A DNA stretch of 57,809 nucleotides from Bacillus sp. EB01 (lineage in GTDB: Bacteria > Bacillota > Bacilli > Bacillales > Cytobacillaceae). Below, one piece after another: positions 1-57,809 of this stretch. Both the position numbers and the translations under genes were made by a program. Each line of letters opens with the position of its first letter. The first letter of the stretch is position 1. Below the pieces are notes generated by a model that saw nothing but the letters and a program-made list of their open reading frames with translations, searched no databases and was not told where the DNA came from. The stretch lies in assembly GCF_000613125.1 (NCBI RefSeq), contig NZ_HG964497.1, positions 1,956,295-2,014,103 on the forward strand. Direction: 5' to 3'.

Positions 1-45
1 AGCCAACGTACCTTTTCCAAAGAATGTGCAATCCTGCGAATAAGC

Positions 46-340
46 GAGTATTCGGGAGAAAATTGAATTAAACCGAGGGAGATTAATCGGTGTATGGGTA
101 AGAGAGATTAATCCAAGAGAGCCCGTCTCATAGATAATCGGTGTATGGGTAAGAGAGATTAATCCAATAGAGCCCGTCTCACAGATTAATCGGAGTTTGG
201 AGCAAGGAGATTAATCTATGAGACCCGGTCTTATAGATATCAGAGTTCGGGAGAGACGGATTAATCCAATAGAGCCGGTCTAATAGATTAAACAGGGTCC
301 GGGAGAGGTGAAATAATCCAATAGAACCGGTATACAGTCA
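46..340. repeat. Intergenic tandem array, about 51-52 bp unit
   Basis: Five to six diverged copies of a unit built around ATTAATCC-AATAGAGCC-GTCT-ATAGATTAATCGG and a GGGAGAG-like block. Taking the GGG of that block as an anchor, copies lie near 54, 96, 147, 199, 249 and 301, giving steps of about 42, 51, 52, 50 and 52 bp. No reading frame runs through it and no unique spacers separate the units, so it is not a CRISPR array. It lies downstream of the minus-strand gene ending at 364. Confidence 0.8.
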
Positions 341-359
341 AAAGAGCCATTAGCTCTTA
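341..359 (-). terminator. Terminator of the gene at 364-993
   Basis: On the minus strand AAGAGC, TAAT and GGCTCTT form a short hairpin followed by TTTG. It lies immediately after the stop codon of the upstream minus-strand gene. Confidence 0.5.
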
Positions 360-363
360 ATAG

Positions 364-993
364 TTATGCCTCCTGGAGCCACTTGGACCGGATTAGTTCT
401 TTATCGTTTTGGTTCCTTTCTTTGACGCCTCCAAACATCACTTTCCATAAGCCTTCCTTCCACTTGGCGGGGTCTTGTTCGTAGTAGTAGATTCCCTCCA
501 CTGTGGAAATATCGTCAGTGAAGTCGAGATGGATGAGGCTGTTTTTATAAAAGACGAACGTGAAGCCATGTTCGATTGATAACTGATTATCTTTAAAAAA
601 GGATATTGCAAAGTATGCATAGTCATCTTTCACGGTGTCGGTCAGAATCTGGAACGCGGGTTTGCCGATATAGGAATGGATTTCACTGCTGTTTGAAAAA
701 GTGATTGGGCTAAATGAATAGTCTTCCGAGTTGAAAATTTCCCATTTGATCGGTCCATCTTCCTGCAAAGCAAACAGTGTATCGAGTACCGTTTTATAAA
801 TTTGAGGAAATTCTTTCTTTAAAAAGTTTATTGTATCGAGCTCTTTGGTTGATAGAGGGGGCTTGGTCTTACAGTTGCCAACGATTTCAATCTCATCAGT
901 CCCAAACAGGGAAGCCGTGCTGTTAACAGTTAGCCAGCCGTCATATTCTCCATATTCCTCGTAGTATTTAAAACGATCGATTTGATTAACCAT
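364..993 (-). CDS. Hypothetical protein, 209 aa
   Basis: Not recognised with confidence. The reading frame starts with ATG behind a good AGGAGG box (AGGAGGCGAACAA then ATG), which supports it as real. The protein is soluble, acidic and aromatic-rich, with no signal peptide or membrane segment. A segment near residues 47-80 (LSTKELDTINFLKKEFPQIY) is reminiscent of small DUF6985-like proteins, but this is only a resemblance by eye. It stands alone: a hairpin follows the stop, and the next gene upstream is a histidine kinase with its own terminator. Confidence 0.7.
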   Translation of the reverse strand: MVNQIDRFKYYEEYGEYDGWLTVNSTASLFGTDEIEIVGNCKTKPPLSTKELDTINFLKKEFPQIYKTVLDTLFALQEDGPIKWEIFNSEDYSFSPITFSNSSEIHSYIGKPAFQILTDTVKDDYAYFAISFFKDNQLSIEHGFTFVFYKNSLIHLDFTDDISTVEGIYYYEQDPAKWKEGLWKVMFGGVKERNQNDKELIRSKWLQEA

Positions 994-1062
994 TTGTTCG
1001 CCTCCTAAACTTTATAAACTATATTCTATATTTCTACAAAATTGTCCTTCTTTTTTGAAAAT

Positions 1063-1088
1063 GGGCCATCCCAAAAGTCAGGATGGCC
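1063..1088 (-). terminator. Terminator of the histidine kinase at 1099-2475
   Basis: On the minus strand GGCCATCC, a loop of about eight bases and GGGATGGCC form a strong stem followed by CATTTT. It lies about 10 bp past the stop codon of the kinase. Confidence 0.75.
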
Positions 1089-1098
1089 ACAGAAATTT

Positions 1099-2475
1099 CT
1101 ATAGTTCAATAACAAATTCCGTTCCTTGGCCTTGTTCGCTGCTGACAGAGATGGTGCTGCCATGTGCTTCAACAAGTTCTTTGGCGATTGCAAGGCCAAG
1201 GCCGCTGCCGCCGAGGGCGCGGGTTCGGGATTTGTCAACACGGTAAAAGCGTTCAAAGATGCGGGGAACGTCTTCTTTTGGAATGCCCCAGCCGCGGTCG
1301 CGGACTGCAATCCTGACATGCTCGGACTGTCGATTTCCCTCAACTCTTGAAACGGTGACACTTACCATGCTGCCCGGATCGGAGTATTTGCGTGCGTTTT
1401 CGATCAGGTTGATGATGACCTGCTCAAAGCGGATTGGATCGATGCTGACCGAGATATTTTCTGGGCATATGAGATCGAGATTCATTTGCTTGTCGTTGAA
1501 GGCAGGAGCAGCTTTGCTAAAAATGCCCTCAAGATAAGGCTTGAGCTCGACATCCAATTTGTCGATGGAGAAGGTGTTTTCGTCTATCCTTGCCAGGTTG
1601 AACAGTTCTTTGACGAGCTTGGCCAGCTTTCCGGCTTCTTCGGTAATGATGGTAAGGTATTTGTTGCGCTCCGCAGGTTCAAGTTCCTTACGCTGGGCGA
1701 TTTCGGCATAGCCCTTGATATATGTGAGCGGCGTTCTCAATTCATGTGAAATGGACCCAAGGAAATCATTGCGTTCATTTTTTAAAATATCCAATTCATG
1801 TGCAAGGATTTCAATTGACTCCCCAAGTTCACCGACTTCGTCACGGGAGCGCTTGGGCAAGGTGACGGAGAAATCGCCCTTTCTGATTTTCTTGGTTGCT
1901 TCGTTCATTTGGACGAGTGGTTCGGTCAAAAAGCGTGATAGGAAAAAGATGACGCCAATCATGAACAAAAGCGACAAAAGTCCGGCAATCAAGAAGTGCT
2001 GGTTCATCCCAGAGATGAGCTCCTTGATTTTTTCGGTTCCCTGAAACATAAACACCGTTCCATTGGTTCCATCCTGCAAATCTACCGGAGAGGCGGAGGC
2101 GATAAACGGCTTGTCCTTCCAGTCATCTTCAAGAATCATCCCAGGTTCGGGAATGTCGTCAGGACGCTTGGACATGACAGCTTCCATTGCAGGCACTACC
2201 TCGTTTGAGGACATAAGGATGGTACCGTACGAATCAGCCAGGATGACAATTGTATCGGTGCGCGATTCCATCAAAGCAATATGCCGGATCGTTTCCTCGT
2301 GAAAGTTCTCCTCAAGGATTTCGCGGTGGTTGTTGCCGCGGGTTTGCAACGCGCTGAGTTCGTCGTGGACCCGCGAGTGGATGATATTGTTGTGAAGCGC
2401 GACCATCAAAATCGTTTCTAACAGGAAAATGGCCAGGAAAAAGAAAAAACCGATTTTAAAGGAAATTTTATTCAT
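1099..2475 (-). CDS. Membrane sensor histidine kinase (orphan)
   Basis: A 458-residue HAMP-containing sensor kinase. It has an N-terminal membrane segment (about residues 9-28), an extracytoplasmic sensing region of roughly 130 residues, a second membrane segment (about 161-182), a HAMP linker, and an H-box SISHELRTPL with the phospho-accepting His near 244. The ATP-binding region has an N-box (INLIENARKYS) and G-boxes ending GGSGLGLAIAKELVEAHG. I chose the ATG at 2475 because GGAGGG precedes it; the longer frame to 2529 adds a non-conserved leader. No response-regulator gene is adjacent on the same strand, so it looks like an orphan. The nearest regulator, at 3844, already has its own kinase. 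The stimulus cannot be read from the sequence. Confidence 0.93.
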   Translation of the reverse strand: MNKISFKIGFFFFLAIFLLETILMVALHNNIIHSRVHDELSALQTRGNNHREILEENFHEETIRHIALMESRTDTIVILADSYGTILMSSNEVVPAMEAVMSKRPDDIPEPGMILEDDWKDKPFIASASPVDLQDGTNGTVFMFQGTEKIKELISGMNQHFLIAGLLSLLFMIGVIFFLSRFLTEPLVQMNEATKKIRKGDFSVTLPKRSRDEVGELGESIEILAHELDILKNERNDFLGSISHELRTPLTYIKGYAEIAQRKELEPAERNKYLTIITEEAGKLAKLVKELFNLARIDENTFSIDKLDVELKPYLEGIFSKAAPAFNDKQMNLDLICPENISVSIDPIRFEQVIINLIENARKYSDPGSMVSVTVSRVEGNRQSEHVRIAVRDRGWGIPKEDVPRIFERFYRVDKSRTRALGGSGLGLAIAKELVEAHGSTISVSSEQGQGTEFVIEL

Positions 2476-2490
2476 GGGGTACCCTCCGGG

Positions 2491-2610
2491 AGTTAGGCTG
2501 AACGGGTATTTGACCGATAAAAATGACAATTGACCGATAAATTTTAGATTTGGCCGATAAACCAGACGAAACGACCGATATACTACTTAATTTGACCGAT
2601 AAGCATCAGA
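2491..2610. repeat. Short tandem array of GACCGATAA, 20-21 bp period
   Basis: The word GRCCGATA recurs at 2512, 2532, 2552, 2573 and 2594, with steps of 20, 20, 21 and 21 bp and unrelated bases between. It lies just upstream of the kinase start. The same word, inverted as TATCGGTC, forms another 20-bp array at 47031-47078. Confidence 0.85.
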
Positions 2611-2850
2611 ATCGTTCATTTTAGCGAACCAATAGGCGCGGCAATCGAGATCAAAAGTGTAACGCTAGAGCCAGTGCCGGTTCCAATTTAAAAAAGAGTG
2701 CTGTCCAATTATTTGTTAACAGTGTTGTGTAGGTGAATGTGATTCAGCCGTTGGGGCTGCCGATAAAGCTTCATTAAGAGCGCAGGCGCAATGCAAAAAA
2801 AGTTTATCCGGCTTTACTGTAGCTATAGAATACACCATTGGGGGAGGCTT
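2611..2850. other. Intergenic, nothing recognised
   Basis: About 240 bp between the kinase-side repeat array and the minus-strand RNA-like elements. I see no open frame with a ribosome binding site and no clear hairpin or promoter here. Confidence 0.4.
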
Positions 2851-3153
2851 TTGACAAAAAAAGGGCAAAAAAATGGGGTGCCAGCGTCGCCGGCACCCGA
2901 ATTAAGGGAGGTTAATTAAGTAAAGCAGATAGTTCAAACTTGGGTAAAACATATTAAATCTGATTTGCCTGGCAGATTCTCCGCTTCAGCCCGCATAGCC
3001 CCACTATGTTTGCGTCGGGTTCGATTCTGTCGGCATTTCAAAATTGTTAAAAGAGTTTGCTTGAGAAGCTCTGGGCTTCTCTTAACTACACCCTAATAAT
3101 AAGAAATTATTTTGTGGATGGTATGAAGAACTTATGTGGTTTTTGTGAAGAAG
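2851..3153 (-). ncRNA. Candidate small RNA, copy A of a duplicated element
   Basis: The minus strand reads, in order, a conserved 38-nt block (3153-3114), a central hairpin with CATAG-TGGGG-CTATG (3008-2994), a conserved block around 2950-2906 (ACCCAAGTTTGAACTATC), and a terminator GGGTGCC/GGCACCC (2898-2876) running into T-rich sequence. The same order recurs in copy B at 3203-3517. In the central hairpin an A-U pair in copy A is replaced by G-C in copy B around the same TGGGG loop. A second position is U-A against U-G, which pairs only on the minus strand. I cannot assign it to a named RNA family. Confidence 0.55.
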
Positions 3154-3202
3154 AAGGGGCAGTGCCTGTGTGCTTGCTGGCATAGGGGAAACGTCCCTAA
3201 AC

Positions 3203-3517
3203 AACAAAAAAAGGAGGTGCCCACCGTGTGGACACCTTATTATTAAAGGGAGGTTAATTAAGGGTAAAGCTAGATAGTTCAAACTTGGGTAAAACAATTT
3301 AGAGTCATGTTGCGTATTCAAGAATTCTGATTTGCTCTGGAGTGCTTGCCAACTGCTTGCACGGCCCCACCATGCTTGCTGTTTGCCTGCGGTTCCAGAC
3401 AATCCAGGATTTGGTTTTCCTGTTGTGTAGTGTTGGGTTTTATACCCTTGCTACATCTTTATAATAGAAAATAAGAATGTGGATGCTATGAAGAACTTAT
3501 GTGATTTTTGTGAAGAT
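3203..3517 (-). ncRNA. Candidate small RNA, copy B of a duplicated element
   Basis: Tandem paralogue of copy A. The minus strand shows the conserved 38-nt block (3517-3479), a central hairpin CATGG-TGGGG-CCGTG (3374-3360), the conserved ACCCAAGTTTGAACTATC block (about 3296-3248), and a terminator AGGTGTCCAC/GTGGGCACCT (3236-3215) followed by a T-run. An open frame of 106 codons crosses it, but the matching region of copy A has stops and no shared peptide, so I read it as non-coding. Transcription direction is inferred from terminator polarity and the wobble pair. Confidence 0.55.
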
Positions 3518-3735
3518 GACCTCAAAAGCGAAAGCGCCTGGTCAGCGCCGTATGGCCTGGAGTCTCTCCAACTGAGATAAAGGAAACACGAAGAGCGAAA
3601 GCGATTCGATGTTGACTTATCGTAGGGCGAAGGGCGAAGGACACTAGGCGCTAGGCGCTCCTCATTACGCTATCGCGTAATTTCGTGCGATGTAATTTCG
3701 GGGAAGTCCTCCTTGTGGAGCTAGATTAAACCAAA
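3518..3735. repeat. GC-rich intergenic element with AGCGAAAGCG motifs
   Basis: This segment carries AAGCGAAAGCGCC and AGAGCGAAAGCGATTCG, a doubled TAGGCGC word, and the palindrome TTACGCTATCGCGTAA. It codes for nothing obvious and differs sharply from the AT-rich flanks. It resembles a dispersed intergenic element that I have the impression occurs widely in Bacillaceae genomes, but I cannot verify that here. Confidence 0.45.
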
Positions 3736-3843
3736 AAGTGCAAGCGTCGGATTTTTTCAAAAAAGACTTAAAAGAGTTGAAAAACGTATAAAAAGAATTA
3801 ACTCGCAATGGTATGATGGAAGTGTCGGAAGGAGTGTATGATT

Positions 3844-4560
3844 ATGGTGAAAATTCTGCTTGTTGACGATGAACAGATGATTATGGAAGTGCTGGAAGCC
3901 TATCTTGTAAGAGAGGGCTATGAGATTGTGAAGGCTGATAATGGGGTTGACGCGCTGAAGAAAGCCAGGTCGGAAAACCCTGATTTAATAGTGCTAGATT
4001 TGATGCTTCCGGATATTTCCGGCGAGGAGGTTTGCCGCCTGGTCAGGATGGATTCGGATGTGCCGATTTTGATGCTGACGGCGAAGGGGACCGAGGAGGA
4101 CAAGATCAACGGGATTGTGATTGGAGCGGATGATTATGTGACGAAGCCGTTCTCGCCTCGTGAGGTAGTTGTCAGGATTCAGGCAATTTTGCGGCGCATG
4201 AAGAAGACGGTGGAGCAGAAGCCGGAGAAGCTTGAGTTCGATGGCGGTCTGTCAATTGATACGGAGAAAAAAGAAGTGACTTGTGGTGGTGAGCTTGTCA
4301 GCCTGACCCCGATTGAGTACAAGCTGCTGACGAATATGGCGGAAAATCCGGGCCGCGTGTACAGCCGGATGGACCTTCTGGAAAAAATCCAGGATGAAGG
4401 CATGTATTACGAGGGCTATGAGCGGAGTGTTGATACGCATATCAAGAATCTCCGGAAAAAGATCGAGCATGATTCGAGGCAGCCTCAGTTCATACTGACC
4501 GTGTTCGGGATGGGTTACAAATTCGGGGGTACTCCGCATGCTGCGAACGCTAAGAGCTAG
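3844..4560 (+). CDS. OmpR/PhoB-family response regulator
   Basis: A 238-residue DNA-binding response regulator. The receiver domain (1-115) has the acidic pair VDDE at 8-10, the phospho-acceptor Asp52 in LIVLDLMLPD, a Thr in LTAKG and the Lys in VTKPFSP. The C-terminal winged helix (about 130-230) ends in the typical YERSVDTHIKNLRKKI and GMGYKF motifs. Two ATG codons, at 3838 and 3844, compete. The second has AAGGAG at a better distance, so I prefer it. The downstream kinase overlaps its last 23 bp in another frame, which implies one transcript and translational coupling. Targets are unknown. Confidence 0.95.
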   Translation: MVKILLVDDEQMIMEVLEAYLVREGYEIVKADNGVDALKKARSENPDLIVLDLMLPDISGEEVCRLVRMDSDVPILMLTAKGTEEDKINGIVIGADDYVTKPFSPREVVVRIQAILRRMKKTVEQKPEKLEFDGGLSIDTEKKEVTCGGELVSLTPIEYKLLTNMAENPGRVYSRMDLLEKIQDEGMYYEGYERSVDTHIKNLRKKIEHDSRQPQFILTVFGMGYKFGGTPHAANAKS

Positions 4561-5911
4561 GGTCCTTTTTTACATGCTGCTTGTCTCGATGATCGGGATT
4601 GTAGTTGTGAGCATATTCATTCAATGGGGCTTTGACAAGAGCTTCAACAACTACCTGGAGCGAGGCCGTGAGCATAAGATTGAGAGGGTCATCAATCAGG
4701 CGAAGGCAGATTATCAGCGGTCAGGAAGGTTTGACAGCGAGCAGCTTAAGCGGCTGACCCATGAGTATGCCCTGAGCGAGGAGCTTTATTTTCAGATTTA
4801 CGATAATAATGGGCGAGTGCGGCACAACACGCTGCAGCTTAGAACGATTTTGAATAGTATGGGTGTCGCGGTACCCGCGAATGAGGAAGGACTGGATTCA
4901 AAGTCCTATCCCTTGGTTGTCAATAGTGAAAGGGCAGGCGAGGTTGTCGCATTCTTTTCTGTTGATTTTGTCCAGGAGGAATCGAATTTCCTTCAGACTA
5001 TTCAGTTGTATATCATACTTGCTGTTTGTTTAACGGTGATCATTGCGATTATTTTCTCTGCAATTTTTTCAAAAACATTAACGTCCGGGCTGAATAAGCT
5101 GCAATTTGCTGCGGATCAGCTGCAAAAGCATGACCTTGACATCCGGGTACCACTTGGTGGGCTGCCAGATGAAATTAAGCAGCTGGCAATCTCGTTTAAT
5201 AATTTAGCAGAGTCATTGTCAAAAGAAGAGATGCTCCGCAAAAATTTCACTGGCGACCTGGCCCATGAACTGAGGACACCGCTTGCGACATTGCGAAGTC
5301 AGATCGAGGCTTACCAGGATGGGATTTGGGAGCCGACGCCGCAGCGGCTTAAGCAGAGTCATTTCGAATTGATGCGGCTCGTCCGTCTTGTCAATGAGCT
5401 TGAGAAGCTTTTGGCCGCCGAGAATCCGCAAATCCAGCTTGAGCTTGTCAAAATGGAGGCAGGTATGGTGCTGTCGTCGATGTGGGAAATGTTCTCACCG
5501 GCTTTCCATGACAAAGGCGTCAAGCTAAATTACATTGAGCCTGAAGAAGAGGAATGGTTTTACGGCGACCGTGACAAGGTGAGCCAGGTTTTGTCCAATG
5601 TCATTAACAATGCTTTGAAGTATACGCCTGAAGGCAAGCAGGTCACTTTGTCAGTTAACGGAGACAATGCCTATTCGGTCGGGTTTATAGTCGAGGACGA
5701 AGGTGCCGGCATGGCCGAGGAAGATCTGCCACATATTTTCGAACGCTTCTACCGCGGTGACAAGTCGCGTGACAGGAAGACCGGCGGCGCAGGAATTGGC
5801 CTTTCTATTGTAAAAGCGCTGATGGAAGCACATAAAGGCCGAGTCCAGGTGAAAAGCAAGCTGAATAAAGGCACGACCTTCACACTCTGGTTCCCGAGAG
5901 AAGAGGAGTAG
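4538..5911 (+). CDS. Sensor histidine kinase, partner of the regulator at 3844
   Basis: A 457-residue HAMP sensor kinase of BaeS-like architecture. It has membrane segments at about 9-29 and 156-178, an extracytoplasmic region of about 125 residues, a HAMP linker, an H-box LAHELRTPLATLRSQ with His243, an N-box (VINNALKYT) and G-boxes (DEGAGMAEED, TGGAGIGLSIVKALMEAHKG). The start lies inside the end of the regulator gene, so the two are co-transcribed and probably coupled. A strong hairpin terminator follows at 5961. The signal sensed cannot be deduced; BaeS-like kinases commonly respond to envelope stress, which is an inference only. Confidence 0.95.
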   Translation: MLRTLRARVLFYMLLVSMIGIVVVSIFIQWGFDKSFNNYLERGREHKIERVINQAKADYQRSGRFDSEQLKRLTHEYALSEELYFQIYDNNGRVRHNTLQLRTILNSMGVAVPANEEGLDSKSYPLVVNSERAGEVVAFFSVDFVQEESNFLQTIQLYIILAVCLTVIIAIIFSAIFSKTLTSGLNKLQFAADQLQKHDLDIRVPLGGLPDEIKQLAISFNNLAESLSKEEMLRKNFTGDLAHELRTPLATLRSQIEAYQDGIWEPTPQRLKQSHFELMRLVRLVNELEKLLAAENPQIQLELVKMEAGMVLSSMWEMFSPAFHDKGVKLNYIEPEEEEWFYGDRDKVSQVLSNVINNALKYTPEGKQVTLSVNGDNAYSVGFIVEDEGAGMAEEDLPHIFERFYRGDKSRDRKTGGAGIGLSIVKALMEAHKGRVQVKSKLNKGTTFTLWFPREEE

Positions 5912-5960
5912 AAGTTATAAAATAGTGCCTGGACAGGTTAGAAGTGAATAATGGAACAAA

Positions 5961-5990
5961 GCCCATGAATGCGATCGTTCATGGGCTTTT
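5961..5990 (+). terminator. Terminator after the RR/HK pair
   Basis: GCCCATGAA and TTCATGGGC form a nine-pair perfect stem around GCGATCG, followed by TTTTAC. It lies about 50 bp after the kinase stop. Confidence 0.85.
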
Positions 5991-6165
5991 ACTATTTTAG
6001 TAGAAAGCTTTAATAGAGTACGATTGGTATGAATTCCAGTAGACCAGTCAAGGTGGGTGAATGTTTTTACATTTTGACTCTAATATTGTAGAAAAATGTT
6101 AAAAAAAGTCACATTATTCCTTGTAGCGATGTTGTAGAATAGGAAAGGTATGAAAGGAGTTCAAC

Positions 6166-7245
6166 ATGTTTATGTACAAAGATATTATTGCGAATATTGC
6201 AATTATAATAGCGTCATTGGCTGTGGCGGGACAGTTATTTAAAATGGAATCAATGAAGGTAAATTTGAAAACAAAGCTGTTAGGCGGGATTGCCGGGGGG
6301 CTGCTCGGGTCCATATTAATGTTCTATTCCGTTAAAGTGGCGGAGCATACGATAATTGATATCCGTAATTTTGCAATCATCATTGTTGTACTTTATGGAG
6401 GGCTTTCAAGCGGGCTGGTTGCCGCGGTGATCATTACTGCTATCCGTTTCCTGGTCTTCGGGATTAATCCATCATCTTTGACTGCACTTTTTGTGATGGT
6501 GATTCTGTCCTTCCTTGGCAGCTATCTTGGGAAAAAGCAGAGCATGCCTGCGTTTGTAAAATTCAACATCTTGAATTTGGCGAATATCCTGCTTTTCTGT
6601 ACAGCAATTACTATTCTGGTAAAAGATCAGTCCCTGGGTGAACAAATTTATCTTAGCTATAGTGTGGTGTGCCTGGTGGGCGGGTTTGGTATCTTTTACG
6701 TAACAGAATACATCGCCCGCTCTAATGAAAATTACCGCAAATTGCGGGAAATGGCGTCGAAAGATTTTCTGACGGGACTAAATAATGTAAGACAGTTTGA
6801 TGAAGTATGGAATCGAGAAGCTTTTGCCGCCAAACAAACCGGCGAGCCGCTCTCACTTCTGATTATGGATATCGACTATTTTAAGAGTATTAATGATAAG
6901 TACGGCCATCCTGACGGCGATAAAATCCTTAAACAATTGGGAGAAATCCTTGCTGATGTCTCTCGATTAAAGGGAGGTACCGCAGCCCGGAATGGAGGGG
7001 AAGAATTCTCTATTATTCTTCCTGGGGCTGCAATGCTGGAGGCTAAGCAAGTGGCGGAGGAAGTTCGCGCGCGAGTCTTAGGACATGATTTCGAAATCTC
7101 CGACCGGAAAAAAATTAAGATTACCGTTTCAATTGGCGTCGGCTCATTCCCAGATTCAATTGAGGATATCGATAGGTTGATTAAAAAAGCGGACGACCAC
7201 CTGTACCTTGCTAAAAATACAGGAAGAAATCGGGTTTGTGCTTAG
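6166..7245 (+). CDS. Membrane diguanylate cyclase (DgcK-like)
   Basis: A 359-residue c-di-GMP synthase. Residues 1-185 form about six membrane helices of the 5TM-5TMR_LYT type (DIRNFAIIIVVLYGGLSSG is characteristic), followed by a GGDEF domain (195-357). The domain has LLIMDIDYFKSIND at 231-244, GHPDGD, and the active-site GGEEF at 277-281, all expected for an active enzyme. The RxxD inhibitory site that normally precedes the active site by five residues is absent (LKGG occupies it), so product feedback may be missing. Length and layout match B. subtilis DgcK (YhcK), but orthology is not proven. The start has AAAGGAG upstream. The gene is monocistronic and lies about 3.8 kb upstream of a c-di-GMP riboswitch. 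Confidence 0.93.
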   Translation: MFMYKDIIANIAIIIASLAVAGQLFKMESMKVNLKTKLLGGIAGGLLGSILMFYSVKVAEHTIIDIRNFAIIIVVLYGGLSSGLVAAVIITAIRFLVFGINPSSLTALFVMVILSFLGSYLGKKQSMPAFVKFNILNLANILLFCTAITILVKDQSLGEQIYLSYSVVCLVGGFGIFYVTEYIARSNENYRKLREMASKDFLTGLNNVRQFDEVWNREAFAAKQTGEPLSLLIMDIDYFKSINDKYGHPDGDKILKQLGEILADVSRLKGGTAARNGGEEFSIILPGAAMLEAKQVAEEVRARVLGHDFEISDRKKIKITVSIGVGSFPDSIEDIDRLIKKADDHLYLAKNTGRNRVCA

Positions 7246-7601
7246 GGGCCTGCCGGAATTGCGTGGAGGCCCAACAAGTTTTCTCTATGAGGTGCGGTGA
7301 ACCGTATCATAAGTAAATGAGGTTTTTTAGTCTGAGGCATTGATATCACTTGCCTAGATCATTTTTACAGGCAAAAATACCGTATCATAAGTAATAGTGC
7401 ATTTACAAAATATGTTTTCCTAAAATTAGGAGCAAATTTGAGTAATAGAAATATATTAGCTTGTTGTTAATAATTGGAAAACAACAATAGATACAACAAA
7501 AAATGTCGAATGGAAGTATAATAGATTTATGGAAAAATTGTTAGTTTGTGGATACAGAATCTCATTTTTCTAAAATGAAGGTTGAATATGGGAGGAAACG
7601 T
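7246..7601. other. Intergenic with two copies of the GTGAACCRTATCATAAG motif
   Basis: This 356-bp gap holds a possible hairpin just after the cyclase stop (GGGCCT/AGGCCC) and two copies of the dispersed motif, at 7296-7320 and 7379-7396. I see no gene here. AT-rich sequence from 7400 on presumably carries the promoter of the DUF4230 gene, but no convincing -35/-10 pair stood out. Confidence 0.5.
7296..7396 (+). repeat. Dispersed motif GTGAACCRTATCATAAGTAA (two copies)
   Basis: GGTGAACCGTATCATAAGTA is at 7296 and ACCGTATCATAAGTAA at 7380. Related copies occur at 8603, 18393, 35212 and, shortened, 50914. All are intergenic and several sit just beyond a terminator. The function is unknown. Confidence 0.65.
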
Positions 7602-8342
7602 ATGAACGAGGAAGGCAAAATATCAAAAAGTGAATTAGATTATATTGTTAATCAGCTGAAGCAAACTCAAAACGAAACAGCTGCCACTATAGCACTGCAA
7701 CCAGCCAGAGCTGCTCATCGGCAGCAAAACGTACAATTGGGTAAATCCAGGATTTTGAGAAATGTTCTAGTGGGTTTCTTTATTCTTGCCGTTATATTTA
7801 CAGGGATATTATATTTACAAAAAGGAGAAACATTAAAAAGTGTAACTGTCATTGAGAGGATCGAAAAATTAGCTACATTGGCAACGGCAAAAGCACATAT
7901 GGAAACGACTATATCTGAGGAAGATAATAAATTATTTGGCAAAGACATTCCTTTTGATTTTGATATTCCTGGGTCAAAAAGGACGGTATTAATGGTCGTT
8001 CCCGGAGAAGTGACTGCAGGTGTTGACTTAAAGGATTTGACGAAAAAGGACATTACTTTGGATACCAAAAAGAAGACGATTCATATCACTTTGCCGCAGG
8101 CCTCCATTGTCCAGGCACCATCTATTGACTCAAAGAACATTATAGCCTTTTCAGATGAAGGCTTGTTTCGCAGTGAACCCAATTGGGATGAAGGGTTTAA
8201 ACTAGAAGATCTTGCTAAACAAAAAATGGAAAAGGAAGCCATTCAGGCTGGTCTTTTAAAAACTGCTGAAGATAATGCCCGACTTGTCCTACAAGAACTT
8301 TTTAAAAATCAAGATTATACGGTAACGGTTACTTTCAAATAA
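7602..8342 (+). CDS. DUF4230 family membrane-anchored protein
   Basis: A 246-residue protein with a cytoplasmic N-terminus, one membrane helix (about residues 50-70, VLVGFFILAVIFTGILYL) and an extracellular DUF4230 region. The family pattern is visible in LATLATAKAHMETTI, VVPGEVTAGVDLKDL and IHITLPQASI. The biochemical role of DUF4230 is not established. I start it at 7602 because GGAGGAAACGT precedes that ATG; an upstream in-frame ATG at 7548 lacks a good site. It appears monocistronic with its own terminator. Confidence 0.85.
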   Translation: MNEEGKISKSELDYIVNQLKQTQNETAATIALQPARAAHRQQNVQLGKSRILRNVLVGFFILAVIFTGILYLQKGETLKSVTVIERIEKLATLATAKAHMETTISEEDNKLFGKDIPFDFDIPGSKRTVLMVVPGEVTAGVDLKDLTKKDITLDTKKKTIHITLPQASIVQAPSIDSKNIIAFSDEGLFRSEPNWDEGFKLEDLAKQKMEKEAIQAGLLKTAEDNARLVLQELFKNQDYTVTVTFK

Positions 8343-8378
8343 TTGGATGCAGCGGCACCTGTGTGTGATTTAAAAGGT

Positions 8379-8412
8379 TTCCCCACAAACTAAAGGTTTG
8401 GGGGGATTTTTT
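8379..8412 (+). terminator. Terminator of the DUF4230 gene
   Basis: CCCCACAAAC and GTTTGGGGGG form a long stem with a TAAAG loop, followed by ATTTTTTG. Confidence 0.85.
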
Positions 8413-8714
8413 GTATCACTTCTTAAATAGTATAGTTGTTACTTCTAAACTGGAACATCAAATTAATGCCTCGATGAACATTTGAAGTGCCAGAAGAAGT
8501 ATTAGAAGGGATACAAGAGAGATTATTCTTATTTTCCATAAGTAGCAGCAGTTAAAACCCAAATATTTAAGGGCTTGGACGGACCCCATTTAGCTACATT
8601 CCGGTGAACCATATCCCAAGTAAATAAAGTCTTTTGAATAGGATAAAATATATAACGATTAAATTTAAGGAGATAGGAGCGATCTTATCTACTTTCAATA
8701 CTAGTAAATACATT
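8413..8714. other. Intergenic, dispersed motif only
   Basis: About 300 bp with no supported gene. It contains the motif GGTGAACCATATCCCAAGTA at 8603-8622. The end of the LigD-like polymerase gene (minus strand) follows at 8715 without a clear terminator. Confidence 0.45.
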
Positions 8715-9614
8715 TCATGGATTGTTTTTTTCAATAAAGCTTAGAATTTCACTGAGAGGTTGATAGTTTTTTTCTGTTATTACCGGTTTAAATAAATCTC
8801 CTTTTTCATCTATCCTCTTCATAATATTTTTTATGGTAAAGTCTGTAGGATGTATGCCCTCTTCTAATTCAGACCAGGTCAGCGGGGCCCCAACGGTTGC
8901 AGATCGTTTGGCTCTCGGCGAGTATACGACTGGCATTGTTCTCCCTTTCCATAGCTGTAAGTAATCGAAGTAAAGTTTGTTTCCTCTTTTTGAAACTACT
9001 CTTTCAAGTGTAACCTGCTTCGGCATTTGTTCCTGAAAGTAATTCGCGATAAAAGCAGTTATTTTTCTTGTTTGTTCGAATGAATAAATCGGTTCAATGG
9101 GTACATATATTTGTAGCCCAGATGAACCTGATGTTTTCGGTACAGACAGCAGACCGAGGGATTGAAGGAGATCCTTCAGTTTTAACGCTACCTCTATTAC
9201 CATGGTAAAGCTTGATTCATCCGGAGGATCTAAATCAAATACCATTTCCAGGGGGAAATCGGGCTTATCATGGCGATCAAACGGTACATGAAATTCAATG
9301 GCTCCATAGTTTGCGGCCCAAATGAGTGTTGAAGTGTCATTTAAAAGCATGCGCTCTTTGTTTTTATAGAAATTACGGGTAATCCAATCCGGTGCAGACT
9401 GGGGAACCGACCTTTTTTCGATTTTCTTGCCAGCTATTCCATGGGGATAAAGCCACACCATTAATAGCCTGTCTTTTGCATGGTCGATCATATACTGTGA
9501 CACATTGAATAAATAGTTAATATAGTCGATCTTTGTTATTCCTTGTGACTCCCAAATCATTCTGTCCGGGTGTGAGATTTCAATTCTTTTGCCCTCAACG
9601 AAAATTTCCTCCAC
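8715..9614 (-). CDS. LigD-type polymerase/primase domain protein
   Basis: A 299-residue archaeo-eukaryotic primase of the LigD polymerase family, which adds short nucleotide tracts during bacterial non-homologous end joining. The catalytic VFDLDPPDE carries the two metal-binding aspartates. KTSGSSGLQIYVPI supplies the Ser/His-type segment, and FDYLQLWKGRTM with YSPRA closes the fold. I start it at a GTG at 9614, which has GGAGG 8 bp upstream; the longer ATG frame at 9650 would place that site inside the gene. It is encoded separately from the ligase domain, which starts divergently 66 bp away, whereas B. subtilis LigD (YkoU) fuses the two. No ku gene is in the window. Confidence 0.92.
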   Translation of the reverse strand: MEEIFVEGKRIEISHPDRMIWESQGITKIDYINYLFNVSQYMIDHAKDRLLMVWLYPHGIAGKKIEKRSVPQSAPDWITRNFYKNKERMLLNDTSTLIWAANYGAIEFHVPFDRHDKPDFPLEMVFDLDPPDESSFTMVIEVALKLKDLLQSLGLLSVPKTSGSSGLQIYVPIEPIYSFEQTRKITAFIANYFQEQMPKQVTLERVVSKRGNKLYFDYLQLWKGRTMPVVYSPRAKRSATVGAPLTWSELEEGIHPTDFTIKNIMKRIDEKGDLFKPVITEKNYQPLSEILSFIEKNNP

Positions 9615-9680
9615 CAGAAAGCCTCCTGTTTTTCCTATATTTTCAATCAATTTTGTTTAAACTATGTATTAAAAAGTGGA

Positions 9681-10631
9681 GTGATCAATCTGGAACCTAT
9701 TTTACCGATGGAGCCGGTTGCTAGTGCTGCCATCCCAAATGGAGAAGACTGGATTGCCCAAGTGAAATGGGATGGCGTCCGAGTTCTTACCTATGCGGAT
9801 GATGGCGGAGTGCGGCTTTATAATCGAAAAAAGAACGAACGGACAATGCACTATCCGGAAATAACGAGCATTAGTGAATATTGCAGCAGCCGTTCCGTCA
9901 TTTTAGACGGTGAAGTGATTTCTTTAGGTGGAAATGGTAAGCCCTCTTTTCAACGGGTTATGAGGCGAGATGGTTTGAGAAATATTGACCGTGTAAGGAT
10001 AGCAATCGAATCTGTACCGATCATCTATATGATATTCGACATTGTTTACTTAGATGGAGTGTGGATACATGATAAGTCGTTACGTGAAAGAAACCAGCTA
10101 TTATCATCTATCATCACACCTAATGAACATATACAGCTAGTTCCGTCTGTTGAGCAGACCCAAGGCTTATTTAATGCAGTTCAGGAGCAAGAGATGGAAG
10201 GAATTGTGCTAAAAAGGATAGATTCCCTCTATTCAATAGGGAAAAAAAGGGAAGATTGGCTCAAGCTGAAAAACTTCCAGGATGTCATCGCGGTGATTGG
10301 CGGTTTTACTCTAAGACATAACACTGTTAATTCGATTTTGCTAGGGTTATATGATTCTCTAGGAAGACTGCAGTATGTGGGACACACAGGCACGGGGAAA
10401 ATGACAGTCAGCGACTGGAAAGAGCTGACGAAAGAATTGAAAGAAATGGTAACCGAGCAACTCCCTTTCAATAAGATACCGCAACGCCGTACGGATGCTG
10501 TCTGGGTACAGCCGAAAAAAACAGTAAAGATAAAATTCGCCGAATGGACAGAAGGCGGAGCGTTGCGACAGCCTAGTATTGAGGGATTCATTGAATTCCC
10601 GCCGGAAGAGTGTTTACTTGAGAGACCCTAG
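9681..10631 (+). CDS. ATP-dependent DNA ligase (LigD ligase-domain type)
   Basis: A 316-residue stand-alone ATP-dependent ligase. Motif I is KWDGVR near residue 29 (the lysine is adenylylated). Motif III is IYMIFDIVYLDG, motif IV EGIVLKRIDS, and motif V WLKLKN. The C-terminal OB-fold region ends in VKIKFAEWTEGGALRQPS, the usual end of LigD ligase domains. It seals DNA ends and presumably works with the polymerase-domain protein encoded divergently. The annotated start is a GTG; a CTG at 9690 has GGAG better spaced, so the exact start is uncertain. Neither a phosphoesterase domain nor Ku is present here. Confidence 0.92.
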   Translation: MINLEPILPMEPVASAAIPNGEDWIAQVKWDGVRVLTYADDGGVRLYNRKKNERTMHYPEITSISEYCSSRSVILDGEVISLGGNGKPSFQRVMRRDGLRNIDRVRIAIESVPIIYMIFDIVYLDGVWIHDKSLRERNQLLSSIITPNEHIQLVPSVEQTQGLFNAVQEQEMEGIVLKRIDSLYSIGKKREDWLKLKNFQDVIAVIGGFTLRHNTVNSILLGLYDSLGRLQYVGHTGTGKMTVSDWKELTKELKEMVTEQLPFNKIPQRRTDAVWVQPKKTVKIKFAEWTEGGALRQPSIEGFIEFPPEECLLERP

Positions 10632-10681
10632 GAAGGGAGTAACATCAGACGCTGATGGCCCCTGTTCTCTCTATCGTATCT

Positions 10682-10730
10682 AAAAAAGTGAGCTTAAATT
10701 GTCTCTTTATGACAACGTGAGCTCACTTCT
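10682..10730. terminator. Terminator shared with a permease remnant
   Basis: AGTGAGCT-N-TTGTC and GACAA-N-AGCTCACT form a long stem. It can end the ligase transcript on the plus strand. The same hairpin sequence lies beyond the intact permease gene at 18411-18457, so it was duplicated together with the permease tail at 10738-10845. Confidence 0.8.
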
Positions 10731-10737
10731 GCATTTC

Positions 10738-10845
10738 TTATTCTTCATTCAATACGCTATGATTTTTGCCATACTCAAAATAGAGCAGTAAACCAAATGC
10801 AAACCAAATACTTCTTGGAAGCCAGATGTAAAAAGAGAGCCTACC
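10738..10845 (-). pseudogene. Remnant of an APC permease 3' end
   Basis: Reading the minus strand from about 10835 to the stop at 10738-10740 gives SIWFAFGLLLYFEYGKNHSV then LNEE, which aligns with the C-terminus of the intact permease at 18461-19846 (GIWFVFGLLFYFAYGKNKSV, MN). Only the last 30 or so codons survive, with no start and no upstream coding sequence. It is followed by the same terminator hairpin as the intact gene. I read it as the decayed tail of a second permease gene. Confidence 0.8.
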
Positions 10846-11020
10846 CCCCTATATAGATAATTCATTCAAAAAAACCTTCTCTAATCTTTCCTAAGGCAGC
10901 CAAATCAACATAAAGGTCTATTAAGGTTAAAGTAAATTTTTTTATATGCTAGGAATATATTTACAAGTCAGGAAAATAAACATAAACTATAAATAGTAAT
11001 AGTAATTAAGACCTAATTCA
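10846..11020. other. AT-rich leader upstream of the riboswitch
   Basis: This AT-rich segment separates the permease remnant from the c-di-GMP aptamer and must hold the promoter for the adhesin transcript. No single -35/-10 pair is convincing by eye. Confidence 0.4.
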
Positions 11021-11096
11021 ATATAGGGCAAACTACTTGAAAAAGTAGGACGCAAAACTATAGGGGCTAAATCTTTTGACACGCCAGCCAGTTGCA
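11021..11096 (+). promoter_or_regulatory. Class-I c-di-GMP riboswitch (GEMM-I)
   Basis: The aptamer landmarks are all present. GGGCAAAC is followed by the hairpin CTACTT-GAAA-AAGTAG with its GNRA tetraloop (11033-11048), then GGACGCAAAACTATAGGGGC, CTAAAT, and the closing GCCAGCCAGTTGC. The segment ATATAGGGC at 11021-11029 is exactly complementary to 11120-11128, the left arm of the downstream terminator, so aptamer folding and termination are physically linked. It lies 286 bp upstream of the adhesin start. The geometry suggests that ligand binding frees the terminator (an OFF switch), but direction is not proven. Confidence 0.92.
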
Positions 11097-11117
11097 AATC
11101 TACTGAAAGAGATTTCA

Positions 11118-11146
11118 ACGCCCTATATATATTTATAGGGCGTTTT
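11118..11146 (+). terminator. Riboswitch-controlled intrinsic terminator
   Basis: CGCCCTATA and TATAGGGCG form a perfect nine-pair stem, followed by TTTTAT. A second hairpin (TTG-AAATCT with AGATTT-CAA, 11092-11118) lies between it and the aptamer and shares bases with both. Confidence 0.88.
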
Positions 11147-11381
11147 ATATTTCCTGGGGATAAAGTCCTATATAGAGTGAATAAAAAGAGGTGATAGTAA
11201 AGCAGCTTTCTCTTGAAATGAAGTTTGCAAAAATTAGTCTCGTCTTGATCGGTAAATGAAATTGGCAAAATAGTTGGGTTCAACCTATATAAAATATTTG
11301 GTAAACACGCTTTTTGGAAAACTCACAATCTACTAAAAGGCCGCATTCTCTTCGAGGTTTATAGGAAAGGAAATCAGAGAT

Positions 11382-14300
11382 ATGAAGAAAAAATGGTTCA
11401 GTATTCAATTTTTCGTTGCAGCACTGTTGCTTTTGTATCAATTTACGCTTCCACTTGGGACAGTGCTGGCAGCAGAAAACGGCAGCATGCTGCCGCCTGC
11501 CAATCTGGCTTATCAAACAATCACACCCGATGATGGAAAGTTGTCATGGAATTCAGTATACGGAGCAACCGGTTATAAAGTATATGAAATCAAGGATGGA
11601 CAGCTTACTTTACTAGGAAGTACAACTGCAATAAGTTACAGCTTAAATGATCTTTCTGAAGGATTCTATAGATATGTTGTTTCCACTGTAACAAGTGAAG
11701 GGGAATCTGGTCCTTCTGCGCCAGTGTCTGTGGAAATTATTTACCCTCAAATGCAGGCGCCTTCATCATTGAGCTCAACAATCCGAAATGGAAATGATAT
11801 TGTACTTAATTGGGGTACATCCCAATATGCGCAAAAGTATAATATATATCAAATTTCTGATTCAGGAGAAAGAACACTATTAACTTCAACCACCGGAACA
11901 ACTTACACTAAAGTAGATGCACCAGAAGGCACTTTTACATACTCTGTCTCTGCCGTTCACTCTCTCTACGGTGAATCCGCGGATACTTCTCCTATCAAAG
12001 CAGAAGTAACTGATCCAGTGATGAGCCAGCCTTCCAGCCTTTCGTTTACAATTACCAATGGAACGGACGTAAATTTAAAATGGCAGGCTGCAGCCTATGC
12101 AACCAGCTATCGGATTTATCAGGATGTGGATGGCCAGCTGGAATTAAAAAAGACGGTTACTGGAACAAACGGCACGCTCACTAATCTTCCTGCCGGAGAG
12201 TATATTTTTAAAGTTTATTCGTTCAGTGACCGATTTGGCGAATCATCAGAAGGAAGCCAGGTCGCTGTAACAGTAGGCTCCATAGTGATGACACCGCCTA
12301 ATAACGCAACGTACAAAATTCAAAACATTAATGATGTTGTTCTTACTTGGGGGTCTGTCCCTTATGCTACCAGGTATAACATTTATGAACTGAAAGACGG
12401 GGAGAAAACTCTAAAGAGTACAACAAGTAGCACAACAATTACCTACCCCATGCTTAAAGGCGGAAATTATCAATATGAGATTTATTCCTTTAGCGACCGT
12501 TTTGGGGAGTCGGAAATAGGCTCTGAGGTGTCGTTTAGCATTGATACTGTTACTATGTCCGCACCAAAAGATGTCACATATAAAATTCAAAATGGAAATG
12601 ACATAGTTTTAAACTGGAGCATTGCGGAATATGCCACAAATTATAAAGTCTATCAACTAATAGACGGAAAAAAAGTATTAAAAACGACAGTATCTAGTCC
12701 GACTGCGACCTTTATTAATGCCCCGGCAGGAGAGAATCAGTACGAAATTTACTCCTTTAGCAGCAGGTTTGGAGAATCAGCAGAAGGAACAAGTACGATA
12801 GTTTCTGTTGTTTATCCAAAGATGGTTCCTCCAGTAAGTGTTGCCGGAACCACTATAAATCCAACAGCACTGACGTTAAACTGGAGTTCTGTTGACTATG
12901 CAACGAGCTATAAAGTTTACGAGATTATTAATGGTCAAAAAATATTGAAGAACAATGTAACAAGCACAACCGTAACCTACAATAATATGAGTCCAGGAAC
13001 TTATAAATATGAGGTTTACGCTTATTCCACCCGCTTTGGCGAATCGCAGCAAGGTAGTCCTGTAGAAGTAACTTTAAGCGGACAAGCACTTCCTGCACCC
13101 GGCAATCCAACTTACAGCATTTCAAATGGAAATGATCTTACATTGAGATGGAGTTCGGTGCAATATGCAACTGGCTATAAAGTTTATCAAATGATTGATG
13201 GAGAACCTGTATTCATTAGGTCGGTTACAGGTACAAGTACAACCTTAACAAATCAGCCGGAAGGGGAATTCACTTTCGTTGTTAAGGCTTATTCCACCCT
13301 TTTAGGAGAGTCTACGAATGAAGCAGAATTAAATGGTTCCATCGTTTACCCTGTTATGGCAAAACCGCTGAATTTCGTATACAGCATCTCTAATGGAAAT
13401 GATGTAACGTTAAGATGGAACGCAGTAACTTATGCGAACAGTTATAAGATTTATCGGATTATTGATGGCGAAAAGGTTTTTGAAAGAACTGTGAATGGCA
13501 CTTCTTCTGTGTTTGCCAATATCCCTGAAGGAGATTATCAATATATTGTCCATTCCTACAGTGACCGCTTTGGCGAGTCAACAGAAGCCAGCGCGCTGCA
13601 GTTTAACTTAACCTGGCCAATCATGCAGGCTCCGGCAAATCTGGCAAAAACCATCTCTAACGGCAACGACATAGTCCTATCATGGAATTCTTCCGCATAC
13701 GCAAAGGAATATAAAGTCTATCAAATTGTCGAAGGAGATAAAGTATTAGTAAAGACAGTAACTGGAACTTCGGTTTCATTTACAAATATGCCTGAAGGGG
13801 ATTATCAGTATGTTGTCCATTCCTATAGCGACCGGTTTGGTGAATCTCCAGTAGGCAGTGCGTTGGAGTTTAACTTAACCTGGCCAATCATGCAGGCACC
13901 TGCCAATTTGGCAAAAACTTTTCCTAACGGCAATGACATAGTCTTATCATGGAATTCTTCCACATACGCAAAAGAATATAAAGTCTATCAGATTGTCGGT
14001 GGGGATAAAGTATTAGTAAAGACAACAACTGGAAAGTCAGTTTCATTTACGAATATGCCTGAAGGGGATTATCAGTATATTGTCCATTCCTACAGTGACC
14101 GTTTTGGCGAGTCTCCGGTAGGCAGCCCATTGGAGTTTAATTTAACCTGGCCAATCATGCAGGCACCCGCCAATTTGGCTAAAACGATTCAAAATGGCAA
14201 TGATATCTCCCTTACGTGGAACCCATCAGCGTTTACAAAGGAGTATAAAATTTATCAAATAGAAAATGGAGAGAAGATTTTAAAAAGGACAATAATAGGT

Positions 14301-16727
14301 ACCTCAACTTCATTTACGAATATGCCAGAAGGTGATTACCAGTATATTGTCCATTCCTATAGTGACCGTTTTGGGGAATCTCCAGTCGGCAGCCCATTGG
14401 ACTTTAATCTAACCTGGCCCATCATGCAGGCTCCAACGGTCAATGGCAGTGTCTTTAATGTAAACAATATCACCCTTTCTTGGAAAGCTGTCCCGTTTGC
14501 AACTGAATATCGGGTTTATAAGGCGAATGGCGGCAGTAAAGAATTAATATATAAGGGAACCCAATTGTCTTCTAGTATTTATAACTTGGCTGAGGATACT
14601 CATTCATTTGAAGTGACGGCATACAGCAGCCGTTTTGGTGAATCGGCACCATCCAGCCGTGTTGACCGGACGATTATCTATCCTATTATGGAATCCCCAA
14701 CCGCTTCTTTAAGGCTATTAAGTCAAACAAGCGCACGGATTTCATGGGATTTTGTTACGTATGCGAATGGGTACAACATTTACGAAATCATTGATGGAAA
14801 ACCAGTACTTTTGGTTAAAAACGTGAATAATCTTTCTTACGACATTCAAAACCTTTCGTACGCAAATCATGAATATTATGTAACATCTTACAGTAACTCA
14901 TTTGGAGAATCTCAACCGTCCGCTACGGTTTTGGCAAAATTAATAATCGATACAGAGGCACCGGAAACAAAAATTAATGCGCCATCACAATGGGTGAATC
15001 AAAATCAGCTTCTTACTCTTCAGGCAACAGATAATGAAACGGGAGTAGCCAACACGTTCTACTCTATAAATGACGGCCCTCTTCAAAAAGGAACTTCTAT
15101 CCTAATTGATCAAGAGGGTATCAATAAAATTCAGTTCAATTCAATCGATAAGGTCGGTAACCTGGAAGAAGTTAAAACAGTGTTTGTAAAAGTTGATAAA
15201 TCTGCCCCGGTAACTGAAATTAATACAATACCTGTATATGCGCAGTCGTTTACAGCGCAATTAACCAGAAATGATTCACTAAGCGGAGCAGCAAAAACAT
15301 ATTATTCTATTAATGGTTCGGAATTTGCAGAGGGGACTTCCCTTACAATAGAAAAAGAAGGGAAGAACATGATTTCCTATTACTCTGTTGATGCAGCCGG
15401 GAATATGGAAGAAATAAAAACAAAAGAAGTAAATATCGATAAAACGTCTCCTGTGACTTCAGCAAACCTACCGGATACATGGGTAAATGGTAATGTAACA
15501 GTAACCTTATCAGCTCAAGATGAGGCAAGCGGAGTTGCAAAAACGTATTATTCTATCAACGGTTCGGAGTATACAGAAGGAAGTTCCTTTACTGTGGAGA
15601 AAGAAGGAATCAACGAAATCTCCTACTATTCAGTTGATACTGTCGGAAACAAGGAAGAAGCAATAATTAAACAAGTTAAAATTGACAAAACAACGCCTGC
15701 AACTTCATCGGACGCACCTGAATCCTGGGTAAACGAAGACGTAACAGTAACACTAACAACAGAAGATGAATTAAGCGGAGTTGCAAAAACGTATTATTCT
15801 ATCAACGGTTCGGAGTATACTGAAGGAACTTCCTTTACTGTGGAGGAAGAAGGAATCAACGAAATCTCCTATTACTCAGTTGATGCCGCCGGAAACAAGG
15901 AAGATGCAATAACAAAACAGATTAAAATTGACAAAACCACACCTGTAACTGCCTCTGACATGCCTGAAGTCTGGGTAAACGAAGACGTATCAGTAACACT
16001 TACAACAGAAGATGAATTAAGCGGAGCTGTAAAAACGTATTATTCAATCAACGGTTCGGAGTATACCGAAGGAACTTCCTTTACTGTGGAGCAAGAAGGG
16101 ATCAATGAAATCTCCTACTACTCAGTTGATGCAGTCGGAAACACTGAAGAAGTAAAAACAAAAGCAATTAAGATTGATAAAACAGTTCCAACCGTTTCCG
16201 TTTTATTGGACGGGGAATATCAGCTTGGCACAAGTTTTACATTGGATTATGATGCTTATGATTACCAATCAAGGATAGCTCAAGAAGTTGTCACACTGAA
16301 TGGTCAAAATTATAAGTACGGTGATGTAATTACATTAGATCAGCCTGGTGAATATAAGCTTAAAGTTCAGGTAACAGATGGTTCAGGCTTATCTGCTGTG
16401 GTGGAAAAAACATTCACGGTCTATATTGAGGTTGAACTTGAGGTATTGCCGAAAGTGATTAAAGGCAACAAGGGAATCTTTACGGTTAAAGCTTCACTAC
16501 CGACGACATATCAATCATCCTCATTTAATGTTTCATCTGTAACATTAAACGGAGTTTCCGCTGTAGCGGATAATAAAGGTTTAGAAAAACAAGCCGAAAA
16601 AGGTCATTTCAAATTCAATCGTGAAGAATTTGATTGGGTGACAGGACAAGTTAACCTTACCTTCCGTGGATATCTTAATAATGGTTTTTTAGTGATTGGT
16701 AAAGCTAGCGTAGAAGTCAAGAAATAA
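11382..16727 (+). CDS. Giant secreted Fn3/Ig-like repeat protein (putative adhesin)
   Basis: A 1781-residue exported protein. Residues 1-31 are a signal peptide (KKKW, hydrophobic core, AxA-type cleavage near VLAAE). Thirteen Fn3-like repeats of about 89 residues follow (about 36-1190). Each has a W in the second strand, a YKVYxI-type strand and the signature RFGES. After them come about five Ig-like repeats of about 82 residues (KTYYSINGSEYTEGTSF, YYSVDAAGN, IDKT), one more divergent Ig-like unit, and a C-terminal domain of about 100 residues. No LPxTG, SLH or LysM anchor is seen, so retention at the surface is unexplained. Repeats 9-11 are nearly identical in DNA as well. The c-di-GMP riboswitch upstream implies control by that messenger; a riboswitch-controlled collagen adhesion protein is known in B. 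thuringiensis. The adhesin role is inferred. Confidence 0.88.
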   Translation: MKKKWFSIQFFVAALLLLYQFTLPLGTVLAAENGSMLPPANLAYQTITPDDGKLSWNSVYGATGYKVYEIKDGQLTLLGSTTAISYSLNDLSEGFYRYVVSTVTSEGESGPSAPVSVEIIYPQMQAPSSLSSTIRNGNDIVLNWGTSQYAQKYNIYQISDSGERTLLTSTTGTTYTKVDAPEGTFTYSVSAVHSLYGESADTSPIKAEVTDPVMSQPSSLSFTITNGTDVNLKWQAAAYATSYRIYQDVDGQLELKKTVTGTNGTLTNLPAGEYIFKVYSFSDRFGESSEGSQVAVTVGSIVMTPPNNATYKIQNINDVVLTWGSVPYATRYNIYELKDGEKTLKSTTSSTTITYPMLKGGNYQYEIYSFSDRFGESEIGSEVSFSIDTVTMSAPKDVTYKIQNGNDIVLNWSIAEYATNYKVYQLIDGKKVLKTTVSSPTATFINAPAGENQYEIYSFSSRFGESAEGTSTIVSVVYPKMVPPVSVAGTTINPTALTLNWSSVDYATSYKVYEIINGQKILKNNVTSTTVTYNNMSPGTYKYEVYAYSTRFGESQQGSPVEVTLSGQALPAPGNPTYSISNGNDLTLRWSSVQYATGYKVYQMIDGEPVFIRSVTGTSTTLTNQPEGEFTFVVKAYSTLLGESTNEAELNGSIVYPVMAKPLNFVYSISNGNDVTLRWNAVTYANSYKIYRIIDGEKVFERTVNGTSSVFANIPEGDYQYIVHSYSDRFGESTEASALQFNLTWPIMQAPANLAKTISNGNDIVLSWNSSAYAKEYKVYQIVEGDKVLVKTVTGTSVSFTNMPEGDYQYVVHSYSDRFGESPVGSALEFNLTWPIMQAPANLAKTFPNGNDIVLSWNSSTYAKEYKVYQIVGGDKVLVKTTTGKSVSFTNMPEGDYQYIVHSYSDRFGESPVGSPLEFNLTWPIMQAPANLAKTIQNGNDISLTWNPSAFTKEYKIYQIENGEKILKRTIIGTSTSFTNMPEGDYQYIVHSYSDRFGESPVGSPLDFNLTWPIMQAPTVNGSVFNVNNITLSWKAVPFATEYRVYKANGGSKELIYKGTQLSSSIYNLAEDTHSFEVTAYSSRFGESAPSSRVDRTIIYPIMESPTASLRLLSQTSARISWDFVTYANGYNIYEIIDGKPVLLVKNVNNLSYDIQNLSYANHEYYVTSYSNSFGESQPSATVLAKLIIDTEAPETKINAPSQWVNQNQLLTLQATDNETGVANTFYSINDGPLQKGTSILIDQEGINKIQFNSIDKVGNLEEVKTVFVKVDKSAPVTEINTIPVYAQSFTAQLTRNDSLSGAAKTYYSINGSEFAEGTSLTIEKEGKNMISYYSVDAAGNMEEIKTKEVNIDKTSPVTSANLPDTWVNGNVTVTLSAQDEASGVAKTYYSINGSEYTEGSSFTVEKEGINEISYYSVDTVGNKEEAIIKQVKIDKTTPATSSDAPESWVNEDVTVTLTTEDELSGVAKTYYSINGSEYTEGTSFTVEEEGINEISYYSVDAAGNKEDAITKQIKIDKTTPVTASDMPEVWVNEDVSVTLTTEDELSGAVKTYYSINGSEYTEGTSFTVEQEGINEISYYSVDAVGNTEEVKTKAIKIDKTVPTVSVLLDGEYQLGTSFTLDYDAYDYQSRIAQEVVTLNGQNYKYGDVITLDQPGEYKLKVQVTDGSGLSAVVEKTFTVYIEVELEVLPKVIKGNKGIFTVKASLPTTYQSSSFNVSSVTLNGVSAVADNKGLEKQAEKGHFKFNREEFDWVTGQVNLTFRGYLNNGFLVIGKASVEVKK
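13620..14420 (+). repeat. Three near-identical 267-bp repeats within the adhesin gene
   Basis: Units starting at 13620, 13887 and 14154 are each exactly 267 bp (89 codons), begin with IMQAP and end with FNLTWP. They are far more alike than the other Fn3 units, so they arose by recent in-frame duplication and can expand or contract by recombination. Confidence 0.9.
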
Positions 16728-16909
16728 ACCGAAGGAAATATCTTCACGATGCGGCTGCTGATAAACTAATAGGTTTATGCTTTAGTGGTTGGAAAATTTA
16801 TACTTGTGGAATGGTTCTTCCATTTAAAGGATAAACTACAAGGCGACTTTACTAATTAGTAGAAGAACTCTAGATGAAGAAATATTAAAGATACTAACTT
16901 AATAGAGGG

Positions 16910-16950
16910 AAGAGGCTGTCCCAAAGTAACTTTTTGGGGGCCTCTTTTTT
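16910..16950 (+). terminator. Terminator after the adhesin gene (possibly an old IS end)
   Basis: AGAGGC-TGTCCCAAA and TTTGGGGG-CCTCT pair around a short loop, followed by TTTTTT. The left arm GAGGCTGTCCCAAA also resembles the terminal repeats of IS1182-type elements, a decayed member of which follows at 17065, so the hairpin may be an IS terminus reused as a terminator. Confidence 0.7.
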
Positions 16951-17064
16951 GTGGATTAAAATGTGCTAGTAGATTTCCTCCCCACTAAGGGAATCCTAAA
17001 ATTAATATCGTAGACACAGGCGGATTTAGTCTGTAGCGTGGCGTTTTTTGCCTGTCACGAGGTA

Positions 17065-17325
17065 GTGGAAGTTGATTTCGGTAAGAAACCCCAGGAAGCT
17101 GGGATCACGACCTATAAGGTCGAATAAACCGTAAAAAAGTTGGAATAGAGTCTTGAAGCGAACCCGAAGAATGAGGTAATTAAAAGGTCGAAATGAACAC
17201 TGGAGAAGGATCTTCTGCCAAGGAGAAAAGTCGCTAAACTAAAAGCTCTCATTAATGGAAGAAATAGTTATACCAAGAAAGTTACCAAGACAGATATCGA
17301 GACAACCTTCATGAAAATGATTTTG
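17065..17325 (+). pseudogene. Degenerate IS1182-family transposase fragment
   Basis: One continuous frame, interrupted by TAA, TAG and TGA, reads EVDFGKKPQEAG, then LEANPKNEVIKR, then TLEKDLLPRRK, then ALINGRNSYTKK, then KTDIETTFMKM. This order matches the central region of IS1182-family transposases, where KDLLPR, GRNSYSKTD and DATFMRM motifs follow one another. Only about 85 codons remain, without start or catalytic core, so it is a dead relic. Sequence from 17325 to 17490 shows no further recognisable coding. Confidence 0.8.
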
Positions 17326-17494
17326 AGAATATATCATTGTTTCGGTAGGTGCAATCTACATGATAAGAATATGCGGCAGAATGGTGAGCACATTCCACCA
17401 CTTTATCTCGAAATTGAGATATGCTGAAATAGTAATAAGTTAAACAAAACCAAAACGGCTTTGTTTAAAAATATCTAACATGGAGGGATTAGGA

Positions 17495-18244
17495 ATGGCA
17501 CGATTAGAAAACAAAGTTGCGGTTGTTACTGGAAGCGGTTCCGGAATTGGAGCGGCTATCGCAAAGCGTTTTGCAGAAGAAGGAGCAAAAGTGGTACTTG
17601 CAGATGTTAGCGACAAGGGAGTAACCCAAGTAAAGCAGGCAATCGAACAAGCTGGGGGTACAGCAGAGTTCATCATTGGTGATATCTCCAAAGAAGAGAA
17701 TGCGAAGAAAATCAATGACTTTGCAGTCGAGAAATTCGGAAAGCTGGATATCCTGGTGAACAATGCTGGTTATGCAGGTCCAAGTGACCCGGCAGAACAG
17801 TTCAACTCGGAGGAATTCGATAAGATTTTCAAGGTCAATGCATACGGAACGTTCTATATGGTCAAGCATGCAGTCAGCCACATGAAGGAGAACAAAGGCG
17901 GAAGCATCGTCAACGTGGCTTCCAACAGTATCATGACAAGAACCGACTATCCGGGATATGCAGGTTCCAAAGGTGCGGTACGCACAATGTCATACACATT
18001 CTCAAATATCCTTGCCAAGGATAAAATCCGCGTAAACACATTGATTCCTGGGACAACAAGGACACCAATGGTACAGGCTATTTTTGATGATGAGGAACTG
18101 GCGAAAAAGTATATTGACACAATTCCGCTAGGTGAAGTAGTTGAGCCGGAAGATCTTGCAAATGGCGCGCTTTACCTCGCATCAGACGAAGCCCGCCGCG
18201 TTACTGGGACAGAACTGGTCGTCGATGCTGGGATGTCATTATAA
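17495..18244 (+). CDS. SDR-family oxidoreductase (FabG-like)
   Basis: A 249-residue classical short-chain dehydrogenase/reductase. The Rossmann glycine motif is TGSGSGIG (residues 12-19), followed by NNAGYAG, a catalytic Ser in NVASNS and the YAGSK active-site Tyr/Lys pair, with a C-terminal TGTELVVDAGMSL typical of the family. Asp in LADVS after strand two suggests NAD preference (inference). It probably oxidises or reduces a small alcohol or ketone; the substrate is not readable. The ATG at 17495 has GGAGGG upstream, so I discard the five-residue extension to 17480. It is monocistronic and follows the IS relic. Confidence 0.92.
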   Translation: MARLENKVAVVTGSGSGIGAAIAKRFAEEGAKVVLADVSDKGVTQVKQAIEQAGGTAEFIIGDISKEENAKKINDFAVEKFGKLDILVNNAGYAGPSDPAEQFNSEEFDKIFKVNAYGTFYMVKHAVSHMKENKGGSIVNVASNSIMTRTDYPGYAGSKGAVRTMSYTFSNILAKDKIRVNTLIPGTTRTPMVQAIFDDEELAKKYIDTIPLGEVVEPEDLANGALYLASDEARRVTGTELVVDAGMSL

Positions 18245-18304
18245 GTAATAATTTCAAAATAGAATAAAGGCTCCAGTAAAAGTATTCATAAAAGTCCACA
18301 TCTC

Positions 18305-18325
18305 AATAGGTGTGGCCTATTTTTG
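18305..18325 (+). terminator. Weak terminator after the SDR gene
   Basis: AATAGG-TGTGG-CCTATT is followed by TTT, about 60 bp past the stop codon. The stem is short. Confidence 0.45.
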
Positions 18326-18392
18326 TGCGCTAAGCATTTGCACTGTATAAATGAAATAGTATACTTTAATAACTTTACTTAGATATACCGTA

Positions 18393-18414
18393 GTGAACCA
18401 TATCATAAGTAAAA
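18393..18414 (+). repeat. Dispersed motif GTGAACCATATCATAAGTAA
   Basis: Copy of the motif found at 7296, 7379, 8603 and 35212. It directly abuts the terminator of the permease gene. Confidence 0.65.
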
Positions 18415-18457
18415 GTGAGCTTACATTGTCTCTGTACGACAACGTAAGCTCACTTTT
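18411..18457. terminator. Bidirectional terminator of the APC permease
   Basis: AAAAGTGAGCTTAC-N-TTGTC and GACAA-N-GTAAGCTCACTTTT make a long stem with A and T runs on both sides. A diverged copy lies at 10682-10730 next to a decayed permease tail. Confidence 0.9.
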
Positions 18458-18460
18458 GAT

Positions 18461-19846
18461 TTAATTCATTACGCTCTTATTTTTACCATAAGCAAAATAG
18501 AAGAGTAATCCAAATACAAACCAAATGCCGCATGCCAACCATGTAAGAGGGGAGAGCTGAGTAATTAAAAATAGACATAATAGGAATGAACAAATTGGTA
18601 AGATTGGAAAGAGTGGTACTTTAAATCCACTGGATGGTATACTCTTATTTTTCCGTAAGAAAATAACACCGATTGACACGATTGTAAATGCAATTAATGT
18701 TCCGATGTTTACTAGTTCTGCCAGGCTGGATAACGGTATGAAACCGGCGCAAAAGGCTACAAGTGTTGCAAACACCCACGTATTTTTAACGGGTGTTTTA
18801 TATTTTTTATTAAGCTCGCACATACTTTTCGGCAGCAATCCATCTCGGCCGAACGCGTAAAGAAGTCTAGTTCCGCCATATGCCATTACAAGGATAACTG
18901 TCATCATCCCCACGACAGCCCCAAGTGAGATAACCCCAGCGACCCAATCTTGATTAACTGCCTGCATAACAAAGCTGACTGGATCACCAACATTTAGCTC
19001 TGTATAGGGAAGCATTCCTGTCAAAACAAGTGAAACAGATACATACAGTATTGTACAAATTAATAATGATCCAATAATTCCAATTGGCATATTACGTTTT
19101 GGGTTCTTAACCTCTTCAGCAGCTGACGAAACAGCATCGAACCCAAGATAAGCAAAGAAAACAAGGGCAGCCCCACTGATAACGCCATTTATTCCGAATG
19201 GCATGAATGGCTGCCAATTAGCAGGTTTCACAAAGAAAATACCGATTCCGATAAATAAGAGAATAACACCTACTTTAATAAATACCATGATTGTATTAAA
19301 CTTCGTAGATTCTTTTATTCCGAGCGATAATAAAAAAGCAGTGGCAAAAATAATCGCTATAGCTGGAACATTTACGTATGTTCCATCTGCTGGATTAAAA
19401 GAACCGGAAATGGCCTTTGGAATGATGACGTTAAAACCCTCTAATAAAGCACTTAAATAAGCCGACCAGCCAGTTGCAACAGCTGCAACAGCCAAGCCAT
19501 ATTCTAACAGCAAAGCCCAGCCGACTAACCAGGCGACTAATTCTCCAAATACAATGTATGCATACGTATATGCACTGCCCGTTACTGGTACGGATGAAGA
19601 AAATTCTGAATAACACATGGCTGCCAATGCACAGACAATAGCAGCTATAATAAAGGAGAAGATTATAGCTGGTCCAGCATGCAATGCCGCTACTGTCCCA
19701 GGAAGAATAAATATACCTGTTCCGACAATCGCACCTACCCCTAGCAGTATTAAATCAAAGGCTCCCAGCGATTGCTCTAGACGGATGGCTCCCTTTCTTT
19801 CCAGTAACTCTTCTATACTTTTTCTTCTGAATAAAACATTTTTCAT
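18461..19846 (-). CDS. APC-superfamily amino acid permease (YfnA/CAT-like)
   Basis: A 461-residue permease with about twelve membrane helices. The N-terminus FRRKSIEELLERKGAIRLEQ leads into LGAFDLILLGVGAIVGTGIF, the conserved first unwound helix of the cationic-amino-acid transporter branch, with GPAIIFSFIIAAIVCALAA and CYSEFSSSVPVTGSAYTYAY following. B. subtilis YfnA has the same organisation, but the substrate cannot be assigned. I start it at ATG 19846 behind GAGGG; the frame extends 20 codons further without a site. It is monocistronic, with three 20-bp repeats just upstream. Confidence 0.92.
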   Translation of the reverse strand: MKNVLFRRKSIEELLERKGAIRLEQSLGAFDLILLGVGAIVGTGIFILPGTVAALHAGPAIIFSFIIAAIVCALAAMCYSEFSSSVPVTGSAYTYAYIVFGELVAWLVGWALLLEYGLAVAAVATGWSAYLSALLEGFNVIIPKAISGSFNPADGTYVNVPAIAIIFATAFLLSLGIKESTKFNTIMVFIKVGVILLFIGIGIFFVKPANWQPFMPFGINGVISGAALVFFAYLGFDAVSSAAEEVKNPKRNMPIGIIGSLLICTILYVSVSLVLTGMLPYTELNVGDPVSFVMQAVNQDWVAGVISLGAVVGMMTVILVMAYGGTRLLYAFGRDGLLPKSMCELNKKYKTPVKNTWVFATLVAFCAGFIPLSSLAELVNIGTLIAFTIVSIGVIFLRKNKSIPSSGFKVPLFPILPICSFLLCLFLITQLSPLTWLACGIWFVFGLLFYFAYGKNKSVMN

Positions 19847-19904
19847 ACAAACCCTCTTTTTTTGAAAATATGATAAAATTCTATATATTTTTAACTTAAA
19901 GGTC

Positions 19905-19962
19905 AATCAATTTTGTCGAATTACCAAAATTTTTGTCGAATTACCAATATTTTTGACGAAGA
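19905..19962. repeat. 20-bp tandem array TTTTGTCGAATTACCAATAT
   Basis: TTTTGTCGAA or TTTTGACGAA occurs at 19911, 19931 and 19951, exactly 20 bp apart, with ATTACCAA in between. It lies 60-115 bp upstream of the permease start on the minus strand, so it could also be operator DNA. Confidence 0.8.
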
Positions 19963-20159
19963 AAACTATAAGTAAAGTTTTTACAGAATGGGATATATCT
20001 ATCCTTAAATGAAAAAGTTCTTTAATTTATAATGCTTTAAAAAAATTGTCAAAGACGTGATAGTAAGATATTGTCTATAGGATGCATATACAAACTGAGA
20101 AAATAAAATAGTAGATAAAAACCACTTATACTTTTGTAAAAGAAAAGAGGCTGCACTTT

Positions 20160-21014
20160 ATGCACTTAATTAACAAAATAGGCAAGAGCTTTTGGTATAT
20201 CACTCCAATATCAATAACCGACCGGCCCATCCTGGGAATGGTAGTGGGCAATAACAAAACATTAATGATTGATGCCGGTAATTCGGAAGACCATGCAAAT
20301 TATTTTATCAGTGAACTTTTAAAAAGGGATGTTCCTAATCCGGATATAATTGTTCTTACTCATTGGCATTGGGATCATATATTTGGTCTTTCTGCATTAC
20401 CTAATGCAGTTTCGATTGCTTCCGAAAAAACAAAAAAGGAAATGGAGAAGCTAATCCCGTTTTCATGGTCAGACGAGGCAATAGATGCACGAGTGAAAGA
20501 AGGAGTAGAAATTGAATTTTGTGCAAAAGCAATTAAGGAGGAATACAAAGATCACCGGGATATTAAGATTGTTTTGCCGGATTTAACATTTGATAAAAAG
20601 GTGGAAATTGATCTTGGCGGGGTAACCTGTATTGTTCAGTATGTTGGAGGGGATCACGCTTCAGATTCAGTCATCGTGTATGTCAAAGAAGAAAAGATTC
20701 TCTTTCTTGCTGACTGCATTTATCCTAATATGTATTCCGAAAAACAAAACTATACAATCAAGGAAACACTTCGGCTGTTAGATGAGTTAGAATCTTTTGA
20801 TGCAGAAACTTATATCCCTTCGCATCAACAGCCAATTTCAAAAGAGGAATTTAATCAGGAAGCTGCCAAGCTGAGAACTATTGCGAAATACACAGATAGT
20901 TGCCATGGTGATAAGCAGAAAATAATTGAGGAATATGAAAAGTACGTAAAAAGGGAACTTACAGAAGAAGAAATGGAAACAATCGCTGACTTTGTAAATG
21001 GATATAGCGGGTAA
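20160..21014 (+). CDS. MBL-fold metallo-hydrolase
   Basis: A 284-residue metallo-beta-lactamase-fold hydrolase. The zinc motif is HWHWDH (near residues 67-72), followed by GGDHASDSV with the third histidine, FLADCIYPN with the bridging aspartate, and YIPSHQQP with the last histidine. Family members cleave esters, thioesters or phosphodiesters; the substrate is not predictable. It is cytoplasmic, with no signal peptide. A GAGG box lies 9 bp upstream of the ATG. It ends at a strong terminator shared with the convergent nucleoside transporter. Confidence 0.9.
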   Translation: MHLINKIGKSFWYITPISITDRPILGMVVGNNKTLMIDAGNSEDHANYFISELLKRDVPNPDIIVLTHWHWDHIFGLSALPNAVSIASEKTKKEMEKLIPFSWSDEAIDARVKEGVEIEFCAKAIKEEYKDHRDIKIVLPDLTFDKKVEIDLGGVTCIVQYVGGDHASDSVIVYVKEEKILFLADCIYPNMYSEKQNYTIKETLRLLDELESFDAETYIPSHQQPISKEEFNQEAAKLRTIAKYTDSCHGDKQKIIEEYEKYVKRELTEEEMETIADFVNGYSG

Positions 21015-21044
21015 TTTTATTATAAATGAGGTTTCATTAGTAGC

Positions 21045-21077
21045 AAAAGGCAGTGGGAGTACCCACTGCCTTTTTTT
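21045..21077. terminator. Bidirectional terminator
   Basis: AAAAGGCAGTGGG and CCCACTGCCTTTTTTT form a perfect stem with an AGTA loop between two convergent genes. Confidence 0.92.
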
Positions 21078-21166
21078 CGTAACTATTAATCATCCTTATG
21101 GCAGGTTGCATCTGCTTTGACGAGATGTTCCATTTAAACGCACAATACTGTGTTCACGAAGCGCCT

Positions 21167-22348
21167 TTATATAACAAAGCTAACGATGATGCCTGAAAGT
21201 ATGCTTACAAGTGTGGCGCCATATAATAGTTTCAGCCCAAAACTAGCGACAATATTGCCTTGCTCTTCGTTCAGACTTTTTACTGCTCCGGTAATAATAC
21301 CAATTGATGAGAAGTTGGCGAAGGAAACCAGGAATACAGAAAGGATCCCGAGCGTACGTTCACTAAACTGATGATCGCCTCCGGATAAATCCATCATCGC
21401 GACAAATTCATTTGTCACCAGTTTAGTTGCCATAATTCCCCCGGCACTAACCGCTTCCGATAAAGGAATTCCCATTATGAGTGCAATTGGAGCGAAAACA
21501 TACCCGATTAGCCTCTGGAAGGAAACGTTAAATACAAGCTCAAACACGTTATTGATTGCCGCCATTAAAGCAATAAAGCCAATCAGCATGGCACCGACGA
21601 TAACGGCAACCTTAAATCCATCCAGGATATACTCCCCGATCATTTCAAAAAAGGATTGCTTTTTTTGATTCTGTATTTCCAGCATATCTTCTTCTGGTTT
21701 TACCTCGTACGGATTAATAATAGAAGCGATGATAAAACCGCCGAATAAATTTAAAACGACTGCTGTGACAACATATTTTGGATCGAGCATCGTCATATAA
21801 GCGCCAACTATGGACATGGATACAGTAGACATCGCCGAAGCACATAGGGTATACAGACGCTGTTTTGAAAGCAGGCCGAGTTGTTTTTTTAACGTGATGA
21901 AAACTTCCGATTGTCCGACCATCAGGGAAGCAACTGCGTTATAGGATTCAAGCACACCCATCCTGTTCACTTTACTTAATACCCATCCAATTCCTTTCAT
22001 AAGGACCGGCAGAATTTTCAAATATTGCAGAATTCCAATTAATACAGAAATAAATACAATTGGCAGCAGCACTGTTAAAAAGAATGGAGCCTCGCCCTTG
22101 TTTGCCATGCCGCCAAACACGAACGAAATCCCTTCGTTTGCATATTCAAGCAGTGTGGTGAAAATAGCTGCTATTCCATTGATGATGATAAGGCCAAATT
22201 CTGTATTTAACAGTAATAGTGACAAAAGAATTTGAATGACAACCATCGTGATAATTGGCTTGAATTTTACTTCTTTTCGATTTGAACTTGCCAGCCAAGC
22301 CAAAAATAATACAACAAGAATACCTAAAGCTGAAATACCGTATTGCAT
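21167..22348 (-). CDS. Concentrative nucleoside transporter (NupC/CNT family)
   Basis: A 393-residue CNT-family nucleoside symporter with about nine or ten membrane helices. Family signatures include [10 protein letters not shown] (the membrane re-entrant motif), [30 protein letters not shown] and [12 protein letters not shown]. It imports purine or pyrimidine nucleosides with H+ or Na+. The ATG at 22348 follows GGAGGG; an upstream in-frame extension of 40 codons looks non-coding. It is monocistronic. No purine riboswitch was seen in the 385 bp upstream. Confidence 0.93.
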
Positions 22349-22733
22349 ATGTAACCCTCCTGATGAATTAAACAATATGTACACGCGCTTATAGTTAGTT
22401 ACTACTAGTAAGCACCGCTTGACATAGTAACCTCTTTCACTAGTGATTGCAATGGATATTTTGCCCAAACCTTAACTAGAACCATACTTATTAAAAAAGA
22501 ATGCGTTTTTTTCTATTTTTGGGAAAAATACTGGGAGAGTTTTGATGAAGCTTAGCAAGTATAACGAAACACCCCATATTTGAAGTTAGTCTTCTTGTCG
22601 TATTCAGCTTCCCTGCAAGGCCGCAAATCGACCATTGCAAAAAAGAACCCAAGGCTGTTTTAAACCTATTCTAATGGCTTGCTCGGGAACTATTCGTATA
22701 GTGAAAATTCAGCATTATAGATGAAATTAGGGG
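22349..22733. other. Divergent intergenic region, transporter genes
   Basis: About 385 bp between two divergent transporter genes. It contains CTAGT words at 22407 and 22439, but no riboswitch, repeat array or convincing promoter that I can define. Confidence 0.4.
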
Positions 22734-23975
22734 TTGGAAGAATTGATTTCAGCACGCAAAAGAAATTGGATTTTAGCTTTACTTTTTTTAGGCTGGGCTT
22801 TAGGAAATTTAGATCGTTATATTATGAATTATGCTGTCTTGGCCATTACGGAAGATTTGAATCTTAGTGCGTCATTTACAGGGCTTTTACTCAGCAGCTT
22901 TTTCGCAGGGTATGCAATCATGCAACTGCCTGGGGGATGGCTGGCTGACCGTTTTGGTGCAAGGAAAGTTCTGATTGCCTCAGTCATTGTGTGGTCAATT
23001 TTTACCGGGCTCACGGGTGCCGCATGGTCATTGGCTTCAATGGTGATCATTCGTTTCCTGTTTGGGATTGGAGAAGGCGGATTTCAGCCTTCCAGCTCAA
23101 AAATCATCTCACAAGTATTTCCGGAAGAGATGCGGGCTCGGGCTATGTCTATCATGTTGTCGTCCGCCGGGATTATCGCACTTATTATCCCAATTCTCTC
23201 GGTTGGATTGCTTACAACGATAGGCTGGCGCACTACATTCGTAATCATGGGAGCGATAGGGGTAATTATTGCAGCATTATATTGGTATTTTATTAAGATC
23301 CCAAACAACGATGAGGCTCTAAATACTCAGAATTCCATAGGAGTTCAACAGGGTTCGTTTAAACATTTGTTTAAGACCCCCTTGATGTTGAATTTATTTA
23401 TTGCGTATTTCTCCTTATACGCTGTTAACTGGGGTCTTGCGACATGGATTCCGACCTATTTAGTGAATGTCCGCGGGCTAAACTTGGTTTCATTAGGGTG
23501 GCTGCAGACGATTCCGGGAGTAGCACAACTCTTGGGGATTTATTTAAGCGGATACTTGATTGACAAGTTAGCAAAAGGGCGCGAAAAAGTAGCAGGCGCT
23601 GTTACTTGTATCTGTATTTCGATACTGCTGTACCTAATGTTTACAGCCTCAAGTGTAACTTCTTTTATTATTTATCAAACGATCATTATGCTGATCATTT
23701 CATTCGTCGTCATTTTATTGCCAGCCATAGTACTTAAAAATTTACCATCTTCCTTAGCTGGTTCTAGTATGGGGCTGGTTAACACAGGCGGACAGCTTGC
23801 TGGTTTCATCACACCTCTAGCGATTGGATTTATTGTGGATGCATTTAATGGCTCGTTTAACGCAGCATTTTGGATGCTGATTGCTTTTGCATTTATATGT
23901 GCTGTAGCTCTTGTGACAATGAACTATGAAAAAGGGGAATTGCTTACTAGCAAAAGTGAAGAAACTAGCGGCTAA
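22734..23975 (+). CDS. MFS transporter, anion:cation symporter type
   Basis: A 413-residue major facilitator with twelve predicted helices. The loop between helices 2 and 3 is GGWLADRFGARKVL, the MFS signature, and the first helix (GWALGNLDRYIMNYAVLAI) resembles the ACS family that imports organic anions such as sugar acids and hydroxy acids. Its start is a TTG, either at 22734 or at 22743; both have only a moderate AGGGG box. The next gene, an AbgB-like hydrolase, starts 26 bp after the stop, so the pair looks like an uptake-and-cleavage operon. Confidence 0.9.
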   Translation: MEELISARKRNWILALLFLGWALGNLDRYIMNYAVLAITEDLNLSASFTGLLLSSFFAGYAIMQLPGGWLADRFGARKVLIASVIVWSIFTGLTGAAWSLASMVIIRFLFGIGEGGFQPSSSKIISQVFPEEMRARAMSIMLSSAGIIALIIPILSVGLLTTIGWRTTFVIMGAIGVIIAALYWYFIKIPNNDEALNTQNSIGVQQGSFKHLFKTPLMLNLFIAYFSLYAVNWGLATWIPTYLVNVRGLNLVSLGWLQTIPGVAQLLGIYLSGYLIDKLAKGREKVAGAVTCICISILLYLMFTASSVTSFIIYQTIIMLIISFVVILLPAIVLKNLPSSLAGSSMGLVNTGGQLAGFITPLAIGFIVDAFNGSFNAAFWMLIAFAFICAVALVTMNYEKGELLTSKSEETSG

Positions 23976-24000
23976 GGTGTACGAAAGGAGGGGGGCAGGT

Positions 24001-25350
24001 TTGGGCATACATAGTTTTATTTCAGACTATATTGAGAAGCGTAAAGTAACATTTATTCAACTAAGCGATAAAATATGGGCAACCCCGGAACCTTATTTTG
24101 AGGAATATAAGTCTTCTGACTATTTGTGTCATGCATTGGCGGAGGAAGGATTTCAAGTTGAAAAAGATGTTGCTGGACTTCAAACTGGTTTTATTGGGAG
24201 TTATGGCAGTGGGAAGCCTTTAGTGGCCATTTTAGGCGAATACGATGCTTTGCCCGGTTTAAGCCAGAAAAAAGGACTTACAAAAAATGAACCCATTACA
24301 GCCGGCGGCTATGGACATGGATGTGGACATAACTTATTGGGGACAGGTGCTTTTGCCGCAGCAGTTGCAATAAAAGAGTATATGGAGAGAACAGGCTTGA
24401 AAGGGACGGTGTGTTATTATGGCTGCCCGGCTGAAGAAAATGGATCTGGCAAAGCGTATATGGCTCGCGCTGGTTTGTTTGATGATGTGGATTTTGCCCT
24501 TTCCTGGCACCCGGAAACGAAACCTATTATTATGAACTTCAGCTCGCTTGCTAACTACGCCGTTCGATTTATTTTTAATGGAAAAGGCGCTCATGCCGCG
24601 GCCGCACCTCATTTAGGACGCAGTGCTCTTGATGCGGTCGACGATACAGGCGGAACTTCACCAAATGTTGTCCAGGCACATGCTGAAGTAGCTTACCTGA
24701 TACGTGCTCCGAAAAAGCAGCAAGCAACGGATTTGTATAAAAGGGTCGAGGACATTGCAAAAGGTGCGGCCTTGATGACAGGAACGAGGGTGGAGGTAGA
24801 GTTCGAGGGAGCTGCTTCGGACTTGATTCCCAATAACACACTTGCTGGGGTTATGCACAAAAACTTAACAGCAATTGGTGTTCCATCCTATGATGAGTCT
24901 GACCAAAAGTACGCGAAAGAAATAAGAGATTCGCTATCTCCCGAAGACCGTGACTCGGCTTTAACAGGCATGGATAAAAATACGGCCATGAAATTAAAAG
25001 ACAAACATATAGCTGATCTCATTCCGCAATTAAGCAAAAAAGAAATAATGCTGTCAGGCTCCACAGATGTTGGGGATGTCAGCTGGATTGTTCCAACCAT
25101 GCAATGTATGACAGCTTGCTGGGCGCTCGGAACTCCTTTCCATACCTGGCAAGTTGTTTCACAAGGTGCAATGCCTATTGCCCACAAAGGCATGCTTCAA
25201 GCAGGAAAAGTAATCGCAGCTACCGCAATCGAGGTCATGGGAAACCCGGACATTTTACGAAAGGCAAAAGCGGAACACCAGGAACGGCTTGGCGGGGAAA
25301 CTTACTTTTCGCTAATTCCTGAACAACAAGTTCCGCCCCGAAAAAGGTAA
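24001..25350 (+). CDS. M20 amidohydrolase, AbgB-like
   Basis: A 449-residue zinc amidohydrolase most like the B subunit of p-aminobenzoyl-glutamate hydrolase. It has LGEYDALPGLSQ, the zinc-binding GHGCGHN, CPAEENGSGKAYMA, SWHPE, KGAHAAAAPHLGRSALDAV in the lid domain, and a C-terminal GDVSWIVPTMQ plus FHTWQVVSQG. It should cleave an N-acyl or aminobenzoyl-amino-acid amide. I use a TTG start at 24001, 10 bp past AAAGGAGGGG; the longer frame overlaps the upstream transporter gene. It is co-transcribed with that MFS gene. No AbgA partner is adjacent. Confidence 0.9.
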   Translation: MGIHSFISDYIEKRKVTFIQLSDKIWATPEPYFEEYKSSDYLCHALAEEGFQVEKDVAGLQTGFIGSYGSGKPLVAILGEYDALPGLSQKKGLTKNEPITAGGYGHGCGHNLLGTGAFAAAVAIKEYMERTGLKGTVCYYGCPAEENGSGKAYMARAGLFDDVDFALSWHPETKPIIMNFSSLANYAVRFIFNGKGAHAAAAPHLGRSALDAVDDTGGTSPNVVQAHAEVAYLIRAPKKQQATDLYKRVEDIAKGAALMTGTRVEVEFEGAASDLIPNNTLAGVMHKNLTAIGVPSYDESDQKYAKEIRDSLSPEDRDSALTGMDKNTAMKLKDKHIADLIPQLSKKEIMLSGSTDVGDVSWIVPTMQCMTACWALGTPFHTWQVVSQGAMPIAHKGMLQAGKVIAATAIEVMGNPDILRKAKAEHQERLGGETYFSLIPEQQVPPRKR

Positions 25351-25365
25351 ATATGGATAAAACAC

Positions 25366-25406
25366 AAACAAACCTGGCTCAATTTGAGTGGCCAGGTTTG
25401 TTTTTT
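25366..25406. terminator. Bidirectional terminator
   Basis: AACAAACCTGGC and GCCAGGTTTGTT pair around a 12-base loop, followed by TTTTTT. It sits between convergent genes. Confidence 0.9.
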
Positions 25407-25415
25407 CGAGGAGAT

Positions 25416-26312
25416 TTAATAATGCTTTCTTATTCGGAAAAGGTTAGGACCGAGTTCATTTAATGCGATAGCCGCTAATATGATTGCTATGCCTACCCAC
25501 TGAAGCGATGTCACAGTTTCCGACAAAATAAGGCTGGCTGATAGGATGGCAACAGGTAATTCAATGGACGTTAGGATGTTGGCAACCCCTCCAGAAACCA
25601 GTGGTGATCCAACCGCGAAAAATAATGGCGGAAGAACTGATCCAAATAACGAAACTCCAATAGCAGTCGTTAATAAGTTTTGCTCCAATGGCAGTACAGT
25701 TGGAATATCACGCATGAATAAAATCAGGACTAAAATCGCTGATCCTGTTACCATTAACGAACTCCGCGTCCATGCATCCACATTTACAGCAACCTTGCCG
25801 CTGAAAAAAATAAAGCCTGCATAAGTGAATGCAGATAGAAGACCAAATATAACCCCTTTAACAGGTAAGCCCTGAATGTCTCCATTTACAATATTCGAAG
25901 CAAAAAAGACCCCTATTAAAATGAACATGATGGACAATAATGTTACTGGTGCTGGTTTTATTTTGCTGAAAATCCATTCAAAAATGATTCCGATCCAAAC
26001 GAATTGGAACATTAAAATGATGGCCAATGAAGCAGACAAATATTGCAACGAACCATAATAAAAAATACTTGTTAGTCCGATAAAACAACCGGTTAACATA
26101 ATTTGAAGAACATTCTTCCTATTAAGTTCTTTGAAACTGCCGCGTTTAAGTAGAGTAAAAGACCATAATAAAAGCGAGGCAAAAATCATTTGAACGATAA
26201 TGATTTGGCCAACTGAGTAACCGTAGCCAAACCCTAATTTAGCAAATATAGGTGTGAAGCCAAAACATCCAGCACCTAGTAATATAAATAAGATTCCTTT
26301 ATTTAATTTCAT
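25416..26312 (-). CDS. EamA/DMT-superfamily transporter
   Basis: A 298-residue drug/metabolite transporter with ten predicted helices formed by two EamA repeats (about 3-140 and 150-290). Typical elements are GCFGFTPIFAKLGF in helix 1, SASLAIILMFQFVWIGIIFEWIF at the end of the first repeat, and ELPVAILSASLILSETVTSLQWVG in the second. These proteins usually export amino acids or metabolites. The ATG at 26312 lies 10 bp after GGAGGT; a possible ATG at 26330 overlaps that site. Monocistronic. Confidence 0.9.
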   Translation of the reverse strand: MKLNKGILFILLGAGCFGFTPIFAKLGFGYGYSVGQIIIVQMIFASLLLWSFTLLKRGSFKELNRKNVLQIMLTGCFIGLTSIFYYGSLQYLSASLAIILMFQFVWIGIIFEWIFSKIKPAPVTLLSIMFILIGVFFASNIVNGDIQGLPVKGVIFGLLSAFTYAGFIFFSGKVAVNVDAWTRSSLMVTGSAILVLILFMRDIPTVLPLEQNLLTTAIGVSLFGSVLPPLFFAVGSPLVSGGVANILTSIELPVAILSASLILSETVTSLQWVGIAIILAAIALNELGPNLFRIRKHY

Positions 26313-26496
26313 TGTAGCAGTGACCTCCATAAGTGCTTGAAAATAACTAACCTATAGTAACATAGAAACAAGAACAATTGCTGACTTTATACAAAAGAAC
26401 GGGCTGTTATGAAATGGAATTACATAATAGCGGCTTTTGTAACAAGATGGCTTGTGTTCTTTGAGTCCCAATCTCCTCAATAAGCCCGATTAAAAA

Positions 26497-26770
26497 ATGT
26501 TTTTGAAAAGGAATTTCCGAGTACAATTTGAAACTGTGGGGATAGCGAAATGTCCTTGAAAAGGGGTTTCGAGTACAATTTAGGGTTGCTGGTATAGTGA
26601 AATGTCCTTGAAAAGAGGTTTCGAGTACAATTTGAGGTTGCCGGGATAGCGAAATGTCCTTGAAAAGAGGTTTCGAGTACAATTTAGGGTTGCCGGGATA
26701 TCGAAATGTCCTTGAAAAGAGGTTTCGAGTACAATTTGATGTTGCCAGGATAGGGAAATGTCCTTGAAAA
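26497..26770. repeat. 52-bp tandem array, six copies
   Basis: The unit reads ATGTCCTTGAAAAGAGG, TTTCGAGTACAATTT, then G-GTTGCCGGGATAGCGAA. Copies begin at 26497 (diverged), 26550, 26602, 26654, 26706 and 26758 (truncated), with an exact 52-bp step between the last five. Two open frames across it only reflect the repeat. It fills the gap between the DMT gene and the cre-linked operon. Confidence 0.93.
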
Positions 26771-26947
26771 AAACTCCTGCAGGTTTATTATGATGAAACT
26801 CTTTAAAGCTCCGGACTGGGCACATACCAAGAAAATTAAATAATACTTAAAGAGTCCCTATTACAATTGGGGGCTTTTTATTTTTCTTAAATAATTTTCT
26901 GCCAACGAGAAAAAACAAGAAATTACCAAAAGCGACTAGAGAAAGTG

Positions 26948-26962
26948 TTGGAAACGGTTACT
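26948..26962 (+). promoter_or_regulatory. CcpA-binding cre site
   Basis: TTGGAAACGGTTACT fits the cre consensus WTGNAANCGNWNNCW at every position. It lies 23 bp upstream of the -35 box of the DUF819 operon, centred about 65 bp before the likely transcription start. That is a position from which CcpA could activate or repress. Confidence 0.75.
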
Positions 26963-26984
26963 TGAATAATATTAATATTTTAAA

Positions 26985-27013
26985 TTGACTGAACAATCCG
27001 ATTGTATTATTAT
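26985..27013 (+). promoter_or_regulatory. SigA-type promoter of the DUF819 operon
   Basis: TTGACT (26985-26990) and TATTAT (27008-27013) are separated by exactly 17 bp. The ATG at 27080 follows about 60 bp after the predicted start. Confidence 0.75.
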
Positions 27014-27079
27014 TCTTCTATTAAACTTTTTTCGTAGAACGAAATATTAAAAGACTTTGGGGAAAGTGGAGTGGTTTTT

Positions 27080-28288
27080 ATGTCACAAATGCTAGCATTG
27101 GTTATTATTGTAGGAATTTTATTGCTGGGGGATCTGGTTGCTGTACGAACAAAGGCCTGGGTGCCGTCCATGTTTGTCTGTGCTGTCCTGTTCCTTCTTG
27201 GTTATTGGACATTTTTCCCGAAAGATATTGTAGCCGTCGCGGGTGTTCCGCCAGTTGTTGCTACGATGATGATGTATTTGCTAATTACAAATATGGGAAC
27301 ATTGTTATCTTTAAAAGAACTGAAAAATCAATGGAAAACCATTGTTATTGCCCTTTTTGGGATCCTTGGCATTATCGCCGTTTTAATGACGATTGGAAGC
27401 CTGATTTTCGGATTTAAGACAGTCGTAGTAGCAATACCTCCACTAGTTGGCGGGGTTGTATCCGCGCTTATCATGTCGGAGGGCGCAAAGGAAGCAGGCC
27501 TCGTAACCCTTTCCGTTTTTGCGATCGTTATTTATGTTGTTCAAGGTTTTGCTGGTTATCCAATCACCTCAATCGTATTGAAAAAAGAGGGTGAAAGGCT
27601 GTTGAAGCTTTATCGCGGCGGAGAAATGGCGGCCTTAAAGGAAATGGAAGCTGCACAAACAGAGACGGCGGCAGCTTCAGCCACAGCTCAACCAGAGCTT
27701 AAACTTTTTAAAAACTTGCCGGAGAAGTACAACACAGATTTCTTTAAACTTTTTAGGCTGGCACTCGTTGGTTATCTTGCCTATCTCGTATCAACCTTAG
27801 CGGCGCCAGTTGTTTCGATTAGTCCGTTCGTTCTTTGTTTACTCTTTGGTGTTATCGCCTCAAGTGTGGGATTTTTGGAAAGACAGGTACTTCAAAAGGC
27901 AAATGCCTTTGGAATGGCCCTAATGGTACTGATGCTGTTTATTTTTGACGGCTTAAAACAAGCGACACCAGGTATGATGCTTGAGATCATTTACCCGTTA
28001 ATTGGTACAATCGTTCTCGCTGTTATTGGGATGTATATATTCTCCTTTATCGCTGGAAAGCTTTTAAAAGTGAGCAAGCATATGGCGTTCGCCGTTTCGT
28101 TAACCGCCCTTTATGGATTTCCGGCCGATTATATTATCACAAACGAAGTCATTAAGTCGTTAACCGAAGATGAAAGAGAAAGGGACATGCTGACAAGCCA
28201 TATGCTGCCGCCAATGCTGGTTGGCGGGTTTGTCACAGTCACAATCGTTTCGGTTATCCTTGCAGGCATCTTTGTTGGATTCTTGTAA
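27080..28288 (+). CDS. DUF819 family membrane transporter
   Basis: A 402-residue membrane protein with about ten to eleven helices of the DUF819 family (B. subtilis YjcL is a member). Characteristic parts are LLITNMGTLLSLKELKNQWK, PPLVGGVVSALIMSEGAKEAG and MLPPMLVGGFVTVT. The family belongs to a transporter superfamily of unproven substrate. ATG 27080 is preferred over the GTG at 27071 because GGAG is correctly spaced. It is the first gene of a three-gene operon with two amidohydrolases, so it probably imports their N-acyl or N-carbamoyl amino-acid substrate. A cre site and a 17-bp-spaced promoter lie upstream. Confidence 0.9.
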   Translation: MSQMLALVIIVGILLLGDLVAVRTKAWVPSMFVCAVLFLLGYWTFFPKDIVAVAGVPPVVATMMMYLLITNMGTLLSLKELKNQWKTIVIALFGILGIIAVLMTIGSLIFGFKTVVVAIPPLVGGVVSALIMSEGAKEAGLVTLSVFAIVIYVVQGFAGYPITSIVLKKEGERLLKLYRGGEMAALKEMEAAQTETAAASATAQPELKLFKNLPEKYNTDFFKLFRLALVGYLAYLVSTLAAPVVSISPFVLCLLFGVIASSVGFLERQVLQKANAFGMALMVLMLFIFDGLKQATPGMMLEIIYPLIGTIVLAVIGMYIFSFIAGKLLKVSKHMAFAVSLTALYGFPADYIITNEVIKSLTEDERERDMLTSHMLPPMLVGGFVTVTIVSVILAGIFVGFL

Positions 28289-28306
28289 TAATTGGAGGGA
28301 AACAAG

Positions 28307-29536
28307 TTGACTGGTTTACAGGAACGAATTGAAAATCATATCGGGGCTTTGAGCCAATTTACCGCGACACCTGGTAAAGGGACAACCCGCCTGACTTATA
28401 GCAAAGAGGATTTACAGGCGCGTAATTACATTAAACAAAAAATGAGGGACTATGGTCTTGAGGTTACCGAAGATGGTCTTGGCAACATTTTTGGCAGGCT
28501 GGAAGGTACGTTAAAGGATGCACCGAGTGTATTGATCGGTTCTCATTTTGATTCAGTACCAAACGGCGGCTCCTACGACGGTCCTGCCGGAGTAGTGGCC
28601 GCACTAGAGGTCGCTCATTCTTTTTTAAAAAATAATCTTACTCCCAAGTATCCGTTAGAAGTAGTTGCCCTGATAGAAGAAGAGGGTGCCAGATTTGGCG
28701 GCGGACTGATGGGCTCAAGAGGGATCGTTGGCCTGTTGAGTGAGGAAGAGTTTCTAAGTTTAAAAGATAAAGATGGGGTGACCACGGAAGAAGCGATGAA
28801 GAGGATCGGCCTTGACCCATTCCTTCCGAAAAAAAGAGACCCAAAAACAATTAAGGCTTTCCTGGAACTCCACATTGAACAAGGACCGATTCTTGAAGAA
28901 AAGGGTATCCCAATAGGAATGGTAGAAGCGATTGTTGGATTAACCCAACTGGAGGTAACTGTTGAGGGACAGGCAGGCCATGCGGGTACGACCCCAATGG
29001 ACCGTCGGACGGATGCGTTAGTTGCAGCAGCCAAGATGATTGCTCGGTTCCCGGAATTGGCCTCTGATGTAGGGGAAGGAACGGTCATCACCACCGGACG
29101 CCTGAATGTTTGGCCTAACGGTGCAAATGTGATTCCAGATAAGGTTGTTTTTACGGTAGATATACGGTCAGGAAAAGAAGAACGCGTCCTTCATGCGGTT
29201 GAGGAAGTAATCGGCTTGATTGAGTCCTTTAATCGTAATGGAATCAAGACATCTGTCCAGCGGCAATTATATATGCCGCCAAAGGCAATGAACCAGGAAA
29301 TCCTTTCTCTTTTTAAAAAGACATGCAGCGAATTGAACCTTTCATACTGTTCGGTAAACAGCGGTGCTGGCCATGATGCGATGGTTATGTCAGATGTGAC
29401 CGATGTGGCGATGCTGTTCATTCCCAGCAAGGACGGCCTCAGCCATTGTCCTGAGGAATGGTCTGATGCCGGGGACATCGCAAGAGCTACAGAGATTTTA
29501 TATGAAACAGCTAAGATATTAACGGAGGCGGAATAA
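28307..29536 (+). CDS. Zn-dependent hydantoinase/carbamoylase-family amidase
   Basis: A 409-residue M20-family amidase of the N-carbamoyl-L-amino-acid hydrolase / allantoate amidohydrolase branch. It shows GSHFDSVPNGGSYDGPAGVV (metal ligands H and D), EEEGARFGGGLMGSRG, ELHIEQGPILE, GHAGTTPMDRRTDAL in the dimerisation domain and SGAGHDAMVM. It would release an amino acid from an N-carbamoyl or similar amide. The start is a TTG at 28307, 8 bp after GGAGGG; an upstream TTG at 28292 overlaps that site. It lies 18 bp after the DUF819 gene and 2 bp before the next hydrolase. Confidence 0.92.
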   Translation: MTGLQERIENHIGALSQFTATPGKGTTRLTYSKEDLQARNYIKQKMRDYGLEVTEDGLGNIFGRLEGTLKDAPSVLIGSHFDSVPNGGSYDGPAGVVAALEVAHSFLKNNLTPKYPLEVVALIEEEGARFGGGLMGSRGIVGLLSEEEFLSLKDKDGVTTEEAMKRIGLDPFLPKKRDPKTIKAFLELHIEQGPILEEKGIPIGMVEAIVGLTQLEVTVEGQAGHAGTTPMDRRTDALVAAAKMIARFPELASDVGEGTVITTGRLNVWPNGANVIPDKVVFTVDIRSGKEERVLHAVEEVIGLIESFNRNGIKTSVQRQLYMPPKAMNQEILSLFKKTCSELNLSYCSVNSGAGHDAMVMSDVTDVAMLFIPSKDGLSHCPEEWSDAGDIARATEILYETAKILTEAE

Positions 29537-29538
29537 AC

Positions 29539-30714
29539 ATGATCCATGCAAAAATCAAAGAAGCGATACAAGCGTACAATGACGAATTAGTCGAGTTGCG
29601 CAGAAAGTTCCACAGTGAACCGGAACTATCCTTTGAGGAATATAAGACAACAGCCTTTGTTTGTGAATACCTAGAGAATCTGGGAATCTCTTACCACAAA
29701 ACAGAACCAACAGGAGTCATTGCGACCATCGAAGGCGGTAAGCCGGGGAAGACGGTTGCATTGCGTGCGGATATGGATGCGTTGACGGTTGAAGAATTAA
29801 ATACGGATCTGCCATATGCATCAAAAGAAGCGGGGAAAATGCATGCCTGTGGGCATGATGCCCATACGGCGATGCTGCTAATTGCCGCTAAAGCACTAAA
29901 TGATATCAAAGAAGAATTGCCTGGCAATGTCCGGTTGATTTTCCAGCCGGCCGAGGAAGTAGCGGCGGGTGCGAAAGTCATGGTAAAACAGGGAGCAATG
30001 GATGGAGTGGATAATGTATTCGGCATCCATATTTGGTCTCAGCTGCCGACAGGAACGGTTTCTTGCACACCGGGGCCATCGTTTGCATCGGCAGATCTTT
30101 TCACCGTAACCTTTAAAGGGAGGGGCGGCCACGGGGCGATACCTCAGGCTTGTATTGATGCAGCGATTGTTGCGTCGTCATTCGTGATGAATGTTCAATC
30201 AGTCGTGTCACGGACGATTGACCCGCTTCAGCCTGCAGTGCTGACGATTGGAAAAATGGTTGTCGGAACACGGTTTAACGTAATTGCTGAAAATGCTGTA
30301 ATTGATGGAACGGTGCGTTGTTTCGACCCGGCGGTAAGAGACCATATTGAGAAGCAGCTGCAGATCTATGCGGAACAAGTGGCCGCGACTTATGGTGCAA
30401 CTGCACAGGTAGACTATACGCGCGGCACCCAGGCGGTCCTTAACGATGAATACAGTGCGAAACTTGTTCAGAAAACGGCTGCCGAAGCATTTGGCGCGGA
30501 GGTCATATATCACGAAAAGCCGACAATGGGCGGCGAAGACTTCAGTGAATACATGATGGAAGCCCCTGGAAGCTTTGCCCTCGTAGGCAGCGGCAACCCG
30601 GAAAAAGACACACAATGGGCCCATCACCATGGCAAATTTAACGTCGATGAAGACGCCCTGGCAACTGGCGCCGAACTGTACGCACAATACGCATGGACAT
30701 ATTTGAACGAATAG
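29539..30714 (+). CDS. M20 amidohydrolase (hippurate/IAA-amino acid hydrolase type)
   Basis: A 391-residue zinc carboxypeptidase-like amidohydrolase. The sequence LRRKFHSEPELSFEEYKTT opens the catalytic domain. CGHDAHTAML supplies metal ligands, QPAEEVAAGAKVMVKQGAMD the catalytic glutamates, GIHIW the next histidine, GGHGAIPQACIDAA the lid domain and MGGEDFSEYM the last ligand. It should deacylate an N-acyl amino acid. ATG 29539 follows GGAGG at proper spacing, 2 bp after the preceding stop, so the three genes form one operon under the cre-linked promoter. Confidence 0.93.
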   Translation: MIHAKIKEAIQAYNDELVELRRKFHSEPELSFEEYKTTAFVCEYLENLGISYHKTEPTGVIATIEGGKPGKTVALRADMDALTVEELNTDLPYASKEAGKMHACGHDAHTAMLLIAAKALNDIKEELPGNVRLIFQPAEEVAAGAKVMVKQGAMDGVDNVFGIHIWSQLPTGTVSCTPGPSFASADLFTVTFKGRGGHGAIPQACIDAAIVASSFVMNVQSVVSRTIDPLQPAVLTIGKMVVGTRFNVIAENAVIDGTVRCFDPAVRDHIEKQLQIYAEQVAATYGATAQVDYTRGTQAVLNDEYSAKLVQKTAAEAFGAEVIYHEKPTMGGEDFSEYMMEAPGSFALVGSGNPEKDTQWAHHHGKFNVDEDALATGAELYAQYAWTYLNE

Positions 30715-30748
30715 GGAATGAGCAGTAAATAGAGTAATAGTGGAAAGT

Positions 30749-30802
30749 GGTGCCTGACACTAAATGTGGACGTGAGTCTATGTTGGGGTTGGCACCCTTT
30801 TT
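30749..30802 (+). terminator. Possible terminator of the amidase operon
   Basis: GGTGCC at 30749 can pair with GGCACC at 30791 over a 36-base loop, followed by CTTTTTATT. The loop is long, so confidence is low. Confidence 0.4.
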
Positions 30803-30876
30803 ATTATTATCAAAAAGAATATCTTTTCTTTGAGAACTGTCTAGCTATATAAAAGTTTTTGGCATGGAATAGAGTT

Positions 30877-30995
30877 TGTCCAGTATATGTTGAAAATTGT
30901 CCTGTAAAGTTTGGGAAATGTCCTGAATCTCAAAAAAGTTGTCTCGATTCCATAAAAAGTTGTCCTGATCCGTAATCAGGCTGGTCTAGACAGTA
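30877..30995. repeat. 21-bp tandem array TGTCCTG...AAAAAGT
   Basis: TGTCC-like words occur at 30877, 30898, 30919, 30940 and 30961 (and weakly at 30982), each exactly 21 bp apart, with an A-rich half between them. The array lies between the amidase operon and the FabF paralogue. Confidence 0.88.
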
Positions 30996-31228
30996 GGTTA
31001 GCCTCTCTTAAAATGCCAGCTTTCTCGCGTAAAAGTGTAGTGTGTCCTGATTGGTTGTAGGAAGCGCAATCAGTTGAGCGAGATTTTTAGTTAGTTTACT
31101 CCTTGTTTTCTCCTATCCTAAATCACTCCGCCAGACCTATGTTAAAAAAAGACAGCCGGTCGGACAAAGTGTAAGCAGCACACAATAATGTTATTATAAT
31201 TAGAATAATGAGTATAGGAGAGAAACAA
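30996..31228. other. Leader region of the fabF-like gene
   Basis: No gene is seen here. A TATAAT at 31195-31200 is a plausible -10 box for the fabF-like gene, although no good -35 sits 17 bp before it. Confidence 0.4.
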
Positions 31229-32470
31229 ATGAATAGAAGAGTAGTGGTTACTGGTATTGGAGCAGTCACTCCATTAGGGAATGATGCTTCTACAACATGG
31301 ACTAACATAAAAAATGGTGTATCCGGAATTGGCCCGGCTACCATATTTGATGTTGAAAATATTGATATTAAAATTGCTGCAGAAGTAAAAAACTTTGCAC
31401 CAGAAGAATTTATGGATAAAAAAGAATCAAGGAGAATGGGCCGGTACAGTCAGTTCGCTGTTGCTGCGAGTAAAATGGCTGTAAAGGATGCGGGTATTAG
31501 GATAGGTGCCGATATTCAACCCGAACGGGTCGGAGTCTGGATTGGATCAGGAATTGGCGGTTTAGGTGAGTTCGAAGCACAACATCGGAAATTTTTAGAG
31601 AAGGGCCAAAGAAGAGTGAATCCTTTTACGATACCGATGTTTATCCCGGATATGGCAGCAGGGCAAGTTTCCATTGAACTCGGCGCAAAAGGAATTAACA
31701 ATTGTTCAGTTACAGCTTGTGCTTCAGGTGCGAATTCAATAGGTGATGCATTCCGGGCAATCCAGCACGGTGATGTCGAAATGATGATTGCCGGCGGAAC
31801 AGAGGCAACGATAACGGAAATGACAGTTGCAGGATTTTCTAATATGACCGCTCTTTCGAAGAATCCCGATCCAAAATCAGCAAGCAGGCCATTTGATAAA
31901 AATCGAGATGGATTTGTTATCGGGGAAGGCGCTGGAATTTTGGTGTTAGAAGAGTTAAATCACGCTCTTGCCCGGGATGCTCACATATATGGGGAGCTCA
32001 TTGGGTATGGTGCTACCGGAGATGCCCATCATATTACAACTCCTGCACCTGAAGGAGAAGGTGCCCAACGATCCATGAAACAAGCATTAGCAGATGCCAA
32101 AATCTCTCCGGAACAAGTGGACTATATCAATGCTCATGGAACATCTACTTATTATAATGATTTATATGAAACATTAGCGATCAAGGAAGTTTTCAAAGAA
32201 CACGCGTATTCTCTTTCAGTAAGTTCGACGAAATCGATGACAGGACATTTGCTGGGGGCAACGGGTGCCCTAGAAGCAATGTTTTCTGTATTAGCCATAA
32301 AGGAAGGGATTCTTCCTCCAACAATTAATTATGAAACACCCGATGAACAACTTGATTTAGATTATGTTCCAAACGTGGCTAAGGAGAAGGATATTCAAAT
32401 CGCTCTATCAAACTCACTAGGTTTTGGCGGTCACAATGTTACATTGATTTTTAAAAAGTTTAGTGAGTAA
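31229..32470 (+). CDS. Beta-ketoacyl-ACP synthase II (FabF-like paralogue)
   Basis: A 413-residue condensing enzyme of fatty acid elongation. The Cys-His-His triad is visible in [24 protein letters not shown] and [16 protein letters not shown], and the protein ends in the usual [15 protein letters not shown]. The YY in the first His loop replaces the more usual P-containing segment, a minor change. ATG 31229 follows AGGAGAG; the frame extends seven codons upstream without support. It stands alone, not beside fabH, acpP or fabD, so it may be a second FabF dedicated to a particular fatty acid or lipid. The housekeeping copy would lie elsewhere (inference). Confidence 0.93.
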
Positions 32471-32480
32471 ACCGCGTTAT

Positions 32481-32506
32481 AAAACGGCAAATATTTGCCG
32501 TTTTTT
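32481..32506 (+). terminator. Terminator of the fabF-like gene
   Basis: AAAACGGCAAATATTTGCCGTTTTTT is an almost perfect palindrome with a terminal U run, 10 bp past the stop. Confidence 0.92.
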
Positions 32507-32608
32507 ATTTTGGGTATTTCTACTGCTTCGAAAGCAAAAAGGTATACTAATATACCTTCCAAGTATAAAATAGGACAGTTGGCATTTCAGAGTAGGAAGG
32601 GTGTTGAA

Positions 32609-33487
32609 ATGGTAAAAGCATATGCCTGGCTGACATTTTGCGTACTAGTCTGGGGAAGCAATTTTGTGTTTGGCAAGCTGTTGGTCCAGGATTTTTCACC
32701 AACAATGTTAACCATGCTTAGACTTTTGTTTATTGTCCTATTTTTAATTGGGATATCCTCATACAAAAAGCACTTTAAACGAGTGAATAAATCCGACTTG
32801 CTCGCAGTTATTCTACTAGGGGTTATTGGTGTTTTTATAAACCAGTGGTCTTTTTTTATAGGACTGCAAACAGCCGATCCAACAACATCTGCATTGATTT
32901 TGGCAACTACCCCTATATTAACTGGTGTATTGGCTGCGATTTTTTTAAAAGAAAAATTAACAATCCGTATGTTGATTGGGTCAGTTGTGGCAATTATGGG
33001 GATTTATTTTGTTGTAGCAAAAGGGAATATATCTTCTTTGCATATCGATAAAGGCCTGTTCTGGATTGTGATAACGATGATAACCTTCGCGATAATGATC
33101 ATTATGACACGGCTTCTGTCGAATAGAATTGATCCGCTTACAATAACTTTATATTCCAATGTTGTAGGCTTGATTGTGTCGATTCCTTTTGCCTTTTTAC
33201 TAGATACTCCTATAAAAATAAGCTATAGCATTTCGGATTGGGCTTTTCTGATTGGGACTGCCGTTGTCGTTCATGGTTTGGCTAATTTGATTTGGAATAA
33301 TTACATCAGATATGTTGATGCGTCAAAGGCTTCGATATTATCCAATCTAGAACCTTTTGTAGCTATGATCATGGGATTGATCTTGCTATACAAACCCATA
33401 ACTGGAGCGGAAATCTTAGGATCAGTATTTATAGTCGGAGGCGTAGTATTATCTACGTATCAGCGGAAAAAGCTAAATAGCCATTAA
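32609..33487 (+). CDS. EamA/DMT-superfamily transporter
   Basis: A 292-residue ten-helix transporter of two EamA repeats. It opens with AWLTFCVLVWGSNFVFGKLL, and the first repeat ends in TSALILATTPILTGVLAAIFLKEKL. The second repeat contains DASKASILSNLEPFVAMIMGLILL with the characteristic acidic/proline pattern. Substrate unknown; probably metabolite efflux. I start it at ATG 32609 (GGAAGGGTG upstream). The frame is open back to 32495 but that part runs through the preceding terminator. It ends at a hairpin which is a duplicate of the rluF terminator. Confidence 0.9.
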   Translation: MVKAYAWLTFCVLVWGSNFVFGKLLVQDFSPTMLTMLRLLFIVLFLIGISSYKKHFKRVNKSDLLAVILLGVIGVFINQWSFFIGLQTADPTTSALILATTPILTGVLAAIFLKEKLTIRMLIGSVVAIMGIYFVVAKGNISSLHIDKGLFWIVITMITFAIMIIMTRLLSNRIDPLTITLYSNVVGLIVSIPFAFLLDTPIKISYSISDWAFLIGTAVVVHGLANLIWNNYIRYVDASKASILSNLEPFVAMIMGLILLYKPITGAEILGSVFIVGGVVLSTYQRKKLNSH

Positions 33488-33490
33488 TAT

Positions 33491-33524
33491 AAAAAGAGCA
33501 TTGATAATTTACAATGCTCTTTTT
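33491..33524. terminator. Bidirectional terminator, copy of the rluF terminator
   Basis: AAAAAGAGCATTG and CAATGCTCTTTTT pair around ATAATTTA. The stem is the same as at 35253-35290, downstream of rluF, and the flank that follows (TTCAGCC-TGTTACCATTC) also matches. Confidence 0.92.
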
Positions 33525-33532
33525 CAGCCTTG

Positions 33533-33565
33533 TTACCATTCTTTTGGTTCGTAGTCGAGTTCTCT
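33533..33565 (-). pseudogene. Relic of an rluF 3' end
   Basis: The minus strand reads RELDYEPKEW and a stop, against [10 protein letters not shown] and a stop at the end of the intact rluF at 35301. Only eleven codons are recognisable, still attached to a copy of the rluF terminator at 33491-33524. It is a decayed fragment, not a gene. Confidence 0.75.
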
Positions 33566-33598
33566 CCCCTCATCTTTTTAAAATGAGAGGACTTAATG

Positions 33599-35044
33599 TT
33601 ATTTATTTGCTTTGCTCACTTTTAACTTCTTTCCTTTGATAGTCGCATTCTCCATGGCTTGTAATACTAGTGAGCCCTTTCCATTAAGAATATCAACATA
33701 TGACATATGATCGTGGATGGTTATAATGCCGATATCATCTGCTGTGACTCCTGGGATTTTTGCAATCGTTCCAACAAAATCAACAGCACGAATTTTCTTC
33801 TTTTTACCACCGCTGAAATGGAGCTTCATAATATCTTGGTTGATTCGGGCAGTCTTATTATTTCTTACCACGCGCCTGCCGCTAAGTTTTTCTTCGAAGG
33901 CAGCTTTTCTACCAGCCACTTCGAGATGGCTGGGAGCTTCTATAGTAGGGATTTCAAAGCCGATATATTTTTCAATTGCTTTAATGAACTTTCCTTCAAA
34001 TGGTGTATGAAACGTAATGGCCATTCCTTTATTTCCTGCACGACCGGTTCTCCCGGTTCGATGCACATAGCTCTCTTTTTCCATAGGGACGTCATAGTTG
34101 ATGACAAGTGTCACATTATCAATATCAATACCTCTGGCAGCTACATCGGTGGCCACCAAATAGCGGAAGTTGCCCATTTTGAAACCTTCCATAACAGCAA
34201 AACGGTCTTCTTGTTCTAGTCCGCCATGGAGTCTTTCACATGGATATTTAGCTTTTTCTAGCTCACTATACACAGCATCAACGTGTTCTTTAGTTCGGCA
34301 AAAAATCAGGCAGCTGTCTGGATTTTCTACAACTGTGATGTCTTTAAGGAGTGAGATCTTTTCTTCTTCCTTCACTTCAATTAAAAAATGTTCAATTGTT
34401 TCAGCCGTTACCCCGGTTGATTCAATCTCAATATGAACAGGGTCTTTCATATATTTATGACAAAGATTTTCAACATCTTTAGGCAAGGTAGCAGAAAAAA
34501 CCATGGTTACCCGGTTTGAAGGCAGCTCTTTGATGATCGCCTCCACTTCATCGATGAAACCTCTATTAAGCATCTCATCCGCTTCATCTATGATAAGATA
34601 CTTTATTTGTTCCAAAACGAGGGTTTCTCGTTCAATATGGTCCATGACACGGCCAGGCGTACCAACGACTACATGCGTTTTTTGTTTCAATTCATCCTTT
34701 TGTTTCGTAAAAGGTTCTTTTCCATAGACGGCCACTGCCTTAATCCGTTTAAACCTTCCGATATTTGTAATATCATCGCGGACTTGAACCGCAAGCTCCC
34801 TAGTTGGGGTAAGAATTAGGACCTGTGGTTTTTTATCCTCCCATTCAATCAAATCGCAAACAGGAATCCCAAAAGCGGCAGTTTTTCCGCTTCCGGTTTG
34901 AGCTTTTACTACAAGATCCTGATTTTCCATCGCTAATGGAATGACTTCACTTTGAACTTCTGTCGGGGTCTCGTATTTTAACACAGCCAGTGCTCTTTTT
35001 ATTTCTTCGCTTACCTGAAAATCCGCAAAACTTCTTTTACTCAT
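33599..35044 (-). CDS. dbpA: ATP-dependent RNA helicase DbpA (YxiN)
   Basis: A 481-residue DEAD-box helicase that helps assemble the large ribosomal subunit by acting at hairpin 92 of 23S rRNA. Motifs in order are the Q-motif ([10 protein letters not shown]), I AQTGSGKT, Ia [15 protein letters not shown] in [36 protein letters not shown] and [12 protein letters not shown]. Residues from about 405 form the DbpA RNA-binding domain ([39 protein letters not shown]), which separates it from other DEAD proteins. Length matches B. subtilis YxiN. It stands alone, followed by a short relic of a second rluF tail. Confidence 0.95.
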
Positions 35045-35252
35045 TTTTTAACCTCGTTTTTTGTTTTTTCGTCATATGTATAGAATTCTCTCCAAGAAAT
35101 ATCATATGCATGATCTGAATATGGTTCATTATACTTGAAAAGAGCCGGACAAATTGGCTTTTTTATAGATTTTATCGGAATAACTGCACATAAAGACCTC
35201 ATTTAGATGATGGTGAACCGTACATAAATAACTCCCATATTCTGCAAATAAG
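35045..35252. other. Intergenic between dbpA and rluF, with dispersed motif
   Basis: The dbpA upstream region contains CATATG words near 35072 and 35103 flanking AGAATTCT. The dispersed motif GGTGAACCGTACATAAATAA is at 35212. No gene is supported; a 63-codon frame here overlaps the rluF terminator and end. Confidence 0.5.
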
Positions 35253-35290
35253 AAAAGAGCATTGTAATCGTTTAGAATACAATGCTCTAT
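35253..35290. terminator. Terminator of rluF
   Basis: AGAGCATTGTA and TACAATGCTCT form the stem; on the minus strand TTTTC follows. It lies about 10 bp past the rluF stop codon. Confidence 0.9.
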
Positions 35291-35300
35291 TTCAGCCTCG

Positions 35301-36008
35301 TTACCATTCCTTTGCCTCATAGTCGAGCTCTCTGAATAGTTGAGTCTTCTCTTTCTTAGATAAGTCTCTCCATTGTCCAGGAGGTAGATTTCCTAAGGTA
35401 ATATTCATGATCCGCACTCTCTGAAGCCTGTAAACCTCGTAGCCCAGCGCCTCACACATACGGCGGATTTGCCTGTTTAACCCCTGCGTTAAGATAATTT
35501 GAAAATCGAATTTTGATAACTGCCGTACTTCACAAGGAAGTGTTTTAGTGCCCAAGATCTTTACACCCTCAGACATTTTTTTCAAAAATTCAGGTGTAAT
35601 CGGCTTGTCAACCGAAACGATATATTCCTTTTCATGCCTATTCTCAGAACGGAGAATTTCGTTAACAATGTCGCCATCGTTCGTAAGCAGAATTAAGCCT
35701 TCTGAATCTTTATCCAGGCGCCCAATATTAAATATCCGTAATGGATGGTTAACCAAATCAACAATATTTCCCTTAACACCTTTTTCGGTCGTACTCGTAA
35801 TGCCTACAGGTTTATTTAAAGCAATATAAACATTGTTCCTGGCAACACGGATGGGGTCTCCGTTTACTAAAACATTATCCCCAGGATTAACCTGGCTCCC
35901 GATTTCAGCCCGCTTCCCATTGATGGTAACACGTCCATCCATGATTAATTTATCCGCCTGCCGCCTGGAAGCTTTTCCAGACTCGCTAATATATTTATTG
36001 ATCCGCAT
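35301..36008 (-). CDS. rluF: 23S rRNA pseudouridine synthase RluF
   Basis: A 235-residue RsuA/RluB/E/F-family pseudouridine synthase. An S4 RNA-binding domain ([20 protein letters not shown], residues 1-60) precedes the catalytic domain. That domain has [13 protein letters not shown], the active-site aspartate in [11 protein letters not shown], and the C-terminal [29 protein letters not shown]. The [24 protein letters not shown] run fits the RluF branch (23S rRNA U2604 in E. coli) better than RluB. ATG 36008 has AAGGATGG upstream; the three-residue extension is not supported. A decayed copy of its last codons lies at 33533. Confidence 0.9.
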
Positions 36009-36302
36009 GCAAACCATCCTTAAGTAGATATCGTATTAATCCATTTAACCATACTTTATCCTGATGATGAAGAATGAAACAAGACTGTTGTTAAATTTAT
36101 GAGAGCGGAAGACTAGCTTTCATATTTAATGTTCCCAAATCCATTTCTATTTAAGTCCTAAAACTAGTGCAAACAGGTTGGTAGCGGAATCAAGTCATAC
36201 ATAAAAGCGAGCGATGAATGACAAGTAGATAATTAGATGAAAAATCTGGAAACTTTTACTTAATAAGGTCGTATATGTACTGACGAACAGGAGGGGGAGC
36301 CG
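36009..36302. other. Intergenic, nothing recognised
   Basis: About 290 bp between divergent genes with no repeat, RNA or clear promoter that I can define. Confidence 0.4.
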
Positions 36303-37241
36303 ATGTTTTCAGAGATCAATGCGAGGCTATTTGAGATACAGAGTGAGCTGAGGAAGGTCACGAAATATAACATTCAGCTTGCGGATTATCAGGAAGAATT
36401 GGATAGGGTAGAGGAGCGAGTTTCAGAACTCAATACTAATTTTCAGATAGAGCAAGAAGACGTGAAGAGGCTGGAACGCTTTGGTTTGTCCTATTTATTT
36501 GCAAAATTGGCAGGTACAAAGGAAGAGAAACTAACAAAGGAAAGGCAAGAATTGATTGCGGCTGAGCACGCGTTAATGGAAGCTGAGAAAGCAAAAGAGG
36601 ATATAGAGCAAGCTATCAAAATGGTGCAAGAAAAGCTCCATGCCGTGGAATCTACCAAACAGGAGTACCAACACCTCCTTAAACAAAAAGAAAAAATGAT
36701 TAAAGAGAGCACATCCCCTTATGCAGCCGAGCTATTTCAATTGTCTGAAAAGGAAGGTACACTTCAAGCCAGCCTGGCCGAACTTAAAGAGGCAATAACA
36801 GCCGGAAATCGTGTCAGGGAGAATCTTGAAACGGCTTTAGAGTCCCTGGATAAGGCAGCAGCATGGGGCCAGTGGGATATGTTTGGCGGCGGTACCATTT
36901 CCGGCATGGTTAAACACCAGCATATAGCAGATGCCGAAGAGGATTTATATCAGGCCCGCAAAAGCATGCGGCTTTTTCAAAAAGAATTGCTCGATGTAAA
37001 GATCGATTTAAATCAAGATATCCATATCTCTGAGATGTTAAGGTTCGCCGATTTCTTCTTTGATGGGTTCATCGCTGACTATATGGTTCAAAATAAAATT
37101 AATGATATGATTGACCAGACTGATAGCCATTCCGATAAAGTAAGAGATGTGTTAGTAGCGCTAAACGGAAAATATGCGGAGGAAATGAAGAAGCTGGACG
37201 CAATCCATAAGGAAAAGCTGGAGATAATCGAGAAGTGTTAA
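36303..37241 (+). CDS. Coiled-coil protein of unknown function, 312 aa
   Basis: Function not recognised. The ATG follows AGGAGGGGGAGCC, a very strong site. The protein is rich in E, K, Q and A with heptad-like spacing at about residues 20-180, so most of the first half is probably coiled coil. A distinctive break WGQWDMFGGGTISGMVKHQHI (about 194-214) contains a Gly run and precedes a second helical part. There is no signal peptide or membrane segment, so it is cytoplasmic. It is monocistronic with a terminator after it. It could be a structural or scaffolding protein, but nothing shows this. Confidence 0.8.
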   Translation: MFSEINARLFEIQSELRKVTKYNIQLADYQEELDRVEERVSELNTNFQIEQEDVKRLERFGLSYLFAKLAGTKEEKLTKERQELIAAEHALMEAEKAKEDIEQAIKMVQEKLHAVESTKQEYQHLLKQKEKMIKESTSPYAAELFQLSEKEGTLQASLAELKEAITAGNRVRENLETALESLDKAAAWGQWDMFGGGTISGMVKHQHIADAEEDLYQARKSMRLFQKELLDVKIDLNQDIHISEMLRFADFFFDGFIADYMVQNKINDMIDQTDSHSDKVRDVLVALNGKYAEEMKKLDAIHKEKLEIIEKC

Positions 37242-37291
37242 CTGCCATATTTAAATTCCGTTTTCCAGAGAATTCGTAATAATTTACAAAA

Positions 37292-37324
37292 AAAATGACA
37301 TGTGTATTGGCACACGTCATTTTC
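37292..37324 (+). terminator. Terminator of the coiled-coil gene
   Basis: AATGACATGTG and CACACGTCATTTT pair around TATTGG, about 50 bp past the stop. Confidence 0.75.
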
Positions 37325-37439
37325 CTATTAAATTTTGGCTCTCCTCGATAAAAAGATGCTGGTTTGCCGCATCTTTAATAAAATGAGGATCTGCCTGTAA
37401 CAGCTGGGTGGATACCCGATTATAGATTATCGAACACTA

Positions 37440-37640
37440 GTATAAATAGGCGGAAGATTTCCGCTTATATAGTAAATCGTCTTAAAAATAGCCCAAATAG
37501 ACGGAGAAATTCCGTCTATTGACTTTAAAAACGCTTATTAAGGGGATTGTACGTTACATAAGGGAAATATTTCTGCTTATTTCACCCGATAAAACCCTCA
37601 TGCGGTAGTATAGGCGGAAAATCTCCGCTTATTTTTTATC
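37440..37640. repeat. Array of GCGGAAATTTCCGC-like palindromes, about 51-52 bp apart
   Basis: Four palindromic units (ATAGGCGGAAGATTTCCGCTT, ATAGACGGAGAAATTCCGTC and two diverged forms) begin at 37446, 37497, 37558 and 37610, with steps of 51, 61 and 52 bp. Each could form a small hairpin or be a two-fold protein site. They lie between a plus-strand and a minus-strand gene, both ending here. Confidence 0.8.
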
Positions 37641-37783
37641 GCTGGCTGCACAGCTATTGCATAGGAGTTCAACAAACTGATTTAAACCGCTACTTTTGGT
37701 AAAGATCCAATTTTTTAAAAGAAACGATAGGGATTGTACAAACAAAACTACTTTTACGATAATAGAAAATGGTTGGAGGTCTT

Positions 37784-39058
37784 CTATATATTCAGTATTC
37801 CTTCTTTTGTTAAGGGACTTGAATGTTGTTTTTTTATAACTATCACAAATAAGCTTGCTACTAAACAGAAAACTCCTGCCAGGAAGAACGCCCAAGTATA
37901 TGTGTTGAAAAATTTATAGATTAGTCCCCCTCCAAACGCAGCAACTGCTGCACCTGCTTGATGGGATGCGAAAATCCAACCGTAAATTATTCCGCTTTTT
38001 CTAGTCCCAAAGATTTGTCTTGAGATACTTATGGTTGGAGGAACAGTTGCAATCCAATCTAATCCATAAAACACAGTAAAGATTATTAGCATAGTCATTG
38101 ACCCTTGATTTAAGGCATAAGGAAGTAACAAAAGAGAAGCCCCTCTTAAACCGTAGTACCAGAACAATAGCCATCGATTATCAAAACGATCGGACAGCCA
38201 GCCGGATAGGGTTGTTCCTATCAGATTAAAAACTCCCATAAACGAAAGAAACGAAGCAGCTGTAACTAAAGGTATTCCAAAACTTATACAGTAAGAAACA
38301 AAATGAGTGCCAATCAAACCGCTTGTTGAAAGCCCGCAAATAAAGAAACTGCCAGCCAATAACCAAAATTCTTTTACTTTCACAGCTTCCAGTAAACCAT
38401 TGAAAGCTAAAACAATAGGATTTTCCTTTTTTTCTTCAATCTGCTCTTGTATTTCTTTTTCACGTCCATATGGAAGAATGCCAACATCCTTTGGTGTGTT
38501 TTTCATAAATAAAAGGAGTATGATCAGCATGATGGAACTAAGGATTATTATTAAACCAATCGCAAAACGCCACGAATAATGATCGATTAAAGCCGCTAAG
38601 ACAGGAAGTAGAATTAACTGGCCTGTTGCTGTACTCGCTGTTAATATACCTACTGCAAGACCTCTTCTTTTATCGAACCAATGATTCGCTACATATGGAC
38701 TCACTACAGTTAAAAAAAGACTCGCTCCCAGTCCGATAATAACGCCCCAAATAATAATCAGCTGCCATGACTCGTTCATAATTAACGTAAGCATGAGGCC
38801 TGCCAGCAACGTTGCCATTGAAACAATCATCATTTTTTTCAGCCCCATCACTTCTAATAAGGCTGCCATGAATGGACCTGATATACCATATAAAAAAAGA
38901 CTAATTGCGAAAGCAAGAGTAATAATAGGCCGCTCCCAGCCAAATTCGTTCTCAAAGGAATCTATAAAAACCCCTGATGATGATATGGCAATACCGGCAA
39001 CTATAATCGATAAGAATGTAATAGAAAGAATAAACCAGCTATAATGAATACGTTTCAC
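37784..39058 (-). CDS. MFS transporter (OFA/monocarboxylate type)
   Basis: A 424-residue twelve-helix major facilitator. The first helix segment RIHYSWFILSITFLSIIVAGIA with the following GVFIDSFENEFGWERPIITLAFAI is typical of the oxalate/formate-antiporter and monocarboxylate branch; GTTLSGWLSDRFDNRWLL is the MFS loop of the second half. Substrate unknown. I prefer a GTG start at 39058 behind AGGTGAGG, although a TTG-initiated frame at 39121 adds 21 residues and has no ribosome binding site. The gene diverges from a MarR regulator with palindromic sites between, so that regulator probably controls it. Confidence 0.9.
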   Translation of the reverse strand: MKRIHYSWFILSITFLSIIVAGIAISSSGVFIDSFENEFGWERPIITLAFAISLFLYGISGPFMAALLEVMGLKKMMIVSMATLLAGLMLTLIMNESWQLIIIWGVIIGLGASLFLTVVSPYVANHWFDKRRGLAVGILTASTATGQLILLPVLAALIDHYSWRFAIGLIIILSSIMLIILLLFMKNTPKDVGILPYGREKEIQEQIEEKKENPIVLAFNGLLEAVKVKEFWLLAGSFFICGLSTSGLIGTHFVSYCISFGIPLVTAASFLSFMGVFNLIGTTLSGWLSDRFDNRWLLFWYYGLRGASLLLLPYALNQGSMTMLIIFTVFYGLDWIATVPPTISISRQIFGTRKSGIIYGWIFASHQAGAAVAAFGGGLIYKFFNTYTWAFFLAGVFCLVASLFVIVIKKQHSSPLTKEGILNI

Positions 39059-39187
39059 AGCCTCACCTGCAATCTTAAATTTTAGTAATTCTGCACTTTG
39101 ATTTTTTAAAAAGAGATTCAAGAAGTAGATTAAAAATCTATCAGGAAGATGAAGTATATAAATTATCTTCCTTCATCCAGTTGTATG

Positions 39188-39197
39188 TATGTACATA
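39188..39197. promoter_or_regulatory. Operator-like palindrome TATGTACATA
   Basis: A perfect 10-bp palindrome in the MFS/MarR divergent region. It resembles the longer site ATGTATATACAT 56 bp away, so the two may bind the same MarR dimer. Confidence 0.55.
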
Positions 39198-39233
39198 TAA
39201 AAGCAAATTTATAACATGAAACGAGTTTTTCCC

Positions 39234-39262
39234 TTTCAAATCCATGTATATACATATATAAT
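39234..39262 (+). promoter_or_regulatory. Promoter of the MarR gene with an operator in its spacer
   Basis: TTTCAA (39234-39239) and TATAAT (39257-39262) are 17 bp apart. The 12-bp perfect palindrome ATGTATATACAT (39244-39255) fills the spacer, so a bound dimer would block RNA polymerase. This is the expected layout for MarR autorepression. Confidence 0.75.
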
Positions 39263-39362
39263 GGGATGTATAACCATAAATGTCAATAAATATTTACCAT
39301 TAACCTTCACGTACCGGAATGAACATTTGAAGTCTGGATGGAGTAGAAAGGAGAGTACCTTA

Positions 39363-39797
39363 ATGAATGATACGAACTCGTTATTACACACGTGTGCTTG
39401 TGTAAGCCTTAGAAAAACAGCAAGAGTTGTTACTCAATTTTATGATAAGCTGCTGCAGCCCACTGGCTTGAAAGTGACACAATACTCTATGCTAGTAAAC
39501 ATTGCCCGGCATAAAGATATTTCAATAAGCTATTTAGGAGAGGTTATGCTGCTTGATCAAACTACCGTTACGCGCAATGTCAATATATTAAAAAATAGTG
39601 GCTATGTCACAATTGCGAAAAATAAACAGGATTCCAGAACAAAAACGATCTCACTAACAGATGCAGGTCATATAAAATTAAACGAAGCGACTCCAATTTG
39701 GCTGCAAATACAAGAAAAAATAGTAAATGATATCGGAACAGATAAATATAAAGTTTTGTTAGATACACTAAACTCTTTACAGAAATCAATTGGATAA
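39363..39797 (+). CDS. MarR-family transcriptional regulator
   Basis: A 144-residue MarR-type winged-helix regulator. The helix-turn-helix is ISYLGEVMLLDQTTVTRNVNIL, and the wing is VTIAKNKQDSRTKTISLTDAG, with the family's DxR motif. CACVSL near the start contains two cysteines (residues 11 and 13) that could sense oxidants or thiol-reactive compounds, which is speculative. ATG 39363 lies 9 bp after AAAGGAG; the 49-codon upstream extension runs through the promoter. It diverges from an MFS transporter, and palindromes between the two genes suggest control of that transporter and of itself. Confidence 0.93.
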   Translation: MNDTNSLLHTCACVSLRKTARVVTQFYDKLLQPTGLKVTQYSMLVNIARHKDISISYLGEVMLLDQTTVTRNVNILKNSGYVTIAKNKQDSRTKTISLTDAGHIKLNEATPIWLQIQEKIVNDIGTDKYKVLLDTLNSLQKSIG

Positions 39798-39980
39798 AAC
39801 GAAGATGAAATTTTCGAAACAGTGTTGCTGTAAGGGAAGAAATTGTTTGGTATCAAGTTAATTGCAGAGGAAGGTGAGAGACTCCTATAGCGACCGAACT
39901 TATGCCGTACCATATAGCGGGTGGGATTATCGCCGAGAAAGAACTAGCCAGTTACTTGTAGTGATTCGTCGTGGAGGGCT

Positions 39981-40307
39981 GTGGTAACACTTTCCTCCTA
40001 TTTCCGGGAGGTATTTCCAGAAAAGCTGGAGGCGTTAAAAGTGGAAATTGATTGGGATGAAGTTAATTCAATTATTCAGAAATGGTCGGGCAAATGGGCA
40101 TTTATGAAAAAACCGACTGAAATGCCTTTTGAAGATTTTGCGAAAATTAGCTTTTTAATTGATGAGATAAATTCATTTCCTGATAATCAAAAATCGGTGG
40201 TTGAATCAGGAGCTCTCTTTAGAAAACATCTTAATGAAAAATATGATAAGCTGTCCCCTAAAAGCATTTATTGGCTAGTTGATAGATTTTGCTTTTTGAA
40301 TAGATAA
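39981..40307 (+). CDS. Small hypothetical protein, 108 aa
   Basis: Not recognised. A GTG start follows GGAGGG closely, and the frame has a protein-like composition with many aromatic and charged residues (SIIQKWSGKWAFMKKPTEMP, SPKSIYWLVDRFCFLN). There is no membrane segment or signal peptide. It is followed by a bidirectional hairpin. The spacing between the ribosome binding site and the GTG is short, so the true start could be slightly different. The 180 bp upstream contains no other gene. Confidence 0.55.
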   Translation: MVTLSSYFREVFPEKLEALKVEIDWDEVNSIIQKWSGKWAFMKKPTEMPFEDFAKISFLIDEINSFPDNQKSVVESGALFRKHLNEKYDKLSPKSIYWLVDRFCFLNR

Positions 40308-40317
40308 AGACTGTAAA

Positions 40318-40346
40318 GAAAGCCCGCATACCAATATGCGAGCTTT
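40318..40346. terminator. Bidirectional terminator
   Basis: GAAAGC-CGCATA and TATGCG-GCTTTC pair around CCAA between two convergent genes. Confidence 0.85.
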
Positions 40347-40361
40347 CCCTTTTCAAATCAT

Positions 40362-41885
40362 TCACGGACGCTGCGCTCCTCGTTTTGTGCTCCTTTGCAC
40401 TTCCAATTCCATATTCAAGCCTTTCACTAGTGAGTAGCTCATGGCGAGCAGGATGAAGGCGAAGGGGAGGGCTGCCGCGATGGATGCTGTCTGCAATACG
40501 GTCAGCCCGCCCGCTAGCAGCAATACGGCCGCAACAGCGGATTGGATGACACCCCAGGTCATTTTTATCTTGTTTGAAGGATTAAGCGTTCCGCCTTCGC
40601 TCAGCATTCCTAGCACGAATGTAGCGGTGTCTGCGACAGTGATGTAATAAATCGCTACGACCGCAAAGCCCAATATGCTTAACAGCGAGCTTAAAGGAAA
40701 ATAATCAAAGAAGATAAAAATCGACAACGATACGTTTTCAGCTATATTTTTAGCCAAATCGCGGTTCGCGGGATCCTGAACCAGTTCAAGTGCCGCGCCC
40801 CCAAAGACTGACATCCACAGGCATGTTCCAAGTGTCGGGACAACGAGTACCCCGATTACAAATTCCTTTATCGTCCGTCCTTTTGAAATCCTCGCAATGA
40901 ACATGCCGACGAATGGCGCCCAGGCAATCCACCATGCCCAATAAAATAACGTCCAGGAGGCAATCCATTCTCCGCCCTCGCTAAAAGGTGTTAACCTTAG
41001 GCTCATTTTTACAAAATCATTCACATAAAGCCCCATTGTATTAAAAAATACTTTGACCACAGTCAAGGCTGGCCCGACAAAAAGAATCAGCATCATAATT
41101 GAAAAAGACAGGATGATGGCGGAGTTGGATAAATATTTTATCCCCCTCTCCAGACCAGTATTAATGGAAATAATGAAAATTACGGTTGCGACAGCAATAA
41201 CGACCAGCTGGACAAACAGCGTATTGGGAATGCCAAAAATATCGTGCATCCCCGCAGTAACCTGCATCGCGCCAAGCCCCAGGGAGGTGGCGATACCAAA
41301 GACCGTTGCAAAGATGGAGAGAATGTCGATCGTTTTTCCAATTGGTCCGTGAATCTTATCCCCTAATAAGGGGTGGAACGCCGAGCTGATTGACGCAGGC
41401 AGCCGTTTGTTATATTGAAAAAAAGCAAGCGCCAGGCCAATTATCGTATAGATAGCCCATGGGTGAAGTCCCCAATGGAAAAATGTATACTTCATCGCGG
41501 TGTTTGCGGCTTCAACTGTATACGCTTCTCCGTAGGGAGGAGCTGTGTAATGGGTAATGGGTTCAGCAACACTCCAGTAGACGATTCCGATACCCATTCC
41601 TGCGCCGAACAACATCGCAAGCCACGAACCGGTACTGAAATCGGGCGTATCATTTTTCCTGCCAAGCCGGATGTTTCCATACTTTGAAAACAGCAAATAG
41701 ACCGAAAAAATTACAAAGAATAGAGTGGAACCAAGATATACCCAGCCAAGGTAATCGATTGAGCCATTGTAAACGGCATTGGTGACCCTGGTTAAACTGT
41801 CTGTGAAGAAAACTCCCCATATGATGAAAATGAGGGTAAGCAATAATGAGATAAGGAAAACACTATTTCCTTTAAATTTTTCCAT
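40362..41885 (-). CDS. BCCT-family betaine/choline/carnitine transporter
   Basis: A 507-residue, twelve-helix BCCT transporter that imports trimethylammonium compounds such as glycine betaine, usually for osmoprotection. Signatures are the glycine stretch GAGMGIGIVYWSVAEPITHY (helix 3), HWGLHPWAIY, the tryptophan-rich WTLFYWAWWIAWAPFVGMF (helix 8) and ISKGRTIKEFVIGVLVVPTLG. B. subtilis OpuD is similar in length and layout, but choline or carnitine cannot be excluded. The ATG follows a CAGGAGG box. It lies 23 bp downstream of a small unknown gene on the same strand and may share its transcript. Confidence 0.94.
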   Translation of the reverse strand: MEKFKGNSVFLISLLLTLIFIIWGVFFTDSLTRVTNAVYNGSIDYLGWVYLGSTLFFVIFSVYLLFSKYGNIRLGRKNDTPDFSTGSWLAMLFGAGMGIGIVYWSVAEPITHYTAPPYGEAYTVEAANTAMKYTFFHWGLHPWAIYTIIGLALAFFQYNKRLPASISSAFHPLLGDKIHGPIGKTIDILSIFATVFGIATSLGLGAMQVTAGMHDIFGIPNTLFVQLVVIAVATVIFIISINTGLERGIKYLSNSAIILSFSIMMLILFVGPALTVVKVFFNTMGLYVNDFVKMSLRLTPFSEGGEWIASWTLFYWAWWIAWAPFVGMFIARISKGRTIKEFVIGVLVVPTLGTCLWMSVFGGAALELVQDPANRDLAKNIAENVSLSIFIFFDYFPLSSLLSILGFAVVAIYYITVADTATFVLGMLSEGGTLNPSNKIKMTWGVIQSAVAAVLLLAGGLTVLQTASIAAALPFAFILLAMSYSLVKGLNMELEVQRSTKRGAQRP

Positions 41886-41908
41886 AAGAACCTCCTGGCA
41901 ATGGTTGT

Positions 41909-42574
41909 TCAGTTATTGAATGGATTGTATTGAAATTCCCACTTATCCGTATCGAGTAATTCTTCATGAGGCACCTCAAAACCGCCCCCGAGATAAATGG
42001 TATGGCCCTTGATTGCAATCACCATTGCTTCAATCAAAACATCCCGATCATTCTTTTTAAAAACATCCCCAATCTGTACAGATAGGTCGCCGTAGGGATG
42101 GGTGATTTGTCCAGCAATTTCTTCAGTGTCTTCCATCACGTTCGACATGTCCTGATAATCAATCGGAGTGCTGTCAGGGGCACGGCCAGGAGCCATTAAT
42201 AAATACTCGGTATGCTTGATCCCGTTCAAATCACTTGTGATAACCCCTTTATTATCAACCGTTTCCACCACTTCAATTTCATTTAACGAATAGTGGTCCA
42301 GTGTGTCAGGGGCGGGATTGTTGATTAAAATAAAATCCCCCGGTACAGGCTTTTGCTGATTCCTGAGTGTGTATACCTTATGGTCAAAAATAAAGCTGTC
42401 ATTTTCTTTTGGTATGTATCTTTCAACACTGGCAGCATTCGTAATATGCTGAGACAAATCCCGCAGCTTAACAAGATGGATGGATAGTTTATACATCGGT
42501 TTTACTCCATATACCTTGTGCAACTCATTGTTATAGTATACGAATTGCCCTTTTCTTACTTGATACAGTTTCAC
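41909..42574 (-). CDS. Hypothetical protein, 221 aa, upstream of the BCCT gene
   Basis: Function not recognised. A soluble protein of beta-strand character (KLYQVRKGQFVYYNNELHKVY, FIFDHKVYTLRNQQKPVPGDF) with two similar halves that suggest a repeated small barrel. The ATG has AAGAAGGGTG upstream. It precedes the BCCT transporter by 23 bp on the same strand, so an accessory or osmotic-stress role is possible but unproven. A DnaA-box cluster lies 90-190 bp upstream of its start. Confidence 0.75.
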   Translation of the reverse strand: MKLYQVRKGQFVYYNNELHKVYGVKPMYKLSIHLVKLRDLSQHITNAASVERYIPKENDSFIFDHKVYTLRNQQKPVPGDFILINNPAPDTLDHYSLNEIEVVETVDNKGVITSDLNGIKHTEYLLMAPGRAPDSTPIDYQDMSNVMEDTEEIAGQITHPYGDLSVQIGDVFKKNDRDVLIEAMVIAIKGHTIYLGGGFEVPHEELLDTDKWEFQYNPFNN

Positions 42575-42663
42575 AGCAAATCACCCTTCTTCTCGTACTA
42601 CAGGCGCACAACGCCGGTTTTGTTAGCATGCCTTTTTTTAGTAAAAACATGAGGATAGAGTAC

Positions 42664-42767
42664 TTATCAACAAACTTTGAAGAATTAGAAAAACTGAATT
42701 ACATGTGTTACCCACAAAATTCCCTAAAACTTGTCCACAAAACCACAGTAAAAGTCACTTATCCACA
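42664..42767 (+). promoter_or_regulatory. DnaA-box cluster 1
   Basis: Four same-strand nonamers lie within 104 bp: TTATCAACA (42664), TTACCCACA (42708), TTGTCCACA (42731) and the perfect TTATCCACA (42759). The last two are 28 bp apart, and the same pair with the same spacing and similar flanks recurs at 48665/48693. No replication gene or AT-rich unwinding region is nearby, so this is not oriC. It may be a DnaA-titrating or DnaA-regulated site. Confidence 0.7.
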
Positions 42768-42918
42768 ATAAAAAAGCAATTTCCGAAAAAAAAACAGAGG
42801 ACTCTTTGGCCCCCTGTTAATAAAATAATCGAATACCTTTGTCTTTTCCTATTGCTTCCAGCCACACCTTGTTCAGCTCCTGCCCCGTGTAAACCCAGTG
42901 TTGGACTTGTGCTCCTCC

Positions 42919-45900
42919 TTAACCAGGAAGCCTCACGTTTCCTGTCCTCTGCAATTTGTTCCACCCGATCATGATTCCTTTTGCAGCGAAGATGAATGCT
43001 TTCCAAATGGCAAAGACCAATAGCTGGCGATATATAAAACGTTGGACAACCAAATGGATAAGCGGCCTGAAGGAGATTCGTTCAAGCCTAAATGCGTAAA
43101 CACTGACGAGCAGGTCTACGAGGAAGAATAACAGATAATATGTGATGATTTTTCTTGTATCTCCGAATAATCCAATAAGGAAAACGATATCGATGAGCGG
43201 TGAGAAGGCCTGAAAAACATATTGGAACCACATGTATGGCAGCCCAACGAATCCAAGCCCTTTATGTTTTCGGCTGAAAATAGCTCCCGAATGTTTCCAT
43301 AAGCATTGCAATATTCCGTAGGACCATCTGAAACGCTGTTTTATCAAGCTCTTAAGAATTTCCGGTGCCTCGGTGTATGCATAAGCATTTGGCTCATAAT
43401 GAATACGGTAACCAATCCGGATTAATCTAAGTGTGATATCGGTATCTTCTGCCAACGTATCATCTTCATATAAACCCGCTTCCATGATGGCGTTTTTTCG
43501 CAAGGCACCGATTGCGCCTGGAACAACAGTAACGCAATTCAATTCATGAAATGCCCTCTTCTCAAGATTAAAACCAGTAACATATTCAATATGCTGCCAA
43601 AGGGTAAGCATGTTTTGTGAATTTCCGATTCTTACATTTCCTGCTACAGCAGCCACATTCTCATCCTGGAAATGCTTGACGAGATGTGAAATAGCTTCCG
43701 GTGCGATTGAGGTATCTGCATCCATGGTAATGATAATATCCCCACGTGAAACTAAAATGCCACTATTTAGAGCTGCTGTTTTTCCTTGGTTTTCTTTAAT
43801 GAACTGGCGGACGATTCGATTGCTTTTCGTAATTTTTTTAACCGCTTTGTATGTGTTATCAGTCGATCCATCATTTACGATAATCACTTCATAGTTCTTG
43901 TATTGGTTTTTTAGAATGGATTTTAATGTTGGAATGATGACTTTTTCTTCGTTATAGGCGGGGATGATTATACTGACGAAAGGTTCATATGATGGTGGAG
44001 GTTTGGGCAGGGGCTTCCTGCTGCCGTGTTTCAGACTGAAAAAGAACAAAATGATCAACCGTATGATTCCCAAGGCAATACCAAGCATGAAAAGGGCAGA
44101 GCAAAATTGTATTGTCCAGATAAACAGTATATCGGCTATTTTATAAAATAACAGAAAGGGAAAGGCCTCTTCTTCGGCTGGAGGCATAATATCCAACTTT
44201 TGCATCCCAATCAAGTCAGAAACGGTGGCAAACGTATATCCTTCATTCTTCAATACTTTTATCATTTTTGGAAGTGCTTCGACGGTAGCCGACCTGTCCC
44301 CACCGGCATCATGGAGAAGGACAACGCTGCCAGCTTCCAAATTATTGAGCATCCTGTTAACGATTTGATTACTCGAACCTGTGTCCCAATCTTTCGTGTC
44401 AATGTAGGAGCCGACCATCGTATAGCCTAATTCTTGAGCCTGTAAAAAAGGAGTTAACTCTTTGGCGGTTTCGACTAACAAGTCCGGTGTATAAGGGGGC
44501 CGGTATAGAATTGCAGAATATCCGGTAATCTGCTGGATCAGCCGCTGGGTTGAATTTATCTCAGCCTGCAGCATGTAAGGCCCATCTTTTTGGATATCCG
44601 TATGGCTAAATGTATGATTGCCTAATTCATGTCCCTCTCGGTGAATTCGTTCAAGGATATCTGGATAAAGCGCTGCCTGGCGGCCAACAACATAGAAGGA
44701 GGCGCGAACGCTTTCCTTGCTTAAAATATCGAGTATTTTCGGTGTGTAGGCCGGATCGGGACCATCGTCGAAGGATAGGACAATGACTTTTCCTTGTTGT
44801 TCACCGTACCGTTCAATGTAGTAGGGAAGAGGATAGGCTGTGTACGATTCACTGGTAATGAAGCCATTCGAGTCGAGTTGAATGGTTCTGCTTCCCTCCT
44901 GAGATTTTGAAGATAGGCGAATGATTTCCCCGCCTCCTATACTGATGATGGGGATAGGGTTTTCCATTTTCTTTAATTTTTTAGTGTTGGCTTCCATTCG
45001 GGATGTGTCGCTCAAATACTTCCATAGACCAGGGTCTTCATATCCCAGTTGCTCAATGCCAACACCTTTCACACCATGCGCTAACCCAAGCCTAATCTGA
45101 TTATATGAAGTGGCAGCATCAAGAAACCAGATTAAATGAGGCACGCCGTTTTTTGTAAACCGTATATACGGATTGTTGCTTTGAGGATCCCATTGAACTG
45201 TTAGGCTTGAAAGCGAAGCGGCCTTCATTACTTCATGAAACATTAGGCAATTGACCATTTCTTGTTTGTCCATATCCCATTCGTAACCCTCATTGCTTAG
45301 CGAAATAATCATTTTTTCGGGAGGGATTGGCAGCTCTTTCAATGTTTCCTGGAACCAATCGATAGAGGCGACTGGCCCGGGACGCTCCATTTCGGGCAAC
45401 TCTTTGAAAAATTTAACAATTACCCGATCCGAAACCGCAGCTATTTTTTTATAATCATAGGCTTGGTGGTCGGGGGAAACAGTTACCGTTACCTTAAGGC
45501 CGTCAGCATGAAAAAGTTTATATATTTCGGAGACAAAAGCGGTAAAGTGTTCCCGGTTTTCGGTGCGGACTTGCTTTATATCAATATTAATACCGGCAAA
45601 CTGATCCTTTTTGACCGCCTTATGCAGGGAGGTGATTAACGCATGCCGGGATTCAGCCGATTTGAGAAGTTTCTGGAAACCTGCCTCACTAGTACCCTTT
45701 TGCAAAGAGAAGCGGGGCATGATCCTGACGCCATTTTTCTCTGCCAGCTTTATAATATCTTTTTCCTTATTCGTTTGAAGTTGATGGTTGGAATCAAGCC
45801 AGTACCAATTTGGAACCAGAACACCGAGAGCCTTGATATTTTTTGTTACGGTTTTCTTGCTAATAACATCATTAGCCAGGTAAAAACCATATAGTTCACC

Positions 45901-46164
45901 CTTCTGAATCTTAAATGGTTTTTGAAGGCTGACGCCAAGCCTGGCAGGTTTCCCTGGTTTATTTAAAGGCTCATTGATTGCCTGAATTACCTCTTTTTCT
46001 CCAAAGGTAACCTGGGGAAGAACAGGATTCTGGAATAGGCTGAAACCAATGATCGACAGAAGGATAGATAAGAAAATAAATACGGAAAGCAAGATAATCA
46101 TTAATCTGTTCCAGCGCTTGCCGGAATAATCCTGAAACACGAACCTCCTGTAGTTCTCTGACAT
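42919..46164 (-). CDS. GH18-like / NodB deacetylase / GT2 glycosyltransferase fusion
   Basis: A 1081-residue membrane enzyme joining three modules. After one membrane helix (about 20-45) comes a GH18-like domain (about 75-395); its motif FAGINIDIK has Lys197 where the catalytic Glu should be, so it is probably inactive. A NodB polysaccharide deacetylase follows (about 458-655) with the metal triad intact: SFDDGPD, NHTFSH, RPPY and LLHDAG. After a helix at about 675-710 lies a family-2 glycosyltransferase (728-950) with DGSTDNT, DADTS, EDTD and QRFRW, then several C-terminal helices. Similar fusions and the separate PgaB/PgaC proteins make or deacetylate poly-N-acetylglucosamine, so an amino-polysaccharide is the likely product. 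The ATG follows AAGGGGG. It is monocistronic. Confidence 0.93.
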   Translation of the reverse strand: MSENYRRFVFQDYSGKRWNRLMIILLSVFIFLSILLSIIGFSLFQNPVLPQVTFGEKEVIQAINEPLNKPGKPARLGVSLQKPFKIQKGELYGFYLANDVISKKTVTKNIKALGVLVPNWYWLDSNHQLQTNKEKDIIKLAEKNGVRIMPRFSLQKGTSEAGFQKLLKSAESRHALITSLHKAVKKDQFAGINIDIKQVRTENREHFTAFVSEIYKLFHADGLKVTVTVSPDHQAYDYKKIAAVSDRVIVKFFKELPEMERPGPVASIDWFQETLKELPIPPEKMIISLSNEGYEWDMDKQEMVNCLMFHEVMKAASLSSLTVQWDPQSNNPYIRFTKNGVPHLIWFLDAATSYNQIRLGLAHGVKGVGIEQLGYEDPGLWKYLSDTSRMEANTKKLKKMENPIPIISIGGGEIIRLSSKSQEGSRTIQLDSNGFITSESYTAYPLPYYIERYGEQQGKVIVLSFDDGPDPAYTPKILDILSKESVRASFYVVGRQAALYPDILERIHREGHELGNHTFSHTDIQKDGPYMLQAEINSTQRLIQQITGYSAILYRPPYTPDLLVETAKELTPFLQAQELGYTMVGSYIDTKDWDTGSSNQIVNRMLNNLEAGSVVLLHDAGGDRSATVEALPKMIKVLKNEGYTFATVSDLIGMQKLDIMPPAEEEAFPFLLFYKIADILFIWTIQFCSALFMLGIALGIIRLIILFFFSLKHGSRKPLPKPPPSYEPFVSIIIPAYNEEKVIIPTLKSILKNQYKNYEVIIVNDGSTDNTYKAVKKITKSNRIVRQFIKENQGKTAALNSGILVSRGDIIITMDADTSIAPEAISHLVKHFQDENVAAVAGNVRIGNSQNMLTLWQHIEYVTGFNLEKRAFHELNCVTVVPGAIGALRKNAIMEAGLYEDDTLAEDTDITLRLIRIGYRIHYEPNAYAYTEAPEILKSLIKQRFRWSYGILQCLWKHSGAIFSRKHKGLGFVGLPYMWFQYVFQAFSPLIDIVFLIGLFGDTRKIITYYLLFFLVDLLVSVYAFRLERISFRPLIHLVVQRFIYRQLLVFAIWKAFIFAAKGIMIGWNKLQRTGNVRLPG

Positions 46165-46341
46165 CTGGTTCCCCCTTTCATTGATGTTCTCACAAGGTGG
46201 TAAAGGGATTAGTTATAAAAAGGATATAATTTTTGTACATAATCTAAATTTTGGCGCACGTAATATATGTATGCTTCAAGACTTTAGTTCATTAATTAAA
46301 GAGTCTTTTACTTGGGAAATTTTTAAAATGAGGATTGGGGG

Positions 46342-46794
46342 ATGCTTCGGGACAGAGTCCTCATAACTCTTCGCAAAAGCGGTAATAAATATATGCCTTT
46401 ATCGGAAAAATACACTAAGGACTGTGGAAAAGGGGTTTTCGATTTGGAACTGATCAGCGTTGGATTTACTGGCCCTCCAACCTATTATCCGATACCGGAG
46501 ATTTATCAGGAACTCGGACTGCCTGATTTGACCTCCTATGTTGAACAGCATTTTGAATTCGCCCTAGCGATTGGAAAAAAGGAAAGAAATGGGTCGGGAA
46601 TCATTCGATTTTATAAAGACCAGCCAGACTATCAAATCATTATTTCCGACCCAATACCAGGGATAGGCCCAGCAAAACAAACCCAATTGAAGGAGCTGCT
46701 TCTAAATGAACTCAAGCCAGGATTCAACCTAAATATATTGGAATTTGAACCTGGGGAGAATGTCATTTATGTGGATTTCAGTAGGAAAAAGTAG
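46342..46794 (+). CDS. Hypothetical protein, 150 aa
   Basis: Not recognised. The ATG follows GGATTGGGGG. The protein is soluble and looks like a small alpha/beta domain (GVFDLELISVGFTGPPTYYP, IIRFYKDQPDYQIIISDPIP, FEPGENVIYVDFSRKK), with no signal peptide. It diverges from the deacetylase-glycosyltransferase gene, with 177 bp between the two starts, so they might share regulation. No terminator is obvious after it; short repeats begin about 55 bp downstream. Confidence 0.7.
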   Translation: MLRDRVLITLRKSGNKYMPLSEKYTKDCGKGVFDLELISVGFTGPPTYYPIPEIYQELGLPDLTSYVEQHFEFALAIGKKERNGSGIIRFYKDQPDYQIIISDPIPGIGPAKQTQLKELLLNELKPGFNLNILEFEPGENVIYVDFSRKK

Positions 46795-46849
46795 AAGGAG
46801 ATAGTTGTTAGAGTAGTGGGCTTAATACTTTTTTGCTAACCGGGTCGAT

Positions 46850-46935
46850 TTACTAGTAACTTTCCACTAGCAATACTCGGAGACTTACTAGGTAAATCGT
46901 AAAAAAGCTAGTAGTACTCGCAGACTAACCAGGTA
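46850..46935. repeat. CTAG-centred array, 20-21 bp period
   Basis: CTAG words at 46853, 46867, 46888 and 46908, and CCAG at 46929, give steps of 14, 21, 20 and 21 bp. ACTCGGAGACT and ACTCGCAGACT between them form a higher repeat of about 41 bp. Intergenic, between convergent genes. Confidence 0.7.
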
Positions 46936-47024
46936 ATCCGCAGGGAAATACTGGAGAATCGGGAGTTTTGAGCATTATAGGGGAATGGAGGAGGTTTTAA
47001 TTGTTCTTTTAATAGAACGATTTT

Positions 47025-47080
47025 CTGGTTTATCGGTCTAAAAGAAAATTTATCGGTCCAGGAAGTATTTTATCGGTCAA
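47025..47080. repeat. TTTATCGGTC array, 20-bp period
   Basis: TATCGGTC occurs at 47031, 47051 and 47071, exactly 20 bp apart. It is the reverse complement of the GACCGATA word that forms the array at 2512-2603, 44 kb away. It lies about 75 bp downstream of a minus-strand SDR gene. Confidence 0.85.
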
Positions 47081-47156
47081 ACCACCGCCTCTGCCGCCGC
47101 CACACAATTAAAAAGCACCGCTAGCAAGCACGGTGCCTCAAAAATTTAAATAACAA

Positions 47157-48368
47157 TTAAAGATGGTAACCGCCTGGATTGGGAACTGGTTCGAGTTTTA
47201 CATTGTCAGCCGGAACAGGTTGGAATGTTCCATTTGAAACCATTTGACTATTGGTGACAACCTGCTTTTCAGAATCTTTCTTTCTGTTTTTCGAAACGGC
47301 CCATATCGAAGCACCAACCCCGGCAGCGGCGAGTACGGTGATGAGCGGGCGTTTGGTGGCCTTGACATACCAGCTTCTCTTCCGTACCCGGCCCGAGTTT
47401 GTCCCTCTTTCATGCATTCCGTAACCCGGCTCGTATAGCGCGCTTTCCTCCCTGGACTTAGATGGCCTGTCGTCATGTTGGGTGCGGAACATCGTCAATT
47501 CCATCCATTTGTCCATCACACGGGGAGCGAATCTGCCTAGTGTTGCAATCATTTTCGCCTGAGATCCGACGTACATATCCCGCTTTGGATGGGCCGCCGC
47601 AAAGAGAACCGCTTCAGCGACTGCCTCAGGTGCATATATCATGCCTACATGCGAAGGTTGTTTTTCCAGATAGCTCATCGCGTGCTCGTTGTAAGGCGTA
47701 TCTATTCTGCCAGGATGAATTAAGGTTATCGATACAGGCGCATTTTCTTTTTCCAGCTCCATCCTCAGGTTTTCCGTCCAGCTGTGCAAAGCGAATTTGG
47801 CAGCAGAATAAGTTGATTGCACAACCGTGCCTCTGTCACCGAACAGGCTGCCAACATTAATAAGCGCCCCCGGGGTACGTCGCTGTGTAAAATGCTCGAC
47901 CGCAATTTTTGAGCCGTACACTGTCCCCCAGAAATTTGTATCAAACATACGCTTCATATCGTCAGTCTTCACATCGGTTGTTTTTCCAAAAATAGAAACC
48001 CCGGCGTTATTTACCCACGTATCAAAGCCGCCAAATGTATCGATGGCTGTTTTGGCGATTCTTTTCACTTCTTCCTCTTTGCCAACATCGGCAACACAAT
48101 AGGCGGACATACAGCCTTGGGCATTCAATTCACTGACCAGCTGCAAAAGAGCCTGCTCATTTCTTGAGGCAGCAACAACCTTTGCCCCTTGTTTAGCGGC
48201 CATCCGCGCCGTAACAAGCCCGATGCCGCTTGATGCGCCAGTTATGACGATAACCTGATCTTTAAGTTTCTTCAGTTTCAGTTTGCTAAATTTCTTGCTC
48301 GTAGGGCGCTCAATCGACATATCGGCTGAAGGCAGCTTTTTTAGACCTTTTAATGATCTTGATTCCAT
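47157..48368 (-). CDS. SDR-family oxidoreductase with a C-terminal membrane helix
   Basis: A 403-residue short-chain dehydrogenase. The Rossmann motif TGASSGIG is near residue 41, then NNAGVSIFG, and the active-site YSAAKFALHSW Tyr/Lys pair. About 150 residues follow the usual SDR core. They end in a hydrophobic helix (LITVLAAAGVGASIWAV, about 351-367) and a proline-rich tail, so the enzyme is probably tail-anchored to the membrane. The basic N-terminus (KKFSKLKLKKLKDQ) is also extended. GGAGGG precedes the ATG. Substrate unknown. A DnaA-box cluster lies about 275 bp upstream of the start. Confidence 0.9.
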   Translation of the reverse strand: MESRSLKGLKKLPSADMSIERPTSKKFSKLKLKKLKDQVIVITGASSGIGLVTARMAAKQGAKVVAASRNEQALLQLVSELNAQGCMSAYCVADVGKEEEVKRIAKTAIDTFGGFDTWVNNAGVSIFGKTTDVKTDDMKRMFDTNFWGTVYGSKIAVEHFTQRRTPGALINVGSLFGDRGTVVQSTYSAAKFALHSWTENLRMELEKENAPVSITLIHPGRIDTPYNEHAMSYLEKQPSHVGMIYAPEAVAEAVLFAAAHPKRDMYVGSQAKMIATLGRFAPRVMDKWMELTMFRTQHDDRPSKSREESALYEPGYGMHERGTNSGRVRKRSWYVKATKRPLITVLAAAGVGASIWAVSKNRKKDSEKQVVTNSQMVSNGTFQPVPADNVKLEPVPNPGGYHL

Positions 48369-48642
48369 TGCATTCCCTCCTCAGTCTTCGGTGTACCTTT
48401 AACACTTACCCGGCAGATTGACGCACTAACCATGTATGCTATAACAGCTATTCACTATAAGATACGAAAAAGTTAACCAACAAAGGGAAAGAGGCTCCCT
48501 TTTTATTCGGAGATCAATTTAACTTTACTTATAACAAATAACCCTTGTATCAAAATTTATCGCCTTTATTCACAATTCTTCCACCACCCCACATTCAAAT
48601 AGGAGAGAGTTGATCGGTCGAAAAAGTCGAACTATTCAAAGT

Positions 48643-48745
48643 TTATCCCCATAAATCACCGATTTTGTCCACATAACCACAGAAAAAACTACTTATCCAC
48701 AATGGAAATCAAATTTTTCAGAAAGTGGAGGCAAAGTTATGCACA
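48643..48745 (+). promoter_or_regulatory. DnaA-box cluster 2
   Basis: Four same-strand nonamers lie within 103 bp: TTATCCCCA (48643), TTGTCCACA (48665), TTATCCACA (48693) and TTATGCACA (48737). The TTGTCCACA-to-TTATCCACA spacing of 28 bp and the bases between (AACCACAG-AAAA) match cluster 1 at 42731-42767, so the two clusters are homologous. Confidence 0.7.
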
Positions 48746-48798
48746 GGGAATCCTCCAGCGGGTAAAACTTGCCCGCGCAGTTTGGAATATATGAACAA

Positions 48799-48832
48799 AA
48801 GGGAAGCTCCCAGTTTTGCGGAAGCTTCCCTT
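48799..48832. terminator. Terminator of the gene at 48835-49314
   Basis: GGGAAGCT and AGCTTCCC pair with A-rich and T-rich flanks; on the minus strand TTTTGTT follows the stem. Confidence 0.8.
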
Positions 48833-48834
48833 TG

Positions 48835-49314
48835 TCATGATATCTGATTGGACTGTTGGGATCGTGTTTCCCACGCCTCCATCAACTGTTTATGAAACTC
48901 CTTCGGCTGTGAAATCCATGTCCATTGAATAGAATGGTCGGGAGATGGCAGCTTTTTGCCATGCCTTAATCGAATGGTTTCATGTTGGTAATAGTGCGTA
49001 TAGATGACTGTGGAACGATAGCCGTCCCCCGAACGCCGCAACTGGATATCCTCGATTTCATCCCAAAGAATTTTATTTCCATTGTAATCAACAACCACGC
49101 CTTCATCATCCCAAAAGAAACCAGGCCCGTTGATTCGTTTTCGAAGCAAGAATAGGCCGATGCCCAGGAAGAAAAGGCCCATTACCACTAAAGCCGCAAA
49201 ACTGGATAGATTGGAGCGCAGTCCCTTCAGATCGAGTAGAGGCAGCAGCAAAATTCCTACCCCAATTAGAATGAGTACGATAATTTTAGATAGGGCTGTT
49301 TTATACGGCTTCAT
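48835..49314 (-). CDS. Small membrane protein with PH-like tail, unknown
   Basis: Not recognised beyond its layout. Two membrane helices (about residues 10-27 and 39-58) are followed by a soluble C-terminal part with the pattern FFWDDEGVVVDYNGNKILWDEIEDIQL. Such a turn-rich beta segment is typical of small bacterial PH-like or STM3941-like membrane proteins. No catalytic motif is seen. The start ATG has GGAGATGAAGCA upstream, a moderate site. It lies downstream of tupC on the same strand but 112 bp away across a short repeat, so it is probably independent. Confidence 0.7.
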   Translation of the reverse strand: MKPYKTALSKIIVLILIGVGILLLPLLDLKGLRSNLSSFAALVVMGLFFLGIGLFLLRKRINGPGFFWDDEGVVVDYNGNKILWDEIEDIQLRRSGDGYRSTVIYTHYYQHETIRLRHGKKLPSPDHSIQWTWISQPKEFHKQLMEAWETRSQQSNQIS

Positions 49315-49364
49315 TGCTTCATCTCCATTTAAAAAGGTTCATATCAGGCACCCAAATGTCACTG

Positions 49365-49425
49365 GTTGGGCGTCTATTTGGAATCCACTTCGCCGTCTAT
49401 TTGGCATCCGTTCGCCAGACGAAAT
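49365..49425. repeat. Short array of CGTCTATTTGG words
   Basis: CGTCTATTTGG is at 49371 and 49394, and the related GCCAGACG follows about 21 bp later, giving steps of 23 and about 21 bp. It lies just past the tupC stop codon. Confidence 0.6.
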
Positions 49426-49426
49426 C

Positions 49427-50161
49427 TTAAACCTTGTATTTCCTCCATACTTCCAGAAACGATGCGCTTTCCTCATTCGGTTGTTCAATTACATCAGGAG
49501 TCGGCCCGGTCTGCTTGATTTCTCCGTTTACCATAATGGCAAGCCTGGATGTCAGGAATTTCACTTCCATAAGGTCGTGGCTGACATACATCGCTGTCGT
49601 TCCGGAGTCCGCAAAGATTTCACGGAAATCCTCCATCAGCTTGATTTTTGTCGGAAAGTCGAGCGCAGAGAATGGCTCGTCCAAAAACAAAATTTCCGGC
49701 TCGATAATCATCGCACGCGCAATCGATACACGCTGTGCTTCGCCGCCAGACAGGAACCGGGCATTTTTTCGGGCCAGGTGGCTGATCTGGAAACGGTCCA
49801 TCCATACTTCAACGCGCTCGCTAATTTCACGGCGGTCAAGCTTTCTAAGCTTTAGCCCAACTGCAATATTTTGAAAAACAGTCGTGTCCAAAAGCAGGGG
49901 CTGCTGGAGGGCGATTGAAAATTTCCGCCTTAAATCAAGCGGTGCGCCACTGGAGGGGACAGCCCCGCCGCGGTAAAAAATCGTCCCGGATGCAGGCGCT
50001 TCAAGGAAGGAGGCGATTTTCAAAAACGTACTCTTGCCGGCACCATTCGGTCCCATGACACCTAGAAAATCCCCGCTGTAAATCGTAAACTCGGGAATAT
50101 TCAACACCTTTCTTTGGCCAAAATACTGTTCAATATTATGGAATTGCAAGTATGGAATCAT
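49427..50161 (-). CDS. tupC: Tungstate ABC transporter ATP-binding protein TupC
   Basis: A 244-residue ABC ATPase that powers oxyanion import. It has Walker A GPNGAGKST, a Q-loop (ALQQPLLLD), the signature LSGGEAQR, Walker B EILFLDEPFSALD and the H-loop VSHD. The pairing with a TupB-type permease and, upstream, a TupA-type binding protein identifies tungstate as the likely substrate; molybdate is the alternative. It overlaps the permease gene by 4 bp, so translation is coupled. The start has GCAAAGGAAG upstream within the permease gene. Confidence 0.93.
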   Translation of the reverse strand: MIPYLQFHNIEQYFGQRKVLNIPEFTIYSGDFLGVMGPNGAGKSTFLKIASFLEAPASGTIFYRGGAVPSSGAPLDLRRKFSIALQQPLLLDTTVFQNIAVGLKLRKLDRREISERVEVWMDRFQISHLARKNARFLSGGEAQRVSIARAMIIEPEILFLDEPFSALDFPTKIKLMEDFREIFADSGTTAMYVSHDLMEVKFLTSRLAIMVNGEIKQTGPTPDVIEQPNEESASFLEVWRKYKV

Positions 50162-50856
50162 AGCGGACGCTTCCTTTGCTGCAGGGTTGTCAGGAAAAAC
50201 GTAATCAAGAATGCGAGCGTCATGAGAATGAATGACAAGGCGATGGCGACATCGAAGTTCCCTTTGCCGACCTCCATCACGATAGTGGTTGTCAGAATCC
50301 GGGTGTCACCCTTAATATTGCCTCCGACCATCATCGCCGCGCCGACTTCGGAAATGACGCGCCCAAAGCCCGCCATGACAGCGGCCAGGATGGCGATGCG
50401 GGTTTCTTTTATCAGCAGCCAGAGTGATTGCATCCTTGTTGCGCCAAGTGCTTTGATTTGTAAAATAAGCTTCGGGTCAAGCCCCTGGAATGCAGATGCC
50501 GTAAGTCCGGTCACAATCGGCAGCGAAACGAGGATTTGTGCCAAGACGATTGCAGTCGGCGAATAGAGCAGTGACAAGTCTCCGAGCGGGCCCGAGCGCC
50601 ATAGGAGCATCGTAATCGTCAAACCGGCAACGACGGGTGGTATCCCCATCCCGATGTTGATGAAAACCATGACAATGCGCCGTCCCCGGAATTGATTGAG
50701 CCCAATCAGCATCCCGAGCGGAATCCCGACCAGCGTACTGAATAGAATTGCCCGGAAGCAGACCTTCAGCGTCAACAGCGTAATCCCGACTATTTCACTG
50801 TCTCCCGACAAAAGCATCTCAATCGCTTTCTGAAAACCATCAACAATCAAATCCAT
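50158..50856 (-). CDS. tupB: Tungstate ABC transporter permease TupB
   Basis: A 232-residue integral membrane permease with about five or six helices. The inner-membrane EAA-like loop is the segment ALGATRMQSLWLLIKETRIAIL, where it contacts TupC. The sequence GIPPVVAGLTITMLLWRSGPLG and EVGAAMMVGGNIKG fit the TupB/WtpB oxyanion group. It overlaps tupC by 4 bp. It is separated from tupA by about 640 bp of non-coding sequence containing a tandem array, whereas tupA and tupB are usually adjacent. Confidence 0.93.
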   Translation of the reverse strand: MDLIVDGFQKAIEMLLSGDSEIVGITLLTLKVCFRAILFSTLVGIPLGMLIGLNQFRGRRIVMVFINIGMGIPPVVAGLTITMLLWRSGPLGDLSLLYSPTAIVLAQILVSLPIVTGLTASAFQGLDPKLILQIKALGATRMQSLWLLIKETRIAILAAVMAGFGRVISEVGAAMMVGGNIKGDTRILTTTIVMEVGKGNFDVAIALSFILMTLAFLITFFLTTLQQRKRPL

Positions 50857-51240
50857 CGCAGCCAGGCCTTTCTGGGTAATTTGGTTAATTAGGGACGGTT
50901 CTTATCACGTTTTGGTGAACCGTCGTTCGTGTTGTCAAGACCTTGGACAGATTGGTGTATCAGTTTGTCCATAAGGAAGGAGAATTGGAGTCTAAAACAA
51001 CCTATAATAGATACGTTCTCAAATACTATTAAACTATAAAAAAATACTTAAAGGAAGTTACCCCTTGAATTTCAGGGAGACTAAGGGAAGCCCCGTAAAT
51101 ATAGGGATACCCCCGTTCTTGGCGAAAACGAGGGCTAGTTAACGGAAAGGATCTTTATATAGAAACAGAATAGGGGTTTATTCTGGTCTACATTCATTTA
51201 ATAAAGGTTAGAGCCCACGATCTTGGTTTGGCAGACTGGA
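50857..51240. other. Gap between tupB and tupA, first part
   Basis: Non-coding. A hairpin GACGGTTC/GAACCGTC spans 50893-50924 just upstream of tupB and includes the dispersed word GGTGAACCGT. CCCCGTTCTTGGCGAAAACG followed by AGGG at about 51112-51134 can form another stem. Either could end or start a transcript within the operon. No gene is seen. Confidence 0.5.
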
Positions 51241-51480
51241 ATCATCTCTGCCCCCTGGGAGAGAATGGGAACTTCCAGAACATGCATTTTTCTAGACAAA
51301 ACCTAGGCCTGTGAAAGCAGAAACTTCGAGTAAATCGCTTTTTCTAGACAAAACCTAGCCTTGCGAGAGCAGAAACTTCGAGTAAACCGCTTTTTCTAGA
51401 CAAAACTCTATCTCGGTAGATCAGAAACTTCTAGAAAGCCCCTTTTTATGGAAGTTACCTACTCCATAAGCAGGAATTTC
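51241..51480. repeat. 52-bp tandem array between tupB and tupA
   Basis: Units starting TCTAGACAAAACCTAG occur at 51291, 51343 and 51395, each exactly 52 bp apart, with AGAAACTTCGAGTAAACCGC in the second half. Diverged copies flank them on both sides. The unit sequence is unrelated to the 52-bp array at 26497 even though the period is identical. Confidence 0.92.
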
Positions 51481-51497
51481 GTTTCTTCCCAGTCTTC

Positions 51498-52343
51498 TTA
51501 TTCGGTGTACTTGAAGAATAGGGATTGGCCGTATTCTTCTTTGCCGAATTCTTCTATTGTGTTTTGGGTCTCGTCGGCAATCATGAATTCGACGAATTGC
51601 TTGGCGCCTTCAGAGTTGATTTTGTTATTCTTTTCAGGATTGACTTGCATGACGTGGTAAATGTTTTGTAAGTCCTTGTCGCCTTCAACAATGATGGCAA
51701 CATCCTTCAGATTCTTTTCCTGCGCCAGGAATGTAGCGCGGTCAGTCAGGGTGTAGCCTTGTTTTTCAGATGCGATTTGCAAGGTAGGTCCCATGCCCTG
51801 GCCAGTCGAGACGTAGTTGTCGCCAGCAGGTGTGATGCCAAGACTACCCCAGATGCCAAGCTCTTTTTTATGTGTGCCGGAGTCATCTCCGCGCGATACG
51901 AAAATCGCTTTTGAATCAAACAGCTTTTTGAATGCATCAGCAGTTGGCAGGCCTTTTACACCAGCAGGATCGCTCTTCGGGCCGACCACGATGAAGTCGT
52001 TGTACATAACACGCTTGTAGTTGGTAACATCGCCAGCATCAACGAGTTCTTGCTCGGAAGCAGGGGCGTGTGTCAAAAGCACATCAGCCTCGCCTTGTTT
52101 GCCCATTTCAAGCGCATGGCCAGTTCCGACAGCAATTGTTTTTACCTTTGCATTATACTTTTCTTCAAAAATCGGCAGCAGCTCGTCAAGAAGCCCGCTG
52201 TCCTGGGTGCTGGTTGTTGTAGCGAGAATAAGCTCCTTGGGCTCGTCCTTGTTGGCACCTGCTGTTTTATCCGAACTGCCGCATGCGGCTAGGAAGAGAA
52301 GAAAGAGCGCCATGATGATGTGTAAATAACGATTTTTAAGCAT
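51498..52343 (-). CDS. tupA: Tungstate-binding lipoprotein TupA
   Basis: A 281-residue extracellular solute-binding lipoprotein. The signal peptide ends in the lipobox LAAC (Cys21). The mature protein has the diagnostic TTTSTQDSGLL oxyanion-binding start, GTGHALEMGKQGEADVLLTHAP, the FIVVGPKSDPAGV strand and SRGDDSGTHKKE, all hallmarks of tungstate-binding TupA. Its start overlaps the end of the upstream regulator gene by 8 bp, so the regulator and tupA are coupled. It is separated from the permease gene by a repeat-filled gap. Confidence 0.94.
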   Translation of the reverse strand: MLKNRYLHIIMALFLLFLAACGSSDKTAGANKDEPKELILATTTSTQDSGLLDELLPIFEEKYNAKVKTIAVGTGHALEMGKQGEADVLLTHAPASEQELVDAGDVTNYKRVMYNDFIVVGPKSDPAGVKGLPTADAFKKLFDSKAIFVSRGDDSGTHKKELGIWGSLGITPAGDNYVSTGQGMGPTLQIASEKQGYTLTDRATFLAQEKNLKDVAIIVEGDKDLQNIYHVMQVNPEKNNKINSEGAKQFVEFMIADETQNTIEEFGKEEYGQSLFFKYTE

Positions 52344-53283
52344 TTATTGATTCCTCCTGGTGTTTCGTTTGGAATACAATGCTGCCGAGTTCTTCGATGT
52401 AATAGCCCTCCAGATTGGAAAGGCTGTTTTTAAATTCTTCGCTTTGTAAAAAAGCAACGAGTTTCGTAAGCGTTTCGCGGTTTTCTCCGGTCCACCGGAA
52501 TACAAGGTCGAACTGCTCCTTGGCAACCGGGATAAAGTCAAGGCCAAGGTGGCTTGCGGCCGAGCGGATTCCAAACACCACATCGGCAGAACCACGGGCA
52601 ATATGGGAGGCAGTCGACAGGTGCGTCCATTCCTCCGTATCGTAGCCGTTGATGTCCGACGGACTGATTCCTGCCGCCATCAGCTTTGAATCGAGCAGAA
52701 ACCGTGTGCCTGAGCCTTTTTGCCGATTGATGAACTTGATATCCTTGCGGGTCAGATCTTTAAAATCATGAATCTCTTTCGGATTTCCTTTTGCAACGAT
52801 AAAGCCCTGTTCCCGCGCCGCAAAGCGCATGACGCTGATCGTTTCATAGACGAACAGCTGGTGTATGAACGGCAGGTTATACTCGTGGGACATCGGGTCG
52901 AGCAAGTGCATTGCGGCAATGTCTGCCTGGCCGCGGTACAGCATCATCAGGCCCTCAAGGCTGCCGATATAGGTAGGCTGGACCTGGACGCGGAGCGTAG
53001 TTGATGCTTCTTTGACCAGATGCTCTACGAGAAAGTCATGGCTTCCGGCAAGCCGAGTCTGGATGTGCTGAGTTACGGCTGGCTGGGCCGTTTCCTGGAC
53101 TGGCTTTCGGGCTGGCGCCTTCATACTTTCCTTATACCGCTCCATCTCTTCATGTTCAATCCGCATTTTATTACCGATCTTAAACGCCTGCAGTTCGCCG
53201 CGCTTGATGAGCTCGTACACAGTGTGCTTCGATATTTGAAAAATTTGAGCCACTTCATCCGGCGTATACGCTTTTATCTCCAC
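52336..53283 (-). CDS. Excisionase-type HTH regulator with a periplasmic-binding-protein-like domain
   Basis: A 315-residue cytosolic regulator. Residues 1-52 are a MerR/excisionase-type helix-turn-helix (TPDEVAQIFQISKHTVYELIKRG, FKIGNKMRI). A proline-rich linker (about 53-75) leads to a substrate-binding domain of the oxyanion/PBP fold (about 80-310) with AGSHDFLVEHL, GQADIAAMHLLDP, NRQKGSGTRFLLD and GSADVVFGIRSAA. It has no signal peptide, so it senses ligand inside the cell. Position and overlap with tupA indicate that it controls tungstate (or molybdate) uptake according to internal oxyanion, replacing a ModE-type regulator. GGAGGCTTCTTCC precedes the ATG. Confidence 0.9.
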   Translation of the reverse strand: MEIKAYTPDEVAQIFQISKHTVYELIKRGELQAFKIGNKMRIEHEEMERYKESMKAPARKPVQETAQPAVTQHIQTRLAGSHDFLVEHLVKEASTTLRVQVQPTYIGSLEGLMMLYRGQADIAAMHLLDPMSHEYNLPFIHQLFVYETISVMRFAAREQGFIVAKGNPKEIHDFKDLTRKDIKFINRQKGSGTRFLLDSKLMAAGISPSDINGYDTEEWTHLSTASHIARGSADVVFGIRSAASHLGLDFIPVAKEQFDLVFRWTGENRETLTKLVAFLQSEEFKNSLSNLEGYYIEELGSIVFQTKHQEESINA

Positions 53284-53380
53284 GGAAGAAGCCTCCTTTA
53301 ATAGATAAGTTTTTTGTTCATAACATTTGGCCGTTTAATATGATAGTTTCATAGTAAACGATTTCAAAATAAAGCGGAAG

Positions 53381-53450
53381 TGAGTTTTGTTACATTTTGT
53401 TGACTTTTATTTAGTTTCGTTAAGTTTTGTTTGGTTTTGTTGGGTTTCTT
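53381..53450. repeat. Seven T-tracts phased at exactly 10 bp
   Basis: Consecutive decamers TGAGTTTTGT, TACATTTTGT, TGACTTTTAT, TTAGTTTCGT, TAAGTTTTGT, TTGGTTTTGT and TGGGTTTCTT place a T-tract (A-tract on the other strand) every 10 bp. Such phasing gives strong intrinsic DNA curvature. It is 98-167 bp upstream of the tup regulator start. Confidence 0.85.
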
Positions 53451-53671
53451 TTGACTAATTTTCCGTGGTTATGGAGCACGTTCCCGAGGTAAATTTGTGG
53501 CGTTCGCATCGGGATAACGAGGGGAGACTAGAGGGCGTCGACCCCTTTTTCCAAAAAGGGCCTTCACACAATGTCCACAAACGTCACGGTTTGTTCAATG
53601 CTACACAGATGGTTTTTACTTTAAAATGGAAGGTAGTATGAAAAATCGTTTATAGAGGAAGGGATGTTTTT

Positions 53672-54337
53672 ATGGCAAAGCTTCTTTATGTTACTGCGAC
53701 CCCGAAACCGGACAGCAAGTTTTCGAAAGGGATGCAGCTTGGGGATGCCTTTATTGAGGCGTTCAAGCAGGAGCAGCCTGATGTGGAAGTCACTCATATG
53801 CACCTTTATGATATGGATATTCCGGTTATTGATATGGATATGCTTTATGCCCGCGCGAAGTTGAGCTTTATGGGCAAGCAATTTGAGGATCTTTCGGCGG
53901 GCGAGCAGAAGCAGATTTCTGAGATGCATGCTCTGGCTGACCGGTTTATCGACCATGATTACTATGTATTTGTTTCGCCGATCTGGAATCTTGGTTCGCC
54001 TGCGATTCTGAAGTCGTTTATGGATAACCTGTTCATTGCTGGAAAGACGTTCGATCCGGATCCTGGCAATCGTCATGGGCTGTTGACTGGCCGGAAAGCG
54101 ATCCACCTGCAGACCCGCGGCGGCATTTATTCTGAAGGCCCTCTGAAGGACTTTAATTTCGGCGACCAGTATTTGACTACCGCACTTGGATTTCTTGGGA
54201 TGGAAGTGCTGCCGACTGTCTATGCAGAAGGTGTCGACCACTTCCCGAAAGAAGTGCCAGCGATTATGGCAGCGGCAAAGGATAAGGCTGCAGCAGCGGC
54301 GCGTGAGATGGCTCGCAGCAAGGTCACAGCTGAATAA
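53672..54337 (+). CDS. azoR: FMN-dependent NADH-azoreductase
   Basis: A 221-residue flavodoxin-fold NAD(P)H oxidoreductase of the AzoR/AcpD family, which reduces quinones and azo bonds. The FMN phosphate loop is TATPKPDSKFSKG near residues 8-20, followed by SPIWNLGSPAILKSFMDNLF, the isoalloxazine-contact loop, and LQTRGGIYSEG. It ends with an alanine-rich helix. AGAGGAAGGG precedes the ATG. A long opposite-strand frame across it is a shadow. It probably protects against quinones, but nothing in the context shows regulation. Confidence 0.93.
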   Translation: MAKLLYVTATPKPDSKFSKGMQLGDAFIEAFKQEQPDVEVTHMHLYDMDIPVIDMDMLYARAKLSFMGKQFEDLSAGEQKQISEMHALADRFIDHDYYVFVSPIWNLGSPAILKSFMDNLFIAGKTFDPDPGNRHGLLTGRKAIHLQTRGGIYSEGPLKDFNFGDQYLTTALGFLGMEVLPTVYAEGVDHFPKEVPAIMAAAKDKAAAAAREMARSKVTAE

Positions 54338-54362
54338 TTTATAGAATACACTCATGCAAAAA

Positions 54363-54397
54363 GGCTCCCTCTGGCAGATTCCATAGGGAGTTTTTTT
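54363..54397 (+). terminator. Terminator of the azoreductase gene
   Basis: GCTCCCT and AGGGAG pair over a 14-base loop, followed by TTTTTTT. Confidence 0.8.
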
Positions 54398-54419
54398 GGT
54401 AGGAAGAAGGGGTTTGGTT

Positions 54420-55061
54420 ATGGAGAGAATTATGAAATTCTTTATGCCTCTTGGGATGGTTGGCGTGGTCTTTTATTTGCTGCACACCATTTTGGGGAAC
54501 CTCTTGTGGCCGGAGTATAACCCGATTACGACGGATATAAGTACACTTACTGCGGACGGGGCACCCAATGCGGAGCTGCTTAGTGGATTTGGGATGGTGT
54601 ATGGCATTTGCATGATTTTAATGGTGAGTGCGCTGGTTTTTAAAGCATTTCGGGAATACCATAGCTTTTTAAAAGCTGGCTCTGTCATTTTGCTGATTAT
54701 GCAAGTTGCTTCGTTTATCGGGTATCAGTTGTTTCCGTTAACAGGCGACAAAACTGAAATGAGTTTTCAAAATGCCATGCATTTGGTTGTTACCCTTATG
54801 GTCGTTTTCACTATAATAGCTGCTTCGTTTTTGCTGGCATTGGGGTTTTTGAAGCAGGAAAGGATGTTCCGGTTGGGGAAAATCAGCCTTGCTTTTGCGA
54901 CTTTGATTACGTTGTTTGGGGTTTTGAACCCGATTTCAATGAATCTAGGACTGAATATTCTCGGTTTGACGGAGCGATTGGTCATCTATACAATCCAGGC
55001 ATTTATTTTTTTCTTGTCTTTTTACTATACTTTTCTTGAAAAAAAGGCGGTTCAGGAGTAA
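54420..55061 (+). CDS. DUF998 family membrane protein
   Basis: A 213-residue protein with about six membrane helices, of the DUF998 group. The conserved early part PEYNPITTDISTLTADGAPNA contains the family's short polar loop between helices one and two, and LFPLTGDKTEMSFQNAMHL follows. Its role is unknown. I start it at ATG 54420 behind AAGGGG; a longer frame from 54396 reads through the preceding terminator. Its stop codon lies inside the hairpin that also ends the convergent uppP gene. Confidence 0.87.
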   Translation: MERIMKFFMPLGMVGVVFYLLHTILGNLLWPEYNPITTDISTLTADGAPNAELLSGFGMVYGICMILMVSALVFKAFREYHSFLKAGSVILLIMQVASFIGYQLFPLTGDKTEMSFQNAMHLVVTLMVVFTIIAASFLLALGFLKQERMFRLGKISLAFATLITLFGVLNPISMNLGLNILGLTERLVIYTIQAFIFFLSFYYTFLEKKAVQE

Positions 55062-55080
55062 TTTCCTGAGCCGCGTTTTT
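55041..55080. terminator. Bidirectional terminator overlapping a stop codon
   Basis: GCGG-TCAGGA and TCCTGA-CCGC pair with A5 before and T5 after. The TAA of the DUF998 gene (55059-55061) is in the loop. Confidence 0.88.
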
Positions 55081-55083
55081 GTG

Positions 55084-55866
55084 TTAAAACTTCCCTGTGA
55101 ACTGGAATGCGAGAACCACTGCGCCAAGTATCCACACATAGATTGCGAATGGCTTTAGGGAGTGGTTTTTTAGGTAGCCGATCATCCATTTCACGGCGAT
55201 ATAGCCGAAAATCGCGGATGAAATGATGCCAACGATTAGCGCTGACAATGAAATTTGTTCGCCGCCTCCTTCCATCAAGTCAAGCGACTGCAGCAATACA
55301 GCGCCCACGATTGCTGGTGTTGAAAGCAGGAAGGAGAAGTAGGCTGCCGTTTCGCGGTCGAGCTTTCGCCAGAGCGCGGCGACAATCGTGAATCCGGAAC
55401 GGGAAATGGCCGGCATGATCGCCGCAGCCTGGAAAAGTCCGATAATGAATGAATCCTTGTAGGAGATGTCCTCCATTTTCTTGTGGCCGTTTTTGATTGA
55501 ATCGGCCATCCACAAAAATACACCGGTAATCAGGAATTCCCAGCCTATCGTCGAGCCGGTCTTGGAGATCTCGTCAATATAGTCCTCCAGTGTCAAACCC
55601 ACTACCACAGCAGGAATGGTTCCAATCACAAGCAGCCAGGTCAGCTTGCCAAACGGATTTTTGAGGATTTTTAAAAACTCATGCCGGTAGAATACGAAAA
55701 CGGCGGCCAGGGTCCCAACGTGCAGCATCGTGTCGAGCAGCAGGCCCGCTTCCTGCAGCCCGAATAAGTTACGGCCCAGATACAGGTGACCGGTCGAGCT
55801 GATGGGCAGGAACTCGGTCAAGCCTTGAATCAACCCAAGGATAAACGCTTCAATTTTTGATAGCAT
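55084..55866 (-). CDS. uppP: Undecaprenyl-diphosphatase UppP (BacA)
   Basis: A 260-residue membrane phosphatase that recycles undecaprenyl diphosphate for cell-wall and polysaccharide synthesis and can give bacitracin resistance. The catalytic region QGLTEFLPISSTGHLYL (residues 14-30) and the second conserved motif AAIMPAISRSGFTIVAAL are complete, with about seven to eight helices overall. It ends in a hairpin shared with the DUF998 gene. It sits near rodA, another envelope gene, but on the other strand. Confidence 0.95.
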   Translation of the reverse strand: MLSKIEAFILGLIQGLTEFLPISSTGHLYLGRNLFGLQEAGLLLDTMLHVGTLAAVFVFYRHEFLKILKNPFGKLTWLLVIGTIPAVVVGLTLEDYIDEISKTGSTIGWEFLITGVFLWMADSIKNGHKKMEDISYKDSFIIGLFQAAAIMPAISRSGFTIVAALWRKLDRETAAYFSFLLSTPAIVGAVLLQSLDLMEGGGEQISLSALIVGIISSAIFGYIAVKWMIGYLKNHSLKPFAIYVWILGAVVLAFQFTGKF

Positions 55867-56414
55867 AACGTACCTCCAAGTAGTAATGTTCGAAAAGTAG
55901 TCTTTAATGATAGACGCTTGGGGCGAGACATGCCCCTACATATGTATGTTAAAAAAACTATAAATAGTTCGGGTGAATAGCATTTTGGTGGAAACACTAA
56001 CAGTGAATTTCCAATACGCACCATTTTATTGTAGTGGTCGGGATTTCAAAGCGTCAAGGATAAATATTGGCAAATCGAGGGTAAAATGAAATTTCATCAG
56101 GGGTGGGCTTCTCTAATGGCTGAAGAATGGATGTCGCGTGAACTTTGAATACAAGGAATTTCATTTTTCATAAGTGTTGCTGGATGACGGTTAAACATAC
56201 CAATCCTTCCTCAGAAAACCAGCCAATTTTAACCAAACCAATGCAAATAATTGAGAATCCCCCCAGAAAAAAATATAATGAACTATTGTAGTCCGCCAAC
56301 AAACAACCACATCTCATTGGTCACCGTCCATCCGGTGTCCGTGTGTGGAGGACAAAAAGGGCGGTTTGTCCATTTGAGGGGTCTGACCCCTGTTTTTAAA
56401 GGAGATTTCTACGA
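55867..56414. other. Intergenic upstream of uppP and rodA
   Basis: About 550 bp between divergent genes. A GGGGCGAGACATGCCCC hairpin is at about 55919-55936. The 3' part carries a GGGGTCTGACCCC palindrome (56378-56390) next to TGTCCAT and GGACAAA words, repeated after rodA. No gene is supported. Confidence 0.5.
56378..56390. repeat. GGGGTCTGACCCC palindrome, copy 1
   Basis: A 13-bp near-perfect palindrome 24 bp before the rodA start. A second copy is at 57757-57769, with similar neighbouring GGACAAA and TGTCCA words. The pair brackets rodA. Confidence 0.75.
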
Positions 56415-57578
56415 ATGAAGCAGCCTTCTAAAATTGATTATAGTCTTGTGTTGATTTTGTTTTTGTTGTTTTTGGCTAGTTGTGTGGCGATTTATAGTGC
56501 GCAGACGAGTTCGGGGCAGTATGGGGGCAATTTTCTTGTTAAGCAGATTGTCTGGTATGCGGTGGGCTGCGGGATTATCGCAGCTGTGATTACGCTTGAT
56601 TCCGATCAGCTTAAGAGAGTGACCTGGTACGCATACGGCTTTGGCCTCGTCCTGCTGATTGCGGTCATTATTGCACCTGAATCAATCGCACCGCGTATAA
56701 ATGGCGCGAAATCATGGTTCCGCGCACCTGGGATTGGCTCGCTCCAGCCGTCGGAGTTCGTTAAGGTATTTCTTATTCTAGCGCTGTCCCGTGTCATTTG
56801 GGACCATCATCAGAATAACCCGATAAAGTCACTTGGTACCGACTTTATGCTTCTTTTAAAGATTGGCGCAGTGACATTCGTGCCATTACTTCTCGTCATG
56901 CAGCAGCCTGACCTTGGTACCTCGCTTGTGTTCCTGGCAATCATGGTTGGAATGATTTTTATCGCTGGCATCACTTGGAAGCTGCTTGTCCCAATTTTCG
57001 GGGGAGGAGCACTCCTAGCAGGAGGAATCCTGTCGCTTGTCATTTGGAAGCCCGAACTGCTTGAAAAATATCTTGGCGTCCAGCAATACCAGTTTGGCCG
57101 GATATACTCGTGGCTTGACCCGTTTAACTACCAGAGTACAATTGGCTACCAGCTGACACAGTCACTGCTTGCAATCGGATCCGGACAAACGGAAGGGAAG
57201 GGGATTGGCAAACTTGAGGTGTATATGCCCGAAAGCCATACTGATTTCATTTTTTCCGTCATCGGTGAGCAATTCGGGTTTATCGGCGCAAGTGTCTTGA
57301 TCAGCTTGTTCTTTATGCTCATCTACCATATTACAAAGGTAGGAATGGAAACAAAAAACAATTATTATACGTACATTTGTGTCGGTGTTATCTCGATGAT
57401 CACCTTCCACGTTTTCCAGAACATTGGCATGACCATAGGGCTTTTGCCTATAACCGGTATTCCGCTCCCGTTCGTCTCATACGGAGGAAGCTCTCTCATG
57501 GGTAACATGCTGGCCATTGCTCTTATTTTCTCAATCCGTTACCACTATAAACGCTATATGTTCTCAACATCAGAATAA
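56415..57578 (+). CDS. rodA: RodA-type peptidoglycan glycosyltransferase (SEDS family)
   Basis: A 387-residue SEDS-family membrane protein with ten predicted helices. Landmarks are NGAKSWFRAPGIGSLQPSEFVKV, the catalytic aspartate region VMQQPDLGTSLVF, the periplasmic loop RIYSWLDPFNYQSTIGYQLTQSLLAIGSG, PESHTDFIFSVIGEQFGF and the C-terminal GIPLPFVSYGGSSL. It polymerises lipid II for side-wall growth. The length and HTDFIF/PFVSYGGSS context fit RodA better than FtsW or SpoVE, but a second RodA-like paralogue is possible in this family. The ATG follows AAAGGAGA. Monocistronic with a strong terminator. Confidence 0.9.
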   Translation: MKQPSKIDYSLVLILFLLFLASCVAIYSAQTSSGQYGGNFLVKQIVWYAVGCGIIAAVITLDSDQLKRVTWYAYGFGLVLLIAVIIAPESIAPRINGAKSWFRAPGIGSLQPSEFVKVFLILALSRVIWDHHQNNPIKSLGTDFMLLLKIGAVTFVPLLLVMQQPDLGTSLVFLAIMVGMIFIAGITWKLLVPIFGGGALLAGGILSLVIWKPELLEKYLGVQQYQFGRIYSWLDPFNYQSTIGYQLTQSLLAIGSGQTEGKGIGKLEVYMPESHTDFIFSVIGEQFGFIGASVLISLFFMLIYHITKVGMETKNNYYTYICVGVISMITFHVFQNIGMTIGLLPITGIPLPFVSYGGSSLMGNMLAIALIFSIRYHYKRYMFSTSE

Positions 57579-57618
57579 CGATGTTCAATAAACCGAATAA
57601 AGGTTTACTTGTAAATTG

Positions 57619-57650
57619 AAAAGGGTGCCCCCGCAAGGAGGCACCCTTTT
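57619..57650 (+). terminator. Terminator of rodA
   Basis: AAAAGGGTGCC and GGCACCCTTTT form a near-perfect stem around CCCGCAAGGA. Confidence 0.92.
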
Positions 57651-57756
57651 CGCTTTTATTGGCAACACGTGTAACCTAACTTACATTTAATGCTGTTATA
57701 GAAGGGAAGAGGATTGTCCACCCGGAGAGGACAAAGTACGCCAAATGTCCACGAGA

Positions 57757-57809
57757 GGGGTCTGACCCCAGCTACCCCTACTACCCCTACTACCCCTACT
57801 ACCCCTACT
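57757..57809. repeat. GGGGTCTGACCCC copy 2 and 9-bp ACCCCTACT microsatellite
   Basis: The palindrome (57757-57769) is followed by more than four copies of the 9-bp unit ACCCCTACT that run to the window edge. The true length of the microsatellite is therefore not visible. Confidence 0.8.

Follow-up and report, generated by a model that had tools for sequence, protein, structure and literature searches.

The intergenic DNA of Bacillus sp. EB01 carries short arrays that favour two fixed lengths, 52 and 20-21 bp, and not helical phase in general. The arrays fall into several classes, namely the 52-bp arrays (class A), the 20-21-bp arrays (class B) and an element at 46867 resembling the REPs linked to RAYT genes (class C). 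Their spacing may be set by a DNA-binding protein or by a mobile element. The reading to which we lean, at somewhat below an even chance, is that the 52-bp arrays form one architectural class in which each dyad is a predicted site of a dimeric DNA-binding protein, the pitch being fixed by contacts between dimers.

Re-examination of the window (the whole stretch of 57,809 nucleotides analysed here) recovered the arrays of the first-pass annotation near the coordinates and periods that it gave. The 52-bp class is represented by an array of family F2 with GATTAATC-type half-sites (76..334; period 51-52 bp over 84-331), in which frames ATC(N19)GAT occur at 111, 162, 214 and 264; by an array of family F1, composed of AAATGTCCTTGAAA, N5 and the inverted half-site (26495..26773, plus strand), whose frames GTC(N19)TAC at 26552, 26604, 26656 and 26708 are one base from GTC..GAC; and by an array of family F3 (TTTTTCTAGAC-type, 51266..51461), a copy without the GTC(N19)GAC frame. 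Four loosely spaced palindromes resembling GGCGGAA..TTCCGCC lie about 51, 61 and 52 bp apart at 37446..37634, where Tandem Repeats Finder called no array. The direct arrays comprise five 20-21-bp units with the core GACCGATAA and unconserved spacers (2508..2603, plus strand), 2.5 units of the 20-bp repeat TTTTGTCGAATTACC (19911..19960, plus strand), a 21-bp array with a TTGTCC(T)GA core (30876..30975, plus strand) and three 20-bp units with the GACCGATAA core (47027..47080, minus strand). A CTAG-type REP element with a spacing of about 41 bp (46854..46945) stands outside the 52-bp class, a weak feature at 49371..49416 (plus strand) consists of two copies of a 22-23-bp unit, and positions 53381-53447 have a 10-bp period. 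The arrays at 2508 and 47027 are one family on opposite strands, a correction to the first-pass annotation.

The periods were compared in a sample of 1.26 Mb (24% of the genome) made up of the window and 60 stretches of 20 kb each, in which 802 intergenic segments were set against five dinucleotide shuffles and about 280 kb of coding DNA. Periods of 52, 104, 20-21 and 41-42 bp stand out in the intergenic DNA above the shuffled sequences. Because 21, 42 and 51 are multiples of three, native to coding DNA, the contrast is clean only at lags such as 20, 52 and 104. Lag 52 was found in 52 of the 802 intergenic segments (shuffled mean 7.8) and in four segments of the coding DNA, lag 20 in 23 (shuffled mean 8.0; coding 5) and lag 21 in 27 (shuffled mean 8.4; coding 20). 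Tandem Repeats Finder called 94 intergenic arrays, with periods of 52 (31 arrays), 51 (four), 53 (two), 20 (ten) and 21 bp (six); among 43 coding arrays there were none at 51-53 or 20 bp and five at 21 bp. A second data set, 1.2 Mb sampled from eight other genomes with retrained gene calls, gave 33, 32, 30, 28 and 25 segments at lags 52, 21, 42, 104 and 20, respectively (shuffled mean 8.2); two of these genomes yielded no 52-bp array, in 200 kb (G098) and 100 kb (G008). Lag profiles of smaller samples had used poorly trained gene calls, which left roughly half of the sequence outside genes. The convergence of intergenic arrays of unlike sequence on about 20-21 and 52 bp, noted in the first-pass annotation, is true genome-wide and in relatives.

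Helical phasing as a general rule, the other part of the first-pass interpretation, did not survive. With 20-21, 41-42, 51-53, 62-63 and 103-105 bp omitted, the other whole-turn lags show no excess in either data set: relative to the median they average -1.78 segments in one and 0.11 in the other. Segment counts at lags 31, 73, 83 and 94 in this genome are 14, 10, 3 and 8, the median being 10. Seven arrays of a 37-bp family lie near 3.5 turns, half a turn off phase, and CTAG-type REP arrays have periods of 117 and 130 bp. Together, these observations indicate that two fixed lengths are favoured.

The 40 arrays of the 52-bp class in the sample form 11 sequence clusters, at least five of which share a common anatomy: in every 52 bp, two inverted half-sites flank a centre of about 5 bp. 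Loops of 5 nt are present in clusters 0-3, and the arms of cluster 5 are compatible with one. Among the tandem arrays surveyed, units follow one another head to tail in up to 18 copies, and whole units, spacers included, repeat at 69-97% matches in the arrays listed. Family F0 was measured over 74 stretches, mainly from Neobacillus, Mesobacillus, Cytobacillus and Bacillus sp.; of the 198 dyad distances within a search range of 37-67 bp, 197 were 51-53 bp, pairs from one array not being independent, and the spacer columns mostly hold less than 0.5 bit though the distances are fixed. The single distance outside 51-53 bp belongs to a Prevotella match.

The dyads are commonly framed by GTC(N19)GAC. 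The exact frame was found in five of 23 clusters, any other spacing in at most one, and in held-out genomes it was present in five of seven arrays, against a shuffled mean of 0.08 and with none of 2000 shuffles as high. A looser requirement of five of the six letters, a weaker statistic, selected 11 clusters against a shuffled mean of 3.9 at the N19 spacing (highest 8 in 300 shuffles), a count within the shuffled maximum over any spacing (12); under the same test other triplets at other spacings score 12 to 15 clusters. The common frame suggests that the 52-bp arrays have a single recognised architecture in common, and does not point to slippage limited by helical phase.

The 20-21-bp arrays are direct repeats of cores of about 10 bp. 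In those with the GACCGATAA core, 28 of 29 neighbour distances lie near multiples of 20.5 bp, compared with nine of 17 for TTGTCCTGA and 16 of 40 for GAATTAATT in a permissive search, so that of these three cores only GACCGATAA is clearly phased at 20.5 bp. They look like two-turn direct arrays of single half-sites, and their kinship with the 52-bp class is a conjecture.

A signature of three frames in 52-bp register, scanned over 299 genomes of the order, was found in 71 genomes and 33 of 117 genera, with up to 591 matches per genome; Mesobacillus subterraneus DSM 13966, an environmental type strain, has 140. Elsewhere in the phylum one of 389 genomes matched, the match being a 13-bp repeat. 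A phage origin was rejected, as the signature matched just one stretch in viral_contigs. The 52-bp arrays are mostly downstream of genes: convergent gene pairs are enriched (15 of 39 arrays, p = 2e-4) and divergent pairs depleted (4 of 39, p = 0.02). A comparison of six orthologous F1 array regions between two species found changes at 47 of 556 half-site positions, as against 69 of 431 positions in spacers plus loops (p = 3e-4), a difference that gene conversion could also cause. One orthologous F1 array differs in length by exactly one 52-bp unit, and some arrays have kept their place between species of about 79% identity. For F0 across genera, identity was 0.23-0.45 in the outer half-sites and 0.18-0.66 in the spacers, a comparison that says little because the search itself had fixed the core.

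On sequence alone, the 52-bp arrays have the dyad half-sites, constant pitch and free spacers of tandem dimer sites of the operator or iteron-like kind, and we infer the protein, its dimeric form, the contact and a function. The unit is a dyad, its two inverted half-sites separated by about 5 bp and most often framed by GTC(N19)GAC, followed by a spacer that drifts in sequence and is constant in length. Each unit would be bound by a protein dimer, adjacent dimers would touch and so fix the five-turn pitch, and the half-site families would correspond to different or evolving protein specificities. Arrays gain or lose whole units, as seen in one case, and some stay in place between species; when bound, those downstream of genes could serve to mark where genes end or to organise the chromosome. 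Binding to one face of the helix at the predicted sites is a possible, and the favoured, reading. However, the frame is not universal, since 12 of 23 clusters fall below five of six letters and two of seven held-out arrays are without it, and no recurrent candidate cognate was recognised among the 823 proteins found no more than 3 kb away from 201 arrays. Moreover, if the fixed pitch was inherited from a single ancestor, dimers would not have to touch. By appearance, in a reading of the sequences by eye, the larger protein groups beside the arrays are transporters, kinases and response regulators.

Such inheritance is central to a somewhat unlikely alternative, in which the arrays are selfish or relic repeats of a REP-like kind: an ancestral 52-bp GTC..GAC dyad unit would have spread and diversified, unequal recombination of whole units would have preserved the pitch, and survival downstream of genes would reflect least harm. 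The difference of one whole unit between two orthologous arrays, the spacers common to copies within an array, the depletion between divergent genes and the absence of a recurrent adjoining gene are all consistent with it, the shared frame is compatible with common descent, and the location is like that reported for REPs (PMC3733652). Less easily accommodated are spacers that drift yet keep their length to about 1 bp over many genera, half-sites that change more slowly than spacers, and the arrays that persist in place between species.

It is improbable that the units act as RNA hairpins in 3' untranslated regions, with a stem of 10-14 bp and a 5-nt loop serving termination, stability or protein titration. 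The looped dyads and the downstream position would suit such hairpins, pairing exceeds expectation at F1 offsets 4, 5, 8 and 11 (z 3.4-6.0) and F0 offsets 13 and 14, and, judged by eye, some of the differences between arms in eight units of the GTCAYWGA type would be G-U wobbles on one strand. However, F1 arms are paired 461 times against 455.4 expected overall, pairing at offsets 7 and 10 is below chance, and a strict pitch of 52 bp is not something that an RNA stem requires. At the gathering score, an Rfam scan of the window matched a c-di-GMP-I riboswitch (11017-11099) and nothing in any of its arrays. Covariation, tried as a way to tell RNA from DNA, gave a mixed outcome and was left out of the decision. 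Slippage or templated duplication under a helical-phase limit, which would produce repeats at any whole number of turns, is very improbable: although the favoured periods lie near 2, 4, 5, 6 and 10 turns, it is opposed by the lack of excess at other whole turns and by the 37-bp family, and leaves the common frame unexplained.

The first part of the 46867 element (46854-46919) matches arrays upstream of RAYT genes, and the element resembles RAYT-linked REPs. Of 20 fetched PF01797 loci, 11 were examined with 1.2 kb on each side. CTAG words were present at seven, single half-site-like matches at four (L210, L214, L216 and L217) and a 52-bp array at none; the array-rich genome with 591 matches (G057) has one PF01797 match. 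On these 11 loci and this count, a RAYT transposase was rejected as the agent of the 52-bp arrays.

In some Bacillus relatives few repeats are commoner than the 52-bp arrays, and a fixed pitch across many unlike sequences is unusual, spacing being maintained more than sequence. A protein behind them, if there is one, would be an as yet unnamed and abundant factor of the nucleoid or of boundaries; if they are selfish, they would be a REP-like class with a strict ruler. A wider proposal, itself rather unlikely, is an order-wide chromosomal system in which diversifying DNA-binding proteins would read GTC-framed dyads at five turns and form regular nucleoprotein arrays at gene ends, the two-turn direct arrays being another mode, either of this system or of a sister system.

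A literature search limited to open-licence PubMed Central found no description of 52-bp arrays. The report on CGTC-tagged REPs (Di Nocera, De Gregorio and Rocco 2013; PMC3733652) describes short intergenic palindromes with a CGTC or TGTC tag and loops of 4-5, located mostly between unidirectional and convergent genes, with no adjacent transposase found; the tag is unpaired at one end, the tail fits CCA, head-to-head dimers predominate, clusters are rare, and Firmicutes are not among the five phyla named. The 52-bp units are likewise small intergenic palindromes with a loop of 4-5, but their dyad is closed at either end, by GTC and by GAC, in place of one unpaired tag, and the units form head-to-tail arrays instead of head-to-head dimers; by eye, no CCA tail was seen in 21 consensus rows. 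The GTAG REPs with RAYT transposases in the same paper resemble the 52-bp class as dispersed short intergenic palindromes with several families per genome, whereas RAYT genes in the present genomes are flanked, where any repeats were seen, by CTAG-type ones and not by 52-bp arrays. CRISPR arrays share the even spacing and partly palindromic repeats; this identity was rejected because the spacers of 52-bp arrays are themselves copies within the array and not mutually different. BIMEs, too, are dispersed short intergenic palindromes with several families per genome. Plasmid iterons and centromere repeats (parC/tubC) bind proteins at whole-turn spacing, about 20 bp in some, whereas the arrays described here comprise hundreds of chromosomal units in many sequence families.

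All of the arrays listed in the first-pass annotation are present in the window, which spans bases 1956295-2014103 of a 5.28 Mb contig. Together with 60 evenly placed 20-kb stretches, the window formed a genome sample of 1.258 Mb, in which gene calling by a simple script gave 1164 genes and 77% coding sequence. At lag 52, 52 of the 802 intergenic segments in this sample were self-similar (shuffled mean 7.8; coding 4), followed by lags 104 (35 intergenic; shuffled 6.8; coding 3), 51 (32; 7.8; 15), 21 (27; 8.4; 20), 20 (23; 8.0; 5) and 41 (22; 7.4; 7). The raised coding counts at lags 21, 42 and 51 arise because these are codon multiples. Tandem Repeats Finder agreed with the lag profile, and the same analysis of eight other genomes found 33 segments at lag 52, 32 at 21 and 30 at 42 (shuffled 8.2).

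The proposal that these periods follow the helical turn was borne out in part. Relative to the median, the mean excess at whole-turn lags was 7.81 segments in the genome sample and 6.43 in the eight genomes, against 0.32 and -1.23 at half-turn lags; without lags 51-53, 103-105, 20-21, 41-42 and 62-63, the whole-turn values were -1.78 and 0.11. Lags 32 (19 segments) and 60 (18) were likewise raised in the eight other genomes. The favoured pitches are therefore two, about 20.5 and 52 bp, while the other whole-turn lags carry no excess, and helical phase is only partly the rule. A separate 37-bp family, whose unit begins TGTCYCTGCGATGATAATTC, comprises seven arrays of about 2-3 copies (loci L011, L012, L034, L052, L057, L065 and L066), and five of the six placeable arrays lie between convergent genes.

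The 40 arrays of the 52-bp class fell into 11 blastn clusters (sizes 10, 7, 6, 6, 3, 2 and 2, and four single arrays). Clusters 0, 1, 2, 3 and 5 have dyad units, in which a half-site (AAATGTNNCCAATA, AAATGTCCTTGAAA, GATTAATCYANGAGA, ATTCGTCTAGTAAA and AAATGTCATTCAT in families F0, F1, F2, F3 and F5, respectively) faces its own inverse across about 5 bp. The same method found no comparable regular dyad in the remaining clusters; in cluster 7 the arms are 9 bp apart. A scan of the genomes of 84,980 species recovered 74 stretches with two F0 dyads 37-67 bp apart. The dyad distance was 51-53 bp in 197 of 198 cases (166 at 52, 22 at 53 and nine at 51), the sole exception being 45 bp in a Prevotella match, and over 68 arrays the spacer columns mostly held less than 0.5 bit.

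Alignment of the dyads hinted at a common frame, with GTC occupying positions -12 to -10 and GAC positions +10 to +12. The 138 arrays compared formed 23 clusters, F0 contributing 93 arrays because 74 loci had been picked for that family; GTC(N19)GAC occurred exactly in five clusters, and any other spacing in at most one. At five of six letters the frame was present in 11 clusters (shuffled mean 3.9, highest 8), a count to be read against a shuffled maximum of 12 when any spacing is allowed and against 12-15 for other triplets. Further stretches of four genomes supplied a held-out set of seven arrays (period 49-54 or 104), five of which (L252, L255, L258, L259 and L267) contained the exact frame, against 0.08 expected; it was not found in L249 and L265. 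A joint scan of the two data sets placed the GTC..GAC maximum each time at span 25 and distance 52, with 8 pairs (mean cell 0.02) in one set and 28 (mean cell 0.05) in the other, and other triplet pairs likewise peak at distance 52, at different spans.

The signature used to gauge range consisted of three frames set 52 bp apart, one mismatch being allowed; an array of n units yields n-2 matches to it. Within the order it was detected in 71 of 299 genomes, belonging to 33 of 117 genera, with up to 591 matches per genome. The reversed control pattern matched 13 of the 299, by our count, with 33 matches at most. In a phylum-wide draw the signature occurred in four of 398 genomes, namely three of the nine from the order and one of the 389 outside it, the latter being a 13-bp repeat; viral contigs contained one matching stretch. 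Among named records, the signature matched 140 times in Mesobacillus subterraneus, 187 times in M. selenatarsenatis, 543 times in Cytobacillus oceanisediminis, and 131, 71 and 104 times in Neobacillus mesonae, N. niacini and N. rhizophilus, respectively. The sequence inside the frame varies widely among genomes (e.g. GTCCTTCAT, GTCCGAAGG, GTCACATAGA, GTCATCGA and GTCCAGTAGA). In three genomes of one genus, g85, the reversed pattern CAG(N19)CTG recurs at 52 bp (8, 14 and 11 matches in G201, G281 and G306; forward 0) and may represent a different frame of equal pitch.

Six orthologous F1 array regions are shared by genomes G000 and G040. Between the two genomes, 47 of 556 aligned half-site positions differ, against 69 of 431 in spacers and loops (p = 3e-4); the flanks, coding sequence included, show 229 differences in 2382 positions. 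One array has a single 52-bp unit fewer in one genome than in the other. By eye, from block coordinates, an array occupied the corresponding spot in 12 of 13 homologous named locus pairs, L149/L164 being the exception. Among five more distant pairs, spacers were alike in four (0.51-0.66), two of them Mesobacillus versus Cytobacillus by name, and unlike in L155/L178 (0.18). All of these loci were picked for array presence, so no retention rate can be derived. Both neighbouring genes are known for 39 arrays; they are convergent for 15, co-directional for 20 and divergent for four, a bias relative to intergenic regions of at least 250 bp (p = 2e-4 convergent, 0.02 divergent) in tests picked after the data were seen. 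By eye, 15 of the 20 co-directional arrays lie closer to the upstream gene's stop. In relatives, 19 of 72 arrays are convergent and six divergent, versus 62 and 99 of 404. No such bias was found for the 20-21-bp arrays (3/20 convergent, 6/20 divergent).

In the 20-21-bp class, the core GACCGATAA occurs in 14 arrays with 43 sites; 28 of 29 neighbour distances deviate by no more than 1.6 bp from a multiple of 20.5, and the core columns hold 1.5-2.0 bits, the spacer mostly below 0.6. Two further cores from a permissive search were more weakly phased (9/17 and 16/40). The 20-bp array at 19911-19960 of the window carries TTGTCGAA twice and TTGACGAA once, units that resemble Spo0A boxes (TGNCGAA), and is possibly a regulator array rather than a repeat element. 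Locus L105 of genome G098 has a 41-bp array of 18 copies at 12816-13564, with ATCAGCCAAA twice per unit; no 52-bp arrays were seen in a 200-kb sample of this genome. In genome G120, loci L267 and L266 contain 40- and 60-bp arrays in which the core TATAGCGA recurs about every 20 bp. At the window end (57772-57809), CTACCCCTA stands in four perfect copies. The window also encodes a c-di-GMP-I riboswitch (11017-11099) upstream of a 1781-aa open frame (11382-16727), within which lie coding repeats 267 and 246 bp long.

As for the origin of the 52-bp arrays, our tentative preference is that they are tandem dimer sites for a putative DNA-binding protein, although proteins near the arrays included no recognisable common partner. 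That they are instead inherited selfish repeats is ranked behind this as somewhat less likely. RAYT genes, encoding transposases tied to REP elements, occur in the genomes examined; at 11 RAYT loci no 52-bp array lay within 1.2 kb, and CTAG words were present at seven, while in locus L218 a 52-bp array lies 4 kb from the gene. The CTAG-type REP element at 46854-46919 of the window matches RAYT-upstream arrays of 130-bp period in L210, L214 and L217 (best E 7e-10). As a probe of whether the units act as DNA or as RNA, pairing between arms gave a mixed picture: it reached 461 against 455.4 expected in 42 F1 units, with single offsets both above and below chance, and 346 against 308.5 in F0.

The 52-bp arrays are a genuine repeat architecture that is widespread, keeps a strict spacing and behaves much like REPs. 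Repeat families described for Bacillus halodurans include Bhal-1 (74 nt) and Bhal-2 (76 nt), as far as the available part of that source goes (PMC2267715). The nearest kind, within the available part of PMC3733652, where the word Firmicutes does not appear in the main text, are the GTAG and CGTC REPs described there.
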